From assembly GCA_905234745.1 (NCBI GenBank), contig CAJOJD010000006.1, positions 1 to 44,068 of the forward strand: a DNA stretch of 44,068 nucleotides, read 5' to 3'. This document shows, one piece after another, positions 1-44,068 of the stretch. How positions within the stretch are numbered: the stretch's first letter is position 1; every line of letters starts with the position of its first letter. Below the pieces are notes generated by a model that was not told where the DNA came from, searched no databases, and saw only the letters and a program-made list of their open reading frames with translations. The translations under genes and the position numbers were made by a program. The stretch comes from an uncultured Bacteroidaceae bacterium. GTDB lineage: Bacteria > Bacteroidota > Bacteroidia > Bacteroidales > Bacteroidaceae.

Positions 1-585
1 GAGGCCCGCGCCGACCTTTTCGGTCTCTACTTCACTGCCGATCCCAAGATGGTTGAGCTGGGTATCATGCCCAACAAGGATGCCTACAAGGCCGAATATG
101 CCAACTACATACGTAACGGTCTGATGGTTCAGTTCACGCGCGTTGAACTGGGACGTCCCAACACCGAAGCCCACATGCAGAACCGCAAGCTCATTGCCGA
201 GTGGTGCTATGAGAAGGGTGCCAAGGACAACGTGATTGAGAAGAAGGTACGTGACGGCAAGACCTACTTCGTAGTGAACGACTACGAGAAACTGCGCGAC
301 CTGTTCGCCCAACTGCTGGCCGAGATCCAGCGCATCAAGTCAGAGGGTGACTACGAGGCAGGCAAGTACCTGATTGAGACCTACGCAGTGAACATCGACC
401 CCGCCCTGCACAAGGAGGTAAAGGAGCGTTACGAGGCCCTGAACCTGAAGCCTTACGGCGGATTCATCAACCCCGACATCGTTCCGGTTGAGAAGGGTGG
501 CAAGATTGTTGACTACCAGGTAATCTACAACGACGACTACCTGAAGCAGCAGCTTGACTACGGCAAGAAATACGGTGCACTCTGA
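1..585 (+). CDS. Dipeptidyl-peptidase III-like M49 metallopeptidase, C-terminal part
   Basis: This is the 3' end of a gene that begins upstream of the window; the frame is open from base 1. The first codons read EARADLFGLYF, which aligns with the second zinc-ligand motif of M49 peptidases (E-C-R-A-E in human DPP III). The window therefore starts at the zinc-binding glutamate, and the HExxGH helix lies outside it. About 194 residues are visible, with the mixed helical C-terminal sequence usual for this family. M49 enzymes remove dipeptides from the N terminus of peptides. The gene ends at a TGA followed 8 bases later by a strong terminator, so it is the last gene of its transcript. The family call is by similarity from memory and the fold-specific half is missing. 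Confidence 0.8.
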   Translation, partial: EARADLFGLYFTADPKMVELGIMPNKDAYKAEYANYIRNGLMVQFTRVELGRPNTEAHMQNRKLIAEWCYEKGAKDNVIEKKVRDGKTYFVVNDYEKLRDLFAQLLAEIQRIKSEGDYEAGKYLIETYAVNIDPALHKEVKERYEALNLKPYGGFINPDIVPVEKGGKIVDYQVIYNDDYLKQQLDYGKKYGAL

Positions 586-593
586 GTCAGTAT

Positions 594-628
594 AAAAAGT
601 GTGCGGAAAAAATCCGCACACTTTTTTT
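594..628 (+). terminator. Intrinsic terminator after the M49 peptidase gene
   Basis: A perfect 9-bp stem (598-606 with 614-622, AGTGTGCGG / CCGCACACT) encloses a 7-base A-rich loop and runs into seven T residues. The A-run before it can extend the stem with the T-run, so it could work in both directions. It separates the peptidase from the metK regulatory region. Confidence 0.9.
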
Positions 629-660
629 GTTACAACGTCACAAATAATCCGTACCTTTGC
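627..660 (+). promoter_or_regulatory. Bacteroidota-type promoter for metK
   Basis: TACCTTTGC at 652-660 matches the -7 consensus TAnnTTTG. A TTG at 627-629 lies 22 bases upstream, close to the expected -33 spacing. It sits just before the SAM-II aptamer, so the transcript would begin shortly before the riboswitch. Confidence 0.6.
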
Positions 661-668
661 AGCGGACA

Positions 669-736
669 ATGTGGAAAGATTTGAGAACCTTAGGTTTCCC
701 GACAGCTTGCAACCACACAAAAAAATGCTAAAAGTC
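669..736 (+). ncRNA. SAM-II riboswitch aptamer upstream of metK
   Basis: The segment carries the SAM-II landmarks in order: a P1 strand TGTGG (670-674), the conserved GATTTG (678-683), a variable insert with a small hairpin (AACC/GGTT near 686-697), GCTTGCA (705-711), the returning P1 strand CCACA (713-717), an A-rich linker, and the 3' pseudoknot strand GCTAAAA (727-733). SAM-II binds S-adenosylmethionine as an H-type pseudoknot and usually controls methionine or SAM genes. Its place 56 bases before the SAM synthetase start fits feedback control. The extra hairpin in loop 1 and three A residues after P1 are deviations from the short alphaproteobacterial form. The match is from memory of the consensus, not a covariance-model score. 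Confidence 0.8.
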
Positions 737-783
737 ATCACAGTTGCAGCCCCTTTGTCCACATAGACATTGGGACTTTTTTA
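730..783 (+). promoter_or_regulatory. Possible expression platform of the metK riboswitch
   Basis: AAAAGTC (730-736), which overlaps the 3' pseudoknot strand of the aptamer, is exactly complementary to GACTTTT (774-780). GTCC (757-760) can instead pair with GGAC (773-776) just ahead of the run of T residues. These pairings are mutually exclusive, which would let ligand binding choose between two structures ahead of a U-tract. This is inference from complementarity only; both hairpins are weak. Confidence 0.4.
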
Positions 784-792
784 TTTGTATAT

Positions 793-2085
793 ATGTCATA
801 CTTATTCACATCCGAATCGGTGTCCGAGGGACACCCTGACAAGGTAGCGGACCAGATATCCGATGCCGTCGTAGACGAACTGTTGGCTTTTGACCCCGAG
901 TCAAAGGTAGCATGTGAGACCCTTGTAACCACCGGCCAGGTGGTGCTTGCAGGTGAGGTGAAATCCAAGGCCTACATTGACCTTCAGGAAACAGCCCGCC
1001 GAGTGATTAACCGCATAGGCTATACCCGTTCCGAGTACAAGTTTGACGGAGACTCATGCGGCGTATTCAGCGCCATACATGAGCAGAGTGCCGATATCAA
1101 CCGCGGCGTTGAGCGCGAGGATCCCGAGAATCAGGGTGCAGGCGACCAGGGCATGATGTTCGGTTATGCCACAAACGAGACCGATGAGTACATGCCGGTT
1201 TCATTGGCTCTGTCACACCGTATACTGCGTGTTTTGGCCGATATCCGCCGCGAAGGCAAGGTAATGACCTACCTGCGTCCCGACTCCAAGAGCCAGGTGA
1301 CCGTCGAGTATAATGACAACGGCAAACCAGTCCGCATCGATACCATCGTGGTTTCAACCCAGCACGATGAGTTCATCGCCCCCGAGAACGCCACGGTCGA
1401 GGCCCAGTTGGAAGCTGACCGCAAGATGCTCGCTCAGATTGAATCGGACGTAAAGAACATACTGATACCGCGTGTAATCAGCACCATAACATCGGACAAG
1501 GTCAAGGCCCTGTTTAACGGTGAAATCAAGTATTTCGTGAATCCTACCGGCAAGTTCGTGATTGGCGGACCGCATGGAGATACCGGTCTTACAGGACGTA
1601 AGATAATTGTCGATACCTACGGTGGAAAGGGAGCCCACGGCGGCGGCGCATTCAGCGGTAAGGATCCCAGTAAGGTGGACCGCTCGGCAGCTTACGCAAC
1701 ACGTCATATCGCAAAGAACCTGGTTGCTGCAGGTGTGGCCGATGAGGTTCTGGTGCAGGTTTCATACGCCATAGGCGTGGCCAAGCCCATCAATATCTTT
1801 GTAAACACCTACGGCACAAGTCACGTGAAGATGTCTGACGGTGAGATTGCAAAGATTGTGGACCAGCTGTTCGATATGCGCCCCAAGGCAATCGAGAACC
1901 GCCTGAAACTGCGCAACCCCATATACAGCGAGACCGCAGCATACGGTCATATGGGCCGTGAGCCTCAGACCGTTACCAAGGTATTTACATCACACTACAT
2001 GCCGGCCAAGACCGTCACGGTGGAACTCTTCACCTGGGAGAAACTGGACTACGTGGACAAGATAAAACAGGCCTTTGGCATCTGA
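793..2085 (+). CDS. metK: S-adenosylmethionine synthetase
   Basis: MetK makes S-adenosylmethionine from methionine and ATP, the main methyl donor of the cell. The 430-residue protein has the family signatures: [15 protein letters not shown] near residues 12-26 with the ATP-binding histidine, [14 protein letters not shown] in the middle, and the glycine-rich [19 protein letters not shown]. It is longer than the ~384-residue E. coli enzyme because of insertions in the central part, as in other Bacteroidota. The ATG at 793 is the first start after the riboswitch and begins directly with the conserved [14 protein letters not shown] segment. It is transcribed alone and ends in its own terminator. 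Regulation by the upstream SAM-II aptamer is strongly suggested. Confidence 0.97.
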
Positions 2086-2108
2086 AAAGAGCAACTCAAA
2101 TTCAACAG

Positions 2109-2148
2109 GAGGCCGACTAAACACTGTTTTAGCCGGTCTCTTCTTTTT
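2109..2148 (+). terminator. Intrinsic terminator after metK
   Basis: A 13-position stem (2109-2121 with 2128-2140) has one G-T wobble and one mismatch, a 6-base loop, and is followed by TTCTTTTT. It lies 23 bases after the metK stop and just before the 83-bp repeat array. Confidence 0.8.
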
Positions 2149-2403
2149 CCGGTTCACCTTAGGGAGAGAATAGGCTACACCTGCGTGCTGGCTCCCTAAG
2201 GTCAGGGGGTAACGCAGATTCTGGCATTTTTCCGGCGCACCTTAGGGAGAGAATAGGCTACACCTGCGTGCTGGCTCCCTAAGGTCAGGGGGTAACGCAG
2301 GTTCTGGCATTTTTCCGGCGCACCTTAGGGAGAAAAATGGCTACACCTGCGTGCTGGCTCCCTAAGGTCAACGGGTGATGGCTCCCTAAGGTCAACGGGT
2401 GAC
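2144..2403. repeat. Tandem array 1 of the 83-bp palindromic repeat (3 units plus a 24-bp tail duplication)
   Basis: Units start at CACCTTAGGG at 2155, 2238 and 2321, an exact 83-bp period, and are nearly identical. Each unit holds an 11-bp inverted repeat, ACCTTAGGGAG and CTCCCTAAGGT, spanning 47 bp (for example 2156-2202) around a 25-base centre containing TACACCTGCGTG. A 36-bp link follows. At the right end a 24-bp piece (GGCTCCCTAAGGTCAACGGG and four more bases) is repeated at 2356-2379 and 2380-2403. The last copy runs into the 3' end of the transglycosylase gene and includes its stop codon. The array fills the gap between two convergent genes. No T-tract follows the hairpins, so plain terminator function is not obvious. 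Confidence 0.93.
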
Positions 2404-3309
2404 CCAGGCGGGGTTGTGGACTTTGGTTTTGGAGGGGTTGTAGTATTGGGCCTTTACATCGGGGATATCGATGTAATAGGTGCGGTGGGATTTGTTGTTG
2501 AGTTTGGTCTCACGCAGCCACAGGTTGGCCCGTTTAAGGTCGGCATATGTGATGCCGTGATCCTCGGCAAACTTGACCAGATCCTCGATGGGATCTGTAA
2601 TTTTAATCTGCTCCTTGATGGGGATATAGGGATAGAGATCCTCACGCTTGAAACTGAATCCAAACAGAGCCGGGTTCTCAAACATCATCTTGGCTGCAAT
2701 GACGCGGAACATATAACGGGAAGTCTCATCGACCAGCCACATATCCATTGCATCTGTCTGATGCTGCTGCTCAATGCGGCGGTCCATTCCCTGCTGGCCT
2801 CCGTTGTAACTGGCTGCCACCGTCATCCAGTTCTGGTATTTGCCGTACGCCTTGAGCAGGAACTTACAGGCGGCCTCGGTTGCCTTGACCGTGTTATAGC
2901 GCTCATCGATATTGGCATTGACCTCCAGTCCGTACTCGCGGCCGGTAGCCTGGGTGAACTGCCATAAACCCGCAGCACCCGCTCCCGATACGGCCTGAGG
3001 GTCAAGGTTGCTCTCAATCACCATCAGGTACTTGAAATCATCGGGCACACCCATGCGCTTGAGTATGGGTTCAATCTCCGGGAACAGACGGTTGGCGCGC
3101 TTTATCATGAGCGTGGACATATTGTGCGAGTAGGTAAAGGCTATAAGTTCACGGTCCATACGCTCCCTGAGGTCGGCACGGTCAAAAGTGATCTTCTGGC
3201 CGGCAAACACCACAGATTCAGGAACCTGGGGCGGTACAGTCTGGGCTTTTACGGAGATTATGAAACATGATATGACCGATATCAGGAACAGTAGTAATTG
3301 CCTTCTCAT
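2392..3309 (-). CDS. Secreted lytic transglycosylase (SLT domain, MltD-like)
   Basis: A 305-residue exported enzyme predicted to cleave the MurNAc-GlcNAc bond of peptidoglycan with anhydro-product formation. Residues 1-22 form a signal peptide ending near VKAQ. The SLT/goose-lysozyme-like domain covers about 85-215, with the catalytic glutamate in VIES (E99), the GAAGLWQFTQATGREYGL segment after it, and AASYNGG (165-171). The C-terminal 80 residues resemble a degenerate LysM-like region. MltD proteins usually carry clear LysM repeats, so this is a short form. The stop codon lies inside the terminal copy of the neighbouring repeat array, so the last residues (WVTR) are encoded by repeat-like DNA. 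A candidate -7 element lies just upstream on the same strand. Confidence 0.88.
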   Translation of the reverse strand: MRRQLLLFLISVISCFIISVKAQTVPPQVPESVVFAGQKITFDRADLRERMDRELIAFTYSHNMSTLMIKRANRLFPEIEPILKRMGVPDDFKYLMVIESNLDPQAVSGAGAAGLWQFTQATGREYGLEVNANIDERYNTVKATEAACKFLLKAYGKYQNWMTVAASYNGGQQGMDRRIEQQHQTDAMDMWLVDETSRYMFRVIAAKMMFENPALFGFSFKREDLYPYIPIKEQIKITDPIEDLVKFAEDHGITYADLKRANLWLRETKLNNKSHRTYYIDIPDVKAQYYNPSKTKVHNPAWVTR

Positions 3310-3329
3310 AAAACTTGACTTAAGTGGCG

Positions 3330-3337
3330 CAAAATTA
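3330..3337 (-). promoter_or_regulatory. Candidate -7 element for the transglycosylase gene
   Basis: On the minus strand TAATTTTG (followed by C) matches the TAnnTTTG element. It lies 20 bases before the ATG at 3309. I see no matching -33 TTG. Confidence 0.4.
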
Positions 3338-3359
3338 GGCTCTTTTCTTGAAATAACAT

Positions 3360-3367
3360 TATCTTTG
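3360..3367 (+). promoter_or_regulatory. -7 promoter element for the GH31 operon
   Basis: TATCTTTG followed by TTGC lies 34 bases before the ATG at 3402. It is the only clear promoter element ahead of the two coupled glycosidase genes. No good -33 element is visible at the expected distance. Confidence 0.55.
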
Positions 3368-3401
3368 TTGCACTAACCAAAATAAAACCCTGACAATCAT
3401 T

Positions 3402-5702
3402 ATGAAAAAAATTTGCTATCTGTTATTATTGGCAGTTTTGTCCTTATCCGCTTGCCAGAAGGCAACAGTGAAAATTGACGATTACAAGGTATTAATCGGC
3501 ATGTCCGACGGAACCCTTTACGTAACACCTATGGCCGATGACGCCATCCGCGTACAGTACATTCCCGATGGAATAGAACTGCCGCAGCTTGAAAACCTTA
3601 TTTATACAGAAAACCCTGCTCATCTATCAATAAGTTGCTCGCAGAATCTGAGAGGCCTGGTATATGTCAGCAGCACTGAAGGCAATCTCCGGGCGGTTGT
3701 CAACACCCGTAACGGAAAGATAAAATTCAAGGATGCCAACGGAAAGGTAATCCTTAAGGAGGATGTCCGTTCCATTCAGACCGGCAAGACAGGTGATCTG
3801 AATTCTCTCTCAGTAAGCCAGTCATTCAAGACCGCGCCCGATGAGTTTCTCTTTGGTACCGGCCAGTTCCAGGACGGCTATCTGAACATACGCGGACTGA
3901 CCCGCCGCCTTACCCAGGTCAACACCCAGATCTCTATCCCGATGATCATATCCAACAAGGGATACGGAATACTGTGGAACAACTACGGTCTGACAGAGTT
4001 TAACCCGTCAGACTACATGGTAGTTCTGGAGCAGGGTGCCGGCGACGGTACATCAGTAACTGTAAATGCAACCGGTACCGCAGGTAATGTTCGCGAGCGC
4101 CGTTTCTTTAACGATTTCAACGGTGAAATCGAGGTTAAGGAGAGCGGAGATTACTCAATACTGCTGGATGTTGGCCAGTCTATGGCCCGCAAGCATCTGC
4201 TCACCATTGACGGTGATACCGTTATCAACGCCAATAACACCTGGCTGCCGCCCACATCATCGGCCATAACCCATCTGGACAAGGGTACACATAAGGTATT
4301 TGTAAGCGGATCACGCGGTGACAAACCGTCGGTTGGCATACGCAAGGTGACCGATGTTACCACATTCAGTTCGCCCGTAGCTGTGGCACTTGACTACACC
4401 GTATTTGCCGGCACAGCCGACCAGATAATAAGTTCATACCGTAACCTTACCGGTAAGGTTCCGCCGATGCCCGACTGGGCTTTCGGTTACATTCACTGCC
4501 GAGAGCGTTATGACAGCCAGAAAGAGCTGCTTGAGAACGCACACCGTCTCAAGGACGAGGGCTACCACACCAGCGTGATTGTCCAGGACTGGCAGTGGTG
4601 GGGCAAGTACGGCTGGAACGCCATGCAGTTTGACGAGGGCAAGTACCCCGATCCCAAGGCCATGACCGACGAGCTGCACAGCATGGACATGAAACTTATG
4701 CTCTCCGTATGGTCCAAGATAGACAAGAACAGTGAGGTGGGCCGTCAGATGAACGCCGCCGGATATTACATTAAAGGAACCGACTGGATAGATTTCTTCA
4801 ATCCCGATGCAGCCGCAGCCTACTGGAAGAACTTCAGCGAGCGTTTGCTCCCCACCGGTATTGACGCATGGTGGCAGGATGCTACCGAGCCTGAGAACGA
4901 TGACCTGAAGGGCCGTATGGTGGCTGGAGGCAAAATTCCGGGAGAGTTCTACCGTAACGCCTACCCCAACATGGTCAACCATACCGTTTACAACGGACTC
5001 ATAAAGGACCAGCCCCACCGTGACCCAATGATACTTACCCGCAGCGGATTTACCGGAATACAGCGTTACGGCGCCATCAACTGGTCGGGTGATGTAGGCA
5101 ATGACTGGGAGACCCTGCGCCGTCAGATAGCAGGCGGTCTGAACCTGATGGCCACAGGCCAGCCCTGGTGGACATACGATGCAGGCGGATTCTTCCGTCC
5201 AAACAACCAGTACAGTGATGCCGCTTATCAGGAGCGTATGATGCGCTGGATTCAGACAGCAGTGTTCCTGCCGTTCATGCGTGTTCACGGTTACATGAGC
5301 CGCACCGAGCCCTGGAACTACTCGGCAGAGACACAGGCCAATTTCCACAAGCAGATAGAACTGCGTGACCGTCTGCAGCCATACATCCTGGATTGCGCCA
5401 AGAAAGTGAGCAATGAGAACTACACCATGATGCGTCCGCTGGTATTTGACTTCCCGGGTGACACCGAGGCTATGAAACAGCAGACAGAGTTCATGTTCGG
5501 ACCGTCACTGCTGGTATGCCCCGTAACCGAGCAGGGCATCAAGTCCATGCGCGTATATCTGCCCAGGTATGAGGCAGGCTGGAAACTCTTTGACTCCACA
5601 GACTCAAAGATCTACAACGGAGGCGCCTATGTGGAGGTGCCCGTAACCATTGACCGTATTCCGGTATTTGTAAAAGCTGATCATAAAATCAATCTGAAAT
5701 GA
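3402..5702 (+). CDS. GH31 family lipoprotein with PA14 insert, likely alpha-xylosidase or alpha-glucosidase
   Basis: A 766-residue surface or periplasmic glycosidase. The N terminus is a lipoprotein signal ending in LSAC (C18). A PA14-like beta domain is inserted at about residues 212-320, as in the Bacteroides ovatus xyloglucan alpha-xylosidase BoGH31A. The GH31 barrel follows, with the likely nucleophile D493 in WWQDATEP and the acid/base D564 in NWSGDVGNDW. The protein ends right after the proximal beta domain (PVFVKADHKINLK) and lacks the distal DUF5110 domain that its neighbour has. The next gene overlaps it by ATGA, so the two are translationally coupled. PA14 suggests xyloglucan-type substrates, but no SusC/SusD pair lies in the window and the exact sugar cannot be read from sequence. 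Confidence 0.9.
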   Translation: MKKICYLLLLAVLSLSACQKATVKIDDYKVLIGMSDGTLYVTPMADDAIRVQYIPDGIELPQLENLIYTENPAHLSISCSQNLRGLVYVSSTEGNLRAVVNTRNGKIKFKDANGKVILKEDVRSIQTGKTGDLNSLSVSQSFKTAPDEFLFGTGQFQDGYLNIRGLTRRLTQVNTQISIPMIISNKGYGILWNNYGLTEFNPSDYMVVLEQGAGDGTSVTVNATGTAGNVRERRFFNDFNGEIEVKESGDYSILLDVGQSMARKHLLTIDGDTVINANNTWLPPTSSAITHLDKGTHKVFVSGSRGDKPSVGIRKVTDVTTFSSPVAVALDYTVFAGTADQIISSYRNLTGKVPPMPDWAFGYIHCRERYDSQKELLENAHRLKDEGYHTSVIVQDWQWWGKYGWNAMQFDEGKYPDPKAMTDELHSMDMKLMLSVWSKIDKNSEVGRQMNAAGYYIKGTDWIDFFNPDAAAAYWKNFSERLLPTGIDAWWQDATEPENDDLKGRMVAGGKIPGEFYRNAYPNMVNHTVYNGLIKDQPHRDPMILTRSGFTGIQRYGAINWSGDVGNDWETLRRQIAGGLNLMATGQPWWTYDAGGFFRPNNQYSDAAYQERMMRWIQTAVFLPFMRVHGYMSRTEPWNYSAETQANFHKQIELRDRLQPYILDCAKKVSNENYTMMRPLVFDFPGDTEAMKQQTEFMFGPSLLVCPVTEQGIKSMRVYLPRYEAGWKLFDSTDSKIYNGGAYVEVPVTIDRIPVFVKADHKINLK

Positions 5703-8086
5703 AAAAGAATATCGCCCTATTCCTTGCTCTTGCAGGATTATCAACTCTTGGCAATGCCCAGGAGTCTGACAACTGGACAACCCAGGTTACATTCTATACT
5801 CCTTCTATAGTTCGTATCTACAAGACCGGCCCTGACAATCCCGATACCAAGCAGAGCCTGTCGGTAATAATGCAACCCGATCAGGTAAAAATATCCCAAT
5901 CAACCGATAAAAACGGAGCCAAGATATATAAGAGTTCCGACCTCACGGTTACGGTTTCAGGAAATGACGTTACATTCCAGGACAAGAAGGGAAACGTACT
6001 GCTTGCAGAGAACGGTTGCGGTCACGGCATAGTCTCCATGACCAGACCAGAGTATGCCGATATAGCCGTTGACCAGGGGTTTGACCTTGGGGCCGATGAA
6101 CCATTGTACGGTCTTGGAATACTCCAGGACGGAAAGATGACCAAGAGCGGAACCTACAAACGCATGATTCAGGGCAATACCGATGACTATTGCAATATCA
6201 TCCAATCCATCAAAGGATACGGCCTGTTCTGGGACAACTACTCACCTACCACTTTCGGAATTGAGGAGGGCAAATATTTCTTTACGTCCGAGAACGGAGG
6301 ATGCGTAGACTACTACTTCATCTGGGGCGGTGATGCCGACGGCGTAATAGCAGGTATCCGCCAGCTTACAGGTACGGTACCCATGGTTCCGCTGTGGAGT
6401 TTCGGATTCATGCAGAGCCGTGAACGTTACAAATCATCGAGTGAACTTGTCAATGTACTGGACCGCTACCGTGAGGATGGTGTTCCAATCGATGTAATGA
6501 TTCAGGACTGGCAGTACTGGGGCAACAACTACCTTTGGAATGCCATGGAGTTCAACAGCGACGATTTCCGCAATCCTGAGCGCTGGATCAAGCACATTCA
6601 TGACCAGAACGCCAAACTGATGATCTCCATCTGGTCATCATTCGGCCCCATGACCAAACAGTATCGTGAACTGCAGCCTAAGGGTCTGTTGCTGGATTTC
6701 CAGACCTGGCCTCAGAGCGGTCTTGGCGACTGGCCTCCCAGAATGGATTACCCGTCGGGCGTAAGGCCTTATGACCCCTACAGCAAGGAGGCACGTGACA
6801 TCTACTGGAACCATCTGACCCGTCTTTACGACCTGGGTATTGACGGATGGTGGATGGATTCGACCGAACCTGACCATCATGATTTCAAGGAGTCAGACCT
6901 GGATCTGCAAACCGCAATGGGTACTTTCCGCAGGGTCCGCAACGCATTCCCGCTTATGGCAGTAGGCGGCGTTTATGACAACCAGCGCGCTACAGCCAAC
7001 GGTAATGACAAGCGTGTACTCATCCTTACCCGTTCAGCATTTGCAGGCCAGCAGCGCTACGGCTCAAACACCTGGTCGGGTGACTTGCAGTCCAACTGGA
7101 ACAGTCTGCGCAACCAGATTCCGGCAGGCCTGAACTTTGCCCTTACAGGCAACCCCAATTTCAACAGTGACCTGGGTGGCTTCTTTGCCAACAGCTACAA
7201 TGACAGTTACATGGACGAGAGCGCTACCAAGAACCCTCTGTATCAGGAACTTTACGTACGCTGGATGCAATACGGAGTATTCTGCCCCATGATGCGCAGC
7301 CACGGTACCGAGGTCCCGCGTGAACTCTACTATTACGGCAAGGCCGGTGAGCCCGTATATGACGCTCTTGTAGGAGCCATCAAACTGCGTTACTCACTGC
7401 TTCCGTACATCTACTCTCTGGCACATGACGTATCGGCCAACAACGGTACATACCAGCGCGCCCTGATGATGGACTTCAGGGATGACCACAACGTCTGGAA
7501 CATGGGCAATGAGTTCATGTTCGGACGCGAGCTCCTGGTTGCACCCGTCGTGGAGGCAAAATATACTCCTGAGAGAGCCATGAGCAAGAGCCGTTCCGGA
7601 ATAGGTAACGTTGATTTCCTTGAGCAAAAGACCAGCAAGGTCTACCTGCCCGCAGGAACACGCTGGTATGACTTTGAGACCCTTGAAATGTTTGAAGGCG
7701 GTCAGGAGATTGAGCGCAACGTCAACATCAAGAGCATACCTATGTATGTCAAGGCCGGCAGCATCGTGCCCATCGGCCCCGATGTCCAGTACTCGACCGA
7801 GAAGCCTTGGGATGACCTGGAGATACGCATCTACGCAGGAGCAAACGGTACGTTCTGCCTCTACGAGGATGAGTTTGACAACTACAACTATGAGAAAGGC
7901 GCTTTCACCACCATTGACTTCAAGTATGACAACAAGGGCCGCCAACTCACCATCGGCGCCCGCAACGGATCATATGAAGGTATGATACAGGAACGCAATT
8001 TCCGCATCACTTTTATCACTGACGGTATCAAGAGAGAGGTCAAGACCGTAAAGTATACTGGAAAACAGGTAAAGGTAAGTCTATAA
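5699..8086 (+). CDS. GH31 family glycosidase with DUF5110 C-terminal domain
   Basis: A 795-residue exported paralogue of the preceding gene. A type I signal peptide ends near GNAQ (residues 18-21), with no lipobox cysteine. There is no PA14 insert. The barrel carries the likely nucleophile D387 in GWWMDSTEP and the acid/base D462 in NTWSGDLQSNW. The C terminus contains the DUF5110 beta domain (DLEIRIYAGANGTFCLYED onward). GH31 includes alpha-glucosidases, alpha-xylosidases and transglycosylases; the WMDSTEP form is common in Bacteroidota alpha-xylosidases and alpha-glucosidases. The start at 5699 overlaps the previous stop (ATGA). A lipid-anchored form followed by a soluble form suggests sequential action on one branched glycan at the surface and in the periplasm; that is inference. 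Confidence 0.9.
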   Translation: MKKNIALFLALAGLSTLGNAQESDNWTTQVTFYTPSIVRIYKTGPDNPDTKQSLSVIMQPDQVKISQSTDKNGAKIYKSSDLTVTVSGNDVTFQDKKGNVLLAENGCGHGIVSMTRPEYADIAVDQGFDLGADEPLYGLGILQDGKMTKSGTYKRMIQGNTDDYCNIIQSIKGYGLFWDNYSPTTFGIEEGKYFFTSENGGCVDYYFIWGGDADGVIAGIRQLTGTVPMVPLWSFGFMQSRERYKSSSELVNVLDRYREDGVPIDVMIQDWQYWGNNYLWNAMEFNSDDFRNPERWIKHIHDQNAKLMISIWSSFGPMTKQYRELQPKGLLLDFQTWPQSGLGDWPPRMDYPSGVRPYDPYSKEARDIYWNHLTRLYDLGIDGWWMDSTEPDHHDFKESDLDLQTAMGTFRRVRNAFPLMAVGGVYDNQRATANGNDKRVLILTRSAFAGQQRYGSNTWSGDLQSNWNSLRNQIPAGLNFALTGNPNFNSDLGGFFANSYNDSYMDESATKNPLYQELYVRWMQYGVFCPMMRSHGTEVPRELYYYGKAGEPVYDALVGAIKLRYSLLPYIYSLAHDVSANNGTYQRALMMDFRDDHNVWNMGNEFMFGRELLVAPVVEAKYTPERAMSKSRSGIGNVDFLEQKTSKVYLPAGTRWYDFETLEMFEGGQEIERNVNIKSIPMYVKAGSIVPIGPDVQYSTEKPWDDLEIRIYAGANGTFCLYEDEFDNYNYEKGAFTTIDFKYDNKGRQLTIGARNGSYEGMIQERNFRITFITDGIKREVKTVKYTGKQVKVSL

Positions 8087-8092
8087 ATTTTG

Positions 8093-8100
8093 TATCTTTG
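8093..8100 (+). promoter_or_regulatory. -7 promoter element for the methyltransferase-purD transcript
   Basis: TATCTTTG followed by C lies 22 bases before the ATG at 8123, in the short gap after the second GH31 gene. This placement suggests that the methyltransferase and purD form their own transcript. Confidence 0.55.
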
Positions 8101-8122
8101 CGGGCTGAAACATCATCCATAG

Positions 8123-9515
8123 ATGACAGAATTTGAAATGATAGCCAAGACCTTCCAGGGGCTGGAAGAGATTCTTGCAAAAGAACTTATTGATCTGGGA
8201 GCCAATGGGGTGGCCATTGGAAACCGAATGGTGTCTTTCAAAGGAGACAAGGCCCTGATGTACAAGGCCAATTTCCACCTGCGTACCGCAATCCGTATTC
8301 TTAAACCTTTCCTTCACTTCAAGGCCGACAGTGCCGATGAGGTTTATGAAATCTGCCGTAAGGTCGATTGGGAAAAGTATATGGACCTGAGCGACAGTTT
8401 CGCCGTCGACTCGGTGGTATACAGCGAGGATTTCCGCCACTCCAAGTTTGTGGCCTACAGGGTCAAGGATGCCATAGCAGACTTTTTCCGTGACAAATAC
8501 GGCAAACGCCCCAACGTGAGCGTAGCCAATCCGGACCTCACATTCCATATACATATCTCTCATGATGACTGCTCTCTGTCACTTGACAGCTCCGGCGAGT
8601 CACTGCACAAGCGCGGTTACCGTCAGGAGGCCATGGAGGCTCCTCTGAACGAGGTTCTGGCTGCAGGCATGATTCTTATGTCAGGATGGGACGGCAAGTG
8701 TGATTTTGTTGACCCTATGTGCGGATCGGGCACAATTCCCATCGAGGCCGCACTCATAGCCAAGAACATGGCGCCCGGTCTGTTCCGCAGCCACTTTGCT
8801 TTTGAGAAGTGGAAGGATTTTGACCGTGACCTGTTTGAAGAGATCTATAACGATGACTCCGCGGAGCGTGAGTTTGAGTTCAGCATAAAGGGTTACGACA
8901 AGGACCCAAAGGCCATACTGACCGCCAAGCGTAACGCCAAGGCCGCCGGTCTGCTGGACACAATCCAGTTTGAGCAGCGTGACTTCAAGGACTTTGAGCC
9001 CGTCAAGGAGCGCACCGTCATCATCACCAACCCGCCCTACGGCGAGCGTCTGGTCGAGGACAATCTGCTGGGCCTTTACGAGATGATAGGCGAACGCCTC
9101 AAGCATGCCCTGATAGGCGGTGAGGCCTGGATTATAAGTTACCACTACGAGTGCTTTCAAGCCGTCAGCCAAGATTCCTCTCTTTAACGGAGCCCTGCCC
9201 TGCGAGTTGCGCAAGTATGAGATCTTTGACGGCCGATACAATGAATTCCGCGGAGGTGACCGCCGTCTCAAGAAAGACAATCTGCCCACCCGCCGCAGCG
9301 GTACCCTTCGTCACAAGGCCCGCTTAGCAGAGAGAGAGGAGGCACGAAAGGCCGAGAAACCCTTCCACAAGACCGAGGAAAGAAAACCCTTCCATAAGAC
9401 TGAAGGGGGCAAACCTTTCCACAAATCAGAGGGAAAGAAGCCTTTCAAAAAGAGTGAAGGCAACAAGCCGTTCAGAAAAAGTGATAAAAAACCGTTCAGA
9501 AACAATAAGAAATGA
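8123..9515 (+). pseudogene. THUMP-domain class I RNA methyltransferase (RlmL-like), interrupted by a frameshift
   Basis: The first 340 or so residues hold an N-terminal ferredoxin-like/THUMP domain and a Rossmann methyltransferase domain, with the SAM-binding DPMCGSGTIPIEAALI and the catalytic TNPPYGERL. Family members methylate guanine N2 in 23S rRNA. The first frame stops at 9187 (QAVSQDSSL), but the family continuation KPSAKIPLFNGALPCELRKY is found in another frame from 9159 to 9515. The break is at about 9157-9159, where roughly four residues between YECF and KPSAK are missing, consistent with a deletion of about 14 bases. The 3' part ends in a lysine-rich tail and overlaps purD by ATGA, as intact genes here do. 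This is either a real recent lesion or a sequencing error; the second ORF is not a separate gene. Confidence 0.85.
9357..9512 (+). repeat. In-frame repeats encoding a basic KPFHK-type tail
   Basis: The C terminus of the methyltransferase is built from six imperfect units of 9-10 residues based on K-P-F-[HKR]-K-[ST]-[ED]. The DNA repeats carry synonymous changes, so they are not a fresh expansion. A long basic tail like this probably binds RNA or ribosomes; that is inference. Confidence 0.8.
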
Positions 9516-10783
9516 AGATTCTGTTACTTGGAAGCGGAGGCCGTGAGCATGCTCTGGCCTGGAAGATAGCCCAAAGCCCACAGCTTGACAAGCTTTACAT
9601 TGCTCCAGGCAATGCCGGTACCGCAAACGTAGGTGAGAACGTAGCCATCAAGGCTAATGACTTTGATGAAATCAAGGCGTTCGTTCTTGACAGAAAGATC
9701 GATATGGTGGTTGTAGGCCCCGAGGATCCTCTGGTAAACGGCATCTATGACTATTTCAGGAATGACGCAGCACTGAAAGCCATCCCGGTCATCGGCCCTT
9801 CAAAGGATGCCGCACAGATGGAGGGCAGCAAGGACTTTGCAAAGCGTTTCATGCAGCGTCACAACATTCCCACCGCTGCATACCAGACATTCACCGGTGA
9901 GAATCTTGAGGAAGGACTCAAATTCCTGGAAACTCTCAAAGCTCCCTATGTACTCAAGGCCGATGGTCTTTGCGCAGGCAAAGGCGTGCTGATTCTGCCC
10001 ACTCTCGAGGAGGCGAAGAGGGAGTTGAAGGAGATGCTGAGCGGTATGTTCGGCAATGCCTCGTCACGCGTGGTGATTGAGGAGTTCATGAGCGGAATAG
10101 AGTGCTCCGTATTCGTTCTGACAGACGGAAAACACTACAAGATACTGCCCGAGGCCAAGGATTACAAGCGTGTAGGTGAGCATGACACCGGTCTGAACAC
10201 CGGCGGTATGGGATCCGTTTCGCCCGTTCCGTTCGCCACAAAGGAGTGGATGAAGAAGGTTGAGGACCGCATAATCCGTCCCACAGTTGAAGGACTGGCC
10301 CAGGAGGGTCTGGTTTACAAAGGATTCATATTCTTTGGTCTGATAAACGTGGACGGTGATCCCAAGGTTATTGAGTATAACTGCCGTATGGGTGACCCCG
10401 AGACCGAAAGCGTAATGCTCCGACTCAAGAGCGATATAGTTGAGCTCTTCAAGGGTGTTGCCGAGGGTAATCTGGACACCAAGACCCTGGAGCAGGATCC
10501 CCGCTCTGCAGTATGCGTCATGCTGGTCTCAGGCGGTTATCCCCAGCACTATGACAAGGGTTATGTCATAAGCGGTATTGACAAGGTTAAGGACAGCGTG
10601 GTATTCCATGCCGGCACAGCCTTCGATGCCGACGGCAATGTGGTTACCGCAGGCGGTCGCGTGATAGCCGTAAGCTCATATGGCAAGGACAAGGAGGAGG
10701 CTTTGGCACTCTCTTTCAAAGGAGCAAGCCTTATAGAGTTTGAAAAGAAATATTTCCGCAGGGACATAGGCCAAGACCTTTGA
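9512..10783 (+). CDS. purD: Phosphoribosylamine--glycine ligase (GAR synthetase)
   Basis: PurD joins glycine to 5-phosphoribosylamine with ATP, the second step of purine synthesis. The 423-residue protein is of usual length and starts with [17 protein letters not shown]. It has the ATP-grasp features [32 protein letters not shown] (residues about 148-159) and the metal-binding [13 protein letters not shown]. The ATG overlaps the stop of the methyltransferase tail (ATGA), so the two are translationally coupled. The coupling means that the frameshift upstream could lower purD translation if it is real. No other purine genes are nearby. Confidence 0.97.
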
Positions 10784-10840
10784 CAGTCACTGCATAACAT
10801 TAAATAACGGTCATTTGATAGCCCTTAACCTTTTAAGGAG

Positions 10841-10848
10841 TAACTTTG
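10841..10848 (+). promoter_or_regulatory. -7 promoter element for the DUF2723-deacetylase transcript
   Basis: TAACTTTG lies 34 bases before the ATG at 10883. A TTTG at 10814-10817 could be the -33 element, although 23 bases is a little long. Between them is a 16-bp inverted repeat, CCTTAA-CCTT-TTAAGG (10823-10838), which might be an operator. Confidence 0.5.
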
Positions 10849-10882
10849 GAGCTCTCAAACTAACCTTTAATCCATAGAAAGG

Positions 10883-13800
10883 ATGAATTACAAAAGACTG
10901 AACACTATCATCGGATGGCTGGTATTCCTGGTCGCAGCAGTAACCTACTGCATGACCATAGAGCCTACTGCCAGCTACTGGGATTGTCCTGAGTTCATTA
11001 CAACAGGTTACAAGATGGAAGTCGGTCACCCGCCCGGGGCACCTATTTTCATGCTTACCGCAAATCTCTTCTCTCAGTTTACAAGTGATCCTGCCAAGGT
11101 TGCCATGATGGTCAACACCATGTCGGCCCTTCTGAGCGCCTTGTGTATCCTTTTCCTGTTCTGGAGCATAACCATGCTCGCCAAGAAACTGGTGGCAGGA
11201 ACAAAAGAGCCCGACCTTTGGCAGATGATAACCATTTTCGGTGCCGGAATAGTAGGTGCACTGGCTTATACATGGTCCGATACCTTCTGGTTCAGTGCCG
11301 TCGAGGGTGAGGTATATGCATATTCTTCATTCTGCACCGCAGTTACATTCTGGCTGATTCTGAAGTGGGAGGAGAATGCCGACCAGCCCCACAGCGCACG
11401 CTGGCTGGTTCTGATTGCCTACCTGATAGGCGTATCGGTTGGCGTCCACCTGCTCAACCTGCTCTGTATCACCGCTATCGTTCTGGTTTACTATTTCAAG
11501 AAATCAGAGAACCCCACATGGAAGGGCGGTATCCTGGCCTTTATACTGTCAGGCGTAATCATTGCCGCAGTTCTGTACGGTATCGTTCCCGGTATCGTGA
11601 AGGTTGGCGGATGGTTCGAGCTTCTGTTCGTAAACGGATTGGGTCTGCCGTTCAACACCGGACTTATAATCTACATTATCCTGCTTGTAGGAATCCTTAT
11701 CTGGAGTGCGTATGAGACACAGCGCGGTGACCGCAAGACACTCATGTATCTCTCTTCGCTGCTTACCATAGCTTTTGCAGGTGTTCCTTTCTACGGCCAC
11801 ACTGCAGGAGGCGTAATCTTAGGTATAGTAATTCTGGCAATTGGCGCCTTCTACCTGTTTTCCCAGAGTATCCCTGAAAAGATCAAGCCGTCAGCAAACA
11901 TACTCAACACCATAATGCTCTGCGTCATGATGATTACCATCGGTTATTCATCGTACGCCGTTATAGTGATACGTTCAACCGCCAATCCGCCTATGGATCA
12001 GGATTCGCCCGAGGATATCTTCTCTCTGGGTGAGTATCTGGCCCGTGAACAGTATGGTTCAAGACCTCTTCTGTACGGACAGGCTTTCAGTTCAGAGTAT
12101 GTATACAAACTTGTCAAGGACAAGAACGGTTCGTATTATACGGCCGATACCAAGGTAACCGGCAAGTCATACGGCCGTAAGGAGAAAGCCAATGCGAATG
12201 AAAAGGACAGCTATTATGTAATGGACGAGAAGCGCGAGTTCCTCTATGCCCAGAACATGCTGTTCCCCCGTATGTACAGCAAGGACTCCGAACATATCCA
12301 GGAATACAAGTCCTGGTGCGGCGGAATTACCGGTCGTACCATTAACTACAACCAGCGCGGAACCAACGTAAAGGTAACCATGCCTACCCAGGCTGAGAAC
12401 CTGAAATTCTTCTTGAGATATCAGGTCAATTTCATGTACTGGAGGTACTTTATGTGGAACTTTGCCGGTCGTCAGAATGATATCCAGAACCGTTACGGAG
12501 AGATGGAGAACGGAAACTGGATTACCGGTTTCAATTTCATTGACAAACTGATAATAGGCGGTGACAGCAAGCTGCTGCCCGACTCGCTTAAGGGAAAAGG
12601 TCATAACGTATTCTACTGCCTGCCTCTGATCCTTGGACTTCTGGGACTGTTCTGGCAGATAGGAAAAGGCCGCGAGGGAGCACACCAGTTCATTGTAGTG
12701 CTGGCTCTGTTCTTCATGACCGGACTTGCAATCGTGGTTTATCTTAACCAGACTCCTCTGCAGCCCCGTGAGCGTGACTATGCATACGCCGGTTCGTTTT
12801 ACGCATACGCCATCTGGATAGGATTGGGCGTAGCAGCAATTGCAGACTGGCTGGGCAACGTGGCCGGCAAGAAACTTGCTCCTATCATCACTACCGTTCT
12901 CTGCCTTCTGGTTCCCATTCAGATGGTAAGCCAGACATGGGACGACCATGACCGCAGCGGACGTTACGCATGCCGTGACTTTGGTCAGAACTACCTTACA
13001 TCTCTGTCACAGAAGGGTAATCCCATCATCTTTACAAACGGTGATAACGATACATTCCCCTTGTGGTACAATTTTGAAACCGAAGGCTTCCGTACCGATG
13101 CCCGTTGCTGCAATCTGAGCTATCTCATGACCGACTGGTATATAGACCAGATGAAGCGACCTGCATATGATTCACCTGCCCTGCCCATCTCTTTCAAGAG
13201 GATTGAGTATCAGACCGGAACCAACGACTATGTGATTGTAAGTCCCAAAGACAAGGAGACTCTGCTCAAGAACAACAGCAGGGAGGCCGTTGACAGATCG
13301 TTCGAGCTCCACAATGTCCTGGACTACTGGATAAAGCAGCATAACATTATTCCTACCGATACCATCTGGCTCAAGATTGACAAGGATGCCGTATTGCGTT
13401 CAGGAATGAAGATTCCCGCCCAGTATCTTGGAGCAACCGATGAGGAGACCAAAGCCAAGATGCCGGACCGTATGATAATCTCACTCAAGGGCAAGACCAC
13501 CCTTATGAAGAATGAGATCATGATGCTTGACCTTATTGCAAACTGCAACTGGGAGAGACCGTTGTATATAGCAACAACCGTTCCTTCAAGCAGCTATCTG
13601 GGTCTTGGAAACTATTTCCTGCTTGAGGGTCTGGCCTATAGGATCACTCCGTTTGACTGGAAAGCCGCTACCGGAAGCAACTCCCGCCTGGGTGCCATTG
13701 ACACAGACAGGATGTATGAAAACCTCATGAACTTCAAGTACGGTGGACTGGACAATCCCGATATATATCTGGATGAGACCAACCGCCGCATGTGTCAGTC

Positions 13801-14221
13801 ACAGCGCAGACTTGTTGCACAGCTTGCAATTGACCTCTTCAATGAAGGCAAGAAGGATAAGGCCGCAGCAGTAATGGAATCCATCGACAAGGGAATATCC
13901 GACAAACTTCTGCCGCTTGACGATGCCATTTACGGTTCAAGTGCCGATATAGCCCACATCTATCTCTACCTTGGCAACAGGGAGAGAGCTACAAAGATAT
14001 TGCTTGAGACTACCGACAACTATCTGCAGATGATGAGGTGGTATCTGAGTATGAACAACCGTAACCTGAGACGTGCAAAGAGTGAGTTCACTGAGACTGC
14101 TTCCATCCAGTACTCATATGTATTCCCTGTAATGGAGCAGTGCCTTGACAAAGCCCAATATGATGCAATCTATGCTGAATGGGAAGATTTGTGCAATGAA
14201 TTCGAACGTCGTGTAAACTGA
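10883..14221 (+). CDS. DUF2723 family multi-pass membrane protein (GT-C type, O-mannosyltransferase-like)
   Basis: A 1112-residue protein with about a dozen hydrophobic segments in the first 700 residues and a soluble C-terminal part. The first luminal loop has the GT-C type acidic motif in TASYWDCPEFITTGYKMEVGH (about residues 31-51), followed by HPPGAP and SDTFWFSAVEGEVYAYS. DUF2723 is the family of human TMEM260, a protein O-mannosyltransferase (CAZy GT117), so transfer of a sugar from a lipid carrier to exported proteins is plausible. The C-terminal 250 residues contain TPR-like helices (LAIDLFNEGKKDKAAAVMES). The next gene starts 4 bases after the stop. The substrate of bacterial members is not known to me. 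Confidence 0.85.
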   Translation: MNYKRLNTIIGWLVFLVAAVTYCMTIEPTASYWDCPEFITTGYKMEVGHPPGAPIFMLTANLFSQFTSDPAKVAMMVNTMSALLSALCILFLFWSITMLAKKLVAGTKEPDLWQMITIFGAGIVGALAYTWSDTFWFSAVEGEVYAYSSFCTAVTFWLILKWEENADQPHSARWLVLIAYLIGVSVGVHLLNLLCITAIVLVYYFKKSENPTWKGGILAFILSGVIIAAVLYGIVPGIVKVGGWFELLFVNGLGLPFNTGLIIYIILLVGILIWSAYETQRGDRKTLMYLSSLLTIAFAGVPFYGHTAGGVILGIVILAIGAFYLFSQSIPEKIKPSANILNTIMLCVMMITIGYSSYAVIVIRSTANPPMDQDSPEDIFSLGEYLAREQYGSRPLLYGQAFSSEYVYKLVKDKNGSYYTADTKVTGKSYGRKEKANANEKDSYYVMDEKREFLYAQNMLFPRMYSKDSEHIQEYKSWCGGITGRTINYNQRGTNVKVTMPTQAENLKFFLRYQVNFMYWRYFMWNFAGRQNDIQNRYGEMENGNWITGFNFIDKLIIGGDSKLLPDSLKGKGHNVFYCLPLILGLLGLFWQIGKGREGAHQFIVVLALFFMTGLAIVVYLNQTPLQPRERDYAYAGSFYAYAIWIGLGVAAIADWLGNVAGKKLAPIITTVLCLLVPIQMVSQTWDDHDRSGRYACRDFGQNYLTSLSQKGNPIIFTNGDNDTFPLWYNFETEGFRTDARCCNLSYLMTDWYIDQMKRPAYDSPALPISFKRIEYQTGTNDYVIVSPKDKETLLKNNSREAVDRSFELHNVLDYWIKQHNIIPTDTIWLKIDKDAVLRSGMKIPAQYLGATDEETKAKMPDRMIISLKGKTTLMKNEIMMLDLIANCNWERPLYIATTVPSSSYLGLGNYFLLEGLAYRITPFDWKAATGSNSRLGAIDTDRMYENLMNFKYGGLDNPDIYLDETNRRMCQSQRRLVAQLAIDLFNEGKKDKAAAVMESIDKGISDKLLPLDDAIYGSSADIAHIYLYLGNRERATKILLETTDNYLQMMRWYLSMNNRNLRRAKSEFTETASIQYSYVFPVMEQCLDKAQYDAIYAEWEDLCNEFERRVN

Positions 14222-14224
14222 TAA

Positions 14225-14833
14225 ATGATACTTGAACAGCCTACAGCGTTATTGAGTAAGATATACCCCGAAGGTGTCTTCCGGAAAAACCCGGAAGACC
14301 ATTCGGTGTATCTGACTTTTGATGACGGCCCTATACCTGAAGTGACCCCATGGGTTCTGGACACGTTGGACCAATACGGAATCAAAGCCACCTTCTTCAT
14401 GGTAGGTGACAACGTACGCAAACATCCTGACGTGTACAAAATGGTTATGGAGCGCGGTCATCATATAGGTAACCATACCTTCAACCACGTCCGCGGAATG
14501 CGCATGCGCAATCACGACTATATTGACAACGTGAAGAAATGTGACGGATACCTTTCAACCCGTCTTTTCCGTCCTCCTCACGGAGTGTTGCGCCGCTGGA
14601 CTTACCGCTACATGAAGGATGATTACAACATCATTTTCTATGACGTGATAACACGTGACTACAATGAGAAACTCAAGCCCGAGAAGGTGTTGGAGATAAT
14701 AAAGAAGTATACACGCAACGGATCCATAATAGTATTCCACGACTCATTGCGCAGCGAAAAGAACCTGCGCTACGCTCTGCCCAAAGCCATTGAGTGGCTC
14801 AAGGAACAGGGGTATGAGTTCAAGCAGTTGTGA
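14225..14833 (+). CDS. NodB-type polysaccharide deacetylase
   Basis: A 202-residue single-domain carbohydrate esterase 4 protein. All NodB motifs are present: YLTFDDGP (D33-D34), GNHTFNH (H84 and H88 as metal ligands), RPPHG (116-120) and a late FHDSLRSEKN. Such enzymes remove N-acetyl groups from GlcNAc-containing glycans such as peptidoglycan or lipid-linked sugars. There is no signal peptide, so cytoplasmic or membrane-associated action is possible. It follows the DUF2723 gene by 3 bases and is surely co-transcribed, suggesting a shared glycan pathway. It converges on the DacB-like gene with a gap of only 3 bases and no terminator hairpin. Confidence 0.92.
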   Translation: MILEQPTALLSKIYPEGVFRKNPEDHSVYLTFDDGPIPEVTPWVLDTLDQYGIKATFFMVGDNVRKHPDVYKMVMERGHHIGNHTFNHVRGMRMRNHDYIDNVKKCDGYLSTRLFRPPHGVLRRWTYRYMKDDYNIIFYDVITRDYNEKLKPEKVLEIIKKYTRNGSIIVFHDSLRSEKNLRYALPKAIEWLKEQGYEFKQL

Positions 14834-14836
14834 TTC

Positions 14837-16252
14837 TTAAAGACCAAGCTCACACAGGACGGTGCATATCTTGTCCTGTACATTTCTTGAGGGTGCCATC
14901 TTTACGGCGCCCTCATTCATTATGCAGAATGCAAGGTCGCGGCCGTCGGCAGTATGGATATAACCTGCCAGGCTGCAGGTACCGGTCAGGGAACCGGTCT
15001 TGGCATGCACCTTGTTCAGGGTGGTCTTGCCGCTCATGCGGGTCTTGAGCGTTCCGTCCACTCCTGATATGGGAAGGCTCTTGTACATAATCTGGTACAG
15101 GTCCTTGTCCCGGTAAATGAGCGAGAGCATATCGACCATGAACTGGGGGCTGCAAAGATCATACATGGACAATCCGCTGCCATCAACTATATTGAATGTG
15201 GCCGAGAACATACCGAACTTGCGTGAAACGAAGTTCTGCAGGTATTTTGCAGCATCCTGGAACCTGATTCCCTTGGTATACTGAAGACGGCCTGTCTGCA
15301 GGAACATGGCCTCGGCAAAGAGATTGTTGCTCTCCTTGAGCGCCTCCTTAATGACCGAAGGCAGGTCATGTGAAACTACCGATATGTCGCGCGCCATAAC
15401 CGGACAGTTGCCCCATGCGTACTTGCCGTAACTTATTCCCGCTTCATCCAGATACTGGCGGAACAGGGCAAAGGTAAAATCGGCCGATCCCACCACGCTC
15501 AGATCCGTAGACTGACGGCGGCGGCAGTTACCATCAACTACGATGGTGTTGTCATTATTCATCCAGTCACGGGTTATTGAGAGAGGACCCAGCGTATTGT
15601 CTTGGGTGATGGCCTTGTTGACTACCTGTATATGGTTGTTTGCCGGGTATATGTTCACCTTGGGAGCCTCTCCTTTTGTGGTGGGCAATACCTCTATCCC
15701 TACAAAACCCTGATGTACCATAAGGGGTGATATGTAGGGCTGGAAACTGGCCGGAGCGTCATCCCAGCACCATCCGGTGGCCCAGTATGTGGAGTCCATT
15801 ATGGAGACATCGGCATAAAGGGTTCCGTTTATGCGCTTTACGCCTGCTTTCTTAAGGTCATTGACCATGCTGCGCAGTTCATGCTCGTTGAAAGCCGGAT
15901 CCAGTCCGCCCACTAGGTAGAGGTTACCGTTCAGGACACTGTCTTTGCCTACGGTTCCCTGAGTCCTGAGTTTGGTATTGAACTTATAATCGGCCCCAAG
16001 CGACGACAATGCCGTAACTGACGTGATGACCTTCTGGACCGATGCCGGACGGCACATAACCTTCTCGCGGTAAGCATAGAGGGTGGTATCGTTGGTAAGG
16101 TCATAGACCATAAGGGCTATGTCTGTACCTTCGGGCAGTGACTCATAGATTATCTGGTCTATGGACTCTGTCAGGGAATCCAGGTCCAGGCTTGTGGCAG
16201 GTAATGATACCGCAAGCAAAAGGGTCAGAAAGATAGTCCTTATATGTTTCAT
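14837..16252 (-). CDS. dacB: D-alanyl-D-alanine carboxypeptidase/endopeptidase (PBP4, S13)
   Basis: A penicillin-binding protein that trims or cleaves peptidoglycan peptide cross-links in the periplasm. The three active-site motifs are present: S-V-Q-K in CRPASVQKVITS, S-N-N in KESNNLFAEAMF, and K-T-G in HAKTGSLTGT. I place the start at 16252 (MKHIRTIFLTLLLAVSLPA), which gives a clean signal peptide and 471 residues. The upstream ATG at 16276 would add eight residues and overlap the radical SAM gene. With the chosen start, the ATG follows the previous stop by one base (TGAGATG), so the genes are coupled. Confidence 0.93.
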   Translation of the reverse strand: MKHIRTIFLTLLLAVSLPATSLDLDSLTESIDQIIYESLPEGTDIALMVYDLTNDTTLYAYREKVMCRPASVQKVITSVTALSSLGADYKFNTKLRTQGTVGKDSVLNGNLYLVGGLDPAFNEHELRSMVNDLKKAGVKRINGTLYADVSIMDSTYWATGWCWDDAPASFQPYISPLMVHQGFVGIEVLPTTKGEAPKVNIYPANNHIQVVNKAITQDNTLGPLSITRDWMNNDNTIVVDGNCRRRQSTDLSVVGSADFTFALFRQYLDEAGISYGKYAWGNCPVMARDISVVSHDLPSVIKEALKESNNLFAEAMFLQTGRLQYTKGIRFQDAAKYLQNFVSRKFGMFSATFNIVDGSGLSMYDLCSPQFMVDMLSLIYRDKDLYQIMYKSLPISGVDGTLKTRMSGKTTLNKVHAKTGSLTGTCSLAGYIHTADGRDLAFCIMNEGAVKMAPSRNVQDKICTVLCELGL

Positions 16253-16253
16253 C

Positions 16254-17030
16254 TCAATACGATACTGATGTTTCAAGACCGTTCTCCCTGAGTTTTGCCG
16301 CTATGCCGTCAAGGGTTTCACGGCTTGCCTTATGCAGGGTGGAGACAGGAGTCTCACGGTCTATGGTGTAAATCATAACCTGACTGGGTGCAATCCTCTT
16401 GAGTGTTTCAATCCACGGGAGCACAAAACGGTCCGATGTGTTATCCATGTCACGGCCGTCAAGCGTACCGGTCAGGAACATGGTCTGGATTATGACGTGT
16501 CCCTTGAAATCACACAGAGCCTTGATTATTGCATCCAGGTCATAGTGACCAACAGGATTGTCAATCAGACGGATGTAGTCAATGTCTACGGTATCCAGTT
16601 TCTGGATGTTGTTGTCCAGCTTGAGCAATGCCTTGAATATTGCGGGATCGGTAACGCGGGTACCGTTGCTCAGTACGCTCACCTTTGCCTCGGGGAAGAA
16701 CTCATCTCGCAGAGACAGAACGTCATCCACAATCTCCGGGAACTCGGGATTGGCGGTGGGCTCACCGTTACCTGCAAAAGTCAGCACGTTGGGTTCGGGT
16801 CCATCGGCCTTCATTTTGGCAAGGGTGCTGCGCAGGGCCTCATAAACCTGAGTCCTTGTGGGCCTGTGGTGATGCGGATGATGCTCGCAGTTACGGCCGC
16901 ACTCGCAGTATATGCAGTCAAACGTGCATATCTTGCCGTCGGCAGGCATAAGGTTTATGCCCAGCGACACTCCGAGGCGACGGCTGTGAACCGGTCCGAA
17001 TATTGGTGAACTGTATAGAACCGTTGACAT
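16254..17030 (-). CDS. Radical SAM protein of unknown specificity
   Basis: The protein has the radical SAM cluster motif CTFDCIYC (C35, C39, C42 with the chosen start), followed by ECGRNCEHHPHHHRP with extra cysteines and histidines, and later LTFAGNGEPT, the glycine-rich SAM-binding stretch. It begins with the conserved FGPVHSRRLGVSLGINLMP seen in a subgroup of small radical SAM enzymes of Bacteroidota. I chose the ATG at 17030 (MSTVLYSS). The earlier ATG at 17051 lies upstream of a TACTTTTG promoter-like element and adds a non-conserved MTTFVPV. The length is 258 residues. The reaction is not known; the neighbours in the cluster act at the envelope. Confidence 0.85.
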   Translation of the reverse strand: MSTVLYSSPIFGPVHSRRLGVSLGINLMPADGKICTFDCIYCECGRNCEHHPHHHRPTRTQVYEALRSTLAKMKADGPEPNVLTFAGNGEPTANPEFPEIVDDVLSLRDEFFPEAKVSVLSNGTRVTDPAIFKALLKLDNNIQKLDTVDIDYIRLIDNPVGHYDLDAIIKALCDFKGHVIIQTMFLTGTLDGRDMDNTSDRFVLPWIETLKRIAPSQVMIYTIDRETPVSTLHKASRETLDGIAAKLRENGLETSVSY

Positions 17031-17038
17031 AACGGGCA

Positions 17039-17046
17039 CAAAAGTA
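17039..17046 (-). promoter_or_regulatory. Candidate -7 element for the radical SAM-dacB pair
   Basis: On the minus strand TACTTTTG fits TAnnTTTG and lies 8 bases before the chosen ATG at 17030. The leader would be very short. No -33 element is clear, so confidence is low. Confidence 0.35.
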
Positions 17047-17057
17047 GTCAATTTCTG

Positions 17058-19046
17058 TCAGAACTTGGCTATGAATTGTACCGATATGTCCTCCTTGTGA
17101 TTCGATTCTATACGCTGCTGCGCCGAACTTATCTCATCGCGGTCCAGGTAATACGTTCCGCCCGCTTTTATGTTCAGTTGTACGTTGTCTGACGGTTTGT
17201 ATTTGAGCGTCACGGCCAGCCGTCCTCCCTTGCCGTACAGGCTCATGAAGTTGTATGAATACCTGAGCCCGCTCTCATAGACCGATACCCGGCTGTCATA
17301 ACTCTGCGTGTAAAATGCGGCGGCAGTCAGGCTGGCGGTCAGTCTGTCCTTCAGGAAACTCCTGCTGAAGCTCTCAGTGAGGGCATAACCGTTGGATATG
17401 GGCTCGGCTATGAAATCATAACGTACATAAAACAGTTGGGTGCCCAGTTCCGCCCCGCCCTTGCAGCTGTGAGTCCAACGCAGACGGTAACGGCCTGTTA
17501 GCAGATACTCAAGTTGCCCGGTGTATTTACAGTCCTTCTGCTTGGCCTTGAAGCGTGCGGTTGCATAGAGTGCGTCATGCCGCCCTACCCGCCAATCGGC
17601 CTCCGTCCTCAGGTCCATCCCGTTACTCGGGGCCGATGCACCATACCTGGGTTCCGGGTGCATGAAGAAATCGGCATAACCTTTGAACGAGAGTTTGCGC
17701 CCGTTGTGTACGAACCCAGTAAGCAGGCCCGTCTCGTTCTGGACATCACCCTCGGCCATGGCATTGGAATGCAGCGCCCGGTACTCCGGACTGTAATACC
17801 GGAACACGGTATTGATGCTCCAACTTTTCGGCAAACGGTACGTTAGGGATGCTATTGAAGCAGGATGGGAATCCAGCACCGACAACTCGGCCGACAGTGA
17901 GTAACGCGAACGGTTGAGCGAACAGTCTGCCGATACGCCCATAAAGCGGTCCTGGCCCTTGTAGGGAAGTGACAGCCTTTCATATAAGGCCGTGGCTCCA
18001 TACTGCAGCCCGCGGAAACTGTAACGGACATTAGCCGCAAGCGTACTGAGCCTGATGTTATGTTTCTTGGAGATTTCCAGTCCGGTGCGGTGAAAGCCGT
18101 CTTCCTTGAAGGAGCTTATGACCGTATCGCCTTTGATCGTAGCATCCATGGGAGTTGATGCTGCCATGAGAGTGAATATGGTATGGTTCTTACCCAAAGC
18201 CAGACCCGCTCCCCTGAAATACCCGTACTCCTGCGTTGACGAGTGAGGCTTGAGTCCCTTGCTCTGACGGCTCATTGACGAGAGTGCCATATTCTTGCCC
18301 ACGCTGAATCCGCCTCCAAGCAACAAACCGTACCCTGCCTGCATCTTGAAGTTGCCCAATGCAAACTCTTTTACTATGCCTATATCCTTGATAAAGATAT
18401 AAGGTGAGCAGAAATCGAGGCCTTTTTCACCTGCATCCTTCTGAGCGGTTATCCCGAACCTTATCCGGTTATGCCAGTTGAAAGAGTAACGCAGGCTTTC
18501 GGACAGCTTGCCTCCTTTGTATACCCTGTTGGGATAACGCTCCAACTCCTCCGGAGAATGATATCGGAAACCGTCCCTCAGGTACAGCGGGATATCCGTA
18601 CGGACGGTCAGTTCACTGCGTCCGTTCCTTATCACATCGGCCAGTTTGATTATTTCCTTTTGAGGGGGCATATCGCCTGCATAGACAAAGTGACTCAGCA
18701 TCCTGCGGGTGGAGTAATCCAGACTGCCTGTAAGCTGCAGTTCGCCCAGTGTGAGCATCGGCCCGTGCATGTAAATGTAGGCGTGGATGTCCTCAATCTG
18801 CCGGTCGGTAAGGAACGGCAGCATGGAGAGTTCCTCACGTGTGGCGGTGTTGATGTTCAAGGGATCGGCATGCAGCGACTCGTACATATCGGCCAACTCC
18901 TGGAGCGCATCGGCCGGGAGTTCTTCATCGGACAGGAGTGTTTCAAGCACGCTGTCCCAATCGTTGGTTCCTGAAATTTGGGAGTAGACTGCCGCCATTG
19001 GATATGACAGCACTGCAAACCAGGAGATTAACAATCTCAATTTCAT
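17058..19046 (-). CDS. Helix-hairpin-helix protein with predicted outer-membrane beta-barrel
   Basis: A 662-residue exported protein of a Bacteroidota-specific type. A signal peptide covers residues 1-22 (ending YSQ). Residues 55-125 are a ComEA-like helix-hairpin-helix region (LNINTATREELSMLPFLTD, then LTLGELQLTG). The remaining 500 residues alternate polar and hydrophobic positions with many aromatic residues and end in phenylalanine (VQFIAKF), as outer-membrane barrels do. HhH modules usually bind DNA, so a barrel with a periplasmic HhH module could relate to DNA handling at the envelope, but this is speculation and the role is unknown. It lies upstream of the radical SAM and dacB genes on the same strand and diverges from the DUF4294 gene. 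Confidence 0.8.
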   Translation of the reverse strand: MKLRLLISWFAVLSYPMAAVYSQISGTNDWDSVLETLLSDEELPADALQELADMYESLHADPLNINTATREELSMLPFLTDRQIEDIHAYIYMHGPMLTLGELQLTGSLDYSTRRMLSHFVYAGDMPPQKEIIKLADVIRNGRSELTVRTDIPLYLRDGFRYHSPEELERYPNRVYKGGKLSESLRYSFNWHNRIRFGITAQKDAGEKGLDFCSPYIFIKDIGIVKEFALGNFKMQAGYGLLLGGGFSVGKNMALSSMSRQSKGLKPHSSTQEYGYFRGAGLALGKNHTIFTLMAASTPMDATIKGDTVISSFKEDGFHRTGLEISKKHNIRLSTLAANVRYSFRGLQYGATALYERLSLPYKGQDRFMGVSADCSLNRSRYSLSAELSVLDSHPASIASLTYRLPKSWSINTVFRYYSPEYRALHSNAMAEGDVQNETGLLTGFVHNGRKLSFKGYADFFMHPEPRYGASAPSNGMDLRTEADWRVGRHDALYATARFKAKQKDCKYTGQLEYLLTGRYRLRWTHSCKGGAELGTQLFYVRYDFIAEPISNGYALTESFSRSFLKDRLTASLTAAAFYTQSYDSRVSVYESGLRYSYNFMSLYGKGGRLAVTLKYKPSDNVQLNIKAGGTYYLDRDEISSAQQRIESNHKEDISVQFIAKF

Positions 19047-19118
19047 AGTATAATAGTATTAGAAACAAATGTTTTCCAAAGGATTGCCTCAAAAATAGGT
19101 GATTTTTGCGAGAATTGA

Positions 19119-19126
19119 TAATTTTG
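19119..19126 (+). promoter_or_regulatory. -7 promoter element for the DUF4294 gene
   Basis: TAATTTTG followed by CAGAT lies 5 bases before the ATG at 19132. If used, the transcript has a very short leader, and the more upstream ATG at 19099 could not be the start. Confidence 0.45.
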
Positions 19127-19131
19127 CAGAT

Positions 19132-19740
19132 ATGAAACGTATCATCATACTGTTGCTGACCATGGTTTTGTGCGTTCCTGCCTTTTGCACGGAGCCGGAG
19201 GATGACGACAAGCAGAAACGTGTGCTTGTGGCATTGGCTACCATCATTGACGGTGATACGGTGCCCACATTCGAGATGATGGAGGTTACCATCTACGGCA
19301 AGCGAATCTATCCTACCGCCCGCAAGCAGCGCAAATACGATAAACTGACCCGTAACGTACAGAAGATGTATCCCATTGCCCTTGAGGTGAAGGCCATACT
19401 CGTGGAGACATACCTTTACATGCAGACGCTGCAGGACGACAAGGCCCGTGAGGAGCATCTTGAGAAAGTTGAAAAAGGCGTTTGGGATCAGTATTATCCC
19501 ATAATGAAAAGATGCACCCTGTCACAGGGCAAGATCCTTATAAAACTCATTGACCGCGAATGTAACCAGACCAGTTTTGACCTGATCAAGGCATTCATCG
19601 GCGGTTTCAAAGCCAGATTCTATCAGTCATTCGCAGCTCTGTTCGGCGCCTCGCTCAAGAAGGAGTATGATCCCCAGCATGATGACGAGGATGCCATGAT
19701 TGAGGAAATCATCTGGATGATAGATAATGATATGCTGTAA
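19132..19740 (+). CDS. DUF4294 domain protein, exported
   Basis: A 202-residue protein typical of Bacteroidota. I place the start at 19132 (MKRIIILLLTMVLCVPAFC), which gives a signal peptide. The ATG at 19099 adds eleven polar residues and precedes the promoter-like TAATTTTG. The conserved core is DGDTVPTFEMMEVTIYGKR, then RKQRKYDKLTRNVQKMYPIA and KLIDRECNQTSFDLIKAF. The C terminus is acidic (DDEDAMIEEI). The family has no known function that I can name. The gene ends 2 bases before the first 31-bp palindrome, which separates it from ychF. Confidence 0.85.
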   Translation: MKRIIILLLTMVLCVPAFCTEPEDDDKQKRVLVALATIIDGDTVPTFEMMEVTIYGKRIYPTARKQRKYDKLTRNVQKMYPIALEVKAILVETYLYMQTLQDDKAREEHLEKVEKGVWDQYYPIMKRCTLSQGKILIKLIDRECNQTSFDLIKAFIGGFKARFYQSFAALFGASLKKEYDPQHDDEDAMIEEIIWMIDNDML

Positions 19741-19742
19741 AA

Positions 19743-19773
19743 TGACACAATGGGGTCAGACCCCTTTGTGTCA
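19743..19773. repeat. REP-like 31-bp palindrome, copy 1 (probable terminator)
   Basis: TGACACAATGGGG and CCCCTTTGTGTCA form a 13-bp stem with one T-T mismatch around TCAGA, followed by TTTTT. It starts 2 bases after the DUF4294 stop and ends just before the ychF promoter, so it can end one transcript before the next begins. Two near-identical copies occur at 21756 and 25861. Confidence 0.9.
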
Positions 19774-19780
19774 TTTTTAC

Positions 19781-19788
19781 TATCTTTG
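19781..19788 (+). promoter_or_regulatory. -7 promoter element for ychF-lgt
   Basis: TATCTTTG followed by CA lies 26 bases before the ychF ATG, directly after the first palindrome. Confidence 0.55.
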
Positions 19789-19814
19789 CACCGTTATTTC
19801 AAAAGTAGTATCAA

Positions 19815-20915
19815 ATGTCATTGCAATGCGGCATAGTGGGCCTGCCCAACGTAGGCAAATCCACCCTCTTCAACTGTCTGTCAAGTGCCAAGGCACAGGC
19901 AGCAAACTTTCCTTTCTGTACCATTGAACCCAACGTAGGAACCATCACCGTTCCCGATGAGCGCCTGACCAAACTGGCCGAGCTGGTTCATCCGGGCCGA
20001 ATAGTCCCCGCTACCGTCGAGATAGTCGATATAGCCGGACTGGTAAAAGGTGCCAGCAAGGGTGAGGGTCTGGGTAACAAGTTCCTGGGCAATATCCGCG
20101 AGTGCGATGCCATCATACACGTGCTCCGCTGCTTTGACGATGAGAACGTGACTCACGTTGACGGTACCGTCAATCCCGTCCGCGACAAGGAGATTATCGA
20201 TACTGAACTCCAGATCAAGGATCTTGAAACCATTGACCAGCGTCTGCAGAAGGTGGCCAAACAGGCTGCCGTAGGTGACAAGCAGGCCAAGATAGTATGC
20301 GATGTCCTTAACTCATACCGTGACGTTCTGCTGCAGGGCAAATCGGCCCGCACCGTTACCTTTGACTCAAAGGATGAGGAGAAGATAGCACATGACCTGT
20401 TCCTGCTCACCTCAAAACCCGTACTCTATGTCTGCAATGTTGATGAGGGCAGCGTAAAGACCGGCAACGCCTATGTGGAGCAGGTTCGTGAGGCCATCAA
20501 GGATGAGAACGCACAGCTTCTGGTGATTGCAGCCAAGACCGAAAGCGAGATTGCCGAACTGGAGAGTTATGAGGACCGCCAGATGTTCCTTGAGGAACTG
20601 GGTCTGGAGGAATCGGGCGTAAACCGTCTGGTGAAATCGGCCTTCAGTCTGCTTAATCTTGAGACATTCATCACCGCCGGCCCGATGGAGGTCAAGGCCT
20701 GGACATACCGCAAGGGATGGAAGGCTCCCCAGTGCGCAGGCGTAATCCATACCGATTTTGAGAAGGGCTTTATCCGTGCCGAGGTAATCAAGTACAATGA
20801 CTACATTGAGCTTGGTTCCGAAGCCGCAGTACGCGATGCCGGCAAACTCTATGTGGAGGGTAAGGATTATGTGGTTGAGGACGGTGACATAATGCACTTC
20901 CGTTTCAACGTATAA
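19815..20915 (+). CDS. ychF: Redox-regulated ATPase YchF (Obg-related)
   Basis: A 366-residue TRAFAC P-loop NTPase. The G1 motif is GLPNVGKST (residues 9-17), G3 is [17 protein letters not shown], and the G4 position reads NVDE rather than NKxD, the change that gives YchF/OLA1 its preference for ATP. A TGS domain fills the C terminus (about 280-366, ending DIMHFRFNV). YchF binds ribosomes and is linked to stress responses and leaderless translation. The length is normal. It is followed by lgt after 12 bases, so the two probably share a transcript. Confidence 0.97.
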
Positions 20916-20927
20916 ACCTTTTTGGAT

Positions 20928-21758
20928 ATGAACAGTTTTCTTGCAGTAATATGGAATCCGGACATTGAACTTTGCCGGATATTCGGGCTCCCCATCCGAT
21001 ACTACTCCCTTTTGTGGATGATAGGTCTGGTGGCCGCATACTTTATTGTCAAGAAACTCTATAGGGACCGCGGTATCAAGGATGAAACATACGAGCCTTT
21101 GTTCATTTACTGTTTCCTTGGAATCCTGATTGGAGCCCGTCTGGGTCACTGCATATTCTACGAACCCGAATACTACCTTTCCAGCGGCAAGCATTTCATA
21201 GAGATGCTGCTTCCCATACGCTTCTTGCCGCAGGGTGGCATCAAAATGGTAGGATACAGCGGACTGGCCAGTCACGGCGGTACCATCGGCATTATCATCG
21301 GCATGATCCTGTATTGCCGCAAATATAAGGTCAAGGTGCTGGAGTGCATCGATATGGTATGCGTGGCAACGCCGCTCACATCGGCCTGCATCCGCCTGGG
21401 TAACCTTATGAATTCCGAGATCGTGGGTAAGCCCACCGGCACTGACTGGGGTTTCATCTTTGTCCAGAACGGTGAGGATTTTGCTCGCCATCCGGCACAG
21501 CTCTACGAAGCAATCGCATACCTCATAATCTTTGCGGTGATAGTTCTTATTTACCGCAAGCACAAGGAAAAGATAGGTTCGGGATTCTACTTTGGATTCT
21601 GCATTGCCACCATCTTCATTTTCCGCTTCTTCATTGAGTTCTGCAAAGAGGTTCAGGTAGACTTTGAGCAGGGCATGGCTCTGGACATGGGCCAGATCCT
21701 TAGCATCCCCTTTGCCATCGGCGGCGTTTGGCTGATGCTCCACTCCCGCAAAAAATGA
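20928..21758 (+). CDS. lgt: Prolipoprotein diacylglyceryl transferase
   Basis: Lgt adds diacylglycerol from phosphatidylglycerol to the lipobox cysteine of prolipoproteins at the inner membrane, the first step in maturing lipoproteins such as the GH31 protein in this window. The protein has seven hydrophobic segments, the conserved GLASHGGTIG with the essential histidine (H116), and the signature RLGNLMNSEIVG. I start at the ATG at 20928 (MNSFLAVIWNP); a TTG two codons earlier is possible but unlikely. The stop codon TGA at 21756 is the first three bases of the second 31-bp palindrome, so insertion of that element probably set the present C terminus (HSRKK). Confidence 0.96.
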   Translation: MNSFLAVIWNPDIELCRIFGLPIRYYSLLWMIGLVAAYFIVKKLYRDRGIKDETYEPLFIYCFLGILIGARLGHCIFYEPEYYLSSGKHFIEMLLPIRFLPQGGIKMVGYSGLASHGGTIGIIIGMILYCRKYKVKVLECIDMVCVATPLTSACIRLGNLMNSEIVGKPTGTDWGFIFVQNGEDFARHPAQLYEAIAYLIIFAVIVLIYRKHKEKIGSGFYFGFCIATIFIFRFFIEFCKEVQVDFEQGMALDMGQILSIPFAIGGVWLMLHSRKK

Positions 21759-21792
21759 CACAAAGGGGTCAGACCCTATTGTGTTTTTTTTT
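21756..21792. repeat. REP-like 31-bp palindrome, copy 2, overlapping the lgt stop codon
   Basis: TGACACAAAGGGG, loop TCAGA, then CCCTATTGTGT followed by nine T residues. The stem has a G-T wobble and an A-A mismatch at the same place as the mismatch in copy 1. The first three bases are the lgt TGA. The stem and U-tract make a convincing terminator just before the gltS promoter. Confidence 0.9.
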
Positions 21793-21799
21793 ATCTTTG
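21792..21799 (+). promoter_or_regulatory. -7 promoter element for gltS-mutS
   Basis: TATCTTTG lies 24 bases before the gltS ATG and directly follows the T-tract of palindrome copy 2. Confidence 0.55.
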
Positions 21800-21823
21800 A
21801 AAGATATTTAAAACAGGAGAACT

Positions 21824-23242
21824 ATGCTGTTGTCTTCAAACGGTATTGCAGTGACATCGTTCGCTGCCCCCGAGGTGTGGAGCGCCCTCGTTCAGGTGTT
21901 TATCATTGCGCTGGCTGTGTTGGCAGGTAACATATTACGCCGCAAGGTCAAGATACTCCGCCGCAGCCTCATTCCATCGGCTCTTCTGGGCGGTCTCATC
22001 ATACTGCTGCTCAAGATGTGGGCCGATTTCAACGGAATCATTGACAAGCGCTTCATGGAGACGGTGACCTACCATGCACTTGCATTGGGCTTCATCGCAA
22101 TGTCTCTGCGTCCCTCAAAGGAGACCGACAGGGCCAATACCCGCACGGTTATCGATACCGGTACTCTGACAATAGGCACATACATCATTCAGGGAATAAT
22201 AGGTTTGCTCATTACCATCCCGATGTTCCTTTGGTGGCGCAATCCCGAAGCAGGCAATGATATCTTCTACTCCGGCGGTCTGCTGTTGCCCATGGGTTAC
22301 GGACAGGGCCCCGGCCAGGCTCTGAACTTTGGTACCATTTACCAGCTGGGTGCCGCTGATCAAGGCATCAGTTTCCACGGTATAGACTTTGGCCTTTCAA
22401 TCGCTGCCATCGGCTTCCTGGTTGGCAGTGTAGTTGGTGTGGTTTACATGAACATCCTGAACCGCAAAAAGAAACTCACCATTCACGAGAATATCAAAGA
22501 GAGCAAGCATACACTTAAGGACTACGAGCAGGAGAATGAGCTTCCGCACTCAGAGTCAGTAGACAAGCTGACCATCGTGGTAAGTATAGTATTGCTCACC
22601 TATTTCCTGGTATGGCTGCTTATGTCAGGCATCAACAGTCTGGATCTGGGTAACTTCGGCGAGAAAACTCTCAAGCCGCTGGTTTACGGATTCAACTTCT
22701 TCTGGGGCATCCTGTTCGGATCGCTTGTCAAGATCATAATCCGCGGACTGCGCAAGAAGGGCTGGATGACCCGCGAGTATCTGAACGAGTTCCTTCTGAA
22801 CCGTGTAAGCGGTATCAGCTTTGACATAATGATAGTGGCCGGAACCGCTGCCATCAGCTTTGAGAACCTCAAGGCCATCTGGCTGCCGCTTACCCTGGTC
22901 TGCATATTCGGTGCCCTAGCAACATTCCTGTATGTAAGATGGGTGTCATTCCGCATCTATCCCGATTACAAGTACGAGGGATTCTTCTCAATGTTCGGAA
23001 TGCTTACCGGTACCGCCAGCAACGGTATGATCCTGCTGCGTGAGATAGACCCGCGCTATCAGACTCCTGCAGCAAACAACCTTGTGCTGCAGAACATCCC
23101 GGCCATGATAATGGGATTCCCGGTATTGCTGTTGCTTGGTTTTGCTCCCAAGAGCCTCAACGCAACACTGATTACCTTAGGTGTTCTCTCTACCCTCTTC
23201 CTGGTAGCAACGTTGTTCCTGTTCCGTAAACGTAAAAAATAA
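21824..23242 (+). CDS. gltS: Sodium/glutamate symporter family protein (GltS-like)
   Basis: A 472-residue inner-membrane carrier with two halves of hydrophobic segments separated by a polar loop near residues 210-245 ([15 protein letters not shown]). Conserved segments include [17 protein letters not shown] in the first half and the related [18 protein letters not shown] in the second, the inverted-repeat pattern of this family, which imports glutamate with sodium. It is somewhat longer than the ~400-residue E. coli protein, so substrate identity is less certain than family. The stop overlaps the mutS start by one base (TAATG), showing translational coupling. Confidence 0.85.
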
Positions 23243-25863
23243 TGGCGCAGAACAAGTCCGAGGAAACTCCAATGATGAGGCAGTTCTACAGCCTCAAAGA
23301 GAAACATCCTGATGCCGTGCTCCTGTTCCGATGCGGTGACTTTTACGAGACATACGCACAGGACGCCGTCGAAGCCAGCCAGATTCTTGGCATAACCCTG
23401 ACCCGCCGCAACAACGGCAAGAACGGGGCTATGGCGCTTGAGATGGCGGGATTTCCTCATCATGCACTTGACGCCTATCTGCCCAAACTGATTCGTGCCG
23501 GCCGCCGTGTGGCCATCTGCGACCAGTTGGAAGATCCCAAACTTACCAAGACACTTGTAAAGCGCGGCATAACTGAACTTGTTACTCCCGGTGTCGCCAT
23601 GAGCGACAACGTACTGCAGAACAAGGAAAACAATTTCCTTGCAGCAGTTCACTTTGGCAAAGGCGCCTGGGGACTTTCGTTTCTGGACATATCCACCGGT
23701 GAGTATCTTATAGCCGAGGGCCCGGCCGACCATATAGACAAACTGCTTGCAAACTTTGCACCCAAGGAGGTGCTTATAGAGCGCGGCCGACGCCAGCAGT
23801 TCGGCCAGTCGTTCGGAACCCGATACTGCCTGCGCGAACTTGACGATTGGGTCTTTACCGATGACTTTGCACGCGAGCAGCTGAACCGCCATTTCAAGGT
23901 TCGTAACCTTAAGGGATTCGGCGTTGACCATCTGCGTAACGGTAAAGTTGCCGCAGGTGCCATATTGGAATATCTTGCAGAGACCCTGCACAACAACATA
24001 AGCCACATAACGTCAATCCGCATGATTGACGAGGAGCGTTACGTGCGCCTGGACAAGTTCACGGTCCGTAATCTGGAACTGATATCGGCCAACAGCGAGG
24101 ACGGTACGTCATTGCTCGATGTGATTGACCACACCTGCTCTCCTATGGGAGCACGCCTGTTGCGCCGCTGGATGCTCTTCCCGCTTAAGGATACATCGGC
24201 CATTAACCGTCGTCTGGATGTGGTTGACCATCTGTTCCGATATCCCGATACCGGTGATGCCCTGACCGAATCACTGCAACGTATGGGTGATGTGGAGCGA
24301 CTTATCTCAAAGGCTGCTGTCTGCCGCATCAACCCGCGTGAGGTTCTCAGCCTGGGTCAGGCCCTCAAACTGATGGAGCCCATCAAGATGATCTGCTCCG
24401 GATCAGAAAACAAACAACTGCAGGAGATAGGCGCTGGCATTGACCTATGCACTGAACTGCGTGAGGAGATTCTGCGTACCCTACGTCCCGATACCCCCAT
24501 GCTGGTAAGCAAGGGCGGCGTGATTGCCGATGGTGTAAATACCGAGCTTGACGAACTGCGCAGCATCGCTTACAGCGGCAAGGATTACCTGATGCAGATT
24601 CAGCAGCGCGAGGCTGAGATTACAGGCATTTCCAGCCTGAAGATTGCCTATAACAACGTATTCGGCTATTATCTCGAGGTTCGCAACACATTCAAGGACA
24701 AGGTGCCCGAGACCTGGATCCGCAAGCAGACCCTGGTCAATGCAGAGCGTTACATCACTCCTGAGCTAAAGGAGTATGAGGAGAAGATTCTGGGGGCCGA
24801 GGACAAGATTCTTGCACTTGAAACCCAATTGTTCGGTGAGTTGGCACAGTCCATTCTCAAATACGTACCCGCAATCCAGAACAATGCCGTTCTGATAAGC
24901 CAGTTGGACTGCCTGCTCTCATATGCCAAGGTATCACGTGAACGTAAGTATGTACGTCCAGTGGTGGACGAGAGCAATATAATTGACATTCATGAGGGCC
25001 GACATCCGGTAATCGAAACCCAGATGGCACCCGGCGACAGTTACATATCAAACAACGTCCTGATAGACAGCGACAGCCAGCAGATACTCATCATAACCGG
25101 TCCCAATATGGCCGGTAAATCGGCACTTTTGCGTCAGACCGCACTCATCACGCTGATGGCCCAGATGGGTTGTTATGTACCCGCCGAGAGCGCACGCATA
25201 GGAATGGTGGACCGCATATTCACCCGTGTGGGTGCCAGCGATAACATATCGGCCGGAGAATCAACGTTCATGGTCGAAATGACCGAGGCTGCAAGCATCC
25301 TGAACAACTTGACTCCCCGCAGTCTGGTACTCTTTGATGAACTTGGCCGCGGAACATCCACATATGATGGCATTTCCATTGCGTGGGCAATCGTTGAGTA
25401 TATTCACGAGCACCCATCGGCCCATGCCCGTACGCTTTTTGCAACTCACTATCATGAGCTGAATGAGATGGCCAAATCGTTCAGTCGTATACGCAATTAC
25501 AACGTATCGGTCCGTGAGGTTGACGGCAAAGTACTGTTCCTGCGCAAACTTGTACCGGGAGGCTCGGAGCACTCGTTCGGTATCCATGTGGCCGAGATGG
25601 CGGGAATGCCGCGCAGCATAGTGAAACGCGCCGGTTCAATTCTTAAGGAGATGGAAGAGAGCGGAAGCGGAAAGAGCATTTCACGTCCCAGCGTAGAGAC
25701 CGGTCAGCACCGTGAAGGCCTGCAGATGAGTTTCTTCCAGCTGGATGATCCCGTACTCTGTCAGATACGCGACCAACTGCTCTCAATTGATGTCAACAAC
25801 CTGACACCCATCGAGGCTCTGAACAAACTCAACGACATCAAGAAGATCCTGAAGGGAAAATGA
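23242..25863 (+). CDS. mutS: DNA mismatch repair protein MutS
   Basis: MutS recognises mismatches and starts their repair. The 873-residue protein has the mismatch-binding F-x-E motif in [11 protein letters not shown] near the N terminus, connector, lever and clamp domains, Walker [12 protein letters not shown] (from residue 620), Walker B in [15 protein letters not shown] and the H-loop FATHYHEL. The length is standard for MutS1, and the C terminus ends with the tetramerisation-type [18 protein letters not shown]. It is coupled to gltS. The stop codon is the first three bases of palindrome copy 3. No mutL is present in the window. Confidence 0.98.
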
Positions 25864-25891
25864 CACAAAGGGGTCAGACCCTATTGTGTCA
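25861..25891. repeat. REP-like 31-bp palindrome, copy 3, between convergent genes
   Basis: Its left arm TGACACAAAGGGG is identical to copy 2, and its right arm CCCTATTGTGTCA completes the palindrome. It starts with the mutS TGA and ends 1 base before the stop of the threonine aldolase-like gene, so it fills the whole gap and can serve both strands as terminator. Confidence 0.9.
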
Positions 25892-25892
25892 T

Positions 25893-26915
25893 TTAAAGCT
25901 TGGATATGAACTCATCGATATCGGCGGCCGATGTGTTCCAACTGGTCACGAATCGGACCACACTCTGCTGCGGACCGCAGGGAGCCCAGATCTCGAACGA
26001 TGCAAACTTGCTGATGCGCTCAATCTCCTTTTTGGGAAGGCAGAAGAATTGCTGGTTGGTGGGAGAGTCCACATAAGGTGAAAAGCCTTTGGCAATCATT
26101 GCTTTCTTGAGTCTCAAAGCCTGTTGTACGGCATTGCCGGCTATTTCAAGATAGAGGTTGTCAGTAAACAGAGTGCTGAACTGTACACCCAGCAGACGGC
26201 CCTTGGCCAGCATAGCACCATGCTGCTTTACAAAGGTGAAGAAACGGGGCAACAACTCAGGATGAGCAGTAACAACAGCCTCACCGAACATAGCACCGAC
26301 CTTGGTTCCACCTATATAGAACACATCGCAAAGACGTGCTATATCCTTAAGCGTAACATCCTTTGATGCAGCCAGACCGTAACCCAGACGGGCACCATCC
26401 ATATAGAGAGGTATCTTGTACTTGTGGCAGACACGGCTCAAAGCCTCCAGTTCACCAAGTGAGTAAAGTGTGCCCCACTCTGTCGGGAAAGAAAGGTAAA
26501 GCGCACCCGGTGATACCATATGCTGATGGTTCTCGTTCTCATAGAACTCATTGAGGTAACGCTCAATATCATATGCCGCAACCTTGCCCTGATGTGAGGG
26601 AACAATCAGGATCTTGTGGCCCGATGACTCCACGGCGCCGGCCTCAAGGTTATTGATGTGGGCTACATCGGATGCCATAATGCCCTCATACTGGTGGAGC
26701 AGACCATCTATTACGGTTGCATTGGCCTGGGTTCCACCCACAAGGAAACGTACCAGCGCATCGGGACAGCCGCAAGCCTCGCGGATAAGGTCTGCAGCAC
26801 GACGGGTATAATCATCCTCGCCGTAACCTACCGTCTGTTCAAGATTGGTCTCAACAAGACGCTGCATCACCGTCGGATGCGCGCCCTCCATATAATCGGA
26901 ATCAAAATGAAGCAT
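25893..26915 (-). CDS. Low-specificity L-threonine aldolase-like PLP enzyme (beta-eliminating lyase family)
   Basis: A fold-type I PLP enzyme predicted to split threonine or related beta-hydroxy amino acids to glycine and an aldehyde. With the start at 26915 (MLHFDSDYMEGAHP) it has 341 residues, the usual length. H86 in DVAHINNLEAGAVE stacks on PLP, D173 in YMDGARLGYG binds the pyridine nitrogen, and K205 in YIGGTKVGA is the Schiff-base lysine. The frame is open up to an ATG at 26987, but that adds a hydrophobic run that lies upstream of the TACATTTG promoter element and is probably not translated. It diverges from the DUF362 gene. Confidence 0.9.
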   Translation of the reverse strand: MLHFDSDYMEGAHPTVMQRLVETNLEQTVGYGEDDYTRRAADLIREACGCPDALVRFLVGGTQANATVIDGLLHQYEGIMASDVAHINNLEAGAVESSGHKILIVPSHQGKVAAYDIERYLNEFYENENHQHMVSPGALYLSFPTEWGTLYSLGELEALSRVCHKYKIPLYMDGARLGYGLAASKDVTLKDIARLCDVFYIGGTKVGAMFGEAVVTAHPELLPRFFTFVKQHGAMLAKGRLLGVQFSTLFTDNLYLEIAGNAVQQALRLKKAMIAKGFSPYVDSPTNQQFFCLPKKEIERISKFASFEIWAPCGPQQSVVRFVTSWNTSAADIDEFISKL

Positions 26916-26935
26916 AATCATGAATTTTGTGAATG

Positions 26936-26943
26936 CAAATGTA
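26936..26943 (-). promoter_or_regulatory. -7 promoter element for the threonine aldolase-like gene
   Basis: On the minus strand TACATTTG followed by C fits TAnnTTTG. It lies 20 bases before the ATG at 26915, which supports that start over the one at 26987. Confidence 0.5.
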
Positions 26944-27003
26944 ATGATTATCCATTTCAAAAAGTAAATTCGCATCATAAACCACATTAATAAACTTACC
27001 GAT

Positions 27004-28119
27004 ATGGCATCGAAAGTCTTTTATACTGACCTCAGGACCGATCCGGACCATCATCTGCTGTACAAACTTGAAAAACTGGTACGCAAAGCCGGCATAGGCA
27101 ATATTGATTTCAACGGCAAATTCACCGCAATCAAGATACACTTTGGCGAGATAGGTAACATGGCTTATCTAAGGCCCGATTATGCAGCCGTAATTGTAAA
27201 GATCATCAAGGATTTGGGCGGAAAGCCATTCCTGACCGACTGCAACACCCTGTACAAAGGATGGCGCTCAAATGCCATAGACCATCAGGACACCGCCATG
27301 AAGCATGGCTACACCCCCTTTGCCGTAGGCACGCAGGTGGTTATTGCCGATGGCCTGAAAGGTCTTGATTATGTGGAGGTTCCCATTGACGGTGAGTATT
27401 GCAAGGCGCCCAAAATCGGTGCAGCCATTGCCGAGGCCGATATCATTGTATCAATCAACCACGTAAAGGGTCATGAGATGACCGGACTGGGCGGCGCAAT
27501 GAAAAACCTGGGTATGGGCTGCGGCAGTGTGGCCGGCAAGAAGGAGATGCACAGCGCCTCAAAGCCCCGCATTGACACCGAATCCTGTCGCGGATGCTCA
27601 CTCTGTGTAAAGAACTGCGCCAGCCATGCCATATCGCTTGTGGACCGCAAGGCCGTCATTGACTATAACAAATGCGTAGGATGCGGACAGTGTGTGGCCA
27701 CATGTCAGTTTGAGGGAGCCATAGCCGATAATGACGAGCAGCTGGACGTTCTGAACTGCAAGATTGCCGAGTACGCCAAAGCCACCCTGCTTGGCAAGCC
27801 CAACTTCCACATTAACCTGATAATGGACGTATCGCCCGAGTGTGACTGTTGGGGTTATAATGATACTCCGGTTGTACCCAACATCGGCATGCTGGCTTCA
27901 TTTGATCCCGTAGCAATAGACTGCGCCAGCGCCGACCTGGTAAACCGCACCCCGACAATACCCAACGATAACGTGCTGGCACACAACATTGAACACCACA
28001 AACACGACCACGGAGACCACTGGCACATGATCCACCCCGACACCAACTGGCGCTCATGCGTGGAACATGCCCAGAAGATCGGTCTGGGATCTATGGACTA
28101 CACTTTAATCACGGTCTAG
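27004..28119 (+). CDS. DUF362 protein with two 4Fe-4S ferredoxin motifs
   Basis: A 371-residue cytoplasmic protein. The N-terminal 190 residues are a DUF362 domain (KIHFGEIGNMAYLRPDYAA, then INHVKGHEMTGLGGAMKN). After it come two ferredoxin-type motifs, CRGCSLCVKNCASHAI and CVGCGQCVATCQFEGAI, each C-x2-C-x2-C-x3-C, for two 4Fe-4S clusters. The C terminus has cysteines in DVSPECDCWGYND and a histidine-rich NIEHHKHDHGDHWH that may bind metal. The family is common in anaerobes and thought to be redox-active, but its reaction is not established. Its 3' end overlaps the convergent GNAT gene by 15 bases. Confidence 0.92.
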   Translation: MASKVFYTDLRTDPDHHLLYKLEKLVRKAGIGNIDFNGKFTAIKIHFGEIGNMAYLRPDYAAVIVKIIKDLGGKPFLTDCNTLYKGWRSNAIDHQDTAMKHGYTPFAVGTQVVIADGLKGLDYVEVPIDGEYCKAPKIGAAIAEADIIVSINHVKGHEMTGLGGAMKNLGMGCGSVAGKKEMHSASKPRIDTESCRGCSLCVKNCASHAISLVDRKAVIDYNKCVGCGQCVATCQFEGAIADNDEQLDVLNCKIAEYAKATLLGKPNFHINLIMDVSPECDCWGYNDTPVVPNIGMLASFDPVAIDCASADLVNRTPTIPNDNVLAHNIEHHKHDHGDHWHMIHPDTNWRSCVEHAQKIGLGSMDYTLITV

Positions 28120-28626
28120 TCTCATGATGCGGACCGGGCGGTCTGCACCCACTTCAAGGTTAGGGCACAGCGTTTCGCGGCCTGTATCCTTAAAACCGCA
28201 TTTTTCCATTACGCGGCCCGATGCGGGGTTCTCGGGGAAATAGTCTCCCCATAAAACCGTGAACCCTTTAACGTCGAAGCAATAATCTATGACCAGTTTC
28301 AAAGCTTCTGTACAGATACCCTTACCCCAATAAGGATGACCTATCCAATAACCTACCTCGCACTGGTCGCTGGGTATATTCAGGTTGGAGTTTTCAGCCG
28401 GAAGATAACCGGCACAGCCTATGGCCTCGCCGGTTTCTTTCAAAACTACCGCCCACATAGTATCGGTATTGAATACGGTCTTTATTATCTGCAGGCTCTC
28501 CTCAACGCTCTTATGAGGAGGCCAGCCTGCACGAGGTCCCACATCGGGATCGGATGCATATTTGAACAGCGCATCGGCATCACTCTCCTGCCACTTGCGC
28601 AATAAGATTCTGTCTGTTTCCATCAT
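28105..28626 (-). CDS. GNAT N-acetyltransferase (RimJ/RimL-like)
   Basis: A 173-residue single-domain GNAT protein of the Acetyltransf_3 type. It begins METDRILLRKWQESDADALF, and the acetyl-CoA loop is in GYWIGHPYWGKGICTEALK, followed by ENPASGRVMEKCGF, which is typical of the RimJ group. Substrates of such proteins range from ribosomal N termini to antibiotics and cannot be told here. The start overlaps the stop of the acyltransferase gene by ATGA (the second ATG one codon on is also possible). The 3' end overlaps the DUF362 gene tail to tail. Confidence 0.9.
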   Translation of the reverse strand: MMETDRILLRKWQESDADALFKYASDPDVGPRAGWPPHKSVEESLQIIKTVFNTDTMWAVVLKETGEAIGCAGYLPAENSNLNIPSDQCEVGYWIGHPYWGKGICTEALKLVIDYCFDVKGFTVLWGDYFPENPASGRVMEKCGFKDTGRETLCPNLEVGADRPVRIMRLDRD

Positions 28627-29717
28627 TTCTTCTCACCGAATACGCACCAGCGGATGAACGGGATGCGATGCAGCACCTCGTAAATGAGCGGTGACAATGT
28701 AAATACCGCAACCGTCAGTATCAGGTATATTGCAACTGGAGGCAGTTGGGTGTATGTCTTCATCATATATCCCAGACTGGCCACTACCAGATAGTGCACA
28801 ATGTAGAGGCCATAACTGGTACGGGTCATATACTGCGAGAAACCGTTGGTGCAGTCATATCGGGCGTTGAACCAACCCATCATGGCAAGACACATAAGCC
28901 AACCGTAAAGGCTGTTCAGAGGTGTACCCATATACTCAGGTGATGTGTTGTTCTCACCCCACGTGGTAATAATCAGAACTGCTCCCGAAATCACAGCGGC
29001 TGCCATAAGCGGGATCCATGCCTTGCGAACCTTTTCCTGAACTTCATCATGCGAGAACACAAAGTATCCAAGCAGGAACGATATCAGATAGAAGACTGGC
29101 TTGTAGAGATTCATCAGACCATCGGCCGAATCAGGACGCGGATTCTTGATGAGCGTCTGTTCGCCCAGCCAGAACAGGATTCCCAGCAGAACAATCACTA
29201 CAATTCCGCTTTTACCGCATAATGTCCAGAGTTTGTCTTTACCGTCAATTTTGCGTATAAGCAAAAGGACTAAAGAGAGCAGCCACAGTAACTGTATAAA
29301 CCACAACGGACCGGTTCCGCTCACAGCATAAATGCCGTATTTGACAGGTATTGGCAAATCACCGACAATGGTACCGGCGGGAATGGCATTGAAATAACCA
29401 ATCATCCAATGGAATACAAAGAGGCCGATGGTTCCGGGCACAAGTAACTTGCGGGTACGGGTCTTGAACCACTCCTTTCCTGTCTTGTTCTGAAGTGAGT
29501 ATCGGGCACTGATACCAGCCAGTATGAACATAAGGGGCATGAACCAGGGATAGACAATGTACATAAGTATATCCTGATACTGCTGTACCTCCGGGAACTC
29601 TCCAAATCCGCCTATACCGCCAAAAACACCCTTGTTGTTGTAATAATAGATAACGTGATATAACAGCACCAGCAACACCGTTGTCCAGCGCAGATTGTCA
29701 ATCCAATGCTTTCTCAT
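28623..29717 (-). CDS. Membrane acyltransferase, acyltransferase-3 (OafA-like) family
   Basis: A multi-pass inner-membrane protein with about ten hydrophobic helices. The start region RKHWIDNLRWTTVLLVLLYH carries the conserved D-x-L-R and the helix-1 histidine, and RYSLQNKTGKEWFKTRTRKLLVP is the usual cytoplasmic loop. The family moves acetyl or other acyl groups onto sugars of surface glycans. I use the ATG at 29717 (MRKHWIDN, 364 residues). ATGs at 29756 and 29783 are also in frame, and the last would overlap the upstream gene by 17 bases. It belongs to a minus-strand run with short gaps or overlaps, so co-transcription is likely. Confidence 0.85.
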   Translation of the reverse strand: MRKHWIDNLRWTTVLLVLLYHVIYYYNNKGVFGGIGGFGEFPEVQQYQDILMYIVYPWFMPLMFILAGISARYSLQNKTGKEWFKTRTRKLLVPGTIGLFVFHWMIGYFNAIPAGTIVGDLPIPVKYGIYAVSGTGPLWFIQLLWLLSLVLLLIRKIDGKDKLWTLCGKSGIVVIVLLGILFWLGEQTLIKNPRPDSADGLMNLYKPVFYLISFLLGYFVFSHDEVQEKVRKAWIPLMAAAVISGAVLIITTWGENNTSPEYMGTPLNSLYGWLMCLAMMGWFNARYDCTNGFSQYMTRTSYGLYIVHYLVVASLGYMMKTYTQLPPVAIYLILTVAVFTLSPLIYEVLHRIPFIRWCVFGEKK

Positions 29718-29766
29718 TTTGTAAGGCCCTCCATAGCCTGATTGATAATGTTCCATAAAGAAACGT

Positions 29767-30288
29767 TTATTTAAGTTTACCATTCAATATACGGTTGCGG
29801 ACGCAGTTCACTGCGGGTTTGAAAAACTCCGGCTCCATGGATTCGAGCGTCGCTTTGAACTCTGCCAGGAGTTCTGGGTAGTACTTGCACATACGATAAG
29901 CCAGTTTCATGCTGATGGACTGGATCCCGGGCAGTTCATCGGCATCGGCCATATGTTCCAGGCAAAAATCAAGAAAGTCTGTCCTAAGATCATCCTCCTT
30001 CATCTCCAGGCGCTCAACAATATTGAGTGAAAGCCTGCGGACCGATGAACTGGGCGTAGTCAGAGCCAAATCTATAAGTTCTTTAAGGATAGACTGCAAT
30101 TGCGATAGTTCCTTATCCGTAGCCTTGGTCAAAGTCCAAAACGCATTCCGGGCCACCCGTTCATCTTCACTATGCATGAACCTGCAGGCAAAGCCCACGA
30201 AATCACCCGTCCGCTTTATCTCCCGATAAACGGCCTGTGCATCGACCTCATTCTTTACAGCCCTTATGATTTCTTCATTTATCTCCAT
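29767..30288 (-). CDS. Conserved helical-repeat protein of unknown function
   Basis: A 173-residue soluble, almost wholly helical protein (VARNAFWTLTKAT, SSVRRLSLNIVERL, IQSISMKLAYRMCKYYPEL) with the spacing of HEAT-like repeats. I do not recognise a named family. No signal peptide or catalytic motif is seen. The ATG (30286-30288) lies in a 13-bp sequence that is repeated 72 bp upstream in the end of the preceding gene. Before that insertion the two genes would have overlapped, so they were probably translationally coupled. Confidence 0.75.
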   Translation of the reverse strand: MEINEEIIRAVKNEVDAQAVYREIKRTGDFVGFACRFMHSEDERVARNAFWTLTKATDKELSQLQSILKELIDLALTTPSSSVRRLSLNIVERLEMKEDDLRTDFLDFCLEHMADADELPGIQSISMKLAYRMCKYYPELLAEFKATLESMEPEFFKPAVNCVRNRILNGKLK

Positions 30289-30367
30289 CGTTTGACTTCG
30301 TCTTACTCTGTCGCGACTCGGCCATCTCCAAGCAAGCTTGGATGGCTCTCACTGCTCCATCGTTTGA
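30283..30367. mobile_element. 72-bp palindromic insertion flanked by 13-bp direct repeats
   Basis: CTCCATCGTTTGA occurs at 30283-30295 and again at 30355-30367. The 59 bases between hold an 8-bp palindrome GTCGCGAC (30310-30317) and a hairpin (30321-30346: GCCAT plus CCAAGC, loop AA, GCTTGG plus ATGGC). Removing one repeat copy and the insert joins the upstream gene to a codon AGA and a TAA stop that overlap the next start. This indicates insertion or duplication into an overlapping gene pair. It is too small to code for its own mobility. Confidence 0.7.
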
Positions 30368-31229
30368 GCATCGGGAAGAATCCATACATCATTTGCTTGT
30401 ACTCATCCTTAGTCATGGGTTTAGGCATGTTCTTGTTAACCTCATCGACAAACTGGGCGCAGTGATCAATCATCTGGTCCATTGTCATATCCTGTAGGAA
30501 ATGTCCATCCTTATAGCAGTACTGGCAATAGTCAAAGTTGGTGCTACCGTCAGCATTGGTTCCGCAATCCTCTACACGGGTAAGCGGCATTCCGCAACTC
30601 TGGCAGAACTGGGGCAGCTGTCCCTCACGGAAAGCCTTAACCTTATTGGGGAACGTGGCATCATACGCCTCAAACGCATCGGGATTAGCATCGGCCGCAA
30701 AATAACCCTGCGGAGGGCAATATGTTGCCTCTATGCCGCCAAGCCAGCCGGGAATAAGCTCCTGAGCCAGGAAATACGGCACCTCTGCATCCTTTGGCTC
30801 CGAATGATAATGGATGCCCAGCCTGCTGGCCAGTCCGAATCCCGCATGCTTGTAGAAATCAATATTTCCCTCCATGCAAAGGAAGCCCACACCCATCTCA
30901 CGCGCCTTATCCAGAGTATAATTCAACAGCTTAAGTCCATAACCCTTACGCTTGTAATCCGGATGAATGCTGATAGGACCGAAAGTCCACGACGGCTTGC
31001 GTGAACCATCGGCCAACAACAACTCCGCCTTTGAGAACATAACATGACCGATAATCCGTCCGTCCTCCTCCATCACAAAATCCAGCTCCGGAATAAAGTC
31101 AGGATTGTTCCTATACTGATTAAGCACATAATGCTCCACACATCCCGGTTTATAAACATTCCAAAACGCCTCACGGGTAAGTTCCTCAACAACCCGATAG
31201 TCATCCGGCCTCTCAAGTCTTATATTCAT
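30303..31229 (-). CDS. GNAT acetyltransferase fused to a zinc-ribbon domain
   Basis: A 308-residue two-domain protein. Residues 1-175 are a GNAT fold (MNIRLERPDDYRVVEELTRE; acetyl-CoA loop in PDYKRKGYGLKLLNYTLDKA). Residues about 207-290 are a putative zinc-ribbon domain with CQSCGMPL and CQYCYKDG, four cysteines for one zinc, ending in the conserved YGFFPMLKRW. The final 17 residues (SSESHPSLLGDGRVATE) are not part of the domain: they come from the 72-bp insertion and replace an inferred original ending of one arginine and a stop. The substrate is unknown. A TATATTTG element lies upstream on the same strand. Confidence 0.9.
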   Translation of the reverse strand: MNIRLERPDDYRVVEELTREAFWNVYKPGCVEHYVLNQYRNNPDFIPELDFVMEEDGRIIGHVMFSKAELLLADGSRKPSWTFGPISIHPDYKRKGYGLKLLNYTLDKAREMGVGFLCMEGNIDFYKHAGFGLASRLGIHYHSEPKDAEVPYFLAQELIPGWLGGIEATYCPPQGYFAADANPDAFEAYDATFPNKVKAFREGQLPQFCQSCGMPLTRVEDCGTNADGSTNFDYCQYCYKDGHFLQDMTMDQMIDHCAQFVDEVNKNMPKPMTKDEYKQMMYGFFPMLKRWSSESHPSLLGDGRVATE

Positions 31230-31248
31230 GATTGTCTATATTTATCCA

Positions 31249-31256
31249 CAAATATA
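31249..31256 (-). promoter_or_regulatory. -7 promoter element for the GNAT-zinc-ribbon transcript
   Basis: On the minus strand TATATTTG fits TAnnTTTG and lies 19 bases before the ATG at 31229. It separates the gene from the nearby repeat array. Confidence 0.5.
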
Positions 31257-31269
31257 ATCATTTTCTTCT

Positions 31270-31750
31270 ACCCCCCCCACCTTAGGGAACTGTAGCGCAC
31301 GTAGAGCCATTTTAATCCCTAAAATGAGCACGAAATACGCTTTCTCGCGGGTGGACCCCTCACCTTAGGGAGCTGTAACGCACGTAGAACCATTTTCTTC
31401 CCTAAGGTGGGCACGAAATACGCTATATCGCAGGTGGACCCCGCACCTTAGGGAGCTGTAGCGCACGTAGAAACGATTTCTTCCCTAAGGTGCACGGGAA
31501 AAACGGAATATCGCGGGAGGACCCCTCACCTTAGGGAACTGTAGCGCACGTAGGACCATTTCCATCCCTAAGGTGAGCGGGAAATACGCTTTCTCGCGGG
31601 CGCCCCCTGCACCTTAGGGAGCCGTAACGCAGGTAGGAACGTTTTCATCCCTAAGGTGAGCGGGAAATACGCTTTCTCGCGGGAGGACCCCGCACCTTAG
31701 GGAACAATAACGCACGTAGAAACGTTTTCTTCCCTAAGGTGGGTGGGAAA
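31270..31750. repeat. Tandem array 2 of the 83-bp palindromic repeat (6 units)
   Basis: Units start at CACCTTAGGGA at 31278, 31361, 31444, 31527, 31610 and 31693, an exact 83-bp period throughout. Each has ACCTTAGGGA and TCCCTAAGGT arms spanning 47 bp around GTARCGCACGTAG, then a link with GGGAAATACGC and TCGCGGG. Unit 1 has a decayed right arm (TCCCTAAAAT). Units differ by scattered substitutions but never in length. The array occupies most of the 594-bp space between two divergent genes and ends 47 bases before the leuS promoter element. No open reading frame or terminator T-tract accompanies it. Confidence 0.95.
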
Positions 31751-31796
31751 GGATACAAATAGAACCGTCCCCAATGTGTTTTTGCCTGAAAATATG

Positions 31797-31804
31797 TAAT
31801 TTTG
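31797..31804 (+). promoter_or_regulatory. -7 promoter element for leuS
   Basis: TAATTTTG followed by CGCACC lies 19 bases before the leuS ATG. It is the same TAATTTTGC form seen ahead of the DUF4294 and polyprenyl synthase genes. Confidence 0.5.
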
Positions 31805-31823
31805 CGCACCAAAATATCCAAAG

Positions 31824-34658
31824 ATGGAATACGATTTCAGAGCAATTGAAAAGAAATGGCAGGAAAAGTGGGCCAAGGAGGGAACTTATAAGGTAACTGA
31901 AGATGCCTCCAGACCCAAGTATTACGTACTCAACATGTTCCCCTACCCGTCAGGCGCCGGCCTGCACGTAGGCCACCCGCTGGGTTACATTGCATCGGAC
32001 ATTTATGCCCGATACAAGCGTCAGTGCGGATTCAACGTGTTGAACCCCATGGGTTACGATGCATACGGCCTGCCCGCCGAGCAGTATGCCATTCAGACCG
32101 GCCAGCACCCAGCAATTACAACTGAAAAGAACATAAACCGCTACCGCGAGCAGCTGGACAAGATAGGATTCTCATTTGATTGGGACCGCGAGGTACGCAC
32201 CTGCGAGCCCGGCTACTACCACTGGACCCAGTGGGCATTCCAGAAGATGTTCAACTCTTTCTACTGCAACAAGTGCCAGAGCGCCCAGCCCATAGAGAAG
32301 CTGATAGAGCACTTTGAAAAAGAGGGCTCTGCAAATCTGGACGTAGCCCAGAGCGAGGAGCTCAACTTTACCGCTGCAGAGTGGAAAGCCATGGATGAGA
32401 AGCAGAAATCGGACATCCTGATGAACTATCGCATAGCCTATCTGGGCGAGACAATGGTAAACTGGTGCGCCGGACTGGGCACCGTGCTTGCCAACGACGA
32501 GGTAGTTGAGGGCGTATCGGTCCGTGGTGGATTCCCCGTAGAGCAGAAGAAGATGCGTCAGTGGTGCCTCCGTGTATCGGCCTACGCCCAGCGCCTGCTT
32601 GACGGCCTGGACAAGATAGACTGGTCCGATTCCATCAAGGAGACCCAGCGCAACTGGATAGGCCGCTCCGAGGGTACCGAGATGCAGTTCCACGTAAAGG
32701 ACAGCGACATAGAGTTCACAATATTCACCACCCGTGCCGATACCATATTCGGTGTAACATTCATGGTACTTGCTCCTGAGAGCGAGCTTGTATCACAGCT
32801 TACAACCGCAGAACAGAAGAAGGAGGTCGATGCATACGTAGCTGCCGTAAAGAAGCGCACCGAGCGTGAGCGTATTGCTGACCGCAAGGTAACAGGTGTG
32901 TTCAGCGGATCATATGCCATCAACCCCTTGACAGGTGAGGATGTACCCGTATGGATCAGTGATTACGTACTGGCCGGTTACGGTACAGGCGCCATCATGG
33001 CCGTACCTGCTCACGACAGCCGTGACTACGCATTCGCAAAGCATTTCGGCCTTGAGATCCGTCCGCTAATAGAGGGTTGCGATGTATCCGAGGAGAGCTT
33101 TGACGCCAAGGAGGGCACAATGATGAACTCACCCCGTCCCGACCAGATCCGTCAGGGCGGTCTCATCCTGAACGGACTGTCAGTCAAGGAGGCAATTGCA
33201 GCCACCAAGAAATATGTACAGGAGAACAAGCTGGGTAAGGTAAAGGTCAACTACCGTCTGCGTGACGCCATATTCAGCCGTCAGCGCTACTGGGGCGAGC
33301 CGTTCCCGGTATATTACAAGAACGGAATACCCACAATGGTACCCGAGCAGTGCCTGCCGCTGGAACTCCCCGAAATAAGTGAGTACAAGCCCACCGAGAC
33401 CGGTGAACCCCCTCTGGGTCACGCCAAGGTCTGGGCCTTTGACGAGAAGAACAACAAGGTAGTCGACAAGTCACTCATTGACAACAAGACCGTATTCCCG
33501 CTCGAACTGAACACCATGCCCGGATTTGCAGGCTCATCGGCCTACTATCTGCGTTACATGGATCCCCATAACGACAAGGCTCTGGTAAGCAAGGAGGCTG
33601 ACAGCTACTGGAAGTGCGTAGACCTCTATCTTGGAGGATCCGAGCACGCAACCGGTCACCTTATCTACTCCCGTTTCTGGAACAAATTCCTCAAGGACCT
33701 GGGCGTAAGCGAGGTTGAGGAGCCGTTCAGCAAACTGATCAACCAGGGTATGATACAGGGTCGCAGTAACTTTGTATACCGTATCAAGGACACCAATACA
33801 TTCGTATCATTCGGCCTCAAGGACCAGTATGACACCACTCCCATCCATGTTGACGTAAACATAGTAAGCGCCGATGTTCTGGATGTGGAGGCATTCAAGA
33901 AGTGGCGTCCCGAATATGAGAACGCCGAGTTCATACTTGAGAACGGCAAGTACATCTGCGGCTGGGCTGTAGAGAAGATGAGTAAGTCCATGTTCAACGT
34001 GGTCAACCCCGATGTGATCATCGAGAGATACGGAGCCGATACCCTGCGCATGTACGAGATGTTCCTTGGCCCGCTTGAGCAGTCAAAGCCCTGGGATACA
34101 AACGGAATTGACGGCTGCCACCGCTTCATCCGCAAGATGTGGAATCTCTTTACTGACAAAGAAGGCAACCTTAACGTATCTGACGATGCACCCACAAAGG
34201 ATGAACTCAAGTCAATCCACAAGCTTATAAAGAAGGTAACCGAGGATATCGAGAACTTCTCATACAACACATCGGTTGCCGCATTCATGATATGCGTTAA
34301 CGAACTGTCAGGACTCAAGTGCAACAAGCGTCAGGTTCTGACTGACCTTGTCAAGCTGATTGCCCCGTTTGCCCCGCACATTGCCGAGGAACTCTGGCAG
34401 GCACTTGGTAACGGTTCCACTGTATGCGATGCCCAGTGGCCCAAGTTTGACGAAAACTACCTCAAGGAGGACAGCATCACCTACTCAATCTCTTTCAACG
34501 GCAAGACCCGCTTTACAATGGACTTCCCGGCCGATGCAACCCAGCAGCAGATCCAGGATGCAGTACTTGCCAATGAGAAGGCCCAAAGTTACATCAACGG
34601 TCAGACTATCCGCAAGGTGATTGTGGTTCCGCGCAAGATTGTGAACATAGTACTCTAA
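31824..34658 (+). CDS. leuS: Leucyl-tRNA synthetase
   Basis: LeuS charges tRNA-Leu. The 944-residue protein has the HIGH motif as HVGH (48-51, in [14 protein letters not shown]), the editing-domain segment [35 protein letters not shown], and KMSKS at 718-722. It is longer than E. coli LeuRS (860) because of insertions, including [21 protein letters not shown] in the N-terminal part, as in other Bacteroidota. The ATG at 31824 begins with the conserved [15 protein letters not shown]. The next gene, rdgB, starts 5 bases after the stop, so the two form an operon with the PorZ-like gene. Confidence 0.98.
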
Positions 34659-34663
34659 GAAGC

Positions 34664-35239
34664 ATGGAACTGGTATTTGCCACCAACAACGCACACAAAC
34701 TGGAGGAGGTCCGCCAGATACTCGGTGACCGCTTCAAGGTGCTCTCCCTGAATGATATTAACTGCCACGAGGATATCCCCGAGACAGCCGATACATTCCA
34801 GGGAAACGCCCTCCAGAAAGCCCGTTACGTCAAGGAGCACTACGGTTATGACTGTTTTGCCGATGACACCGGACTTGAGGTGAAAGCCCTGAACGGAGCA
34901 CCCGGAGTTCACTCCGCACGCTACGCAGGTGACCATGATTCGGAGGCAAATATGACCAAGCTGCTCCATGAACTTGAAAAAAAATCGGACCGCAGCGCAC
35001 AATTCCGCACAGTTGTTGCGTTAATACTTAACGGACAGGAAGTTCTGTTTGAAGGAATAGTAACCGGACATATTGCGACAGAGCGTCATTACGGAGACGG
35101 CGGATTCGGCTATGATCCCATTTTTGTCCCCGACGGTTACTCGGAAACCTTCTCTCAGATGTCTTCCCTAGGCAAGAACCTGATTAGTCACAGGGGACGC
35201 GCCGTAAGAAAACTGGCAGATTATCTGAAGCAATTATGA
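34664..35239 (+). CDS. rdgB: Non-canonical purine NTP pyrophosphatase (RdgB/HAM1)
   Basis: This enzyme hydrolyses ITP, dITP and XTP to the monophosphates and keeps deaminated purines out of DNA and RNA. The 191-residue protein has the N-terminal [16 protein letters not shown], the metal site [21 protein letters not shown] and the late [11 protein letters not shown] and SHRGRAV motifs. The length is normal. It lies 5 bases after leuS and overlaps the next start by ATGA. Confidence 0.97.
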
Positions 35240-37560
35240 TAAAGAGACTGACAAGAGGAGCCATTATCGCAATCGCTGCGGTAATGCTCCTTTTGCCTTT
35301 TTATAAGGCTAAGGCAGGTATTCCCGTAGGCACCTGGCGTTCGCATCCCGCATACAACGACGCAACCCAGGCTGTCAAGGCGTTCGGATATATCTGTGTC
35401 CTCAGCGAGGGCGCCCTCTATTTCTTTGACCCCTCTGACCAGGGCCTCTATACCATTGACAAGACAGGAGGACTGGGTGACACTGAGATAGCCGCCATAG
35501 GTTACTGCAATTCAGAAAAAGCTGTGGTTTTGGTCTATTCAAACGGCAACATAGACCTTCTTTACGACAACTTTACCATCTACAACTTTACCGAACTTAA
35601 GAATAACAGCACAGGATCAGTAACCGTAAACGAATTGAAGATTGACGGGAACCTTGCTTACATTTCAACAAACATCGGACTGGTGGTGTTTGATGTAAGA
35701 CGCAGGGAAATAAAGAACACTTACCGTTTGGATTCATCCGTAAACACATCGGTCGTAATCGGTGATACTATTTTCTGCGGAACCGATGCAGGTATCTGGT
35801 TGGGATCGTTATCAACCAATCTGCTTGACTTTACCAATTGGAAAAAGTTCAAGGACCCGAAATTCATTGACCTGTTCGTCTTTGACGGAAAGTTCTCAGG
35901 CAGGGCCTCTGACAACCGTGTCTGGATAATCAATGCCGACGGCTCTCTCAAGAATGTCCGTGACAATGTGGACGGACTGACCTTTACGGACAATGACCAC
36001 CTGGCTCTGATACAGGATACCGTCGTAACCCTGTACAACAGTTATGACGATTTTACTGAATACTCTTTCAGCTATCGTGTAAATGATGTAGTCGTTGACG
36101 GTACCGACTGGTGGGTGTGTCAGGGTTATTACGGATTGTGCCGATACAGGTCAAACGATGACGTGCTTGTCTGTACGGCTGCAAACATAAAACCCAACAG
36201 TCCTCGACGCAATTGGTTCCATTCAGTTTCATGGCCTCAGGAGGGAAAGCTTCTTGTGGTTGGCGGATGCCACAATTATTCAGGTATCAACTATCCGGGT
36301 ACCGTCATGATATATGAAAATGACCGATGGACATCTCTGGATGAGGATATTACATCACGTACAGGTCTGGATTATATCAATCTTACGGAAGCTGCCCAGG
36401 ATCCAAATGATCCCGACCATATATTTGTAGGCTCTACCGGTCAGGGACTTTATGAATTCCAGTCAGGTAAGTTCAAGAAACTCCATACCTGGAATAACAG
36501 CGCATTGGTAAGCATACTCAACAACAACCTTTATAACAAGAACAACTACGTTCGTATTAGTGCACTCCAATATGATACGGACGGTAATCTTTGGATGGCA
36601 AACAATGAAACCGACACTATACTCAAGGTATTGGAACCCGATGGTAACTGGTTCGGTTTGTACTATGATGAAATGGCGGGGCTGCCTACATACAAACAGC
36701 TGAGATTCGACAATAACGGCCGATTATGGATCAATTCGTCAAGAGGAGTAAAACCAGGTCTTTTCTGTATTGATTTTAACGGTACGCTTAAAGACAATTC
36801 GGATGATATCATAAAGTATTCAGGTTCAGTATGGACCAATCAGGATGGTACTGCCGAAGAGATATATGACGTTTATTTCTATGATTTTGACCTGGACGGC
36901 CAAATGTGGATAGGAACAAACAGAGGCATATTCGTTTTAAGGGATCCGGATTCATTCATTACAGATCCTGATCCTGTATTTGAAAGAATAAAGATAGCAA
37001 GAGACGACTATTCAGGACTTGCCGATTATCTGTTCAGCGGAGTAATGACGACAGCCATTTATACTGATCAGGGAAACCGTAAATGGATAGGTACCCTTGA
37101 TCAGGGTGTATTCCTTTTAAGTGCCGATGGAACTGAAACTCTGGAGCATTTTACATCTTCAAACAGTCCGCTTCCTTCTGATAATATACTAAGCATTACG
37201 GAAGATGGCCGAAACGGCTCTTTATTCTTTGGTACAAGCCTTGGAATGGTTGAGTATGGAGGTCAGGCCAGAGATCCTGAAGAAACGCTGTCAGAATCAA
37301 ATATTCTTGTTTATCCTAATCCTGTAAAACCTGATTTTGACGGTTTTGTTACCATTACAGGTCTTACTGAATACAGTACTGTCAGAATTATGAGTAATTC
37401 AGGAAGACTTGTTCATGTAGGAACATCAAACGGAGGTTCATACAGTTGGAATCTTACCGATATAAACGGCAGACCTGTTCCGTCAGGAGTTTATCACGCA
37501 ATCATAACAAATCAGGAAAACAACAAAAGTGAAAGTACATCAATCACGGTAATCCGATGA
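35236..37560 (+). CDS. PorZ-like beta-propeller protein with type IX secretion C-terminal domain
   Basis: A 774-residue exported protein, close in size to Porphyromonas gingivalis PorZ. After a signal peptide (residues 1-27, ending KAKAG) comes the PorZ-type first propeller, beginning [21 protein letters not shown] second propeller has repeated ligand-blade motifs ([47 protein letters not shown]). The last 80 residues ([18 protein letters not shown] to GVYHAIIT) are a type A T9SS sorting domain. PorZ is an accessory surface component of the type IX machinery. The call fits both ends of the protein but I cannot exclude another two-propeller family. Its 3' half is richer in A and T than its 5' half. 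Confidence 0.75.
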
Positions 37561-38004
37561 TATAATGTATATGTATGTTTTCTTTTTATTTCATTTCTTC
37601 TTTTTGTTGTATTTAGGCTGTTGAAACTGTTGATATCTTTTTCTGTTTTACGGCATATTTATTTATAAACTTCAAATATAGTTTTTGAACATTTTTATCA
37701 ACTGATTATATTACTGAAAATCAATATATTATATAATAATAAACAACCAGTTGAAATAATAGTTTCCTCTATTTTTTGATTCATTAAACAAGTGATTCCT
37801 GTTAATTGCATGTTTGCAAAATCTGATATAAAAAACGGCTTTGAACATGACTTTTTCAAAATAAATTTCAAGTGGCATCTTCTTTTGAAAATCCAATTTT
37901 TAAGCTCACTTTTTATCTTTTTATTTTGAACACTTATTTACACTGTTTTCAACAGTTATAGTCACATAAATGAACTAATTTTACACCGTCAAATCAATAA
38001 GGAG
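37561..38004. other. AT-rich intergenic region of 444 bp with no recognised gene
   Basis: The stretch is rich in A and T runs, unlike the rest of the window, and I find no coding region or RNA gene. It has an inverted repeat ACTGTT-TTC-AACAGT (37942-37956) and the similar CTGTTGAAACTGTTGATATC near 37619. TAATTTTA (37976-37983), 21 bases before the next ATG, may be a weak -7 element. No good terminator follows the PorZ-like gene. Confidence 0.6.
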
Positions 38005-38547
38005 ATGAGAAAGCTTAATGTTACGGAACTGGGCAGAATTGATGTTGATCAATTCAGGAACAGTAAAAAACTACCTCTCACAATTATACTGGACGATGTA
38101 CGCAGTCTGTATAATGTAGGTTCAGTGTTCCGTACCTCGGATGCTTTCAGAATAGAAAAGATAATTCTTTGCGGTATAACCGCCACTCCTGACAATTGTC
38201 TGGTAGAGATACACAAGACAGCTTTGGGTGCCGAGGAAAGTGTTGAGTGGAGTTACTCGGATGATTGTGTCAGCGTTGTCAAGAAGCTTAATGACAAAGG
38301 TTATGTAACAGTTGCCGTCGAACAGGTTGAAGGTAGCATTAAACTGGACAACCTTGTTGTTGACAAACTTAAAAGATATGCACTTGTTTTGGGTAATGAG
38401 GTAAAGGGTATCAATCAGGATGTAGTTGATATCTGCAGTTGCTCTCTTGAAATACCTCAATACGGAACAAAACACTCACTGAACGTTTCAGTGAGTGCAG
38501 GTCTTGTTATCTGGGAATTTGCCCGTCAGTTGAAGGATTTGCTTTAA
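38005..38547 (+). CDS. SpoU/TrmH family RNA 2'-O-methyltransferase
   Basis: A 180-residue SPOUT-class methyltransferase with the three SpoU motifs: LDDVRSLYNVGSVFRTSDAF (N and R of motif 1), LVLGNEVKGI (motif 2) and LEIPQYGTKHSLNVSVSAG (motif 3, with the knot). It has no N-terminal substrate-binding domain, so the target tRNA or rRNA position is uncertain. Like the preceding 444 bp and the 3' end of the PorZ-like gene, it uses more A/T-ending codons than other genes here. Its TAA overlaps the polA stop by 4 bases (TTAA read on both strands). Confidence 0.9.
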   Translation: MRKLNVTELGRIDVDQFRNSKKLPLTIILDDVRSLYNVGSVFRTSDAFRIEKIILCGITATPDNCLVEIHKTALGAEESVEWSYSDDCVSVVKKLNDKGYVTVAVEQVEGSIKLDNLVVDKLKRYALVLGNEVKGINQDVVDICSCSLEIPQYGTKHSLNVSVSAGLVIWEFARQLKDLL

Positions 38548-41378
38548 TGTGCCTCGAGCCAGTTGGCACCCCATCCGCAATCTGCGATTAGAGGAACTGA
38601 CATCGGCCAGGCTTTCTGCATCTCTTCAATCACGATTTTTTCAACATTTTCTTCTTCACCCGGAACCACGTTGAAGTTGAGTTCATCATGCACCTGCAGG
38701 ATCATGGTTGATTTGACGTTCTCCTGGCGGAACCGGCGGTAGATGGCAATCATTGCAATCTTGATTATATCGGCTGCACTTCCCTGTATAGGAGCGTTGA
38801 TGGCATTGCGCTCTGCAAATCCGCGTACGGTTGCATTGTGTGAGTTTATATCCGGAAGATAACGTTTGCGCTTGAGTATGGTTTCTATATAACCCTTGGC
38901 GCGTGCCTCCTCTATGGAATGGTCCATATAGTTCTTGATGCCGCTGTAAGTCTTGAAGTAGTTTTCAATCAACTCCTTCGCCTCCGTGCGGCTTACACCC
39001 ATGCGTTGTGCCAGACCAAAGGCCGATATTCCGTAAATGATACCAAAGTTGGCAGTCTTGGCCTTGCTGCGTTCCGTCTTGGTTACCTCGTTGATAGATT
39101 TGTGGAAAACCTTGGCTGCGGTTGCGGCGTGAATATCGTGACCCAGTTTGAAATCCTCAATCATGTTCCTGTCCTGACTCAGATGAGCCATGATGCGGAG
39201 TTCAATCTGAGAATAGTCGGCACTGAAGAACTTGCATCCGGGTTCCGGAATGAAGGCCTTGCGTACCTCCTTGCCGTCCTCGTCACGAACCGGAATGTTC
39301 TGCAGGTTGGGATTGCTGGAACTGAGTCGGCCTGTAGCCGTTACGGTCTGGTTGTATGATGTATGTATCTTGCCGGTGGCCGGATTGACAAGTTGCGGCA
39401 GGGCATCGACATAAGTGCCGAGCAGTTTTTTGAGTCCCCGGTACTGAAGTATGAGATCAACTATCCTGTGTTCTGCCCTGAGAGTCTCAAGTACATCCTC
39501 GGATGTAACATACTGTCCGGTTTTGGTCTTTTTGGGTTTGTCCACGATTTTCATCCTGTCAAACAGGATATCACCAACCTGTTTGGGTGAGAGTATGTTG
39601 AAAGGCGTACCGCCAGCCTCCTGATAGATCTCTTTTTCAAGAGCCTCCATACGCTCGGTAAAGTGTCTTGAGGTTTCGGCCAGAGCTGCCGGGTCAATCA
39701 TGGCACCGTTGCGTTCCATATAGGCAAGCACACTGACAAGAGGCATCTCTACATCCCGGAACAAAGGAGTGGTACCGTCCTTTTCCAATTCTTTCTCCAG
39801 GATGGATTTGAGTTGCAGGGTGACATCGGCATCCTCACATGCATATTCATAGACGGCGGCCGGACTCAGGTCGGCCATGTTTTTTTGACTGCGCCCCTTC
39901 TCTCCTATCAGCTCCTCAATGTGGATGGTCTTGTATCCAAGATAGATCTCGGCCAGGTAGTCCATGTTGTGACGGAGTTCAGGTTGGAGAAGGTAGTGGG
40001 CTATCATGGTGTCAAAAAGCTGTCCCTCGACACTGATTCCGTAATTGCCCAGAATCAGCATGTCATATTTTATGTTCTGTCCGATCTTGAGAGTTGACGG
40101 ATTTTCAAAGACCGGACGGAAAATCTCGAGAATCCTCTGCTTACCCTCCTTTTCCTTGGGCATTGCGACGTACCAGGCCTCATGTTCCTTCAATGCTATG
40201 CTCAATCCCACAATTTGGGCCGATATGGCATCAGTTCCGGTGGTTTCCGTGTCAAAACAGAAAAAATCCTGTGTAGCGATTTTACGGGCTAACGTTTCAG
40301 CATCTTTTTCAGTCTCAATGAGATAGTAACTGTGTTGCGTGTTTTTTATGTCCTTGAGATTTGAAAATTCCCCGGTCTGCTGTATCTCTGGCTGGAATAA
40401 ATCAAAGAGATCGCCATGAAAACCGTCATTTTTGGGTTGTTTTGGCAGAACGCCCTGTTCTGTCTGTTGGGCCGGGGTCGATGTCTCTGCCGACTGGACG
40501 GGAACAGGTTGCTTGGATCTGACTCGGTTCATCAGAGTCCGGAACTCCAGCTCTTCAAAAATCGAGTAAAGTTTCTGCTCATCGGGCCCCTCGTATTTCA
40601 ATGCCTCCATGTCAAGTTCAATGGGGACATCGGTCCTGATGGTTGCAAGCAGACGGCTGAATTTTATCTGCTCCACATTGCCTTCAACTTTTTCCTTGAG
40701 CGCACCTTTCAGTTTGTCGGTGTTGGCCAGCAGTCCGTCTATTCCTCCGAACTCCGTTATGAGTTTGACGGCAGTTTTCTCGCCGATGCCCGGACAGCCG
40801 GGAATGTTATCGGAACTGTCGCCCATAAGACCGAGCATGTCTATTACCTGACCGGTATTGTCAAGTCCGTATTTCAGTTTGACCTCTTTGGGTCCCATTA
40901 TCTCATAACCGTTGTTGCCGTAACGGGGGCGATAAATGAGGGCTCTGTCTGTAACCAGCTGGCAGTAGTCCTTGTCGGGAGTCATCATATAGGTGGTTAT
41001 GCCCTTGTCATCGGCCTTTTTGGACAATGTGCCTATTACGTCATCAGCCTCGAATCCGGCGACTTCCAGTACCGGAATGCGGTAAGCCTCTAGTATCTGT
41101 TTGATGACAGGTACCGATTCGCGTATAACCTCAGGGGTCTCCTCACGCTGAGCCTTGTATTCCTTGTACAGTTCGTGGCGGAAAGTACCTCCCTTGGGAT
41201 CGAACGCAACACCTATATGAGTGGGCTTTTCGTTGTTCAGGATATCCTCAAGGGTGTTTACAAAACCCAGTACGGCCGATGTGTTGAAGCCTTTGGAGTT
41301 TATCCTGGGAGCCTTGAGGAAAGCATAATAAGCCCTGTAAATAAGTGCGTATGCATCAAGCAGAAACAGTTTATCCAT
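38544..41378 (-). CDS. polA: DNA polymerase I
   Basis: A 944-residue repair and Okazaki-fragment polymerase. The N-terminal 5'-3' exonuclease domain (1-290) has LLDAYALIYRAYYAF, FEADDVIGTL and GDSSDNIPGCPGIGEKTA. The 3'-5' exonuclease keeps the D-x-E of FCFDTETTGTDA, so proofreading is probably active. The polymerase domain has FSADYSQIELRIMAHLSQD (motif A), RSKAKTANFGIIYGISAFGL (O-helix) and LQVHDELNF (motif C). A low-complexity proline/glutamine linker lies at about 290-325. It is a single minus-strand gene, converging on the SpoU gene and diverging from the polyprenyl synthase. Confidence 0.98.
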   Translation of the reverse strand: MDKLFLLDAYALIYRAYYAFLKAPRINSKGFNTSAVLGFVNTLEDILNNEKPTHIGVAFDPKGGTFRHELYKEYKAQREETPEVIRESVPVIKQILEAYRIPVLEVAGFEADDVIGTLSKKADDKGITTYMMTPDKDYCQLVTDRALIYRPRYGNNGYEIMGPKEVKLKYGLDNTGQVIDMLGLMGDSSDNIPGCPGIGEKTAVKLITEFGGIDGLLANTDKLKGALKEKVEGNVEQIKFSRLLATIRTDVPIELDMEALKYEGPDEQKLYSIFEELEFRTLMNRVRSKQPVPVQSAETSTPAQQTEQGVLPKQPKNDGFHGDLFDLFQPEIQQTGEFSNLKDIKNTQHSYYLIETEKDAETLARKIATQDFFCFDTETTGTDAISAQIVGLSIALKEHEAWYVAMPKEKEGKQRILEIFRPVFENPSTLKIGQNIKYDMLILGNYGISVEGQLFDTMIAHYLLQPELRHNMDYLAEIYLGYKTIHIEELIGEKGRSQKNMADLSPAAVYEYACEDADVTLQLKSILEKELEKDGTTPLFRDVEMPLVSVLAYMERNGAMIDPAALAETSRHFTERMEALEKEIYQEAGGTPFNILSPKQVGDILFDRMKIVDKPKKTKTGQYVTSEDVLETLRAEHRIVDLILQYRGLKKLLGTYVDALPQLVNPATGKIHTSYNQTVTATGRLSSSNPNLQNIPVRDEDGKEVRKAFIPEPGCKFFSADYSQIELRIMAHLSQDRNMIEDFKLGHDIHAATAAKVFHKSINEVTKTERSKAKTANFGIIYGISAFGLAQRMGVSRTEAKELIENYFKTYSGIKNYMDHSIEEARAKGYIETILKRKRYLPDINSHNATVRGFAERNAINAPIQGSAADIIKIAMIAIYRRFRQENVKSTMILQVHDELNFNVVPGEEENVEKIVIEEMQKAWPMSVPLIADCGWGANWLEAH

Positions 41379-41434
41379 ATAGACAGTATTGATACGTAAA
41401 ATTACAAATTTTTCCTTAAACGGACATTTATTGC

Positions 41435-41442
41435 TAATTTTG
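41435..41442 (+). promoter_or_regulatory. -7 promoter element for the polyprenyl synthase gene
   Basis: TAATTTTG followed by CGCCTGGA lies 8 bases before the ATG at 41451, again implying a very short leader. Confidence 0.45.
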
Positions 41443-41450
41443 CGCCTGGA

Positions 41451-42422
41451 ATGGATGTTTTAAAGCGGATATGTGCTCCCATAGAGCTTGAGTTTGAAGA
41501 GTTTCGTAAACGATACTCTTCGCTGTTTTCATCGGCTAATCCTGGTGTTGACATACTGCTTAAGTTCCTTCTGGAACGTAAGGGAAAACTTATGCGTCCC
41601 ATTCTTGTGCTCCTTGTAGCCAAGTGCTACGGAAAGGTCAAAGACAGTACTTACCATCTGGCATCGGCAGTGGAGCTTTTGCATCAGGGCAGTTTGATCC
41701 ATGATGATGTTGTCGACGAGAGCGATAAGCGCCGCGGCAAAAAATCGGCTAATGCGGTGTATGACAATAAGATGGCGGTTCTTTTGGGTGACTTTATCGT
41801 TTCCATGGCCCTTATCCAGATTACCGCCACAGCCAATATAAAGAGTGTCGATGCGCTGTCAACCCTGATAGGAACCCTGTCCGAGGGTGAGATAACCCAA
41901 CTGAACGCACTTGACAACACTACCCTTTCCGAGGATCTTTACTTTGATATAATCTCCAAGAAAACCGCGATCCTGTTCTCTTCGTGCACATCACTTTCCG
42001 CCCTTTTGAGCGGTGCATCGGAGCAGGAGATTGAGGCTTTCCGCCAGTTTGGTCATGTAGCAGGTCTCTGCTTCCAGATTATGGATGACATTCTGGATTA
42101 TCATGACAGCAGCGAGACCGGCAAGCCTTCGGGCAATGACCTTAAGGAGGGTAAGTTCACTCTTCCGGCCATTTATGCCCTGACCCACAGTGACCGTGAC
42201 TGGTCCGGACATATCAAGGCGATACGTTCTCTTGAGGCTACGCCAGAACAGATCCGTGAGGTTACGGAATATTCCGTTTCCAACGGCGGAATAGACTATT
42301 CGCTTTCCAAGATGGAGGAACTGAAAAAGCAGGCAATCCAGGGACTGCCCGCTTTCATATCTCCCGAACTCCGCAACTCTTTTGAGAGCTATCTGGAGTT
42401 AATTACCAATCGCGTCAAGTAA
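41451..42422 (+). CDS. Polyprenyl diphosphate synthase (IspB-like)
   Basis: A 323-residue trans-prenyltransferase that lengthens farnesyl diphosphate for quinone side chains. The first aspartate-rich motif is LIHDDVVDESDKRRG (DDVVD) and the second is QIMDDILDYHD (DDILD). KLMRPILVLLVAK is the usual substrate-binding stretch. The residues ahead of the first motif are bulky enough for a long product, but chain length cannot be settled by eye. The 3' end overlaps the convergent deoC gene by 24 bases. Confidence 0.92.
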   Translation: MDVLKRICAPIELEFEEFRKRYSSLFSSANPGVDILLKFLLERKGKLMRPILVLLVAKCYGKVKDSTYHLASAVELLHQGSLIHDDVVDESDKRRGKKSANAVYDNKMAVLLGDFIVSMALIQITATANIKSVDALSTLIGTLSEGEITQLNALDNTTLSEDLYFDIISKKTAILFSSCTSLSALLSGASEQEIEAFRQFGHVAGLCFQIMDDILDYHDSSETGKPSGNDLKEGKFTLPAIYALTHSDRDWSGHIKAIRSLEATPEQIREVTEYSVSNGGIDYSLSKMEELKKQAIQGLPAFISPELRNSFESYLELITNRVK

Positions 42423-43307
42423 TTTGTCTGCAAGACGGCTGGCACCGATGCGGAAACGCGTGTTGTTGAGCCAATCCTTTCCCAGAACGATTTTTGCTAT
42501 TGTCCAATAGAGAAGAGCATCGTCGACAGTGCTTATTCCTCCTGCAGCTTTCACTCCTACTGTTCTGCCGGTTTCATCGGCATATTCTCGTATTGTCTTG
42601 CACATTACGCAGAATGATTCAGGATCTGCTCCGGGAACCTCCTTTCCGGTTGATGTCTTTATGAAATCAGCACCTGAATACATTGCTATAAGAGATGCCT
42701 TCTTGACGTTGTCAAGTGATTCCAGAGCGCCTGTTTCAAGTATTACCTTCAGAATCCTGTCGGCGCAGAGGGATTTGAGTTCATCAATCTCGTCAGCCAG
42801 AGTCTCATAGTCTCCGTTCAGTATGTGACCTGCGTTCTGTACTATGTCTATTTCATCGGCACCGTCGTGAAGGGCAAGCGATGTCTCGGCAACCTTAACC
42901 TCAAAGAAGGTCTGTGACGATGGGAAACCGCCTGCTACACAGCACGTTTTGACACTTTCAACCTCAAGTGAGCGGCTAACGGTCTGTGCGTACAGCGGCC
43001 ATGTGCAGATTGATGCAACTGATGGGAGGTCGGGATAATTATCCTCCATTTTGTTCACTTTCTCGACAAAAGCCAGAACCGTATCTTCATTATCGGTAGG
43101 TTTCAGTGTCGTCAGGTCAATGCAACTGAGTATCTTTTTCAGAGTCTCCTTGTCGCGTATACCTGAAGCCTCTTTTTTGGCCTTTTCAACAACAGATTTT
43201 ACCCATGCGGCATCAACTTTCATGTTGTACTTGCCGAATGCCTCGCTGAACTTGTCCGTAGTAGGCTCATTTACTGACAGTTCATCCATTTCATCGTAGT
43301 TTTCCAT
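42399..43307 (-). CDS. deoC: Deoxyribose-phosphate aldolase
   Basis: DeoC splits 2-deoxyribose-5-phosphate to acetaldehyde and glyceraldehyde-3-phosphate in deoxynucleoside breakdown. The TIM-barrel motifs are clear: IDLTTLKPTDNEDTV, the lysine in RILKVILETG, the Schiff-base lysine in ADFIKTSTG, and GVKAAGGI. At 302 residues it has a 45-residue N-terminal extension compared with E. coli DeoC, common in Bacteroidota. It is the third gene of a minus-strand run after uvrC and dtd, with a 4-base gap to dtd. Confidence 0.96.
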   Translation of the reverse strand: MENYDEMDELSVNEPTTDKFSEAFGKYNMKVDAAWVKSVVEKAKKEASGIRDKETLKKILSCIDLTTLKPTDNEDTVLAFVEKVNKMEDNYPDLPSVASICTWPLYAQTVSRSLEVESVKTCCVAGGFPSSQTFFEVKVAETSLALHDGADEIDIVQNAGHILNGDYETLADEIDELKSLCADRILKVILETGALESLDNVKKASLIAMYSGADFIKTSTGKEVPGADPESFCVMCKTIREYADETGRTVGVKAAGGISTVDDALLYWTIAKIVLGKDWLNNTRFRIGASRLADKLLDAIGN

Positions 43308-43311
43308 ATGC

Positions 43312-43764
43312 TTATTCCTTGTTTTTTGTATCCATTATTATCGTTACCGGTCCGTCATTCAGAAGCGACACTTTCATGTCCGCTCCAAAGATACCTTTTT
43401 CTACTTTCCTGCCGGACTCTTTTTCAAGTGCATTACAGAACTTTTCATACATCGGTTCTGCAAAATCTCCTTTTGACGCCCTTATGTATGAAGGTCTGTT
43501 GCCCTTCTTGGTACTGGCCATCAGAGTGAACTGGCTGACCGCCAGAAGGCCGCCTCCTACATCCATTACAGAAAGGTTCATAACGCCGTTTTCATCGTTG
43601 AATATCCTGAGTCCAACAATTTTTTTCACGAGCCACTCTATATCCTCCTCAGTATCGGCATCCTCAACGCCCACAAGTATCAGCAGGCCCTCTTTTATGG
43701 CGCCTGTAATCCTGCCGTCAACCTTAACGCTCGCTTCTGTTACTCTCTGTATTACTGCTCTCAT
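43312..43764 (-). CDS. dtd: D-aminoacyl-tRNA deacylase
   Basis: Dtd removes D-amino acids and glycine wrongly attached to tRNA. The 150-residue protein is of standard length and has the family starts MRAVIQRVTEASVKV, the catalytic-site SQFTL, and the cross-subunit N-x-G-P-V-T motif as NDGPVT near the C terminus. The ATG overlaps the uvrC stop (ATGA), so translation is coupled. deoC follows 4 bases after its stop. Confidence 0.97.
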   Translation of the reverse strand: MRAVIQRVTEASVKVDGRITGAIKEGLLILVGVEDADTEEDIEWLVKKIVGLRIFNDENGVMNLSVMDVGGGLLAVSQFTLMASTKKGNRPSYIRASKGDFAEPMYEKFCNALEKESGRKVEKGIFGADMKVSLLNDGPVTIIMDTKNKE

Positions 43765-44068
43765 TTATGGAACCAGTTATATATTACTTGTGCCTTAGCC
43801 TTTCCGACCTGTTCCGTCAGCTCTTCAAGACTGGCTTGGGATATTCTTTTTACACTCTTGAACCGTTTGATGAGAGAGGTGGCGGTGTTCTCGCCAATTC
43901 CCTTTATATCAGTAAGTTCCGAATGGGTCTGACGTTTACTGCGTTTCTTCTTGTGGAACGATATGGCAACTCGGTGAACCTCTTCCTGCATCTGTTCCAA
44001 CAGTCGGAACAGTTCACTGTCCGGTTTTACGCCAACCTCCATCTGCGGGAAGCCGTAAAGAAGTCCTG
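43761..44068 (-). CDS. uvrC: Excinuclease ABC subunit C, C-terminal part
   Basis: Partial gene running off the right edge; the frame is open to base 44068. The visible 102 residues are the end of UvrC: LLYGFPQMEVGVKPDSELF and EEVHRVAISFHKKKRSK close the endonuclease domain, followed by the helix-hairpin-helix region DIKGIGENTATSLIKRFKS and ASLEELTEQVGKAKAQVIY that binds DNA. UvrC makes both incisions in nucleotide excision repair. It is the upstream gene of the uvrC-dtd-deoC run. Confidence 0.94.
   Translation of the reverse strand, partial: GLLYGFPQMEVGVKPDSELFRLLEQMQEEVHRVAISFHKKKRSKRQTHSELTDIKGIGENTATSLIKRFKSVKRISQASLEELTEQVGKAKAQVIYNWFHK

Follow-up and report, generated by a model that had tools for sequence, protein, structure and literature searches.

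The closest described systems are the REPtrons of E. coli and Pseudomonas, in which a RAYT (TnpAREP) acts together with BIMEs or REPINs. As these systems have been described, hairpin repeats belonging to the HUH/tyrosine gene flank it, every gene type is paired with a particular repeat type, non-autonomous copies are dispersed in intergenic regions, and tandem clusters adjoin the gene (PMC6006769, PMC3116915, PMC8266576). The REPINs of Pseudomonas are described as mostly single (PMC3116915). Among the TnpAY1 proteins, subclass 2.6 occurs in Bacteroidetes, has a median length of 179 aa and contains the motifs WQ and YIH[QN]NP; its flanking structures, copies of which lie elsewhere in the genome, are atypical and have no GT[AG]G (PMC6006769). 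Subclasses 2.1 and 2.3/TIRYT possess a long C-terminal domain, and the same source reports them without REP-like sequences (PMC6006769).

We analyzed a 44,068-nucleotide stretch of DNA from an uncultured Bacteroidaceae bacterium—hereafter called the window—which contains two tandem arrays of 83-bp hairpin units. We propose, with a probability of roughly 0.77, that these arrays are non-autonomous, REP/BIME-like mobile repeats belonging to RAYT-like HUH (Y1) transposases of a diverged lineage, and that those in the window genome are orphans. As in the REPtron, a 322-aa HUH/tyrosine gene has its own flanking hairpins, the repeat type follows the gene type, copies are dispersed between genes, and tandem clusters adjoin the gene. 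In contrast to the REPtron, the unit is 83–95 bp with a fixed period, the hairpin foot carries no GT[AG]G tag, and the protein of about 322 aa has a long C-terminal extension and no WQ. Unlike the Pseudomonas REPINs, 90 of the 101 arrays consist of at least two units. The occurrence in Bacteroidetes, the atypical structures without GT[AG]G and the copies elsewhere are shared with subclass 2.6, from which the protein differs in its length of about 322 aa, in the FD that replaces WQ in clade A (defined below), and in a motif ranging from YCLRNG to YVLKNP. The long protein with its C-terminal extension resembles subclasses 2.1 and 2.3/TIRYT, but here the gene is flanked by arrays.

The arrays of the window and their relatives

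Table 1. Positions of the two arrays and of the genes beside them in the window
Feature	Position	Strand	Location	Composition or Pfam match
metK (S-adenosylmethionine synthetase)	793..2085	+	left of array 1	PF00438/PF02772/PF02773
Array 1	2144..2402	-		three 83-bp units plus partial 24-bp duplication of one end
Array 1 arm pairs	start at 2156, 2239, 2322			
Transglycosylase SLT gene	2392..3309	-	right of array 1	PF01464
GNAT acetyltransferase with zinc ribbon	30303..31229	-	left of array 2	PF00583, PF12674
Array 2	31270..31752	+		six 83-bp units
Array 2 arm pairs	start at 31279, 31362, 31445, 31528, 31611, 31694			
leuS (leucyl-tRNA synthetase)	31824..34658	+	right of array 2	PF13603, PF08264

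The arms of array 1 are 10 nt long (ACCTTAGGGA / TCCCTAAGGT) and separated by 27 bases, and the right arm of the first unit of array 2 is degenerate. Tandem Repeats Finder assigned a period of 83 to both arrays. In array 1, it covers 2144-2370 (2.7 copies, 95% match), and the partial duplication of 24 bp continues to 2402. In array 2, it covers 31273-31750 (5.8 copies, 83% match), where a three-unit super-period of 249 bp outscores the period of 83 (719 vs 583). The window genome contains 15 copies of the exact arm pair and none of the reversed control. Several congeners have empty sites at leuS and metK, with the flanks otherwise aligned. The final codons and the stop (2392-2394) of the transglycosylase gene lie inside the end of array 1, as judged from the end of the reading frame against the sequence, and in the relatives with an empty site the gene has its own stop there, according to inspection of the alignments. 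The insertion would thus have extended to the 3′ end of the gene.

How closely are the two arrays related? When the consensus of array 1 was reverse-complemented and anchored on the arms, 31 of the 63 non-arm positions were identical to those of the array 2 consensus without gaps. Shuffled consensus sequences gave 16.2 ± 3.4 matches, with a maximum of 31 in 20,000 (p about 1e-4), and the wrong orientation gave 23. The 27-nt interior alone yielded 12 matches in the right orientation versus 4 in the wrong one. The first-pass annotation had described the arrays as diverged homologues in opposite orientation, equal in length and different at about half of their non-arm positions, and this description holds. 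Similarity at chance level outside the arms, which it had named as a refuting outcome, is contradicted by a profile built solely from the units of other genomes, on whose non-arm positions the nine units of the window scored +30 to +69 bits, as compared to a mean of -75 and a maximum of -21 bits for shuffled units. The arrays belong, as had been claimed, to a single dispersed family that diverges across loci and retains the period of 83 and, in all 233 of the exact pairs, the outer arm distance of 47. That the two arrays point in opposite directions is apparently of no special significance, because single contigs elsewhere (e.g. L045, L058, L063 and L087) hold both orientations.

The 83-bp hairpin units are found in one Bacteroidales genus of gut and rumen bacteria, in 22 of its 37 genomes by a relaxed pattern, and a single genome can hold as many as 87 exact copies. 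Among 393 genomes sampled across the order, only the window's own genome contained the family. Ninety-four of the 101 arrays are intergenic, in that they do not overlap a mechanically called reading frame of at least 80 aa by more than 50 bases, and the remaining seven overlap short mechanical frames of 81-131 aa. Of 304 units, just 4 on one strand and 5 on the other have a GT[AG]G/GGAG tag near the hairpin foot, and GTAG lies within the loop in 151. Whole 83-nt units fold slightly better than shuffled ones (z -2.2 and -1.7). A single position pair, 20-24 around the GTA loop, covaries clearly, and the rest of the interior shows no covariation; the arms are too invariant within clade A to yield such a signal.

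The first-pass annotation knew of no named element with these features. This stands for the exact sequence, as the arrays have no Rfam match at the gathering score, but not for the kind, since the family behaves as a REP/BIME-type repeat. The sole Rfam match in the window is SAM-II, at 665-741. We recognized no description of such arrays in literature titles and the openings of abstracts, a search that is not proof of absence. The viral contigs of IMG/VR contained neither exact arm pairs nor a confirmed relative of the 322-aa transposase. CRISPR and integron attC were set aside, as the units have no intervening unique spacers or cassettes.

A transposase-like gene flanked by arrays

In six congeners, the gene for a 322-aa HUH/tyrosine protein is flanked by 83-bp arrays on both sides. 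With homologues of at least 91% identity (the clade A loci), Tandem Repeats Finder detected arrays on both sides in 6/6 genomes, and in five contigs retrieved by the repeat alone the gene sits between two arrays; by name and identity, these five are apparently among the same six assemblies, which makes the two counts dependent on each other. In the control sets, long arrays occurred on both sides at 0/20 ordinary RAYT, 0/30 leuS and 1/30 metK loci, and on at least one side at 0/20, 2/30 and 3/30, respectively. The recA control set, which is the transposase's own neighborhood, gave 2/16.

The 322-aa protein is, judged by its sequence, a diverged relative of the REP-associated tyrosine transposases (RAYTs). 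The HUH and single-tyrosine residues (H50/H52, Y107 and H114-H115) are invariant in 16/16 aligned members, and Y107 aligns, weakly (E 0.16), to the YIxxNP region of E. coli TnpAREP (4er8). The profile matches are also weak: 13/16 members match NCBIfam REP_Tyr_transpos at E <= 0.01 (best 7.5e-9) and 14/16 match Pfam Y1_Tnp at E <= 0.1. The 322-aa protein itself scores far below the curated RAYT cut-off of NCBIfam (28.7 vs 80 bits) and below that of Pfam (15.9 vs 23). WQ is missing in every member, its aligned place being taken by FD, LD, GP, AE or GD. At the Y---NP motif, NP is present in G034, G016, G013 and G016b, NG in clade A, both G031 genes and the 40% group, and QG in G018. The array-linked family forms one clade apart from the ordinary RAYTs of the genus (support 100/99). 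An AlphaFold2 model from five close homologues (pLDDT 41, pTM 0.30) is too poor for a fold test, and its order of strands and helices in residues 3-110 is compatible with a Y1 domain.

Moreover, the repeats diverge together with the gene. Each of the relatives of the transposase at 62, 53, 52, 48 and 43% identity is flanked on either side by a distinct arm type: ACGTTAGGGA at 62%, ACGATAGGGA at 53%, AGGATAGGGA at 52%, GTTAGGGA at 48%, and TAGTGTCCGC, with a period of 95 bp, in the 43% paralogue. The inverted repeats lie at both flanks of each gene, with the right-hand array of G016 at a distance of 1 kb, and the periods across the enzyme types are 52, 73, 83, 84 and 95 bp. For the 48-62% homologues, inverted repeats flank both sides in 4/4, and Tandem Repeats Finder detected long arrays on both sides in 1/4 and on at least one side in 3/4. 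A relaxed TAGGGA pattern matched 43, 37 and 6 times in the genomes of G016, G034 and G013, respectively (pattern counts), and the TTAGGGA pattern with a spacing of 27 matched in none of the three. More distant members of the family lack a long flanking array in 8/10 cases, and one of the other two has repeats of 54/91 bp, which may be of a different kind.

Copies of the repeat are present in 10/10 genomes with a relative of at least 48% identity versus 12/27 without one (Fisher p 0.002), and at least five copies in 10/10 versus 6/27 (p 2e-5). Eleven of the 12 genomes with copies and no detected homologue of at least 48% are 78-90% complete, so that gene loss is hard to separate from missing sequence; the twelfth, G017, is 100% complete and has one copy. 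In G028, which has seven copies, no relative of the gene was detected.

The suggestion that a transposase or recombinase might be linked to the arrays is thus borne out in the relatives and not in the window. In the window genome, 1.5 kb around recA contains neither array nor transposase, and the only relative of the transposase, at 40%, is located elsewhere. Four of its six arrays have an orthologous array in a transposase-bearing assembly. Because no such gene lies beside its recA, the arrays of the window genome are probably orphans, and they look like mobile repeats that survived their enzyme there.

Proposed cycle and competing explanations

How could such arrays arise? We infer binding and cleavage by the enzyme, a single-strand mechanism, a direction of insertion and, in the window species, enzyme loss, as follows. 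In single-stranded DNA, the inverted arm pair of each 83-bp unit would form a stem of some 10 bp, closed by a loop that is itself partly structured, and adjacent units could also pair via the link. A complete locus would consist of an array, the transposase gene and a second array. The enzyme would recognize the arm/loop type specific to it while the DNA is single-stranded, and then cut and rejoin this repeat, seeding copies into intergenic gaps. Subsequently, the units would multiply through tandem duplication, one or several at once. The window genome, apparently without the cognate enzyme, would have inherited orphan arrays.

An otherwise nameless repeat would thereby gain a probable enzyme, and the RAYT/REP partnership would extend to long, divergent HUH proteins that score below the curated profiles. 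One genus combines several enzyme/repeat pairs at graded distances with complete loci, unoccupied sites and arrays that appear to be orphans, and could serve as a natural set for studying enzyme/hairpin co-evolution, tandem-array formation and repeat survival after enzyme loss. A bolder version, which we hold only tentatively and rate at well below even odds, is that this long RAYT-like HUH lineage of Bacteroidales acts on fixed-period hairpin arrays, and that these, rather than single REPs, are what moves and is selected. In that case, the single-strand cutting and rejoining would itself make the multi-unit arrays, for example by going round a circular single-stranded intermediate several times. 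This would account for the constant period per enzyme type and the dominance of arrays with at least two units.

Alternatively, the arrays could serve the host as sites at which a nucleoid or partition protein regulates genes or structures the chromosome. Selection would maintain them, and the transposase-like gene, linked to these sites, would use them too. Such sites would suit the fixed 47/83 geometry, the near-invariant arms (partly a result of using the arms to find the units), the intergenic positions, the same orientation in 59/59 orthologous array pairs, and the persistence of arrays where the enzyme is apparently absent. We regard this explanation as unlikely, because several congeners have an empty site at two loci, 15 of the 37 genomes contain no match to these arm types, the arm sequence varies along with the transposase, and all four arrangements of neighboring genes, divergent included, occur at about the background frequency, a background that includes the array gaps.

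The uniformity of the units inside each array had been ascribed to concerted evolution. This is not supported, as the identity within arrays (0.730) is the same as when orthologous arrays are compared across species (0.732), the former being higher in 27 of 58 orthologous pairs from different assemblies. Interior identity is 0.748 within an array versus 0.653 between arrays of one genome (shuffles 0.652, maximum 0.674). Because the within-array and orthologous identities are equal, the uniformity appears to reflect mostly the shared descent of the locus, plus some local tandem duplication, exemplified by array 1 and the 249-bp super-period of array 2; super-periods of 166-250 bp occur in other arrays. 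These super-periods and equal identities would also be expected of passive tandem repeats—an ancient insertion family shaped by segmental duplication and slippage only, free of any enzyme—and duplication and vertical descent thus account for much of the present pattern. As the whole explanation, passive repeats are very improbable in view of the presence or absence of arrays between otherwise aligned flanks, the large numbers of exact copies per genome, and the co-divergence with the transposase gene.

Finally, mobilization of the 83-bp arrays in trans by the ordinary RAYTs of the genus (Pfam Y1_Tnp positives) was rejected as the least credible explanation: these RAYTs occur in 23 of the 37 genomes and a REP of the kind found with them lies directly next to array 2, but the arms are present at 0/20 loci fetched, other REP motifs (GGGGACGGTTC or GGGGTCAGACCCC types, one mismatch) lie at 16/20 with at least two motifs at 15/20, and the array-rich genomes G009, G026 and G010 have no such RAYT hit. 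The canonical REPs of the genus resemble the repeats of the proposed RAYT-like lineage in being short palindromes beside RAYTs, and differ in that all 20 of their loci lack the arms and a long tandem array and in the separate clade of their transposases. Canonical REPs also occur in the window.

Homology and anatomy of the arrays

The first-pass annotation described the two arrays of 83-bp hairpin units in the window as diverged homologues in opposite orientation, and the alignment bears this out. When array 1 is reverse-complemented and anchored on the arms, 31 of the 63 non-arm positions match array 2, as compared to 16.2 ± 3.4 by shuffling (p about 1e-4) and 23 in the wrong orientation, and the 27-nt interior has 12 matches versus 4 in the wrong orientation. 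In addition, outside the arms, a profile built from other genomes gives the nine window units scores between +30 and +69 bits, with shuffled controls at −75 ± 16. Since both the alignment and the profile scores outside the arms exceed those of the shuffles, the similarity beats chance, and the homology withstood the test that the annotation had proposed against it.

In the fetched loci (L-numbers), we counted 304 units in 101 arrays, with up to two arm mismatches allowed and L001–L004 (duplicates), L008–L019 and six rows from other taxa left out; because the arms served to find the units, their invariance partly reflects this selection. The start-to-start distance is 83 bp for 184 of the 203 successive units, and the arrays hold one (11 arrays), two (34), three (30), four (10), five (6), six (8), eight (1) or nine (1) units. 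The unit consensus is CCCCCTS-ACCTTAGGGA-(27)-TCCCTAAGGT-GAGCNGRAAATACGC..., with the motif ACGCA-C/G-GTA-G/C within the interior; the sole clear covariation is the pair 20–24, where C-G exchanges with G-C around GTA. By inspection, the link to the next unit reads like the interior, inverted and longer. As single-stranded DNA, the window arm hairpins (z −4.2 and −2.7) and link hairpins (z −2.5 and −2.8) fold better than shuffles, and the whole 83-nt units gain slightly (z −2.2 and −1.7). Orientation is uniform within arrays except for a single flip in each of seven, several of them orthologous to one another; the flips always keep the exact 83-bp register and could stem from exchange between inverted arms. 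Mechanical ORFs of at least 80 aa are absent from 94 of the 101 arrays, and the other seven overlap short ORFs (81–131 aa). The 86 arrays with both neighbours visible follow roughly the background frequencies of the four gene arrangements.

The annotation had further attributed the uniformity of each locus to concerted evolution, which the wider comparison does not support. Across 99 of the 101 arrays (two loci left out), interior identity is 0.748 within arrays versus 0.653 between arrays of one genome (shuffles 0.652, maximum 0.674). However, in 59 orthologous pairs from different assemblies, drawn from 54 of the 99 arrays and identically oriented in all 59 cases, the mean identity is 0.730 within arrays and 0.732 between species. 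Because these values are equal, locus identity mostly reflects descent. The exception is window array 1 and its L058 counterpart (0.85 within, 0.46 between), compatible with replacement or local re-amplification.

Features of the window and of one related contig
Feature	Position	Remarks
Array 1	2144–2402	tandem, period 83 bp
Array 2	31270–31752	tandem, period 83 bp
SAM-II riboswitch	665–741	upstream of metK; Rfam RF01726, 49.8 bits
102-aa ORF	9207–9515	no Pfam match
Tandem repeats, 24–27 bp	9357–9509	inside the 102-aa ORF
38-bp palindromes AAATGACACAA..GGGGTCAGACCC..	19739–19776, 21752–21789, 25857–25894	REP type adjoining ordinary RAYTs of the genus
GAACCGTCCCC-type REP	31747–31784	touches right end of array 2, ahead of leuS; motif also flanks ordinary RAYTs in relatives
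Partial ORF, 169 aa	L064, 3–509	HPH motif; adjoins dnaK and transposase; no Pfam or NCBIfam match

Distribution and a transposase gene between arrays

A search of the window's genome, an assembly of 2.2 Mb in 115 contigs that is 80% complete, yielded 15 exact arm pairs and none for the reversed control. Of 61 genomes, 16 contain the pair, all of them among the 37 of the genus and none among the 24 from other families of the order. With spacing free at 20–35, the GTDB r220 contigs yielded 82 stretches; among the 80 listed, 74 lie in 15 Bacteroidales assemblies, most of whose names point to the rumen or gut, and the remaining six are from other taxa and have outer lengths of 40, 42, 48 or 50. 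Once these six are set aside, a free-spacing recount gives an outer length of 47 in 233 of 233 exact pairs. The TTAGGGA core matched only the window's own genome among 393 sampled across the order, and no arm pair was found in viral contigs.

By listing genes between closely spaced arrays, we found a 322-aa gene flanked by two arrays in five contigs: in the recA/dnaK gap of L059, L064, L066 and L079, and in the tex/recA gap of L045. In NCBIfam, the protein matches REP_Tyr_transpos at 1e-6, with 28.7 bits against a cut-off of 80; its match to Pfam Y1_Tnp is at 0.014. Among 16 aligned relatives, 13 match the former (E ≤ 0.01) and 14 the latter (E ≤ 0.1), and all 16 share the HUH residues, Y107 and H114-H115 without change. 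In a maximum-likelihood tree, which excluded three further RAYT loci without a usable reading frame, the 16 form a single clade (100/99), separate from 17 ordinary RAYTs (Pfam Y1_Tnp positives) of the genus.

The most likely reading is that the arrays are BIME/REPIN-like repeats partnered with a RAYT-like HUH enzyme of a diverged lineage, the two working together like a REPtron, a RAYT gene with its own hairpin repeats. The transposase carries the catalytic signature, falls below the curated score and lacks the WQ motif; clade A, its group of at least 91% identity, also lacks NP. The repeat is palindromic, dispersed and flanks the gene, and lacks the GT[AG]G foot. In its subclass descriptions, PMC6006769 presents subclasses 2.1 and 2.3, with long C-terminal domains, without REPs, and Bacteroidetes subclass 2.6 as short proteins. 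On these descriptions, the system looks like a variant beyond classes 2.1, 2.3 and 2.6. Ordinary RAYTs, present in 23 of the 37 genomes of the genus, were rejected as the trans factor: other REP motifs accompany 16 of 20 fetched loci, and the arms none.

Correspondence of enzyme and repeat

The homologue of at least 91% identity occurs in six genomes, always between 83-bp arrays. Inverted repeats also flank both sides of all five genes of 43–62% identity, and the complementarity of the arms is kept across all these sequence changes. Across these loci, enzyme and repeat diverge together.

Repeats beside more distant homologues (genomes as G-numbers)
Gene	Identity	Arms	Spacing
G031	62%	ACGTTAGGGA	period 83
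G016	53%	ACGATAGGGA	period 84; right-hand inverted repeats 1 kb off
G034	52%	AGGATAGGGA	period 84
G013	48%	GTTAGGGA	28 between arms
G031, second gene	43%	TAGTGTCCGC	period 95

Genome-wide, TTAGGGA at 27 spacing occurs 20 times in G031 and never in G016, G034 or G013, where TAGGGA at 27 or 28 spacing occurs 43, 37 and 6 times, respectively (for these three genomes, counts of pattern matches). In another family of the order, three of five fetched relatives of the protein, encoded by long RAYT-like genes (L235, L236 and L238), have long tandem arrays of unrelated sequence on both sides (periods 52, 84 and 73/146 bp), and a fourth has a long tandem array on one side. Within the genus, long arrays accompany two of ten more distant family members, one (54/91 bp) of uncertain kind, and some others have short inverted repeats. 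Arrays on both sides were found at 0 of 20 ordinary RAYTs, 0 of 30 leuS and 1 of 30 metK control loci, and on at least one side at 0, 2 and 3, respectively; recA, the transposase's own neighbourhood, gave 2 of 16.

A relaxed arm pattern has copies in all 10 genomes with a homologue of at least 48% (6–87 copies) and in 12 of 27 without one (0–19), with a Fisher p of 0.002; five or more copies occur in 10 of 10 versus 6 of 27 (p 2e-5), both tests ignoring the kinship of the genomes. With the reversed control of this pattern, 11 genomes had a single match apiece and the other 26 had none, so that chance may account for lone matches like the one in G005.

Array sites and rearrangements

We compared joined array flanks against the fetched loci. 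The array at the leuS site in L023 is absent from five loci, one aligning closely across the junction; that downstream of metK in L058 is absent from six, and a second L058 array, upstream of metK, is absent from the window. These differences are unpolarised between gain and loss, and no target duplication is evident at the compared sites, whose flanks have diverged.

In L079, recA is reversed between two oppositely oriented arrays, relative to L059 and L066, and the order tex-transposase-recA in L045 is as a further inversion between outer arrays would give. Because the order and orientation of recA and the transposase differ among these four contigs, the arrays seem to be sites of homologous recombination.

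The linked transposase for which the annotation had proposed looking is present between arrays in relatives, but absent near recA in the window's genome: there, recA has no arm pair closer than 1.5 kb, and dnaK follows it directly. The short recA-dnaK gap recurs in G020, G029 and G017. Four of the six arrays of the window's genome have an orthologous array in a transposase-carrying assembly. We take the window's arrays to be probable orphans, although a copy of the gene may lie elsewhere, the assembly being 80% complete. The same genome has an intact 40% relative (G000 C48) with flanks of another type.

L254 (G005) carries a separate, ordinary RAYT gene with GGGGACGGTTC REPs downstream of recA, at the site of the clade A transposase in other species; this gap is a possible hot spot for insertions.
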